DNA of 64,000 nt, from the NCBI GenBank assembly GCA_030765065.1, contig CM060986.1, forward strand, positions 79,601,573-79,665,572. The letters run 5' to 3'. Position 1 is the stretch's first letter. Every line of letters begins with the position of its first letter. A program made the translations under genes and the position numbers. Below the pieces are notes generated by a model. It saw only the letters and a list, made by a program, of their open reading frames with translations. It was not told where the DNA came from and made no database searches. Of this stretch, positions 1-64,000 are shown piece after piece. This stretch comes from Deroplatys truncata (taxonomy: Eukaryota > Arthropoda > Insecta > Mantodea > Mantidae).

Positions 1-394
1 GTTCCAGGTTACCTGTGCACCCCCTTCTCCTCGCCACACTATCGATATAAACTCGCTGCATGCACACATTGTAACCCAAAGTATATTTGCCTAAGCTCTA
101 CTTATAACCAGGCTAAGTATCCGGGACAACTTAAGAGTGAAGTGAAGTATACTGTGTATCTAGTAGGGTGGGGTGAGGTGGTGCTTTGGGGTAGTGTTTA
201 TCTGTGAGGCCGTGTAGAATCCGCTTCATAACTGGAGTTATACGATGACTCTCATTCCAATGTATGTATCCTACTTCATTTTCCACCATCACTAGACCGT
301 ACTGTTTACAGTGGCAAATAAGGTAGCGCATTGACGTCTTTATTTACATCAACAGTACTGTTTTTATAGAACTCTAAAGCAAGGTTGCACACAC
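1..394. other. Unassigned DNA at window start
   Basis: I see no gene or recognisable element here. The short open frame on the minus strand (131-331) has no domain or codon signal I can recognise. Confidence 0.4.
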
Positions 395-1660
395 TAGTCT
401 GCCACGATATGAATGCGTGTGGTGGGAAGAGGAAGTAAACGATTACGAAACAAGCGGGCGGAGCATCGGAAGGACATTCAGGTAAAGATGGAGTAGGTAT
501 TTTCTTTAGCTTGTTGCTGCTACGTATGGAAAGTCAGTTTGAAGATGTTGTATTGTTACGTTATTTGCACCACGCTTTGTGCATCAATTTGAGGTACTTT
601 GTATTGAAGGAGTTGTATTATATTTCGACTGTTGGGGAGCCGAACTTGTAGTAGTTGCAACCGAACGTATAGCAAACAGTTTCCGGTAGCCTTCGCCCCA
701 AATGTATTTTTACTGTTTCTTTAGTTATTATATTTATGTTTGCCTCGGCTGCGTCAGTATTATTGTTAGAGATACGGATGTCTTGGCAGGATTGTGATAC
801 GACTAAGAATATAGGCTTACACAGATTATAATTTTACTTCACTTCTTTTATTAATATTTGATACGATTTAAATAACGCTTCACTGATATAGAGAGCTGTG
901 AGAATCTTTTAATTAATTAATTACACTTTTTAACACGTAAACTATTTTTCGTTTCACACGAATACGTATTAAATCTCTCGAGGACGCACAAGCAACGCAT
1001 CCAGTTATGAGCACTGTCTGCAGGCAACTGAATAGATTTCAACCGTCTGAACTTGTAAATTTCTGAATTTCAAGTCTCTGATTCGCTATTCCTACTCCAA
1101 CAGAATATCTTCATTTAACTAAATCTTTTTCTGGTTGTTGATTGGCTATTTTAAAACTGTCTCAAAATTTACATTATTGTTGCTCCAAAAATGACTATTA
1201 GCATTTAAACTTTAAAATTCATTATTGCCTCAAGGTTACCTCATTGTTAGCAACTTTTAACTTATTATTCTCGCAGCTCCTACATTATTAAATTACGTGA
1301 TGCATTCACATAACATTATTGAACATGTTTACAATAATATAAGCATATGCAATGACTGTTACATACATTTTACAAATTATTACATACACATATTGCTTCA
1401 AGGCGGGCTGTTATTAAATTTACATATATAATTTGACTGAAGGCATTCAAGTGTTAAAAATACTGTCTCAAAGAAAACGTCCGCAGTTCCGAGTTGCATT
1501 TACTAACGAGGCTGAGGTCTGCAGATGTAGTACTGTTTTTATTGTGCGACCGTAAATTTCCTTACCGCCTTGCCCCTTACTCCCCTCTGATCCCTAGTCT
1601 TGATTGTCAACAAAACACAGTGGCGCTCTCCACCAAGGTCATTCATATCGTGACCGAAAA
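395..1660 (-). repeat. Old repeat B, copy 1, split by a solo LTR
   Basis: Two pieces, 395-488 and 1471-1660, match in order the reverse complement of about 57590-57850. Shared landmarks are CACGATATGAATGCGTG on the left and GCATTTACTA..GAGGCTGAGG on the right. In the second copy the two halves are adjacent, so the 982-bp LTR between them arrived later. Family unknown, no coding sequence seen. Confidence 0.6.
489..1470 (-). mobile_element. Solo LTR (LTR retrotransposon fossil), copy 1
   Basis: This stretch matches 40902-41859 and 60844-61823 along its length. Read on the minus strand it starts TGAGACAGTATTTTTAACAC and ends CTACTCCA, so it has the TG..CA ends typical of LTRs. It is flanked by a 4-bp direct repeat, AAGA (485-488 and 1471-1474). 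No gag or pol lies beside it, so it reads as a solo LTR left by recombination. TG..CA with a 4-bp duplication fits Gypsy-like families, but the family is not proven. It looks whole as an LTR and old. Confidence 0.75.
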
Positions 1661-2079
1661 GAACATTGCTTCTAACTTGTCCCGGATCCTTAGCCTGCTT
1701 ATAACTCTATTGGATCTTTAAAGCATTCTTTAAAATATAGGTAGAAAGTCGGACCGCGAAACTACGAACAGTATCATATCCGGCAATTTTGCCGGGTCAC
1801 TATTGTCAGATGTCTCTGATAAGCGAACTGGACCCGGTGTTTTTACATTATTACTTGTAATTAACGAGATACACCGATTAATGGGTGCATGCAATCACCT
1901 TTGTTATGCATTACAGAATCTTCCCGCATTCAACACACAGTGTAGTCGCCGATTTGTCGAAGACTCAGTTTAACTTGACATGTTTGAATTCTGTTGTTAA
2001 AAAGCTTTCTCAAATATTCACATTGTAGATTTTTATGGGAATTTTCTTGTGCGTTTTCCGCCTATTAAATTAAAAATTT
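1661..2079. other. No gene seen
   Basis: AT-rich DNA without a recognisable repeat or exon. Confidence 0.4.
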
Positions 2080-2830
2080 AATATGCGATATCCACATGAC
2101 TTCCTTTACCACCTCTTCTGTAAACTATTATTGCAAATGCTGTTCTTTATTTACTTTATGTTAATCGATACCAACGTTTGCAGAAATGGTTTCATTACAC
2201 ATTTTGTTGTAGATACAAGAGAGACAGAGGAGGCTGAAGCGATAGTTAAGTGTTTAAAAAGCATGTCAATGTACCTATGCTAGCTTTGAAATTCCATTCT
2301 TTGTATGACCACGAGAAACAAACGAATGGCTACTTAGCGCTTCAAAAAAGTAAAGCATAAGAAAATTTAAAAAAAATCCGAATACTTTGAAAATGGTTAA
2401 TGGCACAAACATTTTATACATTCTGTACTTTTAACGGTACCTGAATTTTCGTGTAGTAACTTATTCTCCCTCTTTTGATTAATCAGTTACACGAAAGTAT
2501 ACAAAATTCATTCAGAATAAAGAGGACTTCACAAAATTTAAGATCTAAATTTTATTATGTATGCAAATATATTAAAAATAATTCCAATAAAAATTGTTAA
2601 AACTATTTTTGAGTAAATAAAAATAGTCGTAACTAAAAACAAACGTCCACATAAAAGTAATTTAGGGTGGGAAGATTTTCTTGAAAACCTTCGGGTATCA
2701 TTTTTGGAAATGCCGAACTTTAACACAAAGTTTGGTGTTTAATTGACATTTAGTTTGAGTTATACTGTCCCCACACACTCACATCCACCCTCACCCGCGA
2801 GCGCGCGCTATCTACATATTTCTGTGTTTT
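2080..2830 (+). repeat. Repeat A, copy 1
   Basis: Diverged copy of the dispersed family described under 7477-8315. Shared blocks include the segment near 2190-2220 (TTTCATTACACATTTTGTTG), the ATTCAGAATAAAGAGGACTT block near 2510, GGGTGGGAAGATTTTCTTGA near 2668, and the C/G-rich simple stretch at 2766-2810 (CACACAC..GCGCGCGC). No coding capacity. Confidence 0.65.
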
Positions 2831-5800
2831 GGAGGGGATCTGGGTACATGACCACCTCCAATTTGTTGTAAGTGTTGAGGAAAGTAAAAATAAGTGTTTT
2901 CAAACTGTCATTGGCAGTTTAAATATTTGTGTCGCAGCATTCTACATGGTATGTTGTAAGCAGCACAAATTTATAAGATTAATGTGTGCCAAAAGTTAAA
3001 TTTAAAGTGAACAAATAGCAGAGGTTATGGGATAACCATTACTTTTATGATTCGTTTACTTTGAATAATCGCATATCTAGTTTTGTTTTCAGCAATAATC
3101 CTTATAATCTGCAATAACACTCTGATACCGTAATTATTGACTGGAAGATATACATAATTAGATAATGAAATAATATATAGAGAAATAATTGCAACAAATA
3201 ATTAATTTCCGTATATTAAATTAAGGTATAATTGAGTTGAAAATATTTTTCTAAGGAAAATGGTCATTAGCGAGTCATGTTAACCAAATTCATTAGTGAG
3301 AGCCGAAGTAGTGAACGCGTTAGTACAAAAATTTTTGGAATGCAGTTAAGGGGCAAATTCAGTAAGTTTTAACAGTCACGTATACCAGAATTCTGTAAAA
3401 GAGAAAGAATTAAATTCCGAGATTCGGGGAAGCACCCTATAGCAAAAGGTAGCAGATGCACACATAAGAATTGTAAGATTGGCTCCGCGCTAGAAGGAGA
3501 GTTGGTGGGGTAGTTCTAAAGTAGGCGGAGCTTAAATAATAAAAGAGCGTGTATTGCTAAACTTAGCGTCTTCCCTTTCTTTTTCGCGTACAACCTTAGG
3601 GGCTTAAAGTCTCGCACCTTGATCGGCAGTTCGCAGCGCCTAAGACCACTCTGGGTTGTCAGTTGCTTAGCGATAGCCACGAAGGGTTTTGCCGGTAAGA
3701 ATTTTAGTGTCTCACGGAAAGTTACGCTTCTACTTCTTTTATTGCGGAAACAGTTATTTCGGACTGTAAAATTGATACTGCAGAATTTAGCAGGTATAAT
3801 AGTTGAATTGTCATAGTTTCATTTGTAATCAGTTTCATTATTTATCTTCAAATTGTCGGTAACTCGCTTTAATAGCTCAAGTATTAGATCACACCAAAGT
3901 TTGAGTCACTTTAAACTGATGTTATTCTTTCACATACGCCCATACATATCCTGAGAGAAAGATCTCATAGCCAACCACTGTAGCAGCCGGTAACAGAAAC
4001 AACAGCAGATATTGGTGACACGGCCTTTCGTCGTCAAACTTAGCTCATGAGGCTGGAATCGGCTTAAACTCTCAAAAATAGTTTTCCTTCATTCAGAGAC
4101 TTGTTTGTGTTTACATACTTCCTGCTCATTTTAGTAAAGTACAAGCTTAGGAATCCCTGCTATAAATACCACTGGCGATTGTTTTCTTGGCGCGTTTTCT
4201 TTTAAACAAACCGGAAGGTGTCACCGAATACTTTTAGAATCTGAAAAACGGTTGCTTTTCAGAATATGTATCAGAACACTACCGTTTGTGTGTAAATAAA
4301 ACACGATTTGTAAGGTTTTATGTGAAATTTCCTTGTCTATTTTGTATTTTGACCTGGAAACTTTAAGATGGCACAAATGGTAAATAACAGGTTGTTAGAG
4401 ATTAGAGCAAACTATAATTGTTTATTCAAATTCGACGGACTTCTATAGGTATGCTAGTATTCAGCTGCAATTCAAACTTATTTCAGATTCCTTCGTTTTA
4501 TAACCTGTTTAAAGAAACAGTAAGGGAGAAAGTTGTTACTTACTCTCTTTCCTTATTCTGGGTGAAACAGCTGCTGCAGTATGACGTAATTTAGGAAAGA
4601 GAAAAGATATACACATCACTAACATTAAAGGGACAAAATTGTTAAACAATTACATTTTTGTTGTGTAGTCTTAATTGGAATTTCCTCTTTAATTCGGCAT
4701 ATTCTTGTTATCATTGTAGGCACGAAACGTATATCTTAAATACAGTTTTAAAATGGTATTGCATCTGCAGTATTGTACTGTGTATTTTGCAATGCTTCAA
4801 AGAAACAAAATCACAACTACACATTTTGGAGTAGGGTAGTAAAGTTTACCCCAACTTCTATAGAAGTTTTGCTCTCCAAATTGGTACTACTGTTAAGTAT
4901 GACAGTAAATGTGAGTTCTAGCCATGTGGTTTCTTGCTTTGCAAATATACGCAAGTTTGTAATTTCTATTTATTATTTTTTTTGCTTTGAACAGCTTTAT
5001 CTGTGAATGGATTTTCTCGTACAATTAAACCTTTTCTCAGAAACATTAAGATAGCTAACTTAAATTTTAGGATGATAAAGTTTACATTTAGGTACTTTGG
5101 TGTTAAGATTCTCGGTTATTTTTTTAAAAAAAATTGCTGATAAATGTTAATCGAAAGATGATATAACTGAGAAAATAATCCTATTTTTCTTAATAAACAA
5201 ATGATTGGTTAAAAAGTAGAGTAGTACTTAGAAGGTAAATTTCAGTCTGATATCTTAATTTTCGAGATAACATTGATAGTATAGGGCTTTTAATTACTCT
5301 TAAATATTCAATAACAATGATTCACTTGAATAATCTGAGGCACATAAAACCACTCCTAGAAGTAGAACTTCAAATCCTCAAAATCTTGGCGCTTTAACAG
5401 AAAGAGGGGCGTTAACACTGAAAATAAATAATACTCGTAAATGACCTCGTTTTTATCCTCAAGTTTGGTAGGCACGTTCTTGAGAACTGCACCTAAGGAG
5501 CCGCAGGTGACAGTTGCGTAAAGACAAAGCCCACAAATTTGTTGCCAAAATGTCAATGTCAACTAGTTTCATGTATAATTTGGTATTATGCAATTGGAAG
5601 TTCGCGGGAGGTTACCTGTTCTTGGCTTGACTTTCAAACACTATGCTCGAATTTTCAATTCAAGGCAGAGGTCGAACCAGGGCAGTAATTATCACTAGGA
5701 ACCGTTACTAGTGATGATGTTGCAATTACCTCCGTGCATTGAGAACTGGTTGTAGTGGAGACGGTTCAATCCTTAGGCGGCCATGGAATCGTTACGTCAC

Positions 5801-5939
5801 AGTATCTATATGCAATCGGTGTGAAATAATCGCGCACGTGGCCATCTGTTTCCAAGGTAACAAACATAGACAAACGATTCCGCAACTCGGCGCTTGTGAT
5901 TAGAGAACGGCAAGGAAAATGCATAGCTCGAAAATTGCT
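2831..5939. other. Gene-free AT-rich stretch
   Basis: No coding exon recognised. A slightly GC-richer island lies at about 3470-3720, with a donor-like GTAAGA at 3695-3700. It could be a promoter or 5' exon of a host gene or part of an old element, and I cannot decide. A small hairpin, ATCACTA..TACTAGTGAT, lies near 5690-5715. Confidence 0.35.
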
Positions 5940-6490
5940 CTTGTCGTATTATTGATACGTTCCCTAAACCCAAAAAAGCACTATTAGAAATAGGTCCGTG
6001 TGTGTGCGAACAGTATAACTCAAAAACGTAAACTCGGTTAAACACCAAACTTGATAATTATGTACAGTATCTTCCAAGAATGTGACACGAAGATTTGAGG
6101 AAATCCTCCAATCCCCAGAATACGTTTTTCGTTGAAAAATTGTCGTTATTTTCCTATTTCTCCCAAATGCCTCTAAAGATTTCTATTACAATACCACAAG
6201 TTTAAGATATTTGAAAGATTAATAGAAGAGTATCACTCACTCACTGTCGTTAAAGTCTGGAATTTACATATGTTAAAATATATATTTTGTGACAGTGATC
6301 ATTTTTGAGATATTCGTTTGTATTGTTTTGAAGTTTTCAATACTTTTTGAAGTGCTAAAACACAATTTTTTCGTTGTGGTATAATGCCAAGTGTATGTAA
6401 TTTCAAAGCCAGTATGTAGCGACCCGCTTTTCCCTGATATAAAAAATAAATGATAGTGAGTTGGGAGTGAATGTAACACATCACATTTTT
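5940..6490 (-). repeat. Repeat A, copy 2
   Basis: Inverted copy. The GTGTGTGTGCG simple stretch near 5998-6010 and the terminal block GTGAATGTAACACATCA near 6467-6483 are the reverse of the 3' and 5' ends of the family. Confidence 0.6.
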
Positions 6491-6937
6491 CTATATTTGA
6501 AAGTAATATATACAGATTTAGGAAATTACGTGTGTATAGCATTGGTTTAAAAGTAGGACAAATGTAAAATTCTAGTCATAGGAGTCGCTGAAAAATTGAG
6601 AGTTTCAGAATTTTCAATCCCTTATCTTTTACCACTTCTGTGCCCAAATTCGAAAAAATGAGAAAAAAGGATACTGAAAGAAAGCGTTTAGAACTTCCTT
6701 TATTGCTATATCTATCACTTAACTATATTCTAGGTAGGTTACCCACGATACATTTAACTAGAAAATGTCAAATGAAATAAAAGCGGAACAAAAGAAGCCC
6801 TTATTTTTAAATGTTACTTATAGATACAGCATTGTCATTGGATCTAGGAAAACTAAAGATGTAACAAGGAATATTTCTAAAATGACAAACTACAGAAAGA
6901 GCTATATTTTTGCATATTTCAATGAACTGTTTATTTT
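6491..6937. other. No gene seen
   Basis: AT-rich. A 75-codon open frame at 6765-6992 runs into the neighbouring repeat and has no recognisable domain. Confidence 0.35.
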
Positions 6938-7405
6938 TCGTGTAGCGAGTTTTATCTATGTTAATAGTTTGCTAGTTATACAAAATTCTTAAATAATGAA
7001 AAATAATTCACAAACAATTCACACAAAATTCAAAGGTATACGATTTTTAATTACGCAAGTTTGTATACGTATGTAAAGCATATACATTAATCAAGGTCAT
7101 TAGAGCTAGTTTTGAAAAAATAAAAGATAACTAAGAATTTAAGCTTGGAAAAATTTTCATGAAAATCTTTGTGTCGTATCTCTGCATGGTGCTGGAATTA
7201 AAAAGCAAATTTTGGTATTTATCCAACTTTTCATTTTTGAATTGTGCTGTTTGGAGAGGCGCGCTCGCGCCCGCGCCCACCCCACACCCCTACACATACA
7301 CACTTGATTTTACCTTAAACTGTTGGGTATAGGGTTTCAGGGCATGTATTTCCGATAAAATCATTGTCGAAGTTTTGGGTGGAATGCAATACATCCTTTG
7401 TCTAT
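6938..7405 (+). repeat. Repeat A, copy 3 (3' half)
   Basis: Matches the second half of the family, including TTTTTGAATTGTGCTGTTTG followed by a GC-rich simple stretch (7258-7290) and then a CA-rich run. It ends at GGTGGAATGCAATACATCC and lies directly upstream of copy 4 in the same orientation, so the two form a tandem pair. Confidence 0.65.
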
Positions 7406-7476
7406 CACAGGAAAGAGAGCACGGTGCTACCAGTATTGACTACTGCTACAATTCCTGGCACCTTTTTTTAAAACTC

Positions 7477-8315
7477 TGATGTGTTACACTCGCATGACTT
7501 TCTCTACTCTTGTACAAAATATTTTTACAAACGTTTATTCTCCATCTACTTCATGTTAATCGAGATATCGAGATGTTAATCTTATTGTTAATTTTCTTGT
7601 AAATGCAAGGGGAATTGGTAGGCTTTAAGCGATAGTCAAATATTTTAACAGCTGGTTGCAATGTGGAGTATTCCAATCTCTCTGCATTACCAGGACAAAA
7701 AAATATGAATAACGAATTCCCATTTTAGAAAGGTATTGGAAAATTTAAGGAAATAACAATCAATATCCCGAAAATGGTTCACTCAACAAAAACAATTTAT
7801 ATGACATAAATTGTGTATTTTAACGCGATCTACATTTTTTGTGCAGTAAAATTTTGTCTATCTCTTATGGTTTACCAGTTATGCAAAAGTCGTTCACAAT
7901 GAAAAATACTTTTGGAGATATTCCCAGAAAATTCGAGATATACATTTCATGTCGTGAAAATATCTTAAACATATGATATTTTAATCAAAATCGTTAGAGC
8001 CGTTTTTGAGAAAATTAAAATTTTGGAAAAATGTTCCATGTAAAGGTAATCTGGGGTGGGGATTTTCTTGAAAACCTTCGTGTCGCATCTCTGGAAGATA
8101 CTGAACCTAAATACCAAGTTTGGTGTTTATCCTACTGTTCGTTTCTGAGCTATGCTGTTTACAGACACAGAGACAGACAGACAGACAGACAGACACACAC
8201 GGACATGTTTCCAAAAATGCTTTTTTTGGATTCAGGGGGCCTAAAACATATATTTCCGGTGAAATTTCGGTATCGAATTTTCGGGTGGAATACAATACTT
8301 CCTCTACTACGTATA
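7477..8315 (+). repeat. Repeat A, copy 4 (near full length)
   Basis: This is the clearest copy, about 840 bp. It starts TCTGATGTGTTACACTCGCA and ends GGTGGAATACAATACTTCCT. Internal landmarks in order are CATCTACTTCATGTTAATCG, AGTCAAATATTTTAACAGCT, ACCAGTTATGCAAAAG, TTTTAATCAAAATCGTTAGA, AAAATGTTCCATGTAAAGGT, then the simple repeat at 8163-8200, then GGGGGCCTAAAACATATATT. Open frames over this region are accidental: reading is not conserved between copies and crosses the microsatellite. Confidence 0.8.
8163..8200. repeat. (ACAG)n / CA microsatellite
   Basis: ACAG tetranucleotide run followed by CACACAC. It sits at the position where other repeat A copies carry CA, CG or GT runs. Confidence 0.95.
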
Positions 8316-8422
8316 GTAATACTCTTTAACTCGTTGCCGTTTACATTCAGTATTGCTCGATTCTGTCTAGGGCTTTGTTTTCCAGCAGTGTTAGTTGTGC
8401 GTTAACAGTGATACAGATCGAT

Positions 8423-9481
8423 ATGGATAGGATTACTGATCCAGAGTTGGCCGATGTGAATCCATACACGAGGTGCACTGAATACAATGGAAGAGCGGCA
8501 CAGCAATGCTATGATGAGCTGTTTCCGCACCAACAGCAACCACGTCACAGTACTTTTGCACCTATATATAGGCGCCTACGAGAAATGGAACCTTCCGTGT
8601 TAGAATGGAAGATACTGGCCTTGCAAGGTATGCCAGAACACCCGATCTGGAAGAGAATGTGTTACACGCAATTGGTGACAATCCTGGCGCTAGTAGTTGG
8701 CGCGTTGCACGAGCTCTGAGCACAAGTCGTTCAACTGTTTTGAGAGTCGTACATGAACAACAATTGCACCCGTATCATCCACAGAAGGTGCAGTCATTAT
8801 AGCAGTAGACTTCCAATTTCGAGCGGGACTTGCAAATTGGTTTCTACAGCAATGTGCAGAAAACCACAATTTTCCTGCTTTGATGTTGTTTACAGACGAG
8901 GCCAAGTTTACAAGAGAGGTCATGTTCAACAGTAGAAGTATGATATTACGAAAATCCACACACACACTGGTGTGCCGATCCTATAAACAAAGAAGTTTGC
9001 TGTGTATGTATGAACTGGTATTGTCAACGATTTTGTGACTGGACCTTATGAACTTCCTGACACACTGAACGAAGTCGTGTACAAAATGTTCCTCCAGCAT
9101 GTCCTCCCATAGTTCCTAGAGGATGTGCCGCTGAGAATTCGTCAATTTACGTGGTTTCAAAATGACGGGCGCCGGCACACATTGCACTCCATGTTGGGAA
9201 CCACATTGATGTACACTTTGGGCGACAATGGATTTGTCGCAGTGGACCTGTTCCATGGCCAGCTCGGTCACCAGACATGACACCAATGGACTTCTTCTTC
9301 TTCTTCTTCTTCTTCTTATGGGGCCATGTGAAGAGCTTACTTTACGAGACTAGTCGATACTCACATGGAGCTGGTTGCTAGGATTATTGTAACTATGGAA
9401 TGATTGAGCGTGTAAGACGATGGTGGGCGTTGTGCACTCTGACATGATCATGGTGGTCGACATTTTGAACAATACTTGTAA
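8423..9481 (+). pseudogene. IS630/Tc1/mariner-type transposase, decayed
   Basis: A family of insect transposases beginning MDR(F/I)TD is recognisable from ATG 8423. The N-terminal helix-turn-helix part reads MDRITDPELADVNPY. A central part in another frame (about 8608-8800) contains STSRSTVLRVVHEQQLHPYH. LFTDEAKFT (about 8880-8910) holds the first catalytic Asp, and PWPARSPDMTPMDFF (about 9255-9295) holds the third acidic site. A C-terminal HGGRHFEQYL precedes a stop at 9479-9481. The frame is broken at least three times and carries internal stops, so it cannot make a transposase. A TTC run at 9292-9316 has expanded a short Phe stretch next to the last catalytic motif. Similarity is from memory of the family. 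Confidence 0.75.
9292..9316. repeat. (TTC)n microsatellite inside transposase
   Basis: About eight TTC units directly after the codon for the third catalytic Asp. It expands a motif that normally has two Phe codons before Leu-Trp-Gly. Confidence 0.9.
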
Positions 9482-9825
9482 TGGAACAGTTCTGCATTTG
9501 TTACGTACCATTACTGCACTGTACACCGACAGATCAGATTCAACACACTGTGATAAAGGTGTATGCGTTTCGTCTGCGGGATGTTGCATTACTCTGTGTT
9601 GTGTGTTGTACGTTTTGGTTATTGCATATTACACAGGTTTCTTCACTTGCGAGGGCATTTTCACAGCGCAAGGGTGATTGGGATAACAAACCGAATAAAT
9701 AATAATTACAATATTACACTGCAACGAAACGCCGGAAACTATGAGTCCCTTATAACAAAATACTTGAAAGGTTCCCTGAACGGTCTCTGAAAATTTGTCA
9801 AGGAGTTCTGGTTCATCCTATATAG
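9482..9825 (+). other. 3' flank of the decayed transposase element
   Basis: Noncoding tail after the transposase stop. It ends around TTGTCAAGGAGTTCTGGTTC (about 9796-9815), which could be the 3' terminal inverted repeat, but I could not find the matching 5' repeat next to 8316-8422. The left end therefore seems lost or diverged. Confidence 0.35.
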
Positions 9826-9869
9826 ATGCAGAGAGTACAATTTCATTCACATTTTAAAACGAAATGTAA

Positions 9870-10125
9870 GCGTAACATTCACTACCGATATGGGTAGCCG
9901 AGATCGTTAAGGTACGGACTCGTGAACGGGAGGACTACGGTTCAAATGCCGCTAGGACCGTTCTCCCTGACTGACGTTTTTCCTTAAGTTTTTCCTCGGT
10001 CCTCATAATTGGCAAACATTTCCCTAAACTTAGGCCCAGAAGGTTTCCTTTCCAAATTTCCTTTTCCATTTAATATATCATTTTACTTCATCCATCATCA
10101 GTTTCCACTGCTTATGGTATGCAGA
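9870..10125 (+). mobile_element. tRNA-derived SINE, family 1
   Basis: The head from about 9890 resembles a tRNA with pol III promoter boxes. GGGTAGCCGAGATCGTTAAG is the A-box region and ACGGTTCAAATGCC is the B box. The body contains TTTTTCCTCGGTCCTCATAA and CTAAACTTAGGCCCAGAAGG. A second copy in reverse lies at 26560-26750 with the same head and body. It is noncoding and relies on a LINE for movement. Confidence 0.75.
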
Positions 10126-10343
10126 ACAAGCGTTTAACACTAGTAAACAAATTAAAACACATGGTTAGTGTTATCCAGGGAAGAAACGGTCGCCAGTCCG
10201 CCGAGTTGTAGAACGAATTTGTATAGTAGTGCCGAGGGAGCGGCGTGTTGCCAATCGCGTCCTTCGAGAAATATTACTAAGGTTTAAAATAATGATTTGA
10301 CGTACAGCTAAAGGACTAGAAACCACCTAATAAGCACCAAATA

Positions 10344-11603
10344 CGAGGGCAGTCTCAGAAGTACCCGACCTGACGTATATATAGCTGTTATTTAAAACAA
10401 ATGACTACAGTAGAAAGTACCACCCGTATAAAGCTTAAGTTTGACGATGCTACGTTGTTTAGTAATTGTTTGGCAGCCATTAATAGTGAACTCTCTCAGC
10501 GAATTTGCAAACATTGATAAAAGTGACCATCGTTATGTGATACAATACTTTCATTTGAACAACTAACTAATATTAAAACTGAGGTAGATTCCACTACTGG
10601 GGAGTCTGCTCCTTCGTTTACAACAGTAAAACATTGGGTGGCAGAGTTAAGCGAGACCGTACGAGCTGCCAAGACGAACATCGCAGTGGTCGACCAAATG
10701 AGGTAACCACGCCAGAAATTGTGAAGAAAATCCACAAAATGGTATTGGATGACCGTCGACTCAAAGTGCACGAGCTGGCAGACATGGTAGGCATTTAAAA
10801 AGTGCTGTACATCGCATACTAACTGAAAATTTAGACATGAGAAAGCTGTGCGCGTGTTGGGTGCTGCGTTTACTCACAATGGAACAAAAACAGCGTCGTG
10901 AGGATGTTTCAGTCGAGTGTTTGGTAATGTTTCGTTGCAATAAAGTCGAATTTTTGCGTCGATTCATAACCATGGATGAAACATGGGTCCATCACTTCAC
11001 ACAGGAGACGAAGGAACAGTCAAAGCAGTGGATTGAAAGGGAAGAATCAGCTCTAAAGTAGGCAAACGCAGTTTCATCTGTAGGAAAGGTCATGGCGTCA
11101 GTTTTTTGGGATGCGCTTGGGATATCTTCAAGAAGGAAAGCAATCAATGGCGAGTATTATGCAAACTTATTGCAGCATTTGAATGATGAAATCAAGCAAA
11201 AACGGCCGCATTTAGCGAAAAACAAAGTTCTGTTTCATCAAGACAATGCACCAGTTCACACATCCATTATCGCCATGGCCAAAATCAATGAGTTAAAGTT
11301 CGAATTGCTTCCTCATGCACCCTATTCGCCAGACTCAGTCCCCTCTGATTATTTTATGTTTCCAAAGTTGAAGAAATGGTTTGGTGGTAAAAGATTTGCC
11401 ATCAATGAAGAGCTGGAGTGTGCAGTTGATGGCTATTTTGCAGAACTCGACGGTTCTGACTATAAGCAGGGTATCGAAGCTATTTAACATCGCTGGGAAA
11501 AGTGTGTCGAGCTGTAAGGAGACTATGTAGAGAAATAAATATGTTTTTTTTACAAACTTTTGTGTTTTCTTTGTTAGGTCGGGTACTTCTGGGAAAGCCC
11601 TTG
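10344..11603 (+). mobile_element. Mariner element, near full length (1260 bp)
   Basis: Bounded by TA on both sides (10342-10343, 11604-11605). The left TIR starts CGAGGGCAGTCTCAGAAGTA and the right TIR, read inward, starts CAAGGGCTTTCCCAGAAGTA. They match over about 30 bp with a few differences. Size, TA target and a DD34D transposase identify Tc1/mariner, mariner branch. Confidence 0.92.
10513..11538 (+). pseudogene. Mariner transposase (DD34D), inactivated
   Basis: The enzyme family cuts and pastes the element at TA sites. The N-terminal HTH part (about 10513-10800) includes DSTTGESAPSFTTVKHW and SGRPNEV-like text. The catalytic part has TMDETWVHHF (first Asp, about 10969-10998), LFHQDNAPVHTS (second Asp, near 11240) and YSPDSVPSDYF. 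The Asp of SDYF lies 34 residues after the second Asp. The C-terminus ends in the usual GDYVEK form before TAA at 11536-11538. The start codon is lost (ATT at 10513), several frame changes and stops lie in the N-terminal half, and there is a stop at 11485-11487. The longest intact piece is 131 residues (11092-11487). Confidence 0.9.
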
Positions 11604-12913
11604 TATATACTTCCTCTCAATCTTTCTTTTCTTTTTAAAAATACAACACAATTTAAAAATGTATTTCTATTTTTATTGTACATTTACACACAGTTACAGA
11701 GTTCTTACAATTCATCATACTGTCAACATAATCCTAAACTATTAATACTGGGACTTTTAACAGTATGCACACTAAACATGATACATATTTCATTGCAAGT
11801 ACTCACAGTAAAACAATTATGTCCTTAATAAATAATAATGTTACACAAATGTAGAACTTCCTGTTTAATGTAGTGATGAATAATGGGTTCACGTGGAGGA
11901 AACAGAACAGAACAAAACAAATAAATGATTCATCTATACCGTAGAAGATATACAAGTAGAGGGAACTGCACGAGTGTATAGTAAAACCGTATGAGGATTA
12001 GAATAAACACGGTTGCATAAAATACATACAGGATTTAGCTTACTCTTTTAATAACTGGTTAATATTTCGCATAAGTTAGTGCAACAATCTTCAGATTTGA
12101 TACATAGAATAAGTCACTATTGTTTGGAGTCAAGAAAAATATGCATATTCAGGGCGTCACTTTGCGTTTTGTTTTTTTACATTTTTTTTAATTTCTGAAA
12201 TTCCGGTCGTTCAGTACTTTCGTCCTATTACTAGCTGACCAAATTAGTCTGTCATAACAAAGTCAAAGGTGAACTTGAGTGCACGAGGCAATTGGTTCTA
12301 TTCCTGGTCACTAAAACCTTTTTATAGTATTTAATTATTAGTGGAGAGGTATAGGTGACTAATGATTTAATTTTCAGTACTTTTTGATAAAATACCTAAC
12401 TGATTTCCTGAATTTTCTATTATCCAATTAGTGCACCACAGAAGTAGCCAGTTTTAAACAACTGAAGTACTTTCTTTTCCAGTCTCCAGTACGTTTACCT
12501 CACTAGAAAATAAAATAAAAACAAACAAAAATACTCCCTTAGAATGGTTATTAAAATAATTATAGTTAACAGCAACAAGCTGTATACATACATCCTCTCA
12601 CTGACAGTCTTAATTGCACCCTTCAGTTTGGCATAAATAAAAAAAAACAAACGAAAGCTAAGTAAACCTCCCACACATAGATTTGTACACCATGGAATTT
12701 TTACAAGCCTACCATTTAATGTACGTTATATGGAGTCACTCACTATGTGTTTTCCTGAACTGCAATGCGACCTCATAAAATGCAGTGTTGGCAACATAGC
12801 AATTTTCAAAAGCAATTAACGATAGGAATACGACTAAACAAGTACTTCCTATAATTACAGGAAACATCTTACTCGTTTCTTAATCAATATGTTTATCAAA
12901 TCTTTCCCTACAG
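11604..12913. other. Gene-free stretch
   Basis: AT-rich DNA with no exon or repeat recognised. If the exon at 12914 is real, part of this is its 3' UTR and downstream flank. Confidence 0.35.
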
Positions 12914-13037
12914 TCACCATACTCTACCACCAAGACTCGCAGCATGATTAATAGCTGAACGTTGAGGATGCTGTTCTAAGACATGTCTCACTGCCTGGGC
13001 GCTTCCTGGTTCTGACGGTAAATAAGGTATAGGATAG
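12914..13037 (-). CDS. Possible 3'-terminal coding exon of an unidentified host gene
   Basis: Read on the minus strand this is open to a TGA at 12914-12916 and encodes SYPIPYLPSEPGSAQAV followed by RHVLEQHPQRSAINHAASLG and GRVW. The composition looks like real protein, with third positions richer in G/C than the AT-rich surroundings. A candidate splice acceptor, TTGTTTAAG, ends at 13038; I chose it because an in-frame stop lies further upstream at about 13075. I do not recognise the protein. It could instead be a remnant of a retrocopy. The sequence shows only an open frame and a plausible acceptor, so function is unknown. Confidence 0.35.
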
Positions 13038-13324
13038 CTTAAACAACGGCATATCCTTAAAGATTTTTTTGCGTGTTAAGAACTACACGATTATGGAAAT
13101 GTTGGGAAAATGGCGAAATATTGCAGATTACTAATGGAATCAGCATTAAAAAAATACAACATGTACCTACCGCAAAATTACGTTGTTAAGTCGTCCATAT
13201 CTGTTGTTGCTCAAATGAGATACTTTAAAGGAACATTTGACGAGTGCACTCCAAACTATTAGGTATCGAATTAAAAAACCACCTGGTTCGCATAGTCCAA
13301 TCTGTATTTTTTGATTTGTTTTTT

Positions 13325-13570
13325 TTCTTTCTTTGTTTTTAGTTTAACGTCCTTAACTTAGAAAGTCATATCGGACGATGGATAAAATAGGTAAAATGAT
13401 GCTCAAATGAGCTCGGTGTCTATAGAGCCTAAAGTTACACTACATTCGACGTAGGATAAGGAAAAACTCCGGAAAAACCCTTATCCAGATAACTAATCCT
13501 AACCGAGTTTCGAACTCGGTACCTCTTGAATGTGGCTACCCCCGACACCACAGAGGCGGACATTATCCTG
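13325..13570 (-). mobile_element. tRNA-derived SINE, unassigned family
   Basis: On the minus strand the head reads GGTGTCGGGGGTAGCCACAT with a B-box-like GAGTTCGAAACTCGG, then TTATCCAGATAAGGG-type body text. Proline-rich open frames are absent. No convincing target duplication found. Confidence 0.6.
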
Positions 13571-13815
13571 CATTTCTAAACAAGTAATGCTTCATCTGTA
13601 ATAAAGAAAAAGACTAATCTGCAACGGCTGAAACAGAGAGAGATTGCGTGAGAGATATAGTGCTTCTCTTATGAAACTTTTTGAAATAAATAATCCGAAA
13701 GAGATGAAAGTATTGGATTGAATGGTTAACATTAAGAGTCTTAACATTACTTTTTTAACTTGAAGAGGATATAAGCAACCATTACGTATGTAGCCACAGA
13801 AAGAATGTAGTAACT

Positions 13816-13926
13816 TCATTTTTCAGCAGGATGAGGTTCAGCCTTAGAGGCCATTTGAAGAGCCTCAGCACTTGCACGAGGAACTTTGCAGCGATGAAAA
13901 TGACTTTCCGAGTTTCCGCAGACGTC
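13816..13926 (-). pseudogene. Coding-like remnant, unidentified
   Basis: On the minus strand one frame reads DVCGNSESHFHRCKVPRASA then EALQMASKAEPHPAEK to a TGA at 13816-13818. A neighbouring frame upstream carries LQRTLREGIANGNIW. The text looks protein-like, but an in-frame stop precedes it without a clear splice acceptor. I think it is more likely a broken gene copy than an active exon. Family not recognised. Confidence 0.22.
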
Positions 13927-14298
13927 CAGATATTACCGTTTGCAATTCCTTCCCTTAGGGTACGTTGAAGATATTGTTTACCTATGACCATTGCAGTAAG
14001 AGCAAATTAACTTCGTGTTTGCAGTAAAATTGGCCCGATAAGCATTAAACACTACAGGTCCTTTGGGCCAAATTAGACAATATGTCTGGTATGAAGCGCA
14101 TGCTGAACAAAAACTAACCTAAATGAACAATGAGGGCCATAATTTACTGCAGGTATTTGTGAAGAAAAAAACAAATACAGGGTGGTAAAATGTTTGTACG
14201 TGGGTTTCAGAATTGTACAAGCGTAATAGCCTTATAGGATTTTCTATAAGCCATTGTAAATATGTTTTGGGGAGAATTAACTTTACGTATTGCATATA

Positions 14299-14301
<3 letters not shown>

Positions 14302-14332
<31 letters not shown>
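14302..14332. repeat. (ATT)n microsatellite
   Basis: About ten ATT units. Confidence 0.95.
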
Positions 14333-14431
14333 TCGGTTTAACAGGTGTTGTAATATCAAGGTGTTAACGAATCCATTCAAGTCAAGTTCGTGTTTAAGCT
14401 TCTTGTAAATACTTTATAAAATAGTTTACAC

Positions 14432-15235
14432 TAAGGTTACCAGATTTTTTTACTGAAATCCGGTAATATCTCATCTCTAGTCTCAGGTCATTAGACGCTC
14501 GGCTCGACATACCAGGGGAAAATACACGTATACGATGTTAGTCACACTTTTAAAAAGTTTCAAGTCACAATTGCATCATTATTACATAATATCAAGCCAC
14601 ATGGTGTCAACAATTGCTATTATTACTGTCAGTGTTATAATAAAGTCATGAAACTAAAACATTTAATTAACTTTAATTAAAGGCGAACAAAGTATCTTAA
14701 TTATTCAGACACAAAATCACAAAATGGCGACACAAAGTCACAATATTGAAACACAAAATCATACTTATTTTTCTGACGATGTTTTTAGCATATCTTTTCT
14801 GTAAGCCAGTTTTGTGCCGAATTCCTGACGTCATGGGGAAGTTTGAGATGACAGTCAGTCATCTTGGATTGAACGGTTTTAACACACAGCCTTCAATGAT
14901 GGGACGTCCACATTATGTTCAAGGCTGAAAAAAAACTTTCCACAGACGCATTACTTCCTGGCAGACTGGGCGCAGTGATAATTAAATACGTAGAAATACT
15001 ACGCGCTCGATTATCACGCCAGATAGTGAAGAAACATGTCACTCGAGTCTGCTGGCACCGATGTCTTTATCGATATACACGATTTTCGATTTAACATATT
15101 TTATCTTTACGATTTATAAAAAATGAAATCGCGTTTGAAAACTGGGGCATTTTTGGAAGTTTATTACAAATTGGGTACATTCCGGGGGCAAAAGGTATTT
15201 AATACAGGGACTGTACCCGAAAACTGGGGACCTTA
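14432..15235. mobile_element. Non-autonomous hAT-like element (804 bp)
   Basis: Both sides carry an identical 8-bp direct repeat GTTTACAC (14424-14431 and 15236-15243). The ends are inverted: TAAGGTTACCAG at the left and TAAGGTCCCCAG read inward at the right, 10 of 12 matching. An 8-bp target duplication with short TIRs is the signature of the hAT superfamily. The interior has no transposase that I can see. A CACAAAATCACAAAATGGCG-type imperfect repeat lies at about 14709-14762. A 60-codon frame at 14746-14928 is probably chance. Confidence 0.85.
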
Positions 15236-15243
15236 GTTTACAC

Positions 15244-16636
15244 AACATAAAAAATACTCCAGTATTTCAACCTGCCCAGTAGATAACCCAGAAAAACAAT
15301 CATTTGCCCTAACTTGAATTCCAATTGCATAACTCGTGAATGTTGCATAAAGACCTTATCATGTTCTTGTCCTTTAAGTGCAGATTTCCGTTCAAAGTAC
15401 TAATGCCAATAAAGATAAAATTTGAAACAACCCGTTTCATGAAAACCGGTTAAGCTGCTATTGGGGTAAAACATTAAATGGAATTTTATGCTCCATTAAC
15501 ACTTATCCCACGTACGTATCTAATACGTGAACTTCTCTAGTAGAGTATAAGGAAGCGAAATTTGGATTTTTTCCAGATGGGTGTTTCGATAACATTAACA
15601 TCCTAGTTTTCGTTACATTCTCTATGAGTAATAACCAGTCGTTCAACTGAGCTAATGGAAAAAAATTACCTATATATCCATGTCATGTAAGATTGATTAT
15701 ATGCTAAGTTTTCCAAGGAAAATGTTTTAAAAATGATGTCGATCCGGAAAATAGTTTTCGTTAATACAGTCCAACGGCATGAGTAAAAGAGAATGTGTCA
15801 TTTTTATGAATTTGACATCCGAATAATTATCATTATGAGCGTCAAGTTGCATGTTTAGTGGTTATTTATATAACTGGTTATAAATATAAAGTGATATTAT
15901 TCGATCTGTGTAAATGAAGAGCGTGAATCGATTTACCACAGACTTTATCTGGAATACGTTTAATCATCGTAATTTATAACAGCTGTAATTATTTATAATT
16001 AAATACGTATCAAGCGCTTAATGAAAACGTTTATACCGATTGCGTTTGTATTAAGTTTCAAACTAACTAAATATTTACTTTTTCTGTCAATTTTTTTGTA
16101 AAATTGGATCAGTCGAATACACAAAAATAATTTGCATCTGTTCTGTTACCGCGGGTAATTCCTTTACGCCCTCAGGAACGTAAGAAATCGTAAAAGTCCG
16201 GGAGGATATTCGTAATTATGTAACTTATCTAGTACATAGACAATAAGTATCAAATAACAAATTAGTGTATCTAAATATATTTGGAATAAGTTATAGTTCA
16301 TTTAACTCATATAAAACCTTCTGGTCGAGAACTGATTTCCAAGAAGCAATTACATTATGAGCTTTTACGTTTTAAAAAAGTTGTATTTAAACTGTTGTTC
16401 ATCCAGTGGTACATTTCCACATCCGCTGTAACTAACAAAGTTAGTTATTATGCAATTCCGATGATCATAGTAGGCATAGGCCCATTTATATTTTACCTAT
16501 TCTGCGTAAAGCGTAAGAAAAGCTTATAAAAATAAACTACATACACATCTAGCAACACACAACATTATATAATTGGTAGTCTGGTTTTAGATATGGTTAC
16601 AGCATTATACTTATGAATACGATTTAGTAAGTTATA
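15244..16636. other. Gene-free AT-rich stretch
   Basis: Nothing recognisable. No open frame of note on either strand. Confidence 0.45.
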
Positions 16637-16912
16637 TTGTCATTGAATTTGAAAACGCTCTATTATTATGTCTCCATATTTAATCTCTCTAAGGCTATTG
16701 ATCGTGTCGAACACAGTAATTTATTTAGAAATGTTCACCTTCACAGAATTCAAAATGGTGAATTCACTCTTGAATCGTGTTTAAGCATGAGAGAAACACG
16801 TGCTGCGAATGGTGATAAATATATTTAAGAACGGCTGGATGTGGAATACCTTAGGGTTCAATCCTTGGCCCTGTTTTAGTTTTAATCGTGATCAATGAAC
16901 TTATACGTCTTG
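16637..16912 (+). pseudogene. LINE reverse transcriptase fragment
   Basis: Two pieces of a non-LTR retrotransposon reverse transcriptase are readable. FNLSKAIDRVEHSNLF (about 16680-16730) corresponds to the DLSKAFDRVDH block of Jockey/CR1-type RTs. Just downstream, in another frame, GSILGPVLVLIVINEL (about 16857-16912) corresponds to GS(V/I)LGPLLFLIYINDL. The YADD block and everything beyond are missing, and the segment between the two blocks is shortened. This is a dead scrap, not an active LINE. Confidence 0.75.
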
Positions 16913-19900
16913 TATTCCTTGGGATTTAATTATTAATGAGGCAAATAGATTATTTTTAGTTTTTATTAATCGTAATGCAGGAAACCATGCAACCATGTAA
17001 ATCAGTATGGTAGTGCTTTAAGTAGACTTTCTTGCATAATTTTAGACTGTGTCTATTATATCAGAGTAATGAACCTTTAACGAAACTTGTATGGATAGTT
17101 GCTCATACTTTATTTTGCAAAAGAAGGCAATTAAAAGTTTATTGGTGTTAACATATATATTATTTTAAACTCGAATTCTTTAAAGAAGATATAACTGTTG
17201 TAACCAACCTACAGATTTTACAGCCATTAATTTATATCAAATGACATATGAATTTAATGCAACTTTCAAAGGTCTTTCACGATGATGCTAAATACAATTA
17301 AGTTACTAAACCCAAATATAGATTCATATAACAGCCAACAATTACAATAACTTGAAATTCATGTAACTGGATTAGATCTTAATAGAAAATATCCTCAGGT
17401 GGCTTGTCAGTCAGTATTTCCTGAGCCGGTGGCCAGGGAAATCTGATGACCTTTTATGCCGTAAGTTCACAATACGTGCAATCAAGACGATAGTACATTT
17501 GTTAACTGTTTGTTTAAAGTATGTGATTTTATCAACTATGGAGCAACGTCCTACTGAAGATTTGGCTCTCGTGGTGGAAAACCTTTTTCAAAATGACTAT
17601 GTTGTTAGTATGAACCAGGTCTACAGAGAAAGCAATTTCGTTCATATCAACATTTTGTATCACACTATGATTATTACTAGAAGAATGATAACGTTGTGGA
17701 AATGTAATTTTTGAGGCAACTACTAACTCTGATATTTACCACCAAGACACAATAATACTCGACACACGTATTGCGAGAGAGAAAGAGAGAGGGGCAAAGC
17801 CATTAATGGTCAATTAGAAAACATGCTGTCTGGATGGTAAATTAAAATATATATTTATATAAATGAGTAGGATGTAGTGATATATTGAAATTGCATGCTA
17901 TAATCTAAGTTTAATTACGAGAAGTAATCGCCAATTTGTATTTCAGGTCGTTAATTTAGTTTTTAAAATCGTCGGCTCCTGTGCCTATGTTGAGAAGCAT
18001 TTTAATACACCATATATTTATTACAATTTTATATTAGTTTTAACAACATGTCTATTATATGTTACACTAAATGAAAATGAATATAAATGCAGAAATGTAT
18101 AATGTTGTTTCACCTTCTCATAGTATATAAGAACGATTTTGTATCGGAGCAAAAAGCGAAAAGCAAAAACATTTGAATGAAAATATTTTTTATAATTATT
18201 TGTATGAAAACTAATGGATCATAGCGGAACGTTACTATTTGGATAGGCTTTCATTTGAATTAATATTCCCAAGTCTTATGTCAGTTCTAGCTGTTTACTA
18301 TCAAGTGCTACAGGGGTGCAATATGTTATTTCTTTTTTCTTTTCTATTTCTTTTTAAGCTACTTACCAAATTTGTATATTGGGGTATATTTAATATTATG
18401 CTCAACAACTACAAGAATTCACCAATCTTTTAAGACTATCAAGCATGACAATTTGTATCATACGTAGCCACAAACAAGTTTTTAAACTTCACTGAATTGT
18501 GATGTTCTATTTTGTCCTGAAAGTACCAAACAAAAATAAAAAAAAAGAAAATAAAAAAGAACGTAAAGTATTTCTAATTCTGTATTTTTTTAGGAATGCT
18601 CTTTGCGTTTTGTACGATATTAAATTCATGTGTCATCCATTACATGACTTTCATTTTTAAATTTTAATGTGTACTGGATAATTTAGTAATGATATAGGAC
18701 TTATTCACATAAAATGTGTGTATTATTTAAATTAAAAGTTTTGATATAGGTATAAATTATTTCATAAGCAAAGCAAAGGAAATATTTCCGAATTATCCCA
18801 CTCGTCACTCTTGAAATTCCAAGTAGTTGAACTAATCTATTTCCAAATCCTGTCTTTAGGGAAATTACCTTTGATACTGCATTAGAAAGCATAGAAACGC
18901 CGATCTTAAATTACAAATATATTTATTTCAGCTAATTATTTTCAAAATGGAATTTTCAAATAATTAGAATTCAATAACAGAAGATACACGTAGGTCCTAT
19001 TAGATTAAGCATTAGAATGCATTGCTTTTAACTTTATATTATTGTAATTAGATCGTAAATGTTTTCAAGTTATTATCATTAGCGTTCAGTACCCTTTAGC
19101 AAACTAACTCAATTCACCTATGCAATCCTTCCTCCCATAAAAATTCACTCCGGAGCGTCGTGCGTTTTATACGACTTTCCCCACATTCAAATCTGCTAAC
19201 TTTACTTATCCAACTATTTTTACGGCAAAGTGCACTACTAAAATCACGTCCTTGATTATTTAATGTTATTTGTTTGTTTTTATTGTTGAATGTATTGTAT
19301 AAAATCCTATTTGGTGGCTAAATTTCACCATTGTGTTTTCTCTTCTATCTTATATTTTTATTTATTAATATTGTCTGTCATAATTCGGCAATCAGTTTAT
19401 ATTATGCAAATAAATCCTATCATTCAGCTTTGAAACTTAGAAGGATCTGTCAAATTCTTCACAGTGTAATACCTTTAATTAAAACAGACATTTAAATAGA
19501 ACATTTTAGAGAAACTATGAAACAGAGGTATAAGTAAAGCTTAGACGTTAAAGTAATTGATGTTTATAATTATTCTCGATCGTACAAAAACTATACAGTA
19601 ATAGGTTTACTCTAATCAGTTTATTGCTACTGAGCAAATAAATATTAAGTGCATCCTCCCTGATAAACTCTCTAATAACACATCTTGCAAAACGTTTGTA
19701 GAAATTAATTAAAATAGATTAGAAAATATCAAAACGTACAAAGTACCTTAACAGACATTCGTACTATTGATATATTTCTTCTTTGGAAACGTTATGTTGT
19801 TTATGAATTTCTTCTATATTCAGTTTACCTAACTGTTGCTCTTTTAAGTCCACAAGTGTAAAAAAAGTTTGTATTGCCCCAATATTGAAGAAAGTTATTC

Positions 19901-20225
19901 TGTTTACTTTGCATGTATGTGATCTAGAATTCAAAACAGCTGATAACTCATTAAAATCTATATTTAGTAAAGAAAAGAATAATAGATGTTATAAAAATCA
20001 TCTTTCAGAAAAATTTAAATAAGCATTTCAATATCCTATACTGACGTGTAAAGCTTTATGGGGGAAAATGGAATGTACTATTGCACTCGAGCATTCGTTA
20101 AGTTGTAAATTAGTAGTAAATAGTAAACGTTGTATCTTCTCATTTACCGCTGTAGAATACAGAGTAACATCTGAAAATGGTAATACATAGGATGCACTTT
20201 GGTTATTAAAAAGCGTAGTAAAGTA
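16913..20225. other. Gene-free AT-rich stretch
   Basis: No host exon seen. At 17535-17640 a frame reads MEQRPTEDLALVVENLFQND, which faintly resembles the N-terminus of mariner-type transposases; I give this low weight. Confidence 0.35.
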
Positions 20226-21230
20226 CGAGGGGCTTCCAATAAGCAAGTTTCCCTATTTTATAAAAAAAGCATTACAAAACAATTAATTTTATTTATATTG
20301 TACAATGCAACAACCCCGCTGTTACTTTTGTACATGGTCAACAGGTTTTTTCAATCATTTTTGGGACGTGACACAAGTTTTTCTAAGCCAGTGTTGTAGC
20401 AGATCGGTCCTGTGCTCCCAACAGCTGTTCACTGATTTAACTTCATCATCGGTGTTAAAAGTGCTTAGCTATGAATTGGAGGAACATATGAAAATCAGTT
20501 GGGGCAAGCTCCGGTGAATACGGCGGATACGAGAAAACTTCCAAGTTGAATCTTGACAGGCGGAGCTCAGAAGATTCAACTGGGAAGTTTTCTCGCATCC
20601 TCCATATTCACCAGATCTTTTCCCAAGTGATTTTCACATGTTCCCCTGACTCAAAGGTCATCATGGAGGTAAGCACTTTAACACCGTGATGGAGGTTAAT
20701 CAGAAGTGAACCAGAAGTTTGGTCTTGTGCTCGTAACCAGTTGGTCACTTCTGATTGATCTTCGTCACGGTGTTAAAGTGCTTACCTCCAAGATGACGTT
20801 TGAGTCAGGGGAACATGTGAAAATCACTTGGGAAAAGATCTGGTGAATACGGAGGATGCGAGAAAACTTCCCAGTTGAATCTTCTGAGCTCCGTCTGGGT
20901 CAAGATTCAACTTGGAAGTTTTCTCATATCCTCCGTATTCACTTGCCCAAGCGATTTTCACATGCTTCTCCAACTCAAAGATAAGCACTTTTAACACCGA
21001 TGATGAAGTCAAATCAGTAAACAGCTGGTTGCAAGCACAGGACCCGACCTGGTACAACACTGGCTTGGAAAAACTTGTCTCACGTCCCCAAAAATGCTTG
21101 GAAAAACATGTGGACTATGTAGAGAAGTAACAGAAGGATTGTAGAATATAAATAAAATTAATTCAACATGATAAATTTTGTGTAATATTTTTTTATAAAA
21201 TAAGGAGATTTACTTATTGGACGACCCTAG
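20226..21230. mobile_element. Palindromic (fold-back) mariner-derived element
   Basis: Flanked by TA (20224-20225, 21231-21232). The TIRs begin CGAGGGGCTTCCAATAAGCA at the left and, inward, CTAGGGTCGTCCAATAAGTA at the right, and both run into CC(C/T)TATTTTATAAAA. The left half (to about 20730) is the reverse complement of the right half. Each half also contains its own inverted pair, so mariner 3'-end sequence occurs four times in alternating orientation. On the plus strand the right end reads WLQAQDPTWYNTGLEKLVSR and ends KHVDYVEK, a mariner C-terminus. PYSPDLFPSDFHMF near 20610-20650 is the third catalytic block. The regions for the first two catalytic Asp are absent, so it cannot move itself. 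Confidence 0.88.
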
Positions 21231-21232
21231 TA

Positions 21233-21638
21233 TTTAAATTTAGTTTACATACCTAATTAGATGAAACCACTAAATAAATTAACAACGCAGTGATGTTTTA
21301 ATTTACCTACTCTTAATTATTTCTGTATTTCATCTGTAGCTGCTTTAAAAGTTTAGGTAACTACGGTATAGATGTAAAATAACTAAACTTTACGCATGGG
21401 GGTAAAAATATAACAGAAACGAAGCGTAAAAACATTCCTCTTTTAACGAGAGGCTTTGAACAGCTGCTGGGTTTCGCACCATTGAATGCTATACGTATTC
21501 CAAAAGGTACTTATTTGCTTTGTGGTTCACTGGATGTTGTAGTCAGTGGGGGCAAAGCGTCGAATAAACGCAAAAAACAAATATGCCGTGCGAGGGCAGC
21601 TTTCTAAACACAGTTCAGAGATAAAACACGGGGTTTTG
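21233..21638. other. 3' flank of the GMC oxidoreductase exon
   Basis: Lies downstream of the stop on the minus strand and should hold the 3' UTR and polyadenylation site. I could not pick out a confident AATAAA on that strand. Confidence 0.4.
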
Positions 21639-23084
21639 TTACTTCTGGTACCAAGCATTGCGATTTCGTCTGCCGAACCACGTGCTCTTAATCATATCAG
21701 CACCCTTTTCGCCGATCATGATAGCCGGTGCATTGGTGTTGCCTGAAGTAACGCTCGGCATGATAGAGGCGTCGATAACCCGGAGTCTTTCTACGCCGTA
21801 GACTCTTAGCTCAGGATCGACGACCGCACCAGGGTCTCCAGGTGGTCCCATACGACAACTACCAGCTTGGTGATTCTCCGGTCCCGTCTGACGTCTCACA
21901 GCACATTCCCAGTAAGCATCGCAACCGAAAGGCAGGTTTTCACAACCCGGTACTGGCGTTTCATCTAATTGGAAACCATACCGTTTTAAACTCGGGGTGC
22001 GCGTGAGGGCAATGCAGAATTTAATGCCATCAATAAGAGTGGCGACATCATCGGGATGGGTGAGGTACCTAGGCACGATAGCCGGGTGCTCTAGTGGGTC
22101 TGTATTACGCAGCTTGATGTAACCTCTGCTCTTTGGATGCAACACTGCGGGAATTAGGTTGATGGTTCTTTTGGCTTGAGTGTTGTTAGCATCAACGTGC
22201 TCGCCTACTTGGCCCGTCTTGGCGCAGTTGGCAAGATACCCACCAAAGAATAACTGTAGATCAGGATAATCTTCATTAGGATTCGAATAACGTGAGTGTA
22301 CGAAAGCTGTAACTTCTGATATACCAGTACCAGACATCAGACCGTCACGGAAGAGCAGGTACTCCATTGCAGTGGCCCAGTTCAAAGCCTGCGTGTTAGA
22401 ATCATTTATGAAGAAGTTAACAAAAAATGCTACGTGGTTATGAAGGTTTTTCCCCACACCGGGTAGGTCCTGAACAACGGGAACACCCATGGCCTTGAGG
22501 TCTTCTCTGGGCCCAATTCCTGAGAGTAGTAGTATCTGAGGAGAGTTTACAGCACCACCAGAGATGACAATCTCATTTCTTGCTAGAATGACTTCCTTTG
22601 TACCACTGTCTCCTCTTAAAATAACGACACCATACGCTTCCTTTGTAGTGTCGTTTACAAGAACCTTCGCCACTGTGGTGTTGAGCAGGATATGAAGGTT
22701 AGGGCGATTTTTAACGGGACGAAGGAAAGCCTTGGCCGTGCTGAGACGGGATCCGTTGCGAGTTGTTGTCTGGGCGATGGTAAAACCCGTGTGCAAGGCG
22801 CCATTGACATCTCTCACAGGATAACCCATCTCACGTCCTGCCTGCAAGATGGCGTGTGAGAGCGGTGGATGGTAAGGAAATTGCGTGACTGTGAGGTAAC
22901 CTCCCACGCTGTGGTATCCTTGATCCACCAGTTGCGGCTGGAGATTGTCCTCGGACTTGAGGAAGTAGGGCAGGACATCCTGGTAGCCCCAGCCGGTGTT
23001 CCCCATAGCAGCCCAGTCATTGTAATCGCGTTGAGCCCCTCGCATATACATCATGCCATTCAGCACGCTTGTACCGCCAAGCAC
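21639..23084 (-). CDS. Glucose dehydrogenase-like GMC oxidoreductase, 3'-terminal exon
   Basis: An FAD enzyme of the glucose-methanol-choline family that oxidises an alcohol or sugar and passes electrons to a quinone or oxygen. Insect members are often secreted and act in cuticle, immunity or reproduction. The exon gives 481 residues, about three quarters of the usual 600-630. Visible are [10 protein letters not shown] at residues 1-10, the GMC signature [16 protein letters not shown] at 176-191, [13 protein letters not shown] with probable catalytic His405, and [17 protein letters not shown] with Asn449 in the second active-site position. The frame is uninterrupted to TAA at 21639-21641. The first codon is GTG right after a splice acceptor (TTTTCCAG ending at 23085), matching the family order RGK-VLGG, so this is an internal exon start, not a translation start. 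The N-terminal GxGxxG FAD-binding exon is not visible in the window, so it probably lies beyond a long intron. The exact substrate is not deducible. Confidence 0.95.
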
Positions 23085-23094
23085 CTGGAAAAGA
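23085..23094 (-). promoter_or_regulatory. 3' splice site of the GMC terminal exon
   Basis: On the minus strand a pyrimidine-rich stretch ends in TTTTCCAG immediately before GTGCTTGGCGG. Use of this AG keeps the known GMC reading in phase 0. Confidence 0.85.
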
Positions 23095-23162
23095 CAATTA
23101 ATTTGTTATAGTAAAGCATGATCATCTCTGGTTAGTTTAGCATTTTAGAATTTCAAATAAAA

Positions 23163-24012
23163 TCTGATGCGTTACATTCACATGACATTCTCTACCCTCT
23201 ATCGCTTATTGGTGGGTATTCAAATTATACGAAAGCTTATTTTCTTGTCCCTTCATTTTAATCAAGATAAATCTTTCCGAAAATAGCTGCATTAAAACAT
23301 TCGTTATGGATACAACGCAATAGCGATAGTCAAATGTTTTAGAATTGGACGCTATATGGCGAGTTTAAAATTCCATACTCGTTCCATGACATCGCAAGAC
23401 ACAGCTGAAAATGGATAGGACTTTAAAAGGATGGCTAAGTATAGAACAATTCGAACCGTTAATAACGGATAGCTCGGAAATGGCTCATGTCACAAAAAGG
23501 GTTATTTGAAATAAACTGTGTTTCAAAGGTTGCTACATTCTTTTCTGTAGTACATTTTCGTCTGTCACTTAATGTTTACCAATTATACATGATTATACAA
23601 AATCCTTCCGAATGAAGAGGACTTCACAGGCTATTCCCAGAAAATTCAGGATATACATTTTATTTTTCATGTAAATGTGTTTAATACATGGCATTTTAAT
23701 AAAGATCTTTAGAGCATTTTATTAGAAAGTCAAAGTTTCGAAAAATGTTTCATGTAAAGCGACGTTTGGTGTTGGGGGATTTTCTTTAAAATTTTCGTAT
23801 CGCACATTTGGAAGGTACTGTATCTAAATAACAAGTTATCCCACCTTTCGTTATGCTGTTCACAGGCACACATACACACAGACTTTTTTTAAAGATGCTT
23901 TTTTGGTATCAGAGGCCTCAAAGCATGTATTTTTGTGAAATTTCGGTATCGAATTTTTGGATTGAATACAATACCTTCTCTACCTACTATGTGTGTCAGA
24001 GAAAGTAATAAA
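23163..24012 (+). repeat. Repeat A, copy 5 (full length, intronic)
   Basis: Starts TCTGATGCGTTACATTCACA and ends in a hairpin-like CTTCTCTACC..GAGAAAGTA (about 23975-24008). The internal simple stretch is ACACATACACACAG near 23866. It lies in what must be the intron upstream of the GMC terminal exon. Confidence 0.8.
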
Positions 24013-24264
24013 AATAGCGCACATCAAGTACTGCCGAAAGGGACTGAAATTTGAAGTAACTTTATAGTGATAAAGAAGGCTTACAAGTGTGTTGCAGCAA
24101 GTAATTCAGATAAAAAGAGGTTGAAAAAAATGTGGTTAACTCCAATTTTCAAACTCTTTATTTTTGTCTTGATTTATTTAAATTCCCTTTTATATGTACG
24201 TACTTTCGAAGTCAGAATAATGCATTTATGTGACTAACAGTCTTAAACACTGTTTTTCTCTCTC

Positions 24265-25080
24265 TGCAACAGATACTTGTAAGAGGAAGTATTGTATACC
24301 GCCAAAAAATATGATGTTGAGATTTCAGCGTAAATATACGTTCCGAGGTCCTCTGAATCCGCAAACAGAATTTTTAGAAATGAAATCCGCGCGCACGTAC
24401 GTGGATGTGCGTGTGCGTGTGTGTACAGCATACTTCTAAAACGAAACGTTCAATAGATACTAAGCTTGGTATTTATATTCAATTTGTTTCAAAGATAGAC
24501 ATGCATATTTTCAAGATAATTTCCCACTCCAAGCTACCCTGTACACGTAAAACGGTCGATATTTGTTTTTTCCAAGAATGTCTAAAGGTTTTGATTAAAA
24601 TATTTAAGATAAGCACATGAAAAATAAAATTAACATCTTGAATTGTTTTAGGTATAGACTGCGATGTCCTATTCATTCAGGAAGAATTTTGTATCATGGG
24701 TAAATCCAAAGTGATAGGCAAAAATATGTCAAACAAAAAATGCAGATCACTTTAAAATTAACAATTTATCCTAAATAAATGTTTTTCTAGATCGGCCATT
24801 TCCAATATATACGTTATTATTCCTATAATTTCTCAATAGTTTTAAAACTTGTGTAGTCGTATCGTTTTTCAACTACTCGTGGAAAGTGTATGGAGTGTTA
24901 AAGTCAGCACATAGCGACTCGCTTTCAAACATCTGACTATCGATTCGCTTCCTCTGTCCCAAAGAAAAATGTAATGAAACTATTTCTGCAAATATTTAAA
25001 TTAGCTTTCGTAAGAATAGTATGTAGAAGCTGTATAAAATAATGGCAGTGGGTAGAGAAACTCATGTGAATGTAGCATAT
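24265..25080 (-). repeat. Repeat A, copy 6
   Basis: Inverted relative to copy 5 and about 250 bp from it, tail to tail. Simple stretch GCGCGCACGTACG..GTGCGTGTGCGTGTGTGT at 24388-24424. The 5' end of the family is near 25060-25080. Confidence 0.75.
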
Positions 25081-25214
25081 CAATGTAAAAATAGTCACTG
25101 AGAAAAGCAGCCAGTCAAATCCTAATAAAATCAAAATAATTAAAATGAAAAATTAATTTTTATTATAATGTAATGTTTTTCTAGTTATTAAACTGTTTTA
25201 TATGATTTTGAAGT

Positions 25215-25440
25215 TCCCCTCTAGCACACCGGATCTGCAGCAGCACGATTGAAATAACAATTGCCGTGTTCATATGAGCTAATCGTACAACGTTCTTGGA
25301 GTTCCCCTATATTTGAGTTTTCAGGATAAAGGGCATTTGGGGAGGGGGCATCGAGATGACTCATATAATCAAGATTCAAACTCGGGCCGTCCAAATTGCT
25401 GGTTATCAAAACGCTACCTGTTGTACTATGGATGCGAGTT
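25215..25440 (-). mobile_element. tRNA-derived SINE-like copy
   Basis: On the minus strand the head reads AGTACAACAGGTAGCGTTTT with a B-box-like CCGAGTTTGAATCTTG. The body is short and GC-richer than its surroundings. Boundaries approximate. Confidence 0.5.
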
Positions 25441-25865
25441 TATTCAAACTAGGTTATGCGGTATTTAGAAAACTCTTATTTTAAAGTATAAAAATAAGAC
25501 GTATTTCACGTGGTTATTTTTGTATCATTAAGTTAATAAGCCGGTAACTTTATAGCAGTTCTTCCTCGGCACAGAAACGAAAAGCCTTATATGTAACAGT
25601 ATCTCTACCCATTTACAATTATTTTCAGTTTACAAATGTTTGATAAGATTTTTTGTCCATTTCCTATTAGTAATAATAAACAGTTTCTACCGATACTGTA
25701 TTAACTATACATTATGTAATCTTTCGGTGGTAGATGATATTTCGTTAAATAGCACGCCGAAAGCTATAATGACAGCTTATATTTCCTTTGGGCTAATGAT
25801 ACAGAATTTATTCCAAATAGCCTGTCAAATTTTAGTTCTATCGTAATTTTTTTTGTAAACGTCTT
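25441..25865. other. No gene seen
   Basis: AT-rich, nothing recognisable. Confidence 0.4.
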
Positions 25866-25869
25866 ATAT

Positions 25870-26130
25870 CTTTTATGACATACAAGTTAGAAAATTCAGC
25901 GAGAATGAAGCGAATATTAGCGTTTATTTAAAATAAAATTTATATTTAGTATTTGATAATTTAATCAAAATCTTTGAAAGCGTTTTTAGAAAACTAAAAC
26001 GTAGGGAATATATTTCCACCTATAGGACTTCAGACGCGCTGTATAATGATGCTTTATTCATTCAGGGATCACAAAACATGAATTTCAACAGGAATCTATA
26101 TCTCCAGGCATTTACTGTACGTTAAATAAG
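25870..26130 (+). repeat. Repeat A, degraded 3' piece
   Basis: Blocks resembling GAATGAAG, TTTAATCAAAATCTTTGAAA and TTTATTCATTCAGGGATCACAA occur in family order. Weak and old. Confidence 0.45.
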
Positions 26131-26240
26131 CGAAAGAGGATGGGCAGTATTTTTTAAATGTCCTAACAGAATACATAAAACAGTAGGAAAGAAAACAAAT
26201 ATATTTTGAATAGAATTTTTAATAGAGTTTAGTGCCCGTT

Positions 26241-26512
26241 CATACTACTGTCTGTATAACGACGTTTTAGCTAGTGGGACAGGTTGCTTTTCTCTCTCGG
26301 GTAAAGCTTTAGCTGGCGGGAGGGGTACACGGCATGCTGAACTCGTGCCGCGCAGTGAAAAACTGCCAACAGTCTTTCACTATCGCGCGTCTTTACCCCT
26401 CAGTTGCCTGAGACCAAGTGAACACTACCTCCTTCCGTTAGCTAAATCTCTACCTGTTTGGAAGGGCTTCCTCATCCACTAGCTAAAATATTGCTTATCA
26501 GACAGTACATAT
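26241..26512. mobile_element. MITE-like element with inverted ends
   Basis: The left end TACTGTCTGTATAACGACG (from 26246, running through TTTTAGCTAGTGGGA to 26279) is matched in reverse by 26475-26507, which read inward starts TACTGTCTGATAAGC and ends TTTTAGCTAGTGGA. The roughly 270-bp interior is GC-richer and has no open frame. No target duplication identified, so the superfamily is unknown. Confidence 0.7.
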
Positions 26513-26559
26513 GCACCACAGGTGGTGACACTGATGATACATGAAATGAAATTATAATT

Positions 26560-26750
26560 TAGAAAGGAAACTTTTCAGGCTTAAGTTTAGGGTAACCCCC
26601 CTCCTCACCGGGTAATTGCCAATTATGAGGTCTGGGGAAAACCTTGAAAACACCTCAGTCAAGGAGGACGTCCCTGGCGGGATTCGAACTAAGGACCTCC
26701 CGTTTACGAGTCCATGTCTTAACGAACTGGCTATCCTGTCGGTCTTTCTG
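26560..26750 (-). mobile_element. tRNA-derived SINE, family 1, second copy
   Basis: Reverse of the 9870-10125 family. On the minus strand GATAGCCAGTTCGTTAAGAC, AAACGGGAGGTCCTTAGTTC and a B box GTTCGAATCCCGCCAGGGA are readable, with the body CTCATAATTGGCAATTACCC. A further scrap of the body lies at 29330-29400. Confidence 0.75.
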
Positions 26751-26799
26751 TACGTTAGATAAGTGGTATAGGAGGTAAATATAAAGGTGTTGACGAACG

Positions 26800-27290
26800 G
26801 AGGACCCCCGAAATAGGGGCAGAGCATCGCACGCAAGTCATCCGGCCCCTTGTGCTTCTATCGTGACCCCTGGGAGGGAGGGATGAGGGGAGAGACCCGA
26901 AGGGAGACCAGATGCGGAAGACAACGGGCGCAACCATGCATGGGGTCTCTAGTGTTTCCAGATTGGTCCACCCATAGGCCCCGAGCCTGCGGGAGTCCTA
27001 AGGAGCTCCTGCCCGAAAGCATCCGGAGGCGGGTCCTAACTGAGCTGTCAGGAAGAAATAACCACAATCTACATAGCCCAGAGCCACCGCCCAGCCGCAA
27101 CGCGCCAAACACCGTCACTTGGTCCTACAACGCTGAAACAGATGAAACGATTTTCGTAGGAAAATGATGCGAAACCAGGGAAAACAACGAAAACCACATG
27201 GGTTAGAATGGGCGGTCGCCGGGGATCGAACCCGTGACCTCCCGAATGCGAATCATACACGTTACCACGGCGTCACCACGGCGGTGGTAG
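26800..27290 (-). mobile_element. Composite GC-rich SINE, family 2
   Basis: The minus-strand head near 27200-27290 reads GTGGTAACGTGTATGATTCG, CATTCGGGAGGTCACGGG, with B box GGGTTCGATCCCCGGCGAC. The body is much richer in G and C than its surroundings and resembles 56345-56945 in layout: tRNA head, then a pyrimidine-rich part, then a GC-rich tail ending GGAAACACTAGAGACCCC. Open frames in it are chance by-products of low stop-codon density. Confidence 0.65.
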
Positions 27291-28024
27291 AGAAGGCAAG
27301 TAGTGTTCTTTAAATGTCTTCACAATAGATTAGCTACACAATACACAAAGTAATAACAAAGCAAACAATTAAATATCTTTTGAAAATAAGTAGACTAAAG
27401 GTATCTTGCGTAAATAAGATTTTTATATGCATAAAACGTTTCATGAACTTGTATGAAATATTAAAGTATTCATTTTTACATAATTTATTATTTCTAAGGT
27501 TGCTAACAGGCAGAGGAAAATTACGAGGACTTTAACAAATCAAACTTGTGTTTAGATTTAGAGTTGAAATCACTATGTACTTCTGTTAGACGCATGTGTT
27601 AGAACTTTTGGTCTGAGAAGTTATACACACTATTTTTATGACTATTTAGATTCTCAATGATGGAGCAAATGATTTTTTAAGACAACTTGCAACAATGATA
27701 TCGAGTGCACAGAAGTTATTTACTCGAGGAGAGTTAAAACAAGAAAGACATTGGTAAGGAATGCAAACCAGCAGGTTTGAGAGGTACAATCAGAATTCCT
27801 CTTCTCGATTCTTTGTTTATTTTCTGAGTAGACATAAAAAGTAGAATGAAACTGATAAGAGAAAGGAAGAGCAAACCAGGAAGAACATAGCGATATATTT
27901 CTCTGTAATTTGTAATTGCTCATGTTATCGGATAGAATCCATGAAATGCAAGTAGTGAAGTGCACGAGTACTAAGAAATAAATTTAAAATATCTGAAATG
28001 TTGTTTTTTCCGCCTTGTAGGTCG
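27291..28024. other. No gene seen
   Basis: AT-rich. The beginning (27280-27390) resembles 26105-26220, so the MITE and SINEs may sit inside an older local duplication. Confidence 0.35.
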
Positions 28025-28320
28025 TGGTGAAAAGCAGGAATTGTTTCTGACGTTTCGCCCGCTTGGACATCTGCCGTGAAAACTTCAGCATATACAAATG
28101 TAAATTGCAGTTACACTCAAACCATTATCAACACAAAGAAAAAAGCAGCAGAGGTCAAAGGTCACTGACGGCAAGTAAACAGTCTGGTGTGTACTGTCTG
28201 CAAACGCAACAGACTATGCGAAGAATGGGATGGTTTTGTTATCTGCAACGTCACTGCGTTAGGTTTAGTAACAGCTCAACCTAATTTACTTGCGTACTGG
28301 CTTTAATACTTGGAAATTCC
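28025..28320 (+). repeat. Repeat C, copy 1
   Basis: Shares with 35280-35525 an ordered set of blocks: GGTCACTGACGGCAAGTAAA, CTGTCTGCAAACGCAACAG, GTTATCTGCAACGTCACTGC, ACAGCTCAACCTAATTTACT and GGCTTTAATAC. It begins near TCTGACGTTTCGCCCGCTTG. No coding potential. Class unknown. Confidence 0.6.
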
Positions 28321-30010
28321 TATGTCTGTCTATAAGTAAAGCACGTGAGAACTTTCACTTGAGTTTGATTTCATCAGCCAGCCATAACCGGAAGTGGGGT
28401 CAGTGGTGGTAATCGCTTTAAAATTTCAAATGGAATTGGGGTCAAATAGAGTACCATTAGATAGAGATCTTCAAAACAAACAACCTTGTTGTAAAGAGTA
28501 TGAATTAAAAAAAGCTTTACGGCACCACAAGCGGTGGATACGATCATTATGTTAAGATCATAATGTTCCTAATAAGATTCTGAGAAAATCTCTTCTTGTA
28601 AAAGTTCATCTACAAGTGATTATCGTTGTCTATGTAATAAATGAACTCTTAATATTGTTTTGAGTGTGATAGGAAAGGTAACGCATTATTTAAGAGAAGT
28701 AGAAAAGGTCAAATTTTGTAACTAGGCCCCTATAATTGTTGAACAGGTACAAATTGTATACAATAGGTATTTATAAATTAGGCACGTGGGAATTATTTGA
28801 TGTTTACTAGCAATTAAGAATAAAATTATTTCTCTGTTTATGCTATTAGATTTTGTGTAAGCATGTTTGATAAATCAAAATTGCCTGCTATACATAATAA
28901 AGGCACTAAATGTATAATTAATTTACACCAAATAATCAAAAGGGGACAGTTTAGGTATAGCTAGACTAAGACACTCATAAGTAGATGTTTTAACTGAAGG
29001 ATTGTATTAAAGAAATATTTGTTTCAAAATGAATATTGTAGCATCCCTCTAGGGACAGTTAGCCCTGGGGGTTGCTTTGTCCCAGTTCGCTGCGGGGTTC
29101 ACTGGCACTGGAGTATAGAGACCAGTAGTTACTAGTAGATAAGAGGAGTCCATCGACAGTTCGCTCTCCGGCGCGTACAAACAGATTGCTCTTTCCTTTT
29201 ACAGTACAATATCTTTGAATCCATGGTCTCCGTGAGGTCAATATAGGCAAGTAATCACAGCTTATTATACATCCACGAGGACGAGTATCATCCATACTGA
29301 TTATACATTAAATGACAATTGGGAAATAAAATTTGGGAAGGAAACATTCCAGGTCTAAGTTTAGGATAACCTCTCCGGCATTTTTCAGTTATTAGAAAAA
29401 CCTTATATATGGTTTTATATTTTTATATATACCAGGTGGCCCACACAAGCCGTACTCAGTTGGTTAGTTTATACCGGATAGCGTGGATGTCAAAATGTTT
29501 GCTTAAGCAGAACTGCAAAGGGGACTGCATACTGACAAGAGATGAGATCGTTAAATGAAAGATAAATGCTTGAAAATTAACACTTTACACTGCTATTACT
29601 GGTCTGAACTCTTTCGGTAGAGAAACTGTCTGTTGTTCCGGGTTCGATTCTTGGCTGGGCTCCACAAAGTTGTGTTTAAACAAAAATATTTCACGGTATG
29701 CACAGAGTCTGGTGTTCTGTGTGTGTGACGCAAATCTGAGCACAGGTGTTAAGTCATCTTGTCCATGACAGTTAATCTACAATCAGTACAACAATATGGC
29801 ACCAATTGGTGCCGCAAAGTTAACAAGATTAAAGAAAATTCTATTTTTATTATATTTATCTACCCCTAAAGGTGCGTTAGAGTTGAATTATTTTCTATTA
29901 GAGCATTATGTATAATAAGCTTGGCAAAAACATGCCCGCCTTGGTGGACGAACTGATGTAATGACCTCTAAGGGCTATGTTCTACCCGGAATGATTCATT
30001 GTTTAACATG
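28321..30010. other. Gene-free stretch with SINE scraps
   Basis: A GC-richer block at 29040-29290 has an open minus frame of 78 codons that I do not recognise. tRNA-like text occurs at 29455-29500 and 29590-29675 (GGTAGAGAAACTGTC, CCGGGTTCGATTCTTGGC), which look like SINE heads. The rest is AT-rich. Confidence 0.4.
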
Positions 30011-30012
30011 TA

Positions 30013-31251
30013 CACTATGTGATCAAAAGTATCCGGATACCCCCACAAACATACGTTTTTCATCTTAGGTGTTTTGTGCTACCACCTACTGCCTGGTACT
30101 CATTATCCGCGACCTCAGTAGTTATTAGACATCGTGAAAAGCAGAATGGGACGCTCCGTGGAACTCACGGACTTCGAACATGGTCAGGTGGTTGGGTGTC
30201 ACTTATGTCAGAAGTCTGTGCGCGAGATTTCCACACTCCCAAATATCCCTAGGTCCACTATTTCTGATGTGATAGCAAAGTAGAAACGTTAAGGAACATG
30301 TACAGTACAAAAGCGTACAGGCCGACCTCGTCTGTTGATTGACAGAGACCGTCGACATTTGAAGAAGGCCGTAAAGAGTAATAGGAAGATATCTATCCAC
30401 ACCATCACACAGGAATTCCAAACTGCATCAGGATCCACTCCAAGTACTATGACAGTTAGGCCTGAGGTGAGAAACCTTGGATTCCATGGTCGAGCGGCTG
30501 CTCATAAACCACACGTCACGCAGGAAAATGCCAAACGATGCCTCGCTTGGTGTAAGGAGCGTCAGCATTACACGATTGAACAGTGGCAAAACGTTGTGTG
30601 GAGTGACGAATCACGGTACACAATGTGGCGATCCGATGGCAGGTGTGGGTATGGCGAATGCCCGGTGAACATCATCTGCCAGCGTGTGTAGTGCCAACAG
30701 TGAAATTCGGAGGTAGTGGTGTTATGGTGTGGTCCTATTTTTTCCTGGAGGGGGCTTGCACCCCTTGTTGTTTTGCGTGGCACGATCACAGCGCAGACCT
30801 ACATTGATATTTTAAGTACCTTCTTGCTTCCCACCTTTGAAGAGCAATTCGGGGAAGCGATTGCATCTTTCAACACGATCGAATATCCATACTGTACGGG
30901 CTGTGGCGGAGTTGTTACACAACAATAACATCCCTGTAATGGACTGGCCTGCACAGAGTCCTGACTTGAATCCTATAAAACACCTTTGGAATGTTTTGGA
31001 ACGCCGAATTTGTGCCAGGCCTCACCAACCTACATCGGTACCTCTCCTCAGTTCCGCACTCCGTGAAGAATGGGCTGCCATTCCCAAGAAACCTTCCAGC
31101 ACCTGATTGAAAGTATGCCTGCGAGAGTGAACGCTATCATCAAGGCTAACGGTGGGCCAATACCATGTTGACTTCCAGCATTACCGTTGGAGGGCGCCAT
31201 GATCTTGTACGTCATTTTCAGAGGTGTCCGGATACTTTTGATCATGCAGTG
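30013..31251 (+). mobile_element. Tc1-like element, full length (1239 bp)
   Basis: Flanked by TA (30011-30012, 31252-31253). Left TIR CACTATGTGATCAAAAGTAT, right TIR read inward CACTGCATGATCAAAAGTAT; both continue CCGGA(T/C)ACC. The length and CA(G/C)TG-type ends fit Tc1. Confidence 0.93.
30146..31171 (+). pseudogene. Tc1 transposase (DD34E), inactivated
   Basis: Starts MGRSVELTDFEHGQVVG at ATG 30146. The paired-type HTH region runs to about residue 110. The catalytic region has [10 protein letters not shown] (first Asp, about 30598-30625), FQHD (second Asp, about 30869-30880) and DWPAQSPDLNPIKHLWN near 30941-30990. In the last motif the Glu normally found after PI is Lys, so the third catalytic acid is lost. 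The C-terminus ends NAIIKANGGPIPC before TGA at 31169-31171. Stops near 30280 and several frame changes after 30660 also break it. The longest intact piece is 118 residues (30335-30691). Confidence 0.9.
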
Positions 31252-31329
31252 TATGTACATAAAAATAAATGAAAGAAAGAAAACATGCACAAAAGACAGA
31301 TGCCGCATCTAAAAAATGTTCAGGACACA

Positions 31330-31495
31330 GCCTTCGAGTCTCAGTTGCATTTTGGTGCGTCTCCGCAAAGATCGTAATCGTATCTGTGTGTTATTGGTGA
31401 ACGTTACTTTTGTCTGAATGACCTGGCTCGAACTGATGCAGGCGACCACGCGACGCTTATTAGTACGAAACTACCACGTTACCTCAGTGTTCTTT
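31330..31495 (-). mobile_element. tRNA-derived SINE-like copy
   Basis: On the minus strand CACTGAGGTAACGTGGTAGT is followed by GCATCAGTTCGAGCCAGG, which resemble A- and B-box regions. Boundaries approximate. Confidence 0.5.
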
Positions 31496-31499
31496 CGCT

Positions 31500-31700
31500 T
31501 TGTACCTGCACTGCCCCTTTGAGCAGCAGTGATGCAGGAATTTCTTTGCACCTATGTACACGGGAAACAAAATAAAAGATGGCTTGTTTGGACCACCTGG
31601 TATATATCAGCCTAGAAGGACAGTTCTGTTCTGGTGGGATTTCAACCGCAGACCTCCGGTTCACGGTCCGTACCTTAATGATCTTGGCAACCCTTGTCGG
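31500..31700 (-). mobile_element. tRNA-derived SINE-like copy
   Basis: On the minus strand GTTGCCAAGATCATTAAGGT, CCGTGAACCGGAGGTCTGCG and GGTTGAAATCCCACCAG resemble the family 1 head with its own body. It abuts another SINE-like copy. Confidence 0.55.
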
Positions 31701-33140
31701 TCAACAATATTAAATAGATGTACTGAAATAATCATAAATAACGTTTTAGATTTGTAGAGAAAATGTATTTTTTAAATATCATGGCAAGCAAAAAGTCACA
31801 GTATAACAGGCATTTGTTTACTTTAAATTGAAACAGCTATCTGTCAGAACTTTTATGCGATTTAGAATTATAACAATTCGACCTCTTTGCTTCCTGGATC
31901 TTACACTCGCATTTTAATTACGCTTTTCATTAACATATCATCTCTGACCATCAGTTCCCACTCATGCGTAGGAGATGGCGCAACCGCCAAAGTTCCCGCC
32001 TTTCTGCCCTCTACAAACTAATTTATTCTGACCTTTATTTCTTTCAGATTTCCTAGTACCTGTTTCTTTTCAGCTTAGGCACATATTTTTCCTTAAGTAC
32101 TAAAATGCGCATTAAGTTCTGGAAGTATTCCAGCACAGTGCACATGCAGCTGTATGAAATAAAATAAAAAGTTTAAGGTGATACACCCACACGCCTTTCT
32201 CTAAGACTTTTTAGAAGTTTTGCTTATTTTTAATATGGTGTTCATATAAAAATTAATACTATTTCTGTTATCTTAATCAAAATTTCAATATTTATATAGA
32301 ACTAAATTCAAATAAGACTTTACGAACTTTGCTGCATACTTTTTAATCTCCTTTATAGTGAATTTCAAGAAGCGAAAGCAGCAGCTGCTTATATCACAAA
32401 TCATATCTTGATCGTGAGCTAATAAATGAGAAATAATTGCGAAGACTCAGACGTTCATGTATGACGACTCATTTAGGCTTCAGGCCTAATTAAACATAAA
32501 ATAATATATATTTCGAAAATGGCGAGGCAACCCAAATGGTTGAGTTCTACAGTGTGAAACATATATGTATTTTAGCATCGACTTGACGCTGCAACAACCT
32601 ACAAATGTGCAATACAGCACTTGGAGATGTATTACCTATGGCTTACAGTACAGCTGAATACTTGGTGCTATGTATTTGGTGCTAGGAGAAAATGCAAACT
32701 GAGTTATTCTCACACTAGCAGGTTGTACATGGAAGGTTAATCACAGTGTCGCCATCCAGAACCCGCATTTTCCCGAAAAACACTGATATTTCTGGGAAAA
32801 TTACATTTGCATATGTCTGTGTGTTTACTTGGCATTTCATTAGGTGTTATGGATCAAAGTAGCTATTACGCCATTTGACTTCTGGGCATATTTTTATGTA
32901 TCTCCCTGAACTAATCTTAATACCATGACAATTCCTATATCGAATTTCATCGCTAAATTATCGTCTACCACTTCTTGTTCTTCGGAGGCAGCATTTAGTA
33001 TTCATTCTATATTAATACTGCTAGTGGTATTATAGGACTAGTATCCTAAATAATATTCAATTACAAATACATAGCTATATCTTCTCATTATTTTATAATA
33101 CATTTGGTAAATATTGACAACAGAAGTAAGTCTTCACACT
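31701..33140. other. Gene-free AT-rich stretch
   Basis: Nothing recognisable on either strand. Confidence 0.45.
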
Positions 33141-33144
33141 TATC

Positions 33145-33420
33145 GTCGTCCTCAGTAGTGTAGTGGTTACCATGCTAGCCTCTAGTTCCCGAGGTCTCGG
33201 GTTCAACCCCGGCGGAAGGCGATAGATTTCGGGCATAAAAATCCTTAGCATGACTTCCTTCGGAAGGGAAGAAAAGCCGTTGGTACCGCGTCGTAGATTT
33301 ACGGCACGTAGAAGAACTCCAAGCCTGATAAAGAGGCCTCTGAGCAAAATTACCCGTCTTTCACGACCAATATAGAATGGGACGCTAAGGGCCATAGCAG
33401 TTAAAGAGCATCCATGAATA
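33145..33420 (+). mobile_element. tRNA-derived SINE, family 3
   Basis: The head AGTAGTGTAGTGGTTACCAT, with B box CGGGTTCAACCCCGGCGG, closely follows a tRNA outline. The body contains TTCCTTCGGAAGGGAAG and ends near AGAAATAAAGTCAATTTAAT. It is not a functional tRNA gene: the head runs on into the body and no cloverleaf acceptor stem closes. Confidence 0.75.
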
Positions 33421-33859
33421 GAAATAAAGTCAATTTAATTATTTAATACTGATCTGAGGTGATTCTTATTAATAATCTAGAGGTAGTGGTACAGCTCTCA
33501 TTGAAGCATAAGAAAAATAAAATATTTTCCGATAAGAAAAATAAAAACAGAAATGTTGCTTTCATAATCTCCCCAATGGATTTTAGAACACACAGGCTAC
33601 AATTCTAATACATTCAGGTTAGAACCGTTTCTTTGATCGGCATTTACAGCATACGAGGACAATGACAGCATTCGACAGACAGTGAATTTTATAATCTATT
33701 CTAATATTATAAACAGAAAATTGTGTGTGGGGGTATGTGCACCTATTGGGTAATTTAGCAAGCGACAAATGATTTTGATAGCTATTTCACTACTGAAAAA
33801 GTACTGTTCTTCCCGACTGACATAGGTTAAAGGCAACTTTTAATTTGAAATCATAAGTT
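33421..33859. other. No gene seen
   Basis: AT-rich, nothing recognisable. Confidence 0.4.
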
Positions 33860-35110
33860 ACAGAAATAATAAGAGGGATTTACAAGGCTTGAATACTAGA
33901 ATACGAACATCTTGGAGTCATAAAGGAGCATACTTGTGAAAAGACGTGATATTTCATTGAGAATGGTAAGGAGTAGAAAATAATAGTTGTTACTCCATAT
34001 AAAATGCGTGCAAAAGTGACAAATCACAGGGCTATTTTATTCCAAGTAATATAATTACACATATAATCACGATTTAGTCACTGAGAAAATATAAAACACA
34101 GCTAAACAAAAGACTATCGTATCTGCTTATAACGGTGCGATATGCACGTATGCTACGCTTATGCCAAAACCATTTAATACTTATTATGTCAGAAACTTTT
34201 GTTATTATCTCGTATGTTGTAATAGAGTTCATTATCAGTGTGTGTTAACTATATACATAGGGAAAGTTGTGTCTAGCGTATCATCAGAAATTGTTCCACC
34301 GATATTCATAATGAAAAACAGATTATTTTTCTCGATGCGTCTTTTCCAAAAGGTTTAACTTCACAGTTTCGCCCTGTTTTTTGTATATTGATATCAGAGG
34401 TTTTTGAAAGCTTTGTGGTGTTAATGCTATTAGGTAACTACGGGTCCAAAGAGAAGGTACTTCTTCTTCTTTCTGTTTAACCTCCTCTTACAGCCCCCCA
34501 GGACTTACAGGCGGGTGCCTGGGGTCAGAGGCCCGATGCCCGTCGAGGAACAGACAGAATATCCAGGATGGGTGATCAGCCCGATGCCTGGTATGGGAGG
34601 AAGGAAGTACATGAAACGAAATGATGGTGAAATGGATGAAAGGAAAGGTGATGATGGAGCAGTTGGTGGAATCAAATAGCGGGGAAAACCGGAGAACCCG
34701 GAGAAAACTCGCCCAAACGCTTTGTCCACCACAAATCCCACATGCGGGTCCCTGGGATTGAACCCGGGTCGCCTTGGTGAGAGGCGAGCGGTCCAAAGAG
34801 AAGGTACTAAGGTTTAAAATCTTCTACTGTGATCACCTAAAAATAATTTACTACCTCGATAATTGTTTCATGTTAAAAGATGGGTATATACATTTCCAGA
34901 ATTTAGAAGACTATCAGAGGGAAGTCAAAGTCAGAAATATAGCAAAAGCTGATATTTCATACGCTGTTTTGTGGATATCAGGTGATGTTTTGCATACGTT
35001 ATTAGAAATACGAGTAGTAGGGATTCATGAAATAACAGTTCTAAGTGGTACTATTAAAACTTGTAGATCATTGTACAATGATTTTATAAAGAACACGGAG
35101 GGGATAAATG
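33860..35110 (+). repeat. Repeat D, copy 1, split by a SINE
   Basis: Ordered blocks are shared with 55430-56215, such as CGTATCTGCTTATA, TTATGCCAAAACC/TTATGCAAAAACG, GTTTCGCCCT, CAAAGAGAAGG and TACTGTGAT. A SINE (34462-34789) interrupts it after CAAAGAGAAGGTACT. The 120-codon open frame at 34774-35136 lies partly in the SINE and partly here, and I do not consider it a gene. Confidence 0.55.
34462..34789 (-). mobile_element. tRNA-derived SINE with 19-bp target duplication
   Basis: Perfect direct repeat GGTCCAAAGAGAAGGTACT at 34443-34461 and 34790-34808. On the minus strand the head reads CTCACCAAGGCGACCCGGGT with B box GGGTTCAATCCCAGGGACC, then TTCTCCGGGTTCTCCGG and a TTTCATCCATTTCACC-type body. 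A perfect 19-bp duplication shows LINE-driven, fairly recent insertion. Confidence 0.92.
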
Positions 35111-35279
35111 AAATTAAAACGCCATTCACGATTTAAAACACACACTTGTAATAGGTTACGGTAACTAGTATTTTAAATAAAAATTTAAATACTAACGTTT
35201 ATTGTTAGTTCTTTCATTGCTCTTTCATGTGATGTCACCAACCTCGCCTGTATATCTTTTCTAATGAGCAGACATAGGA

Positions 35280-35525
35280 ATTCTTGAACAGTTTATTTCA
35301 AGTTATCTACATTCAAGCCATTAAGAAGTACAGATAATGTGAACAACAGCGGCCATAAGTTACTGACGGGCAGATAAACATAAGGTGGTGATCATGTCTG
35401 CCAACAGGCTGTACGAGGGATGGATAGCGATTTGTAACCTGCGGCGTTACTGCTTAAAGTGCAGTCACAGTTCAACTTCATTTCCTTTCGCCCTAGCTTT
35501 AATACCTTTTTTATGCTTGCTGCGA
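35280..35525 (+). repeat. Repeat C, copy 2
   Basis: Same order of blocks as 28025-28320: GTTACTGACGGGCAGATAAA, ATGTCTGCCAACAGGCTG, TTTGTAACCTGCGGCGTTAC, CACAGTTCAACTTCATTTC and AGCTTTAATAC. Confidence 0.6.
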
Positions 35526-35689
35526 GTGTTTATGGGTTTTAGCCGACATGTATGCTACTGTAGGGTATTAATGGGCTCTAAAACGAATCATCGCTGATCC
35601 GTAGGCGAGAAAATATACACACAGGATGATTCAGGGTTTCTGAAACAAATTTTGTGAAATGATAGGTCTCACAATGAGGATAATTTTTT

Positions 35690-36100
35690 GTCAAACAACC
35701 TATGTTGACTGATGCGTTGTTTAGGAGTCACATGCTCATGGAGAATGTGCCCCTTACTACTAGGCGAAGGTATATTCTGTAAGAAAACTTCTCAGCAATA
35801 CCTATACGGAGAAGTGAATAGGGAGATGAGGACCAGTTATATGGGCCCCACTTGATTTCTTCCTTTGGGAGTATGTGAAGAGTGTCGTGTATGCCACCCC
35901 AGTTGACACCAGAGGAGAAATTGTTATGCGCATACGCGCTGCCTTTGACCGCATTCGTCAGTGGACACGCTGAAGGTCTTCTCTGAATTACTTGGATATT
36001 GTTCTTATAGCAATAAGTGAGCTTATGTAACCTTTGACTCTTGTCTGCTCAATCATATGGCTTCTAAACAACGCATCAGCCAATATCGGTCGTATGATAA
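35690..36100 (+). mobile_element. Deleted DNA transposon with transposase remnant
   Basis: Inverted ends: CTGATGCGTTGTTTAGGAG near 35711-35729 is mirrored by CTTCTAAACAACGCATCAG near 36062-36080. Between them a frame at about 35856-35980 reads DFFLWEYVKSVVYATPVDTR then RIRAAFDRIRQ, the C-terminal part of the same transposase type as 8423-9481. The N-terminal and central parts are missing. The ends differ from anything seen around 8423-9481, so the two may be related but distinct families. Confidence 0.7.
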
Positions 36101-36104
36101 AAAA

Positions 36105-36728
36105 ATCTGATGCGATACATGTACTTTACTTTCTCTACTCTATATCGTTTATTAGTGGTCATACAAACTATTCCTACAAAGGCTTATTTTAATCAAAATA
36201 AACCTTTGCAGAGATAGCTACATTACATATTTCGTTATAGATACAAAGGGAACAGCGACAGTCAAATATTTAAGAACTGAACGCTGTATGCTGGCCTCCA
36301 AATTTCATACTGTTTCTATGCAATCGCAAGAAACAACTGATGATCAAGTAATGAACAATGGCTTGTGCCCCAAAAAACTTATTTGAAATACATTTTGTGT
36401 TTTAAAGCCACATACATTTTGTGTAGTACGTTTTCGTCTGTCGCTTAACTTTTACCAGTTATGCAAGATTATACAAAATTCCTTCCGAATGAAGAGGACT
36501 TTATAGGCTATTCCCAGAAAATTCACGCTATAGACACGCTTTGTCATGTAATTATCTTTCATATGCGGTATTTTAATCAAAATCGTTAGTAAATAAAATA
36601 TTTCGAAAAATATTCCATATAAAGGGTATTTGGGGTTGGGGGATTCTTTTGAAAATCCCCGTGTCGCATATTTGGAAAATGCTGAACCTAAATTTGGCAT
36701 GCAATACCTTCTCTATCTATTCTTTGCT
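36105..36728 (+). repeat. Repeat A, copy 7
   Basis: Starts TCTGATGCGATACATGTACT immediately after the deleted transposon and ends near GCAATACCTTCTCTATC. Its internal part before the 3' end is shortened: the simple repeat and the GGGGGCCTCAAAACATG block are missing. Confidence 0.75.
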
Positions 36729-36730
36729 CT

Positions 36731-36857
36731 GTCTTTTGAGACAGTGGATGGGTGAAGGTCGCTCGTGCCAAATCGGCTTCGTGTAGCGGCTCTTTGGGGT
36801 AGCTACCGCACTGGCCGCTCGACGTCCTTATCTCCCCTTTCCATTGTCTCAAAAGAC
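36731..36857. repeat. 127-bp hairpin element
   Basis: GTCTTTTGAGACAGTGGA (36731-36748) pairs with TCCATTGTCTCAAAAGAC (36840-36857), 17 of 18 positions. The loop is GC-rich. It sits at the 3' end of repeat A copy 7. It could be a tiny MITE or a structured RNA; I cannot tell. Confidence 0.7.
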
Positions 36858-37404
36858 TGAAAAAACAACACTATGTGCGTGGTAAAGTAAGTAAAAATTA
36901 TCGTCTTTGCAACACCTATCATTCCACTAAGTTTGTTGCAGAGACTCTGAATCACTCTATGCGGTATCGGATAAAGTTCAGTTCATAGAGTTTTCATTTC
37001 TGAACATGATAGCAGCACCAACTGTTCTTGAAACTGTAGAATACTTCCCTGGTTTTATGACAATGTACAACAATATATCGCGTGTCTGCAATTCAGGTAT
37101 CCTATCATTTCCATGATTGGCATAAAATATGCTTGACTGACATATGCCATTTATGTTTGAAAACAACTATTGCCAAGTGACGAGCATTTCGTCCTTTCAA
37201 AAATTTAAAACAGGAAACGTGTATCAAAACGCGTAATTGTGTAGACCTTCGATGTGGTGCATGATCCTTCTAATTCCTTCCTGGAAACATGCTAACAGCC
37301 AATCATCGGCGAGTGTAATATTACGAAGGAAGAACACAACATTTAACCGAAGTATACTAATTGTATTTTGGAACAATGCAGATTTAGTTTCCGCTAAGAG
37401 ATGA
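36858..37404. other. No gene seen
   Basis: AT-rich, nothing recognisable. Confidence 0.4.
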
Positions 37405-37975
37405 ACAATACTTTCTCTACACTCATAGTAGGTAGAGGAAGTATTATACTCTACCCAAAAATTCTATATAGATATTTTACAGCAAATACATGTTTTGAGG
37501 CCCCTGAATAAAACAATTGCCTCTTTAGAAAAGCTTCCCATGCGCATGTATGAACAGCATAAACGGAAATTGGATCAAAACTAATTTTCCAAAAATATAA
37601 CAGATTTTCAATAAAATCCCTCCCCAAACTAACCTTTATATGGACAAACCTTCTTCGTTTGTAATTTCCCCCAAAAATGTCTCTATATCTCTAAAGACTA
37701 TTAGAATATCATGTGTCTAAGACATCTGCATGACTAATAATGTGCTCGTATACTGAATTTTCTGCGAATGGTCTGTTAAGTCGTCTTTTCTGAATTAACT
37801 GTATATAATTTGGTATTCTTGCTACACTGCAGGAGATACAACGAAATGTCTCGTTTCTTTCTCGTAAAACAGCTGAATGTTAAAACTCACCATTTAAATC
37901 AAATGAATGTTTTGTGGCATTAACCATTTTCTAGATATTCACTGCTAGTGATTTTAGTGTTTCGTTACTTTTATT
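37405..37975 (-). repeat. Repeat A, copy 8 (part of a tandem run)
   Basis: Begins with the terminal hairpin CTTTCTCTAC..GTAGAGGAAG (37411-37441), then TACATGTTTTGAGGCCCCTG. It is followed in the same orientation by copy 9. Confidence 0.7.
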
Positions 37976-37998
37976 TTTTTAGGTGTTAAGGCACCATT

Positions 37999-38872
37999 TT
38001 ACTTTCTCTACCATGTACATAGAGGGTAGAGGAGATATATTGCATTTCATCCCAAAATTGGATACCGGTATTTCACCGGAAATACATGTTTTGAGATACC
38101 CTGAATAAAAAAAGCAGGCGCGGCATGTCTGTGTGTCTGCGAATAGCCTAACTAAAAACGAGAAATCGGATAAGTACCAAACTGGTATTTAAGCTCAAAA
38201 TATTCCATGGAAGCTATACGGAGATTTTCAAGACACTCTCCCTGCTCCAAACTACCCTTTACATGGAATATTTTTCGATAATTTTATATTCATAAACTGG
38301 CTCTAACGATTTTATCTGAAACACCATATATTAATAATATTCACATGACAAATAAAATGTATATCTCTAATTTCCTGGAAATAGCCTGTGAAGTCTCCTT
38401 CATTCGGAAGGAATTTTATATACTCTTGCATCACTGGTAAACGTTAAGCGATAGAGAAAACGTACCACGCAGAAAATGTTGATCTCTTTAAAACACACAA
38501 TTTATTTCACATGATTTTTTTTGGGGGGGGGGGGGCATAAGCCATTTCTGAGATATCGTTATTAATGGTTTGAATTGTGCATTACTTGGTCTTCTCTTAA
38601 AGTTCTGTCAACATTCAGTTGTTTCTCGCGATTGCATGGAAACATCATATAATTTTAAGACCAGCGTATAGCATCGAGTTCTTAAACATTTGACTATCGC
38701 TGTTGTCTTTGTATCGGCAACAAAATGTGTAATGTAGTTATTTTTGCAAAGGTTTATTTGGATTAAAACGTGGTGGATAGAAAACTAAGGTTGAGTAAGA
38801 ATAATTTGTATACCTACTAATAAGACAACAGAGGGTAGAGAAAATCATGTGAATATATCACATCAGATACTT
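37999..38872 (-). repeat. Repeat A, copy 9 (full length)
   Basis: About 875 bp. The hairpin TTTCTCTACC..GGTAGAGGAG (38003-38033) lies at the family 3' end and ATCATGTGAATATATCACAT at the family 5' end. A run of 13 G at 38523-38535 interrupts the centre. Confidence 0.8.
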
Positions 38873-38879
38873 TTTCTCT

Positions 38880-39080
38880 TGAGGTCATGCAAACATCGCA
38901 TATTGACCCGTTTTTTTTTTTTTACATATTTGACTATCATTTCAATCTCCTATTTTCCTTTCTACCTACAAAAATGTGCAGTTACATCGAATTAACATGA
39001 AAAAGGAAAATAAAGTTTTATAGGAATACTTTGTAGATATAAATATAAACGCTAGCGAGATTTTAAAGTAACGCACCAGA
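38880..39080 (-). repeat. Repeat A, partial copy 10
   Basis: A fragment with TTTGACTATC, CCTACAAAAATGTGCAGTTA and TCGAATTAACATGAAAAAGG in family order; third member of the head-to-tail run. Confidence 0.5.
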
Positions 39081-39769
39081 TTTTTGTCCTTATTTTCGTG
39101 AAGTACTTTTCCTCTGACAGATTATCTCTGATGTTAGATGCTATAATTAAAGTTGAAGGAATATATGTCACACGTTTTTAATCATTAGCGCACCAATTAA
39201 ATAGTCTTAAACATGGGATATATTGAAAATGTCCCTCCTTTAGCGGAAAATTATTTCTTTTCGCACTTATTTTCTAACTTGATGTCTGTTATGTATGCCA
39301 AAGAAGTTTCAACGCCCAACGCCGCTTGAAAGTACACAAGTTAAACCTAATAACGAATCCATTCATTACGCTCTGAAGTTTTCTTATATACCAGGCGAGT
39401 CTACCGCCCCTAAGTCTCTGCATCTATGCAACCCCCCAGCAAGGAGACACATCCTCTTTTGAAAACGAATAGGCAAGTTTTTCTGCGGCTACCTTTATTT
39501 GTGCATGTGCCTTCAATTACTAATTTTTCCCAAATACAAAGAAAGCTTTAAAAATAATAGGTTGGTGTAAATCTGAGCGTAGCAAGACCATGATATTTCT
39601 TTGTAGACGGTTTCGTCAAAGTTCGAGTGGATTACCACTGTGGTGAACACCAAGATCGATAGCTGAACGTTTTATTCATTCGTCACCTGAACGGGTGTAA
39701 CGTTACGGATATTACTTTAGTGTATTATTTCTGGCATATTTAAACTTTCTCTCAAATGCGAATTCGTTA
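39081..39769. other. No gene seen
   Basis: AT-rich with no recognisable repeat or exon. Confidence 0.4.
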
Positions 39770-40012
39770 TTCGTTTTTTTATGTCCTGGACATGCAAAGA
39801 AAATGCAATGCTCCACATAGCAACCAGCTCTTAAAAGATTTGACTACTGCTTAAAGCCTACCATATTCCCCTTGTACCTACAAGAAAATTAGCAATAAGA
39901 TAGTTTCTGCAAATGTCTATCTCGATTAACATGAAGTAGACGGAGAATAGGTGTTTGTAAAAATAGTTTATACAAGAATAAAGAAGGTCATGTGAGTGCA
40001 ACACATAAGATT
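39770..40012 (-). repeat. Repeat A, 5' fragment
   Basis: Contains the first 240 bp of the family reversed: TCTCGATTAACATGAAGTAG and GGTCATGTGAGTGCAACACA. Confidence 0.7.
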
Positions 40013-40311
40013 TTTTACATTTATGTAGAAAGAGATAGGGAAAACGAGGATGGGTGCTGGGGAGGCTAGGGTCAAAAGATGTTCAAGGCTGGTTCGGAGA
40101 CGAATTCAGCATTCATTGGAAATGGAGTAAACGCACATGCACGCTCGTTGCCTGGTGTGCTGCATGATGTATAGCTTAAGAGCTTTCTATAACAAATCAT
40201 TGTTAAATCATGAATTACCCATGAAATTTGCTATGCCAATAGCGGAATTACATATGAAATTATCAGAATACCAGTGTTAATCCACGAATTACCCAAGAAA
40301 TTACCATAAAA

Positions 40312-40465
40312 ACCTGAATTTCCCGCTAAATTACCATAAATACCCACGATACTACCTGAATTACCCACTAAACTACGCCAACCACATGTGATACTACCTA
40401 AATTATCTGCTAAATTACCGGAAATACCTGTGATAGTACCTGAATTACACCCGAAATCACCTCAA
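40312..40465 (+). repeat. 42-bp minisatellite
   Basis: Units start at 40312, 40354, 40396 and 40438 (partial) and each begins ACCT(G/A)AATTA or a close variant, with a middle C(T/A)AA(A/T)TAC. Spacing is exactly 42 bp. More degenerate GAATTACCCA-type units extend left to about 40210. Confidence 0.85.
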
Positions 40466-40469
40466 CTAT

Positions 40470-40901
40470 GCTGCACTGGACTCCATGGAAACTGTTCGCC
40501 TGCTGAATGCCGGATGGTGCTATCCCCTGAAGACGTGGACATTGTATATGCTGCAAATGGATCCTTCATTGCTATAGTGCTGCAGTTGATGGTTCTGGAA
40601 TTTTCTGACGACCACAAGGGACTCTTACTCAATAGCAAGTTGGAATTATTACTGATTCGACCCAAGGACCCTAAAGCAGCATTCTGGCACCTCAGGGAGA
40701 AGCGAATGCTAGTGTTAAATTTGCACGAATCCAGTGGTGAATGCCTGTAATTTGCCTTTCTGATGCTGAAAAAGTTGAAATCCTCAAGATGTCAAGTCAG
40801 ACCGGTCGTTACATCTCGCCTTTACGACCTTTCCTTTACATCTGCAATCTCAACCATCTGTGCCGCAAAGTAAATCATTCACCTGGAATGTGGCCACCAC
40901 T
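40470..40901 (+). pseudogene. Coding-like sequence inside the long-TIR element
   Basis: One frame is open through 40750, with AECRMVLSPEDVDIVYAANG and GLLLNSKLELLLIRPKDPKA, then a second frame from 40741 reads MPVICLSDAEKVEILKMSSQ up to the LTR. A short cysteine-rich reading lies on the far side of the LTR (41864-41948). The text looks protein-like and G/C-richer than its surroundings, but I do not recognise a family. It may be a captured host exon, part of an unknown transposon protein, or chance. Confidence 0.3.
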
Positions 40902-41859
40902 TGAGGCAGTATTTTTAACACTTAAATAATTTCAGTCTAATTATATAATATGTAAATTCAATAACAGCCCGCCTTAAAGCAATATATGTATGTAACAATA
41001 TGTGAAAAGTGTTTATTACGGTCATTGTATATGTTTTATATTATATTGTAGACATGTGTAATAATGCTATATGAATGAATTACGTAATTTAATAATGTAG
41101 GAACTGTGAGAAATAGGTTAAAAGTTGTTAACAATGAGGTAACCTTGAGGCAATAATGAATTTGAAAGTTTAAATGCTACTAGTCATTATTGGAGCAACA
41201 ATAATGTAACTTTTGAGACAGTTTAAAAATAGCCAATCAACAACCAGAGAAAGCTTCAGTTAAATGAAGGTATTCCTTTGGATTAGGAATAGCCAATCAG
41301 AGACTTTAAATGCAGAAATTTACAAGTTTAGGCGGTTGAAATCAATTCAGTTGGTTGCAGACAGAATTACTAACCAGACGCAAAAAGTGTCCTTGTGAGA
41401 TTTAATACGTATTCGTATGAGACGAAAATAGTTTGTGTTAAAAAGTGCAAATAATTAATAAAAGAATCTCACAGCTCTCTATCAGTAAAGTGTTATATAA
41501 ATCGTATCAAGCATTAATAAAAGGAGTGAAGTGAAATTATAATCTGTGTAAGCCTACATTCTTCAGTCGCACCACAACCCTGCTAAGAGAAACGTGCCTC
41601 TAACAATAATACTGACGCATCTGAGGCAAACAAATATAAAATATTTAAAAGAAACAGTCAAATTACAAAGTTAATATTTTTAAAAATTGGGGCAAAGGCT
41701 ACCGGGTACCATACGTGCTATTGCAACTACTTCAAGTGTTCGGCTCCCCAACAGTTGAAATATAATACAACTCCTTCAATACAAACTAGCGTGGTACAAA
41801 TAACGTAACAAAAATCGTTCTTCAAATTGGCGTCCATACGTCTAATAAATATCATTTCA
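40902..41859 (+). mobile_element. Solo LTR (LTR retrotransposon fossil), copy 2
   Basis: Starts TGAGGCAGTATTTTTAACAC and ends ATATCATTTCA, flanked by the 4-bp direct repeat CACT (40898-40901, 41860-41863). It is in the same family as 489-1470 and 60844-61823. It looks whole as an LTR. No internal retrotransposon sequence adjoins it. It sits inside the long-TIR element and is therefore younger than that element. Confidence 0.78.
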
Positions 41860-42259
41860 CACTTGAAACTAGAGAAGCTAAGATTTGCTATTGTCGGTGC
41901 TCAGACTTCAAAAACAATGCAACCCAGTGTAAACGTAGAAAATAGCTGAGTATAGGTTAGCCTTGGGTTAAGGCCCGCTTTGATACATTTGTTATAGAAA
42001 GCTCTTTAAGCTATACATCATGCAGCATACCAGACAATGAGCGTGCATGTGCGTATACTCCCTATTCTTCACCTCCAACAAACGCTAAGTTGGTCTCTGA
42101 ACCAAACTCTACCACCGTTTGACCCTAGTCTCCCTAGCACCTATCCTCCTTTTCCCTTTCTCTCTCATATAAACGCATTCTCTCTCCTTCAACTCTCTCC
42201 TAGCCTAGCATCTCTCCCCGTTTTCCCTCTCTTCCCATATAAACGCAAAAGATGTGTTT

Positions 42260-42620
42260 GATCTGTCTTGTATATATTGAATTTTCTGCGAATAACCTGC
42301 AAAGTCGTCTTCATTCTGAATGAATTTTGTGTACTTTTGTATAACTGATAAACCAAGAGAGATAGAAGAAAACTTACTAAAAGAATTGTGGATATCGTTA
42401 AATGCACCTTTATGCCTAACGTTTACTCAGAATTAAGCATTTCTGATGTATTCCTTTTCATTGATTTGAATTTTCAAATGGTTAAGTACTATGTCACCGT
42501 TCTTTTGTTTCTCGTGATATGCAAAGAATATGGAATTTCAAAGCCACCATGTAGCGACCCCTGTTTCAACATGTCTATGTTTCAGCCTCCTGTATTCATT
42601 TAGTATCACACGAAAAATGT
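42260..42620 (-). repeat. Repeat A, central fragment
   Basis: Matches the middle of the family in reverse: TGAATTTTCTGCGAATAACC, GTATAACTGATAAACC and GGAATTTCAAAGCCACCATG. Confidence 0.6.
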
Positions 42621-43016
42621 GCACTCATTTTGTGGACACATGTATATCATTTTAGCAGCTGCTCATCAAATATAAAAGGTCAGAAAGTTAGTTCAGGGAT
42701 CCTTTTATTAGCGTAAGAGGTTTTTCTACATTATACAGACCCAACGATTTGTGTTTCTTCCGAAGGAATTCATGTTAAGGACTTTCACACCTGGAAATAT
42801 CCCTCACCGGGTTTAAACTCCCATCTTGGTACATAGAGGCTTGTTCAATAACTTTACTCCACGGACTGAGATAAAAGAATCAGTAAGGGCTCGCGAATAT
42901 ACATTTTGAGTGTTGACAAAATGTTAGTCAGATTGCCCTGGAAAAATGAAATAGGATCTGCTGCATAATAGTTATTATTATGAACACATTTATATAAGTG
43001 CAGTAGCACAACAACA

Positions 43017-43050
<34 letters not shown>

Positions 43051-45299
43051 TACAAGTAGTCTAACAAAAGAAAAGGTTGTTCCATGGATGTTTGTTGGGT
43101 ATATAATCAAACAGGGCGTTTTAGGGCAAGAACAAAGTAATGTGTAAATTCAAATGTAATTGAGAGTATGGAGGTCTGGAATAACCGGAAGAAGTTTCCG
43201 CTCTCGTGCATGTTACCTACTGCTACCGTAGTCACCATCTAGTGGCATTAGTGTAAAATTGTAGTGATAGTATGGAAACATAACGCAGGAGATGCTTCGT
43301 GCTCGCCTTCAAGTGGGCACGACCCGTAAGTATTTTATCCATAAGGCAACTACGTCGTACAGTTGTGCATGCGCAAAGGCTTCCTAAAACGTGCGCAAGT
43401 CAAGATGTGCTACCAACTCTGTTGCCACATTCATCGGGTTTAGAGGAGTAGCACAGTAGATTTAAACGCAGTAGATTTTAAATTACCGCATATACGTTAC
43501 GTTTAATAGCACTCAAAGAAAAAATAACCAAAAAATCCGCAAGGTGTCAAAAGTTAAGTTGATCATGTGCTCTTATACAGCAGTCGCCATTGAAAATAAA
43601 CCTATAATTACTGTAATTTAACCCTTTGCTTCAATCAGTACGGACTAATCATTCATACGCCGATAGGAAATAATAGTACGAGTATATTGCGATACAAGTG
43701 CAGCAAGTTCGTCTCGTATTTTCACTTCCGAGTTTCTGGAATCCATTAACACTCTGTATTACATACTTCGTTTTATCGACCACAACGAACATAATAGCTG
43801 TACCCTGCTGCGACAAACGTCTTAATGATCCTTTTGGGTGACTGATCCAGTCGTGCTCTTACGTCAACAACAACCGTGGGAAGCCTAAATGAACCGAGTT
43901 TTGCCTTTTTCACTCACCAGAGATCCAGTTGTTTCCAATTTGTTTACCAGTCCCGGTATTGTGTTTATTTGGGGAGAATTCCGAACAGCAAATTCTCTCT
44001 GGTATGCCCTTTGAGTAACCGTAATTGAATTCGTAATCCGGTATTGTTTTACAAGGAAGAGTCGTTCATTTCATGTGTACTCCATTTTCACGTTGACTAG
44101 AACAAAATCTCAAAAAGAGTTGACCACAATAAAACTAACAATTTCGAATAAAACATTAATATATGCTTATCTAGTGACAGGCAATCAAAACTCCAGAACA
44201 TTCTGCTTAATTTGGTGCTAAAATTGGGGCATTGAGTGAATTCCAAACAATTAAAAAAGTAAGCAGTCAGTTCTTCATATATCACTCTGTATTACATGTT
44301 TGCAACACTAGATATACATATCAATTGCTGGAGGATTAAACATATTTCATTAACATCTGTGGTGAAAATGCAAAACTCTTAGCAGGAATTTAAAATTACC
44401 ACGCATGCTAGCATGAGCGGGAAGTGAATAAAACACTATTGTCGAAAAAATTTGTACAATCAGATTGCAAGAGAAGCAAGCAGAATAGCATGCAATTGCT
44501 TCGTGATTTTATTTTGTACAGTAAACAATGCCGTCATTAATGTAAGCTATGACGTAATACACCTTTTATCTTCGAGTTAAGCATTCCCTAATTCTACTAC
44601 TAATAATAATATCAATAATGTCCTGAGAACGAGACATGATAGTGTATAAAACAATTTTAAATAACAATGAGCTGTTACGAGCTATCAAGCAATTTAAAGT
44701 TTCATTGACTTGGTTAAGAAACATAAGTGCTTTTAATGAATTCACCATGCGATTTTAGAACCCGTTAAAGCTTAACAATAGAATTAAAATAACAGTAATT
44801 ATTAGTGTACTCGCTAAGTTATCAGATGAGAGTGATGCCTTTGTTAAGTTGTGAGGGTTAGAATAAAACAATTCTATCATGGCATCTTTTGTTCTTCATT
44901 GTGGCATATTATCCAGTGAATTAGCATTTAAAGTTTTATTATAAAATCCTTTTTATATTGTATTAAAATGAATTCATTTTAAGTATTTATATGTAATAAA
45001 ATAATGTAAAGCATAAAACTAACAGAATCAATAAATCAGTCCGCAACTTCAGTTTTTATGTTGAGTTTCAGTTTATATAAATATACTTGGTAAGCCCAGT
45101 TTGGTTCCACAACCTTTTAAATTATTAGAATGTTTAGAAATCTGGTAACTAGTACAACACATGTTTTCTTTTTTTCCAAGCAGACAGGTGTAGCAGCTGT
45201 GAGCTCTCTCAGAGTGAGTTGTTGGTACTGCTCTTTCCTCAGAGAAATGTTACCTCAAGAACATTACTGAATTCAGGACAGTACACTGAGAGTCGGTCT
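42621..45299. other. Gene-free stretch
   Basis: No exon recognised. An AAT microsatellite lies at 43016-43049. A GC-richer block at 43190-43460 was examined without result. Confidence 0.4.
43016..43049. repeat. (AAT)n microsatellite
   Basis: About eleven AAT units. Confidence 0.95.
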
Positions 45300-45470
45300 A
45301 AGCCAACCTAAAAAACTGCTTTTGATGACAATAACCGTTGGTCTAGTTTCCCTGATCTAAATCCATGTGATTATTCATGGGGAATGTTCAAAGATAAGGT
45401 TTAAACAAGCAGTTCCCGTACACTCAATGGATTAGTAGAATGCATTCGCCTGAGTTCTCAAATATATTGG
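45300..45470 (+). pseudogene. Transposase C-terminal scrap
   Basis: Readings such as FPDLNPCDYS, WGMFKDKV and RTLNGLVECIR follow the SPDL(N/T)PCDFFLWG-LKDKVY-LDEL-E-IR pattern of an insect mariner-related transposase distinct from the one at 8423. Frame changes and stops are present and everything upstream is missing. Confidence 0.6.
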
Positions 45471-45850
45471 ATACGAATATTCAGCAGGCAAACGTTTGTC
45501 TAGAAGCAGGACATGATTTGCAATAGACTTTAAAACTAACGATATGATTGACACGTTAAAGCTGCTTCTCATTTTACACATTCCTCCTCTACAGCACGGG
45601 CAGACAAAGCTAGGAAAGCCGCTGTATTTACGGACTGTCGGATTGTCGCATGTAAAGTCCCATTTATGCACGCGGCTTTGTGCTGTGCAACAAGTACGAC
45701 GCGATTTGAAAGTACATCGAGTTAAATGGAAGTATTTATACCATGCGACCCGACATCGCACAATATTCTAAGTATTGTATACGACCTGTAAAACACGTCG
45801 CATGGTCTTTCAGGTCGCACGACACATGCGACAGTCTCATGACCTCAGTG
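45471..45850. other. Unassigned GC-richer block
   Basis: Contains repeated CATGCGAC / GTCGCATG words in both orientations (45642-45835). These may be the remains of a small inverted-repeat element. No protein recognised. Confidence 0.35.
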
Positions 45851-45852
45851 TA

Positions 45853-46778
45853 TGAGGTTGGATTGATAAGTCCATGGCTGACGAGAGATAGCATTCTAAT
45901 TACAGGTTTCTTGTTTCACCCAAGTCTTAACATCTATTCTGAGTATAACCGCAGGAATTCATTTGTTTCTTAGAATATTGTTGATTGCATCTAAAATAAG
46001 CAGATGTGCGTTGCTTTCTAGAAAATGGAGAAAATTGAATTTCGTGTTGTGATAAAGCACTACTTTTTGCGGGGTAATACGGCGAAGAAAACGAAAGAAA
46101 AGCTGAACAAGTATTATGGGGGACTCTGCTCCATTACATGGCATGGTTCACAAGTGGTTCATAGAATTTCGATGTGGGCGTTCGAGGACAAGAGATTTCC
46201 TTCGGTGAACCTGCTCCAAAGAAAGCGAAAACCATTCCGTCGGCAGGAAAAATCATGGCAACTGTCTTTTGGGATTCACAAGGGGTGATAAACATCCACT
46301 ACCTGGAAAAGGGTAAAACGACCACAGGTTCATTATGCCGCAATGCTTGATCAGTTTCACAAGGAATTGTTAAAGAAACGGCTCCATTCGGTAGAGACAG
46401 GATCTCTTTCACCAGGATAATGCAACCGCACACAACTCAGTCAGTGCCATTGCAAAATTTGTGAAATTGGTCTACGAATTGCTACCTCATCCACCATATT
46501 CTCCAGATTTGGCTCCGAGCGACTTCTTCCTCTTCGCAAACCTGAAAAATTGGCTCGCTGGGAAGAAGTTTACGTCCAGTGAACACATCATGGCGGAAGC
46601 AACCTCGCAGTTCGCAGACTCTGAAAAATCATATATTTTGGAAGGGTTAAAAAAATTCGAGAAACGTTGGATAACGTGTATTGAATTGAAAGGAGACTAT
46701 GTTGAGAAATAAAACAGATTTTGTTTGGAAATAATTGTTATTTTCTTTAAAAAGTCCTGACACATCAATCCTCCCTCG
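45853..46778 (+). mobile_element. Internally deleted mariner (926 bp)
   Basis: TA on each side (45851-45852, 46779-46780). The ends read inward TGAGGTTGGATTGATAAGTC and CGAGGGAGGATTGATGTGTC. About 350 bp of the usual 1.3 kb is missing from the middle of the transposase gene. Confidence 0.88.
46025..46712 (+). pseudogene. Mariner transposase with the first catalytic block deleted
   Basis: The N-terminus reads MEKIEFRVVIKHYFLRGNTA (46025 on). After about 46190 the frame jumps to GEPAPKKAKTIPSAGK and MATVFWDSQGV (about 46205-46290), so the segment that would hold the second half of the HTH and the MDETW first Asp is gone. The second Asp (FHQDNATAH, about 46410-46437) and the third (YSPDLAPSDFF, about 46498-46530) survive. 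The C-terminus IELKGDYVEK ends at TAA 46710-46712. It differs from the mariner at 10344 in its TIRs and sequence, so it is a separate family. Confidence 0.88.
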
Positions 46779-46918
46779 TACATGGACTATGTGAGCCTAT
46801 TTATGCACGTCGTTTTGTCAGCGAGACAGTTGAGTCAGTGCTGCCACTTTGGGGAATCCAGAGATTCAGTTTTGATTTTTCACATGTTGCGAGAGTGATC
46901 TTCAAACCTTTCTCAAGT

Positions 46919-47050
46919 ATGGATAAGGAACATTTTATAAGACTTTGGGTTGTTGCGTCAGAAAATTACAAGAATCGTGATAAGAAGCAATTTCCCAAAG
47001 AATTCCTAAACATACTGTCCACGAACCTTGTGCCGTTTGTGGATGTAAAC
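46919..47050 (+). pseudogene. Possible MADF-type fragment
   Basis: MDKEHFIRLWVVASENYKNR followed by DKKQFPKEFLNIL recalls the LW..S..YK(N/D)RDKK core of MADF DNA-binding domains, found in host regulators and in partners of PIF/Harbinger transposases. The reading ends in a TTC microsatellite (47070-47092). Only one short domain-like stretch is present, so this is weak. Confidence 0.28.
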
Positions 47051-47069
47051 TCCACTCGTCGCCTCTTCT

Positions 47070-47092
47070 TCTTCTTCTTCTTCTACTTCTCT
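47070..47092. repeat. (TTC)n microsatellite
   Basis: About seven TTC units, imperfect at the end. Confidence 0.9.
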
Positions 47093-47100
47093 TCGAGTTA

Positions 47101-47715
47101 AGAGTTTGTAGCAATAGTACAACACAGGGATCCATTCTAAGTGTCGAACCTAATGTGGAAACGGTCTGGTAGAATCTATGTCTCAACAATATACAGTGCA
47201 AACCTCGTATGCATAAATATACCCCTAAAATTATGCCGCATCGCATTATTCTTTATCGTGCCACAAGAAATCGCAAGCATAAATGAGGTCTAAGGCAGAT
47301 ACATTATTGCGCTTAAATTGACATGTGCGTTACATTTAAACGACTCTCTCTTTACGCTCAACATTTATTTTCATGTATATCTAAAAATTTAATTAATAAA
47401 AATGTTATTTCCTTGCCATCTAATGCGGGGTGGTTTTCAGACTACGATCCTTATAAATTTTCCTTATGAGCTCATGGGTAACAAAACTTGGGCTTGTGTC
47501 AGTCGACTATAACCATCGAAGCAAGAATAGTTGGCGTTGTTGCATTCTCTTCGTTAGTGTTATAATTTTTGTGCTACAAATCATACATTCTGTATACAGT
47601 ATGAGTAAGTAAATAAACTGTCCTCAGCATAGTTCATAAGTGCCATTAATTAGTTTATAACTAATATCGCAAAACTAGAGTTTAATTTTGTGTGTTCCTG
47701 TAGCATTATCTTTTG
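47101..47715. other. No gene seen
   Basis: No recognisable exon or repeat. Confidence 0.4.
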
Positions 47716-47889
47716 TTATATGGTGTCCAGTTGCCGAAGTTGGACAACTGCATATTTCTTAATTTGGACCGGTCCAGTTTAGGAGAAAGCCATAACAATT
47801 AATATTTAAGTGCAATTTTACAATAAGTAATAGGCAGGGGTAATATTTTTAGATTTTCAAGATGGCAAAAAATGGGAAGGTATGGGAAA

Positions 47890-49227
47890 TGAACAGAAGA
47901 TGAGCTGAAGGTCGCTGTGGCAGCATATAGAAACGGCAACTATGGACTTAGTGGGTGTGTTTGTATATATGGAGTACCCAAAGCTACAATAAAGAGACAT
48001 GCTAAGAGTAAAAACACGTTCTCGAATGAAGTTAAATCATTCGGAAGACAATCAACTCGCAGACCAGCTCCTCTTATTAGAAGAGAGGTTTTTCGGATTT
48101 ACCATCAAGATGTTCTTAAACTTGCATTCGACATAGCAGAGAAATATGAGTTACTTCATTGTTTCAACAGAGAGAAGAAAATGGCAGAGAAAAAGTGGTT
48201 TTATTCATTTATCAGACAAAATCCACAGCTTTCACTACGTCAACCAGAAGGGACATCGATGGTCAGAGCTAAAGGGTTTAATAGAGATAATGTGAATCAA
48301 TTCTTCGACCTCCTAGAGAAAACTGTCGATGAGAAGAAAATTACAGCTAACACTATATTCAACGCCGACGAATCTGGATTTACAACGGTTCAAAAAAGAC
48401 AACAAAACCTCATTGCGCAAAAAGGCAAGCACCAAGTGAGCTCCATCACAAGCGGGGAGCGAGGGGTAAACACCACCGTTGTTTGTGCTGTCAATGCCGC
48501 TGGACACTTTATCTCACCTATGTTTATATTCAAGCGTAAGAGAAGGGAGCAAGAATTTGAAATTGGTGCCCACCAGGAAGCGTAGTTGACGTCTGACACT
48601 GGCTACGTGAATTCTGACTTATGTCGTGGCTCAAACACATAAAAATAAGTGAAATATAGCCAAGGACTCACCGGTGCTCCTGCTACTTGATGGTCACACA
48701 ACATACGTAGAAATCTAGAGGCTTTTAAGTACGGTCGTGGTAATGGTATTATCACGTTGCAGTTACCTGGACACACTACCCACAGACTGCAACCACTTGA
48801 TGTTTCGTTTTTGGCACCTCTTCAAATCTATTTCATTCAAGCCCAGATTAAGTGGTTGCGTGAAAACGTAGGTAAAAATATAACGCAGTTTCAGATATCT
48901 GGACTGTTGAACGAAGCCTATGGTCGAGCAGCAACAGTTGGAACAGCAGACAGTGCCTTCCGCTCAACAGGAATTTGCCCTGTGAATAGGAATGTGTTTT
49001 CAGATCATTTTTCATCAGCAGATTTCTTGAAAGTTGATGAAAGTTTCCTAGAGAAACCCACTTCTACCTCTTCAGAAGACATTTCACGTGATGACTGTAC
49101 GAAACCTACAAACAATTTCAAGAGGATTGTGAACAAGGTGTCACCCCTTCCAAATTCATACAAAAACTCTGCTATTCGAGGTAGGGGAAAAGCACAGAAG
49201 GCCATTGTAATCACTAGCAGCCCTTAG
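47890..49227 (+). pseudogene. Pogo/jerky-type transposase, broken
   Basis: Cuts and pastes pogo-class elements. TEDELKVAVAAYRNGNYGLS (about 47892-47955) is the N-terminal psq-type HTH, and WFYSFIRQNPQLSLRQPEGT the CENP-B-type HTH (residues 94-113 of the frame starting at 47917). FNADESGFTTVQ (about 48358-48393) holds the first catalytic Asp, LLLDGHTT (about 48685-48712) the second and HRLQPLDVSFLAPL (about 48778-48820) the third. A TGA just before TEDEL blocks the likely start. The span 48580-48756 is broken by frame changes and stops. Two intact pieces remain, 222 residues (47917-48585) and 156 residues (48757-49227). Confidence 0.85.
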
Positions 49228-49242
49228 AAGCAACAATTAGAG

Positions 49243-49494
49243 TTGTCGAAGGGCCAAGTGAAGAAGAACAAATCTGCTAACACAGCTTTATTTCCCAAAG
49301 AACAGAAGTCAAAGGACACTTTTGGCAATTCAAGCTGGTTCTGTGTTTTGTGTAAGAAGACAAAAGAAGATGACATGAGACAGTGTATGGAATGTAAATT
49401 ATGGGTTCATACAAGAATGTGCCAATGTGAAGCCCGCTTAAAAATGTTTCTGTTCAGGCTGCAATCAGACTTTACCGTAACTTGCCATTCTTAA
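49243..49494 (+). pseudogene. PHD-like zinc finger tail of the pogo-like gene
   Basis: SWFCVLCKKTKEDDMRQCME followed by CKLWVHTRMCQCE gives the C-x2-C...C-x2-C...H pattern of the first half of a PHD finger. It follows the transposase by one stop and in the same general frame order, so it was probably its C-terminus. Pogo-like proteins with such a finger are known in insects. Later Cys/His ligands are not clearly kept. Confidence 0.65.
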
Positions 49495-49805
49495 TCTCAG
49501 TTTATAGACATCATTAGCATATTTCAGTGTATCAACTTTTCTTACATTTTTCTTGCAACAAGTTTCCTAGAGGAAGAAACAATTGTCCATATCTAGCAAT
49601 ATAAATATCTTATTCCATAAATATTTGTTCTGTATAATAAAGCCTAACTATCTAAATATCATGTACGTCTAACAAATATGTTGAAATTCAGCTTCTTTAA
49701 AACATTACAGTTCTTAGTAACCTTTTACTCAGTTTTACCATCTGGTTCAACTTGAGCAAATGAAGGCCCAAATTAAGCAACCGGTTTCCTAATTCGGACC
49801 ATTTA

Positions 49806-51334
49806 TATACTTCTAAAATTTAAATTATACGCCTTTAAGAGATATCCAAAAAGCCTTACAAACCTGATGCAAGTGTAAAACACGTATATACGGTACGTAC
49901 GGTATACACGTACGTACGGTATATTTTGCTTCAATTAAATACATAATAAAGGCTGGGAGTAACAAAATATAAAAGTGGTCCAATATAGGCAACATTCCTC
50001 TACAGCATGTGAAGTCCATTTGCATAAATTTATAAGTTTTCTGCGGAAATTTACAATACACTGTGCCGAGAAAATGAAGAAAGGAAGAAAAGAAAGGAAC
50101 CTTTGTCCTTTTGCAGCTACCTATAAGAGAAACAAACGCCATTCTTTGCCCACTTAGCACTAAAGGCAATTGAAGCTATCAGTTACTCTCTCCAAATTAA
50201 ATACACATTTGCCGCTGGGTTTCACTTGTTTACACCATCAAAGTGAAGGCAGAAACGGAAGTTAATAACCATGAGAACCTGCTATGACATGGCGCTATGC
50301 ATTACCTTAAACAACAGCCTTTATAAGCAGCTGACGATGCTCTGTTTTGAATTATTACGTCGAATTACATAAGGTCCCCATGTATGTAACATTCGTGGGA
50401 GATCAGCGCTGTATGAAAATATGCTACAGCCATCTAGAGGTGTGAATGAGGCGAGATGACGAAATTAATTGTATTTTCCATCTATTGTAGAGCTACAACA
50501 ACCTAAAACACTGAGAGTTAAAGCATAAGTTTAATGCCAACGCTCTTTCTCATGAGTTGCGTCACTTCACGGAAGTAATTTATTTATAGAACAAGACCAG
50601 GAGGGTAGACTCGCTCCACCGGAAAGGGCTTCTATAATAAAGATATAACCTTTTTTTCAGATGGTTACACGGAATATATTGGGTTCTCATATTTCCGATG
50701 CAATAATAATCCTGAAATTTTGGTTAAATTATAATACTTCCATTGCCTACTATAGGTAAGTTGTAAAGTAAAAACACTTGAGAAAATGGCGTAATACATC
50801 ATACGAAAAGTTCCTATTTATAGGCCCAATCAATCAACGAAACTCTCTTTATGAACATGCTTTTATATATATTGCCGTATAGTCTAAGAATAGGAGTTTT
50901 CTAGCAGATTTTATAACAGTTTGCTACCTTACTTTGCTACCTACCTCCGAAACAACATAATTAGCGAAAAACCTATCACATGAATGCAATAACACAATCA
51001 GTCAAAAACAAAATGCCGGATATAAACAACTAAAGAAACGATAGGCTACAACTAATCAGAAACACGTCTTTATCCAAATGCTATACTGCCTTGCCACAAA
51101 ATAGAAATTAAACAAACATTTAACTTGCATTACATAGTATAGTTTTATGTGACATACATCCTTTGAAAGTCAGTTAATCCTACAAAACTTGTTAAGGACA
51201 CATATTTGTAATTTATCTGTATACTTTAAAATTCCTTCGTCGTGCTTTTAACCACGATGATGAACACTCTCTCCACAACTTACACTTATAAATTATCTTA
51301 AAACATCCACGTCAGATGCCTCAGTTCCCCTTAG
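49806..51334. other. Gene-free stretch
   Basis: No exon recognised. A short tandem CGTACGTACGGTATA-type motif occurs twice at 49880-49924. Confidence 0.4.
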
Positions 51335-51600
51335 AATACGCTGACGTCTTGTTTTGTTTACATCGGTAATGACTGGAGGCATCCTTGGATTGGATTTTGA
51401 AGCGGAGGGAATTCGGCACTGGTTCAGAAAGAAGGATATTCTACAGACGCCCTACGAGGGGACGCAACTTGGGGGAAGGGATGAGGTAAAGAGAGACAAC
51501 GGGCGGTCGGAACCAGGAATGATGGCACAGCAATAACAGAATCCCTACAGTTTCCAGATATAGACGTCCCGGCAGTCGGGCAGGCAATAATGCTAAACTA
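51335..51600 (-). mobile_element. Composite SINE family 2b, 5'-truncated
   Basis: Matches the last 245 bp of 56345-56945 in reverse: TTGTTTTGTTTACATCGGTA, GGATTGGATTTTGAAGCGG, CCCTACGAGGGGACGC and CCCTACAGTTTCCAGATATA. The tRNA head is missing. Confidence 0.8.
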
Positions 51601-53752
51601 TCATTACCAATTTCATAGTATTAAATTGTTTACACTTTTAAGCCGAACACATGATACATTTGTGCGTATAAAGTGGCCCATTCCCCTGGATCACATGCGT
51701 TTTTTCCCTACGCAAGGTTTCCACCATCAGGTACCAACGTTCGACTCTACCTAGGCGGTATCAGATCTCTATATGGCTGGCCTGAAAATCAATTCAGTGT
51801 CATAAAAGCTAACCAGTGAACGATGTTTGTACTCTTTGTGAAATGGAGGGGTAGTTCGGACATCACTTTTAAGAATGAGTACCCAAGGAAAGATAAACCA
51901 ATTACAATTTAATACGGCCTTCTAAGGAAAGAGTGAAGAATTATTTGCATGTGTGGTTAAACTGGACAACTTCGACATGTACATATACGAGAGATTTCAT
52001 CAGCAACATGAGACAAAGGTTAAGTTATTGCCGCTACTAAACGGCAATAAGATAACGGTAGTATAGCCTATGGTTTAAGCTGTAATGTTACCCTTCGGCA
52101 GTTCGGCCATACTTTGGAGAGGTAAAGTACCCTGCGAATCCAATAGCTAGAATCATGCTCGAAAACCAGAGATGGTCACGCTTGTAGGAAGTGTGGCTAC
52201 ATTTTGTCAGTACCAACCTAAACAACTCCGTCCCATCATGGGCCACATTTTATGCACGTATACAGGTACATCGATTTTCGGGTTGCAAACAGGTGAAGCG
52301 GTGTAGAGCGCTTGTAGTCCAACAACCAGTCGTTCTTAGTCCAGTCAATACAGCAGTTATATACTGCGTTTTTACTGGGGACAGGGGTTTTTTCTTATAC
52401 ATAAGGAGTAAACTCAAATAGATGTAAACAGCTAACCGGTTGGGTTTAAATTACCTTGGTGATTTTATTACCTAAGAATGAAGGCAGTGTAATTTTGAAA
52501 TATACTAATCTTCCCTTCACTTTTAAGGATTGACAACATTAACCTTTTTTGGATCCTAGGCTTTTTTTTTACTACCATTTACAGAAAGTATTTGTATACC
52601 ACTCTAAAATGTTCTGGCAGACAATCTTAGCATTTGTGTCCGAGTGTGTGCGTGTTACCTGAAATGTCAACCAGCAGAAAAATATATAAGATATTGTTGT
52701 ATCTTATATACTTAAAGAATATATATATATATATTTATTTATGAAAATGTATAAAATATAAGCTATTTTAAGGTACTAGAAAAATATCTGCTCTATTACG
52801 AGCATGGGTATTAATTTTCAGAATTACACTTTTTAGTTTACTTGAGATGTTGCTTGCTTTACAGGGATGATTAATTAATAATGATAATTGAGTTTATACC
52901 AAAATAGTTTTGTAATGAACTTAACATTCATCGTATAATAAAGCATCTCCTGTGTAAATTGCTGCAGTTTACACAAAGTTACAAACTCAAACCTGAAAAA
53001 TACTAAAAACCGTTGTAATGTAAAAGAGAATTATCATTTGTAATGTATTCATATAAAATGAGAATTTTTCCCATTACTTTTGTTGCTAGAACTTCTAAAA
53101 TTCCAGTCCGAGTATTTTCTGCTGACTTTACGAGAACTTCTTAGTTGGGCTACTTTTAGGCGTCAAGGATACACTTCGGAATCAATCTATAGGCATTTTG
53201 GCTATACGATTTTGCTATTTTCTTTTATTCTCCGCTATTCTTCAGATCATTGACGGAAACTTAAAAACATTCAAATGAAATCTTATGTTTTTGTTTTTTA
53301 TGGATATGTATTTATGTTTCCATACTTTCGATCTCTTGGATCATACAAAATTAATACACTCCTTTTATCTTTCACAGCAACAAATCATGTCAGTCTGCAA
53401 TAGTGAACAATTATTGTTGCTCATTACGTGAGAAAAGAGAATAAGAAAAACAAAACAATACTCCTCCTGTGGTCGATTAGGGGAGGAACGAAGTGGTTTG
53501 TTTTTAGTCCTTTTTCTACCAAAATTGTGTAAAAATGTACCTACCATATTTTAAAGTCTACTTATTCCAATCTTTTATTCCTCTAGAGTAGAGGACGCCA
53601 CCTTTAAAGCGCTGTAGTGGTTAAATAACTGAATAACGAACTTTACAGCCGGTTTTCTCCATTTCATTTTTCTTTTTGTTTTCTCATGTTCTAAACTTAT
53701 TTTCTCTTACACCAATAGAGACAGAAACTCGAAAATGTTCCACAGTGTTGTG
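51601..53752. other. Gene-free stretch
   Basis: AT-rich. A somewhat GC-richer block at 52080-52400 has a 76-codon frame but no recognisable domain. Confidence 0.4.
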
Positions 53753-53765
53753 CAGAAGCTTTATA

Positions 53766-54537
53766 GATAGATAGATTATTTGTACATTTTTCTACATAAT
53801 TCTTTTTACAATGTTCCACTTATAAAGTAACTTAACATATGTACAAATTTCCTTGCCAGCTATGCTGCTCTTTTTGCCTGGCACCCTGGCCTTCTGGCTC
53901 CTCTAAGCATTCCTTACTACCTTTTATCCCTATTTGCCCATCTTCTCCTTCCTCCATTTGCCTTTCTACCTTTCTCTTACTTTTCTAATCCATTTCTCTT
54001 TGCTTTCTTTAAGAACTCCCCCATATTCTTAATTTGCTTTTCTTCTTTTCTCGTTAGCATTTTAATTGCTACTATTTTCCTATCCATTTTTTCCCATTTT
54101 TCTTCCCATACTTCTTGTCTCCATTCTGCTAATTCTTTGCATTCTGACATATAATGCTCTGTGCTTTCGCTGTCGTCGCATAATTCACAAATTCCATTTT
54201 TTTTACCTCTTAATCCTCTCAAGTACATTGCTCCTGTTCTCATACATGCAAACCTTCTTTTCCTGCTCTATTACAATAATCCACATACCCTTCTCTTTCC
54301 CATTTCCTTTTTACTAATCTATAGAACCCTAGTGACTTTTTATTTTCTAAGCTTCCCCAAATCTCTTGTCTTTCTATGTCCTTCACTCTGTTTCTTACTA
54401 CTATCCGGAAACCATTGCTATTTCTTTCTCCCATTCTCCAAATATCTCCCATTCCTATCTTCTCCATAATTTTATCTACCCCTGTCCACCAGCTATTTTT
54501 ATTTTTCATACTCTTTTGTTGTTCCATGCATATCTTT
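53766..54537 (-). mobile_element. 5'-truncated LINE with 13-bp target duplication
   Basis: Perfect direct repeat CAGAAGCTTTATA at 53753-53765 and 54538-54550. The insert carries the 3' end of a LINE ORF2 on the minus strand and a 3' tail of ATCT repeats (the GATAGATAGATT seen on the plus strand at 53766-53777). Truncated 5' end, simple 3' tail and target duplication are the marks of target-primed reverse transcription. Confidence 0.93.
53977..54527 (-). pseudogene. LINE ORF2 C-terminus
   Basis: Upstream frame (54240-54527) has RIVVRNRVKDIERQEIWGSL and KSLGFYRLVKRKWEREGYVD. The downstream frame (53977-54243) has LRGLRGKKNGICELCDD and STEHYMSECKELAEW, with a C-x2-C-x8-H-x4-C zinc-knuckle-like motif common at the C-terminus of non-LTR ORF2 proteins. 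The two frames meet near 54243 with a single-base shift. The reverse transcriptase and endonuclease parts are not present because of 5' truncation. LINE clade not assignable from this part. Confidence 0.85.
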
Positions 54538-54550
54538 CAGAAGCTTTATA

Positions 54551-55429
54551 ACAGATGGTTTTATTGAGATTTTTATTTAAGTCTTTGTTTAGTTGTTTAA
54601 GAATTTGCACAAGCATTCGCCATTTTGTAGCTTCTTATACATATCAGAGCTCTTAAAAATAACTGTCCATTACATGAAAATTTCCATCGAAAAATTTATT
54701 TTAGGAAATGTTACTTAAAATTGACACTGTGGTTCAGTATTTTAGCGAGGAAAAACAGCGATTTTAACAAATTAAATACATATAACTAATTAATATCTTA
54801 AAAATGCAATTAAATATTGAAAAAAAACCTTGTACACACTTATTTAATTCTTAGTAATGCTTGTGCAATAAATTCTATAACTTAACACCCCGCCCCCAAA
54901 ATTCTAGATATTTAGAAGTTTTTTGCAAAATGCAGTTTTTATAAAATCTTTCATCTTTAATTTCAAGATATACATTTGTCTTATTCGATGAACCCTAATA
55001 TTAATCAAGAAATATATAATGTTATTTCAGGTTTTAACCTTGTATTGTTTTAAAACCGAACGTTGGTCGTTTGTGACAGAAAATACAATGAAGGCGCGAG
55101 TTTCACACAATGCAATATGAAAGCGAGAGTGCTCCCCACCTATCTTTTGTGATTCTTTGCTTCCTTGAAGACGTAATATCGTGTATAGTGGTGCTGTGCT
55201 ATTCCTCGGGGCGAAACTCGGAAACATTCACACAGAGCGACGTGCTGTTTTCCTTTTTAGACCACCTCACTTATGCAACGTTACCATAACTTATAACTGC
55301 AATAAAAACCTTTGTTTAACAATGTTGTTTTCTAAAGCAAATAACATGGGTATGTCTTTCGGAACTGAAAATATACAAAGATATACAAGACGTCCTTTTA
55401 TAAATGCAGATATATCCGTGAAATAAGGA
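54551..55429. other. No gene seen
   Basis: AT-rich. A GC-richer patch at 55080-55260 has an open minus frame of 66 codons without recognisable content. Confidence 0.4.
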
Positions 55430-56215
55430 TTCACAAAGTCTCTATATCAGAATATGAACTCACTGGAGTTGTAGAAGGAAATGCTTGCGGGCTTTTCGTA
55501 GAGCATGGCTTAGAGTAGAAAATAAATGTTATTAGGCAGAAAATGCGAGTAAAATAAGACAAAAGCCGCGGATATTTACTCTAATATACATAGATGCTCA
55601 CAATTTAGCAACTTGGAAGACGCAGCAAGCAAAAGTTAGTCGCATCTGCTTATATCAGCACGATGTTGCGATACTTTGACAAGTTTTAATAAGCCTTATG
55701 CAAAAACGTTATTCTGTATTACTTCAGTATGTTATAACCCAATTTCATTACCAGTACATGCTATTAGTTTTATAAAGAGAGAAAACTGTGTCCAGTTAAA
55801 ATCACTGTTATTCAACCAAAGTTTTATAATTAACTGAGAAGATTGTTTCTCTCGTGGTTACAGATTATATGCGATTTCCAAAATGTTCAACTTGATTGCC
55901 TGGAATCTTCACGTTCACTAGTTTCGCCCTTATTTTGTTGTGTATTAAAGTCGGGGGTTATTTATTTTGTGAAAACTGTGTAGCCTTTGTTATTTAAATG
56001 ATTACGGGAACAAAGAGAAGGCAAAAATGTTTATGCGTTCATGTACTGTGATTGTTCCATTCCAATAACCGTTTTATCATTAACAGATAATACAGGCTAT
56101 ACATAACTTTCAGAATTTCAAATTTTGTCCGAGAGAGCTTAACTGAAGAAGACCCCTTTTTGTGAATATCAGGAGATTTATGTCCGTCAGAACGAACAGT
56201 GCATAACTTAAAATC
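55430..56215 (+). repeat. Repeat D, copy 2
   Basis: Uninterrupted counterpart of 33860-35110. Shared blocks are listed there. Diverged and noncoding. Confidence 0.55.
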
Positions 56216-56252
56216 GGTTGCAGGACTTCCGATAGGTACTAACTACCTATAT

Positions 56253-56287
56253 ATATATATATATACATACATATATATATATATATT
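56253..56287. repeat. (TA)n microsatellite
   Basis: TATATA run broken by CATACA. Confidence 0.95.
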
Positions 56288-56344
56288 CCCGCATAAATAC
56301 TCCATTTTGAGGAAAAATTGGCATCTTAACTACAAGGATAGGAA

Positions 56345-56945
56345 CGTTAAACAGGATACGTGCCATTCTGGAGGTCCCGGGATCAATTCCCAGAGATCGC
56401 CCACACTGACTCATGTTTTTCGGGGTTTCCCAGGTCGTTAGGCGAATGCTGGAGTGGTTTCTTTCATCCCCCGAATTTTCTATCCCTCCATTTCGTTCCA
56501 TTAATCATTTTATTCATCCTTCAGCCTGTTTGGACTATTTCAGAACTGAAAGTGTCAGCGATGTGTTTCGGTGCAGCGTGGCAGAGAAAAGTATGCTCTC
56601 GATGAACTTTCTCCGTCTCTCGGCCTTCGGGTGGTTACCTGGGTATAAGGACCGCCCCTTGGGGGCGTTGGAGCCTATGTGGCGGAGTCCCCGACCTGCC
56701 TGTCCGACTGGCAGGACGTCTATATCTGGAAACTGTAGGGATTCTAACATTGCTGTGCCATCACTCCTGGTTCCGGCCGCCGTTATTTCCCTTTATTTCA
56801 TCGCTTCCTCCCGGGGGCATCCCCTCGTAGGGCGTCGGTACAATATCCTCCTTCCTGAATCGGCGCCGAATCCCCTCCGCTTTACAATCCAATCCAATGC
56901 TGTATACTGTCATCATTACCGATGTAAACAAAACAAGAGGTCAGC
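56345..56945 (+). mobile_element. Composite GC-rich SINE, family 2b
   Basis: The head ATTCTGGAGGTCCCGGGATC with B box GGGATCAATTCCCAGAG is followed by TTTCGGGGTTTCCCAGG and a TTTCGTTCCATTAATCATT body. Then comes a distinct GC-rich module (56570-56880) with GACGTCTATATCTGGAAACT, and a tail TACCGATGTAAACAAAACAA. A 5'-truncated second copy lies at 51335-51600. Open frames across it are incidental. Confidence 0.75.
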
Positions 56946-57589
56946 AAATCCTAAGTTGAACTGAAGCATCTCACTTTGATCTTTTAAGCGCATGGCGTGC
57001 AGATAATTTAGAAGTGTAAGTTCAATATTAAAAGCACGACGCAGACATTAAAAAGAATGCAGAATAAATTACTAATATGTGTGCCTTAGTAAGTTTTGGA
57101 GGATTAATTGACTTTCAATGTATGTAATATAAAAGTATAGCATTTTAGGTAGCTCAACCATTAAATAAAAATACCTTAATTACGTAACATTTTAATAAAA
57201 CACATTGCCATTCTTCAAAACTCGAAAAATTTTACCTTATGCATAACACCATTTATATGTTTTAGGTCAGGAGAAATTATTTTAAAATGTTTTTAGTGTG
57301 CAGGTATAATTAGATAACAAGGAAAGTTATTTAAACTACCGTGAAGGAAACTAAGGCGTGGATTATTAATGATAAACATAATTATTAACACTGTGCAAAA
57401 ACATACAAAATTTTCATGTTAAATAAGGGACATTAATGGATTTCGAATGCAGTTGTTTCAGTAATCAGACCTGGTCCCATGCTGTCCAGGTCTTAATTCA
57501 GTCATCTAGGAACTACATCCAACTTTTTCACCACTGAACGACAAAGGTACTAGTCAGCCACGTTATGTATGCGCTTGTAGAAGGGCGTC
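56946..57589. other. No gene seen
   Basis: AT-rich, nothing recognisable. Confidence 0.4.
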
Positions 57590-57850
57590 AGTGTTTTAGT
57601 TTAACTCATCAAGGCTTGGGATCAGAGAGAGTGAGGGGAAGGCGGTGGAGTAATGTAGTCACACAATGAAGGTATACTACATTCTGCAGGCCTCAGCCTC
57701 GCTAGTAAATGCATCTCAGCGTTTCGGATATTTTCTTTACCTGACTGTCCTTCCGATACCCCGCCAACTTGTTCCGTAACTATTTAGATCCTCTTTCCAT
57801 CGCACGCATTCATATCGTGGCCGAGTAGTAATACACTGTTCCTACTAACT
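57590..57850 (+). repeat. Repeat B, copy 2
   Basis: Uninterrupted counterpart, inverted, of 395-488 plus 1471-1660. It shows the pre-insertion state of the site where the first solo LTR landed. Confidence 0.65.
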
Positions 57851-59523
57851 CCGCCCCCTTAAGCTGCTAGTGAACTTGCGTTTCTTTATAATATAGCGGT
57901 ATGTAGGAAGCAGGTTTTCCTTTAAGTACCTCAGCCTAAAAGACTTTTTGCGCACTGCAATTTTTCTGAACTGTGGGTGGAAAGGTTTGATAAATATTGA
58001 TAAAATTCCCACACTGATTGTGATTTAAAGTGATGGAACTGAGCGCTTTTAGTGCAACCTGGCTGTCAGAGTTTATAGGAATATATTTCGCTACAATGCT
58101 CTTTTCCCAGTATAGGCGTGCACTTTTAAGTATAGCAAGTATCTCCGCCTGAAGGACAGAAGCGAATCTTCCTAGGTTTATGTTACAGCACTTTCCCGTT
58201 GATTCGCAATAAACACCTGCACCAGTTTTCCCATGTATGTGTGAACCACCAGTATATATTACTGAAAGGTTGTGATAATGAAATTATTTCTGGTATGAAA
58301 TCAGATTTCATTGATAATGCACAATCTTCCCTTTTGTCGAGGGTTTAGGAGTGGCCTGCTTTATAGCGGTTCTCTCTCTCCCCCCCCCCCCCACATTCAT
58401 ACCTGGATGGCTCTGTATGCTGTAAGTCTAGCTTCATTTTGAATACGTAGTTTTAGCGGAGTAAGACCCAGTTAAGTTTACAAAATAATAGGTATTGCGT
58501 TTGTTTACAAGGAGCAACCATCGCTTGACGATGCGTACACGAAAATGGCCTTTCGGTTCGGTGGTGCTAGAGAGGAATATGAGCATAAACATCGAAAACC
58601 CAGAGGTGAACTCCATATGAAGTATTTAAAGGCAAACTTTGGAAAATTGGAGGCGGGAGAGATACTTTTCCAATATAAATTATATATTTATACTTGTTAT
58701 ATCTAATTAATGAAAAACGTCTAAATGATTGGGGGCAATTTCAGAAAACGTTCAAAGCCTACTGAATCATAAATTGTTTCCAAATTTAATTCGACCCAGT
58801 TTTCACCTGTAGCTCAATCTAATTTGCTCAATACAATAAGAAATGATGCAACAACAAGCATGGACGGTTCCTTTAGTGGGAGACTAACATATTAAGAAAC
58901 ATACTTTACCAAAACCCAAAATGAACTCGTAGAGGAATTTAATTTCTAAATTTTCAAATATCATATTTATTGGATTGAATATTAGTTATATTTATAGATT
59001 TTGTTTAATTAATTTCATCCCGAAGACGAAGATTATTAATTAATAAAGGTTTATTAAATTTAATACCAATGAAACATACTTTACCAAAGACCAAAATGTA
59101 GTCATAGAGGAATTTAATTTCTAAATTTTCAAATATCATAAGTAATCCACGGATTATCCTTTTGACGCAAAGATTAATTAAAATTATGAGAAAGCTTATG
59201 AAATGGTTTATTAAATAAAAACGTCCTTTAAATGTAATATTTAAATAGTTTGATTACTTAATTTTATTAAGTTATTTTATAAATGGAGGTTGGTGATTAA
59301 TACAGATTTATTATTTTTTGCATAATTAATATTTTTAATTAGTATTGATTTGTTTTGTTGAAGAATAAGTTATGTATTTGGATATGATTGTTTATCGCAT
59401 GGTGTTCCTCATTGTTTGAGAGGTTATTTCTTGGTTCATAAGGTATTTAATACAAATGTAAAGAGGCGGTTACGGATTTTGGGCTAAATGCCTATTTTTA
59501 GGTGTACGAATAAACTAAGAATA
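57851..59523. other. Gene-free stretch
   Basis: No exon recognised. A run of 12 C lies at about 58381-58392. 58910-58990 and 59070-59150 share an 80-bp block (CATACTTTACCAAA..CAAAATG..GAGGAATTTAATTTCTAAAT), a local direct repeat. Confidence 0.45.
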
Positions 59524-59742
59524 GAATTAATTGTTCTTCCACACAAGCCGTGTGTTGGACAGGGTTGGAAAGGTAGGATCAGACGACTGAAAAATTCAAT
59601 GCCATTGCCGGGATTTGAACCACGGATCTCCCGGTTTCCGTCTGGTTGCTCTAACCACTGAGGTATCATGGCATGACATTAAATTCCTTAACGATTCGCA
59701 TTTTTTCCGGTAAACCAACTTGTGTGGAAGAACAATTAATTC
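59524..59742 (-). mobile_element. tRNA-headed element with perfect 24-bp inverted ends
   Basis: 59524-59547 and 59719-59742 are perfect inverted copies (core TTGTTCTTCCACACAAG). Between them, on the minus strand, a tRNA-like head reads CCTCAGTGGTTAGAGCAACC with B box GTGGTTCAAATCCCGGCAA, and then a body CAGTCGTCTGATCCTACC. No target duplication found. SINEs do not normally have long inverted ends. Confidence 0.82.
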
Positions 59743-60843
59743 CATTAATTGACCTTGGTTGAAACTATGAAGCCTGGGACTTAAAGTACTTACAGCATTG
59801 TAAGTCGCCATTGGGGTATGTCATCTCAATACAATTTGAGATCTACTTGTGGTTTACCGAAAACAAATGCGTTTTTAGTTTTATTTAAAGTTTGTAATAG
59901 TTTGGTTGTAGGAATGAGACTTTCCGGTGAAAAGACTGGTTTATTTTAACGCTATAGCAGGAAGATTAATTTGTTTTGCAGAAAGAGAAACAGAGTACAT
60001 GCATCCTCTAGGTCTCTGTCTTCCTTTGGTATTGGTCGGTGACTGCAGTACGGCAGAAATCCCCTTCGAATGGTGTCTTTCCCATTTGTTCGTGACTCTC
60101 ATTCCTCGTCCCTTTCATCAGCTGTTGATATGCACACATTTGTAAGAGTTCCCCATTTTTTCTGCTTATTTTCAAATGTATTTTAAATAGTTAATTTACA
60201 TTGCTATTCTTAACGATATACTGTGTGCTGCACCCTTTTGGGGGATGGCTCCATGTCAGCTCTAAAGCATTTAGGTCACAATGATATATCTGTAACGTAT
60301 GGTGCATTTCCACTGTGATCTATTCAGTTGATGATTTTGAGAGATCCTGTTTCAACTTTATAAGCTCATACTATGTATTAGCAACCATAAATTCAGAATT
60401 GAAGACATATTAAGTTTGTAGCCATACTAATTTAGAACATTTACTATTTTTGTTATTGTGTAATAAATCACATTTTTAAAGTTTCAGAAAGTGTAAGTAC
60501 ACTTTTGATCTATAAAATCTAATGTTTAACTCAAACCGAATTTTATGGTGCATAAACCTGTATTTATAGTGCCTATTTTAGGTGTCTAAAATAGGTTTTT
60601 AAGAGCCTAAAAACCGAGTTTTAGCTACAACTGTTTCGGCGGGAGTCCGAGCTGCGGCGGCCGATGCTCGAGTAGCCGTACGGTGGCCACAGTGTGAAGG
60701 AAAAGCACTACATAATAGTAATATTTTTCTATAATTAAGGGGAATATTATCCTTCTTAGCCCCTTCCTATGGAGCAAGTATTTTCATCTCCTACTTCGTA
60801 TATGCAGCGGTTTGCAAGTTGTTTCATGCTTACAAACAGAAGG
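59743..60843. other. No gene seen
   Basis: Mostly AT-rich. A short GC-rich patch at 60630-60690 is unexplained. Confidence 0.4.
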
Positions 60844-61823
60844 TGAGGCAGTATTTTTAACACTTAAATGTTTTCAGTCTAATTATATAATATATAAATT
60901 CAATAACAGCCCGCCTTAAAGCAATATGTGTATGTAATAATTTGTAAAATGTATGTAACAGTCATTGTATGTGTTTATATTATTGTATCCATGTGTAATA
61001 ATGTTATGTGAATATATTAAGCAATTTAATAATGTAGGAGCTCTAAGAATAATAGGTTAAAAGTTACTAACAATGAGGTAACCTTGAGGCAATAATGAAT
61101 TTGAAAGTTTAAATGCTACTAGTCATTATTGGAGCAACAATAATGTAAATTTTGAGACAGTTTAATAAATAGCCAATCAACAACCAGAAAAATCTTTAGT
61201 TAAATGAAAGTATTCTATTGGAGTAGGATTAGCCAATCAGAGACTTGAAATACAGAAATTTACAAATTTAGGCGGTAGAAATAAATTCGGTTGCTTGCAG
61301 ACAGTGTTTGTAACCGGATGCGAGATACGTCCTCGAGAGATTTAATACGTATTTATGTGAGATGAAAATAGTTTACGTGTTAAAAAGTGCAAGTACTTAA
61401 TTAAAGAATCTCACATCTCTCTATATCATTGAAGTGTTATTTAAATCGCGTCAAGAATTAATAAAAAGGAGTGAATGAAAAATTATAATCTGTGTAAGGC
61501 TACATTCTTCAGCCGCACCACACACTATTAAGAAATTCATGTCTCTAAGAATAAATACTGACGCAGCTGAGGCGAACATAAACATAATATTTAAAGAAAC
61601 AGTAAAAATACAGAGTTAATATTTTAAAAAAATTGGGGCAAAGACTACCGGGTATCATACGTGCGGTTGCAAGTACTTCAAGTGTACGGCTCCCCAACAG
61701 TTGAGCTATAATACAACTCCTTCAATACAACCTACTTCAAATTGACGCCCAAAGCGTGGTGCAAATAACGTAAAGATATTATCTTCAAATTGGCTTTCCA
61801 TACGTGCGGCAAAAACTTCTTCA
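60844..61823 (+). mobile_element. Solo LTR (LTR retrotransposon fossil), copy 3
   Basis: Starts TGAGGCAGTATTTTTAACAC and ends AAAACTTCTTCA. Flanked by AAGG (60840-60843, 61824-61827). 980 bp, nearly the same length as copy 1. It looks whole as an LTR, with no internal region attached. Confidence 0.78.
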
Positions 61824-62559
61824 AAGGACGGAATAAATGCCGCTCATAATACCTTACAATAGAGAATGTACTCAACACTGAAGATTTAGGAGCTAGTCTT
61901 GGTTAAGATTTTCTTTAGAAACTAACAAAATAAACTGAAGGACCAAACAATTGCACCACTGCCCCATGAGCGGTGATTTTGGATTCCTTGCCCTATTAAT
62001 GCAGTTTATCGCCGTCACGACACGAAAGGTGAGAAAGGGTGGTCTATGAGCGACAGGAAAGAGACAATATAACCTGAAGGTAAGGAAGCGGCATTAACAA
62101 TATAAACACCGCCCACAAACAAGAAGAAGCAAATATCCTCTTCCTCAATGACTCGTGTTCCATCAACAGATTTATCTTTGTGAAAGCACACGATCTGAAG
62201 ACAGTTGTAAAGCGGAAAAAATAAATCATTTCTAACAACGATGAACATACCGCTCTGGTTTCTCTAAGTGAATGGGAATTTTGTCTTTCATTTTGTGACC
62301 TTTGCAGTTCTATGAAGCGTTTAATTATGAATTACCCTTGTGTGCACGCAACAGTTTTTTAATTTAACGCATTTTTCATTTTGAGCTTCTGAGATATACA
62401 GGAAACGCAATAAAGTTACATTTAAATAAAATACAACCAATTTAAAAAACCCTACCCTAAAAATGACACAATATTGTTTTGAATTTGGATAGGATGTGTC
62501 TGCAGGAATCTTGAATGTCTAAGTGAACGGTTTAATTTCGGGAATTACTGGACTTTTTT
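61824..62559. other. No gene seen
   Basis: No exon recognised. Confidence 0.4.
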
Positions 62560-63200
62560 ATCACTTGCCAAGACACTCTTGTAGATAGAGGAAGAGATGT
62601 ATTCCACTCAAAAATTCGATAACCAAATTTCACTGTAAGTACATGTTTTGAGGTTCCCTGACCCCCTAAAGGTTTGTACACATGTGTGTATACATGTATC
62701 TGTCTCTGTGAATCACATGACTTAAAAACAAAGTCGAGTAATGTTTTCAATCCAGTATTTTCAAAGCATGCGATACAAAAATGTTCACTAAATTTTTCCT
62801 ACCCTAAGCCACCCTTTGTAGTGAAAATTCGTTCATTTTTATTTTCTCGATAATTTTCAAATATTGACAGGGACAATAAAATACACGGTGGATTTTCTGG
62901 AAATAAACCACGAAGACCTGTCCATTCTGATTAATTGTTGTATAATTGCATTTGGGAACTGTAAAAGCTAAACAATAACTTACTATGGAGAAGATGCAGA
63001 GCTCGTAAACACAAAAATAATGCAAAATAATGTTTTGCAATAACTATTTCCGACATGTTCGTTAGGTTGGTTTGAATTTTACAATACTTTACTCTTTTTA
63101 AGTCTTTAGTTACCATTCTTTTGTTCCTCGTGGTACTAAAAAGTAAAGCCAACATTAGCCATCTATATTTAAGAATTTTGTTAATCGCTTAGATTTCCTG
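62560..63200 (-). repeat. Repeat A, copy 11
   Basis: Begins near GTAGATAGAGGAAGAGATGT, with the CACATGTGTGTATACATGTA simple stretch at about 62679-62700, then AGCCACCCTTTGTAGTG and TTTTCTCGATAATTTTCAAA. Confidence 0.65.
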
Positions 63201-63302
63201 CATTCTAAGAGCGAGTGCATCATTTAATGAAAATACTTGAACATTTGCAGTTCTCTCTCTTTCGTCTTCTTCTTTCCATCGCAAAACTTTTTATCACGAA
63301 TA

Positions 63303-64000
63303 AAAATCTGCTGTGTTGCACTCAAATGATTTTCTCTACTCTTGTACAACTATTTTTACAAACGCTTATTCTCCATCTACTCCATGTTAATCGAGATATC
63401 GCTAATGTCTTATTGCTAATTTTCTTTTAGGTACAAGAGGAATATGATAGGCTTTAAGCGATTGTTAAATCTTTTGGGAGCTGGTTGCTATGTGGAAAAT
63501 TGCATTCTCTTTGCATGCCCAGGACAAAACAAGAAAGAAAAAAAAGTAATAACTAATTCCCAATTGAGGAATAATATAAGTATTGGAAAATTTAAACAAA
63601 TAATTGAAACAAATGGCAAGGAATATCTCGGAAATGATTCACTTGGCAAAAAGAAATGTATGTACATAAGTTGTGTGTTTAACGAGATCTACATTTTTTG
63701 TGTACTAAAAGTTTGTCTATCTCTTAAGGCTTTCCAGTTATTCAAAAGTTATTCAGAATGAAGAAGACTTTTGGGGGCATTCTCCGAAAATTTATTATAT
63801 ACATTTCATTTGCCATAAAATATTTTAAGCATACGTTATTTTAATCAAAATCGTTAGCCATTTTTGAGAAAACCAAAATTTTCGAAAAATGTTCCATGTA
63901 AAGGTTAGTCTGGGGCGGATGAAAATCTTCGTGTCGTATCTTTGAAAGATCCTGAACGTAAATACCAAGTTTAATATTTACCCGAATTTTCGTTTTTGAA
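63303..64000 (+). repeat. Repeat A, copy 12, cut by the window end
   Basis: Starts TCTGCTGTGTTGCACTCAAA, then CATCTACTCCATGTTAATCG, TTTTAATCAAAATCGTTAGC and AAAATGTTCCATGTAAAGGT. It stands head to head with copy 11. Confidence 0.75.

Follow-up and report, generated by a model that had tools for sequence, protein, structure and literature searches.

An old, dispersed repeat in a 64,000-base stretch of Deroplatys truncata DNA is probably a DINE/HINE-type relative of the Helentrons

The abundant repeat of this 64,000-base stretch of DNA (the whole of which is called the window below), termed repeat A, is old and probably belongs among the rolling-circle transposons, as a non-autonomous family of the Helentron-like (DINE/HINE) type. 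The assignment is drawn from its subterminal inverted repeats, an inverted copy next to the 5' repeat, a 5'-side stretch rich in GT/GTCT, the T-rich ends and one nested insertion whose flanks, once joined, show no duplication. The original prediction had arrived at the same class, which is still the best fit, but the grounds given for it, a TC start, a 3' hairpin and head-to-tail runs, have had to be replaced, and the true orientation of repeat A is opposite to the one in which it was first read. Repeat A is a further case of a kind already known from flies and molluscs; the DINE/HINE kind itself is well known and the general interest is moderate. In most species of an arthropod survey no repeat fraction was larger than the "unclassified" one (PMC6327564), and repeats like repeat A can end up in that bin. 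The correct reading direction gives a likely class, ends and target, and an autonomous partner can therefore be sought directly.

Searches of the window with blastn and iterated nhmmer found 16 pieces of repeat A on both strands, numbered c1 to c16 here. The number of insertions is 15, since a single interrupted copy accounts for both c9 and c11. The profile pieces cover 8,954 of the 64,000 bases (14.0%). The earlier estimates were of about 14 copies in both orientations and roughly an eighth of the window. Two of the insertions are weak. In the last nhmmer round real pieces scored 32–737 bits, and in a control set, made up of the reversed window and ten dinucleotide-shuffled ones, there were three profile matches, the best at 1.7 bits. 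Four of the 22 rows in that round, with E-values of 0.13–0.87, were not tallied as separate copies (2123–2229, 32168–32203, 36166–36217 and 6444–6490); the last of these sits within c2 and is included in its coverage. Rfam at gathering scores had no match.

A complete element is about 0.83–0.87 kb long. The three full copies named originally (7477–8315, 23163–24012 and 37999–38872) are all present, as c4 (7470–8315, minus strand, its 5' terminus eroded and a GTCT microsatellite at 8161–8199), c5 (23159–24008, minus, full length) and c10 (37999–38869, plus, full length, ends uncertain by about 2 bases), and a fourth full-length copy, c6 (24250–25082, plus), had not been among them. Copy c1 (2073–2851, minus) spans model positions 87–895 with its 3' end present, and inspection by eye shows a 5'-end remnant, TTTTTACTTTCC.., close by in the upstream flank. 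The upstream flank of c8 (36101–36693, minus), which has an intact 3' end and has lost the 5' part with the microsatellite, holds a remnant of the inverted copy close by, also seen by eye. Internal deletions divide c2 (5959–6490, plus) into pieces at 5959–6227, 6268–6431 and 6444–6490. The 5' two thirds are found in c3 (6846–7424, minus, model 1–596) and c15 (62572–63145, plus), the 3' third in c12 (39721–40015, plus) and a central fragment in c13 (42269–42623, plus); the interrupted host copy is made up of its 5' half, c9 (37409–37998, plus), and its 3' part, c11 (38870–39084, plus), and c16 (63302–64000, minus) is truncated by the window end. The less certain copies are c7 (25791–26106, minus), a weak fragment, and c14 (50689–50773, minus), a weak match to the 5' end only, both of which were below the first-round inclusion threshold (E 0.0015 and 0.0062, respectively), with c7 reaching 1e-26 only when the profile was rebuilt from its relatives. 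With these two left out and c9 and c11 joined, 13 sequences remain. They make 78 pairs, of which 77 overlap enough to be compared, and the identities in these are 51–83%, the closest groups being c4/c12/c16 at 80–83% and c5/c8/c10 at 75–80%. With identities of this order, the copies are old.

Read in the corrected direction, repeat A opens with a T-run, the subterminal repeat ACTTTCTCTACC, a nearby inverted copy GGTAGAGGAA and a GT/GTCT-rich stretch, continues through a variable centre, and closes with a 3' subterminal repeat GGTAGAGAAAGT, a small hairpin, CATCAGA and another T-run. Published DINE-1/HINE elements, which are non-autonomous and partner the Helentrons, have their parts in this order (PMC2374699, PMC4067079, PMC7492417). 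The predicted start motif, TCTGATG(T/C)G(T/A)TAC, does occur, starting in the first copy two bases before 7477, but the TC start is actually the complement of the 3' end, CATCAGA plus T-run. Both of the hairpins named earlier were found as well, the second ending at 38034, one base past the earlier figure; what had been called a 3' hairpin consists of the 5' subterminal repeat and the inverted copy next to it. As for the head-to-tail runs that were offered as a Helentron sign, one is c10 nested in its own family, and another is c4 followed on the minus strand by c3, two copies with about 45 bp between the 3' end of c4 and c3.

In the consensus, whose 5' side was built on five rows (c5, c6, c9, c10 and c14) of nine aligned, the 5' and 3' subterminal repeats match at 11 of 12 bases, a figure equalled by 18 of 2000 shuffles, and the inverted copy adjoining the 5' repeat matches at 9 of 10, equalled by 28 of 2000. 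In single copies the subterminal repeats are mostly eroded. Five elements were tested singly, and the match is convincing in c10, where the 3' repeat (38834–38845, minus) is complementary to the 5' one (38001–38012, plus) at 11 of 12 bases (6 of 500 shuffles), marginal in c5 (10 of 12; 26 of 500) and no better than shuffles in c4, c6 and the joined c9/c11. The 5' inverted copy is clear in c9 and c10, and the 5' arm of c9, with the repeat at 37410–37421 and its inverted copy at 37431–37442, forms a long stem when folded (−8.9 kcal/mol). When up to two mismatches are allowed, ACTTTCTCTACC has 27 sites in the window, compared to a shuffle mean of 4.94 and with 0 of 100 shuffles as high. Thirteen lie inside repeat A copies and 14 outside, including one 13 bases past c8, and the latter are more frequent than expected; the CATCAGA ending was absent from all seven outside sites that were inspected by eye (29616, 31753, 27286, 25598, 57730, 12469 and 9875). 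Some of these seven fall in tRNA-like sequence. The 30-base block densest in GT, CT and GC steps is located 111–146 bases from the start in six of nine copies (c3, c4, c5, c6, c10 and c15) and elsewhere in the other three (c1, c2 and c9). Only c4 carries (GTCT)n, the others having a GT- or GC-rich block, and in c3 a GT-rich run immediately precedes the dense block, which is rich in GC.

At the 3' border, eight of ten copies, as counted by eye, have four or more Ts in a row no further than one base from the CATCAGA-like end. The consensus 3' stem is 5 bp long (−2.3 kcal/mol), and that of c10 (38847–38863, plus, ATGTGA-ATATA-TCACAT) is 6 bp; a simple stem forms in only three of ten copies (c10, c12 and c1). 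Stems are described as 7–11 nt in DINE-1 and 5–10 bp in mite HINEs (PMC2374699, PMC4067079), which places the consensus stem of repeat A below the former range and within the latter. Covariation was not found in this hairpin, as 70% of cells are paired versus 72.4% in shuffles and no pair changed on both sides; the support for it is sequence conservation alone.

The nested copy c10 amounts to an empty-site experiment made by nature, on an element whose boundaries T-rich DNA makes difficult to place. Joining the flanks of c10 restores the sequence of the host copy c9/c11, and alignments of the joined flanks with c1, c13, c15 and c10 itself run across the junction. These relatives have one to three bases more at the junction, not fewer, and therefore nothing was duplicated; c12 and c5 were also compared here, and neither decides the question of duplication. 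The target is T-rich and leaves the breakpoint ambiguous by about 2 bases, so that it can be placed at ATT^CTTTTT or, with one extra host A, at AT^TACTTTTT. For DINE-1 in D. yakuba, ten insertions are reported within the TT of WTT, eight of the ten after the second base of WTTTT (PMC2374699).

Could repeat A instead be a MITE, moved by cut-and-paste, with the subterminal repeats as its degenerate inverted ends and a short target duplication of TT or up to 5–6 bases? DINE-1 was once taken for such an element, and a TT duplication is difficult to distinguish where the target is T-rich (PMC2374699). Border identities, sought with sliding ends in c4, c5, c6, c9/c11 and c10, also lend the idea something: c10 has six bases (TACTTT), as long in 13 of 500 shuffles, c4 has five (GAGTT; 42 of 500), although its 5' end is uncertain, and c6 has three (248 of 500). 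However, no identity of at least three bases is present in c5 or c9/c11, and the joined flanks of the nested case are no longer than the empty relatives. The identity in c10 is read here as its own ACTTTC start meeting similar host sequence, because the host sequence is present a single time in the relatives and the ACTTT start recurs in other copies. The claim that there are no target duplications therefore holds for c10 against its empty relatives and is qualified by the short border identities in c10 and c4. The absence of terminal inverted repeats was borne out in the five elements checked, where the first and last 15 bases match at only 3–6 positions, and the microsatellite and the inverted copy, each found near a single end, make the element asymmetric. 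A MITE origin is distinctly unlikely.

A canonical Helitron family, with 5' TC, 3' CTRR and insertion at A^T, is a very unlikely alternative to the Helentron-like class, even though the reverse strand of repeat A begins with TC, which is a listed mark of such elements (PMC4067079), and published descriptions give the moth Hel-2 TC/CTAG ends along with subterminal repeats and a microsatellite of (CTGT)n (PMC4344730). The nested break is compatible with A^T, as the T-run permits CCA^T with one host substitution and hides the exact break. By eye, though, the other end in the earlier orientation is not CTRR, and in the corrected orientation the 5' end is a T-run plus ACTTTC and the 3' end is CAGA. 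Movement by reverse transcription, as a SINE or a 5'-truncated LINE family, would account for asymmetric ends, a high copy number and many partial copies, but it is very unlikely given that several copies have both ends fixed, either end may be missing from a piece, inspection by eye showed no poly(A) or simple tail at one end, and the nested case has nothing duplicated. A B-box pattern was found in one of five elements and an A-box in one of five, with both strands scanned.

The closest published elements come from flies, an oyster, a mite and Lepidoptera. As described, DINE-1/INE-1 of Drosophila has subterminal inverted repeats of 12–13 bases, a 5' inverted copy, a 5'-side GTCY-type microsatellite, a variable centre, a hairpin a few bases past the 3' subterminal repeat, T-rich insertion and no coding frame (PMC2374699; PMC4067079), and repeat A resembles it in these, its own 3' hairpin being a candidate feature in this and the following comparisons. 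The subterminal repeat differs, being ACTTTCTCTACC in repeat A versus a ATACCCGTTACTC-type sequence in DINE-1/INE-1 (PMC2374699; PMC4067079), and compared with the published accounts the 3' stem of repeat A is shorter, tandem repeats were not seen in its centre and its copies are far more diverged (51–83% identity). Cg_HINE of the Pacific oyster is reported to have a subTIR of 11–12 bp, a short spacer and an inverted copy of 7–12 bp in the order of repeat A, followed as in repeat A by a GTCY-like microsatellite, a 3' subTIR, a palindrome and T-rich sites, but its centre holds satellite-like tandem repeats, of which none were seen here (PMC7492417). The HINEs of the mite Metaseiulus are likewise described as non-coding and T-flanked, with subterminal repeats and a 3' palindrome of 5–10 bp; their subterminal repeats are themselves palindromic, whereas repeat A has an adjacent inverted copy, as DINE-1 does (PMC4067079). 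Lepidopteran Hel-2 resembles repeat A in its 5' inverted repeat, subterminal repeats, (CTGT)n after the 5' one and 3' hairpin, and differs in its described ends, 5' TC and 3' CTAG with A/T flanks (PMC4344730).

For repeat A itself, a Rep/helicase (Helentron) enzyme supplied in trans would nick one strand, and the element would be peeled off as single-stranded DNA from the end with the subterminal repeat and hairpin until the small 3' hairpin stops the process, after which the freed strand may be joined into a T-rich target. The existing copy would stay in place, and copy number would therefore rise, with later decay presumably eroding the ends. A more ambitious proposal, which appears unlikely, is that a previously undescribed, lineage-specific Helentron family dominates the genome, with old non-autonomous copies making up more than a tenth of its DNA and preferring the T-rich centres of their own copies in nested runs; only one nested case was seen.

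As originally stated, no coding frame was recognised in the repeat A copies. All 21 stop-to-stop ORFs of at least 110 aa in the window were compared with Pfam, and the two that overlap copies (8019–8405 and 63420–63761) had no match at 0.001. Six-frame searches with regular expressions did not find the Helentron Rep motif in the window and gave two chance-like short-pattern matches for Rep/helicase, so that these searches yielded no autonomous partner; a decayed gene could be missed because regular expressions were used. An autonomous element between the 5' end of c14 and the 3'-like match at 32168–32203 was considered and dropped, the 3' match being weak (E 0.16). Pattern scans of viral and prokaryote sequence collections returned 0 relatives of repeat A, which says little on insects because of what those collections contain. 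The window also carries mariner-, Tc1- and GMC-type genes.

The abundant noncoding repeat family named in the original prediction (repeat A) was borne out by a blastn self-comparison and an iterated profile search, which together returned 16 pieces (c1-c16) on both strands. Two of these, c9 (37409-37998) and c11 (38870-39084), are the halves of one copy, giving 15 insertions, and the family covers 8,954 bases, or 14.0% of the window. The pieces c7 and c14 were picked up only in later profile rounds and are less certain. The final round listed 22 rows, and four of these, at E values of 0.13-0.87, were left out as separate copies; one of the four (6444-6490) falls within c2 and is counted in its coverage. 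As a control, the profile was run on ten shuffled versions of the window and on its reversed sequence, giving three matches, the best at 1.7 bits.

The orientation first assigned to the element proved to be upside down once the copies were aligned and their borders read. What had been taken for a 3' hairpin is a structure of the 5' end: one arm is a 12-base subterminal repeat, found again inverted near the opposite end, and the other is an adjoining partial copy. The proposed TCTGATG start, reversed, becomes CATCAGA, the 3' terminus. Drosophila DINE-1 and oyster HINE, non-autonomous partners of the rolling-circle Helentrons, have such a subterminal repeat/partial-copy pair at the 5' end, with a GTCY microsatellite after it, and at the opposite end a second subterminal repeat followed by a small hairpin (PMC2374699, PMC4067079, PMC7492417). 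Reversed, repeat A has the same parts in the same order, and they match in this direction and not in the other; the DINE-1 authors remark that, without a coding frame, 5' and 3' labels are arbitrary (PMC2374699).

The subterminal repeat, ACTTTCTCTACC, occurs with up to two mismatches at 27 sites in the window versus 4.94 expected, a count reached by none of 100 shuffles. As 13 sites lie inside copies and 14 outside, the excess is not limited to this family; the outside sites (e.g., 29616, 31753, 25598 and 57730) are commoner than shuffles predict, and inspection of seven brought no explanation. The consensus ends, the 5' one built from the five of nine aligned rows that keep it by eye, can pair with each other at 11 of 12 positions (equally good in 18 of 2000 shuffles), and the 5' subterminal repeat matches its neighbouring copy at 9 of 10 (28 of 2000). 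Among single copies, the match is good in the full-length c10 (37999-38869, +), marginal in c5 (23159-24008, -) and no better than shuffles in c4 (7470-8315, -), c6 (24250-25082, +) and the rejoined c9 and c11, a weakness that might be expected because copies share 51-83% identity. By eye, eight of ten copies have a run of at least four Ts no more than one base away from the CATCAGA-like end, the exceptions being c10 and c6.

The 30-base block densest in GT, CT and GC steps lies 111-146 bases from the copy start in six of nine copies, as a clean GTCT run in c4 (also reported by Tandem Repeats Finder, 8161-8199) and as a GT- or GC-rich, not GTCT, block in the other five. It sits elsewhere in c1, c2 and c9; c1 and c2 are missing about 86-98 positions from the start of the model, and both have a GT-rich stretch where the block would align. 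The candidate 3' hairpin folds with a 5-bp stem (-2.3 kcal/mol) in the consensus and a 6-bp stem (-4.2 kcal/mol) in c10; its pair counts across ten copies did not exceed those of shuffles and gave no sign of covariation.

The full-length c10 is itself inserted within another copy of the family. The flanks joined at 37998/38870 align across the junction with c1, c13, c15 and c10, these relatives being 1-3 bases longer, not shorter, and in this one nested case no duplication was seen against them; c12 and c5 were uninformative. The break was placed in ATT^CTTTTT; the T-run also allows AT^TACTTTTT, with one extra host A, and a further alternative, A^TACTTTTT, needs one host substitution. The AT^TACTTTTT placement agrees with the DINE-1 target in D. 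yakuba, where ten polymorphic insertions lie within the TT of WTT (PMC2374699). A sliding search for border identity gave TACTTT in c10 (as long in 13 of 500 shuffles), and GAGTT in c4, whose 5' end is uncertain (42 of 500); c6 had three bases (248 of 500), and no such identity turned up in c5 or the rejoined copy. The simpler account of TACTTT is the element's own ACTTTC start abutting similar host sequence, since other copies have that start and the host relatives carry the target once.

Repeat A is a family of DINE/HINE type, most likely operating as a non-autonomous Helentron, with formal membership awaiting a partner. It has ends, asymmetry, a T-rich target and no recognisable coding capacity, and nothing was duplicated in the one resolved case. 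Three rival readings are less likely: as a MITE the family falls short in terminal repeats, as a SINE or LINE in tails and boxes, and as a canonical Helitron in its termini. For the DINE/HINE-type reading, a Helentron Rep/helicase would mobilise the repeat in trans through a single-stranded intermediate, the 5' structure perhaps serving as start signal and the 3' hairpin as stop. A regular-expression search of the window in six frames turned up no Helentron Rep motif and two chance-like short matches, and a Pfam scan of all 21 ORFs of at least 110 aa returned mariner, Tc1, HTH_psq and GMC families plus one sub-threshold DJR-like match. The two long frames overlapping copies had no Pfam match. 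Viral and prokaryote collections yielded nothing when scanned, a result that says little about a repeat from an insect.

Other elements include fragments of a mariner-type (11062-11487, +; PF01359) and a Tc1/Tc3-type transposase (30293-30691, +; PF01498), and two open frames that by eye resemble a pogo/Tigger-type transposase (47893-49227, +), the first with an HTH_psq match at the cut-off, the second without a match. An open frame recalling a LINE RNase H by eye (57936-58283, -) had no Pfam match at 0.001. Stretches at about 29616-29660 and near 27230-27290 and 9800-9900, tRNA-like by eye (e.g., GGTTCGATTC, a B-box-like motif), look like tRNA-derived SINEs; ARAGORN reported no tRNA. A short tandem array with periods of 21, 30 and 42 bases (40286-40448) lies partly within the open frame 40340-40750, which has the sub-threshold DJR-like match. 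Finally, a long open frame encodes a GMC oxidoreductase (21639-23105, -; Pfam PF00732, PF05199); c5 lies upstream of this frame, 53 bases from its open end and probably in an intron.
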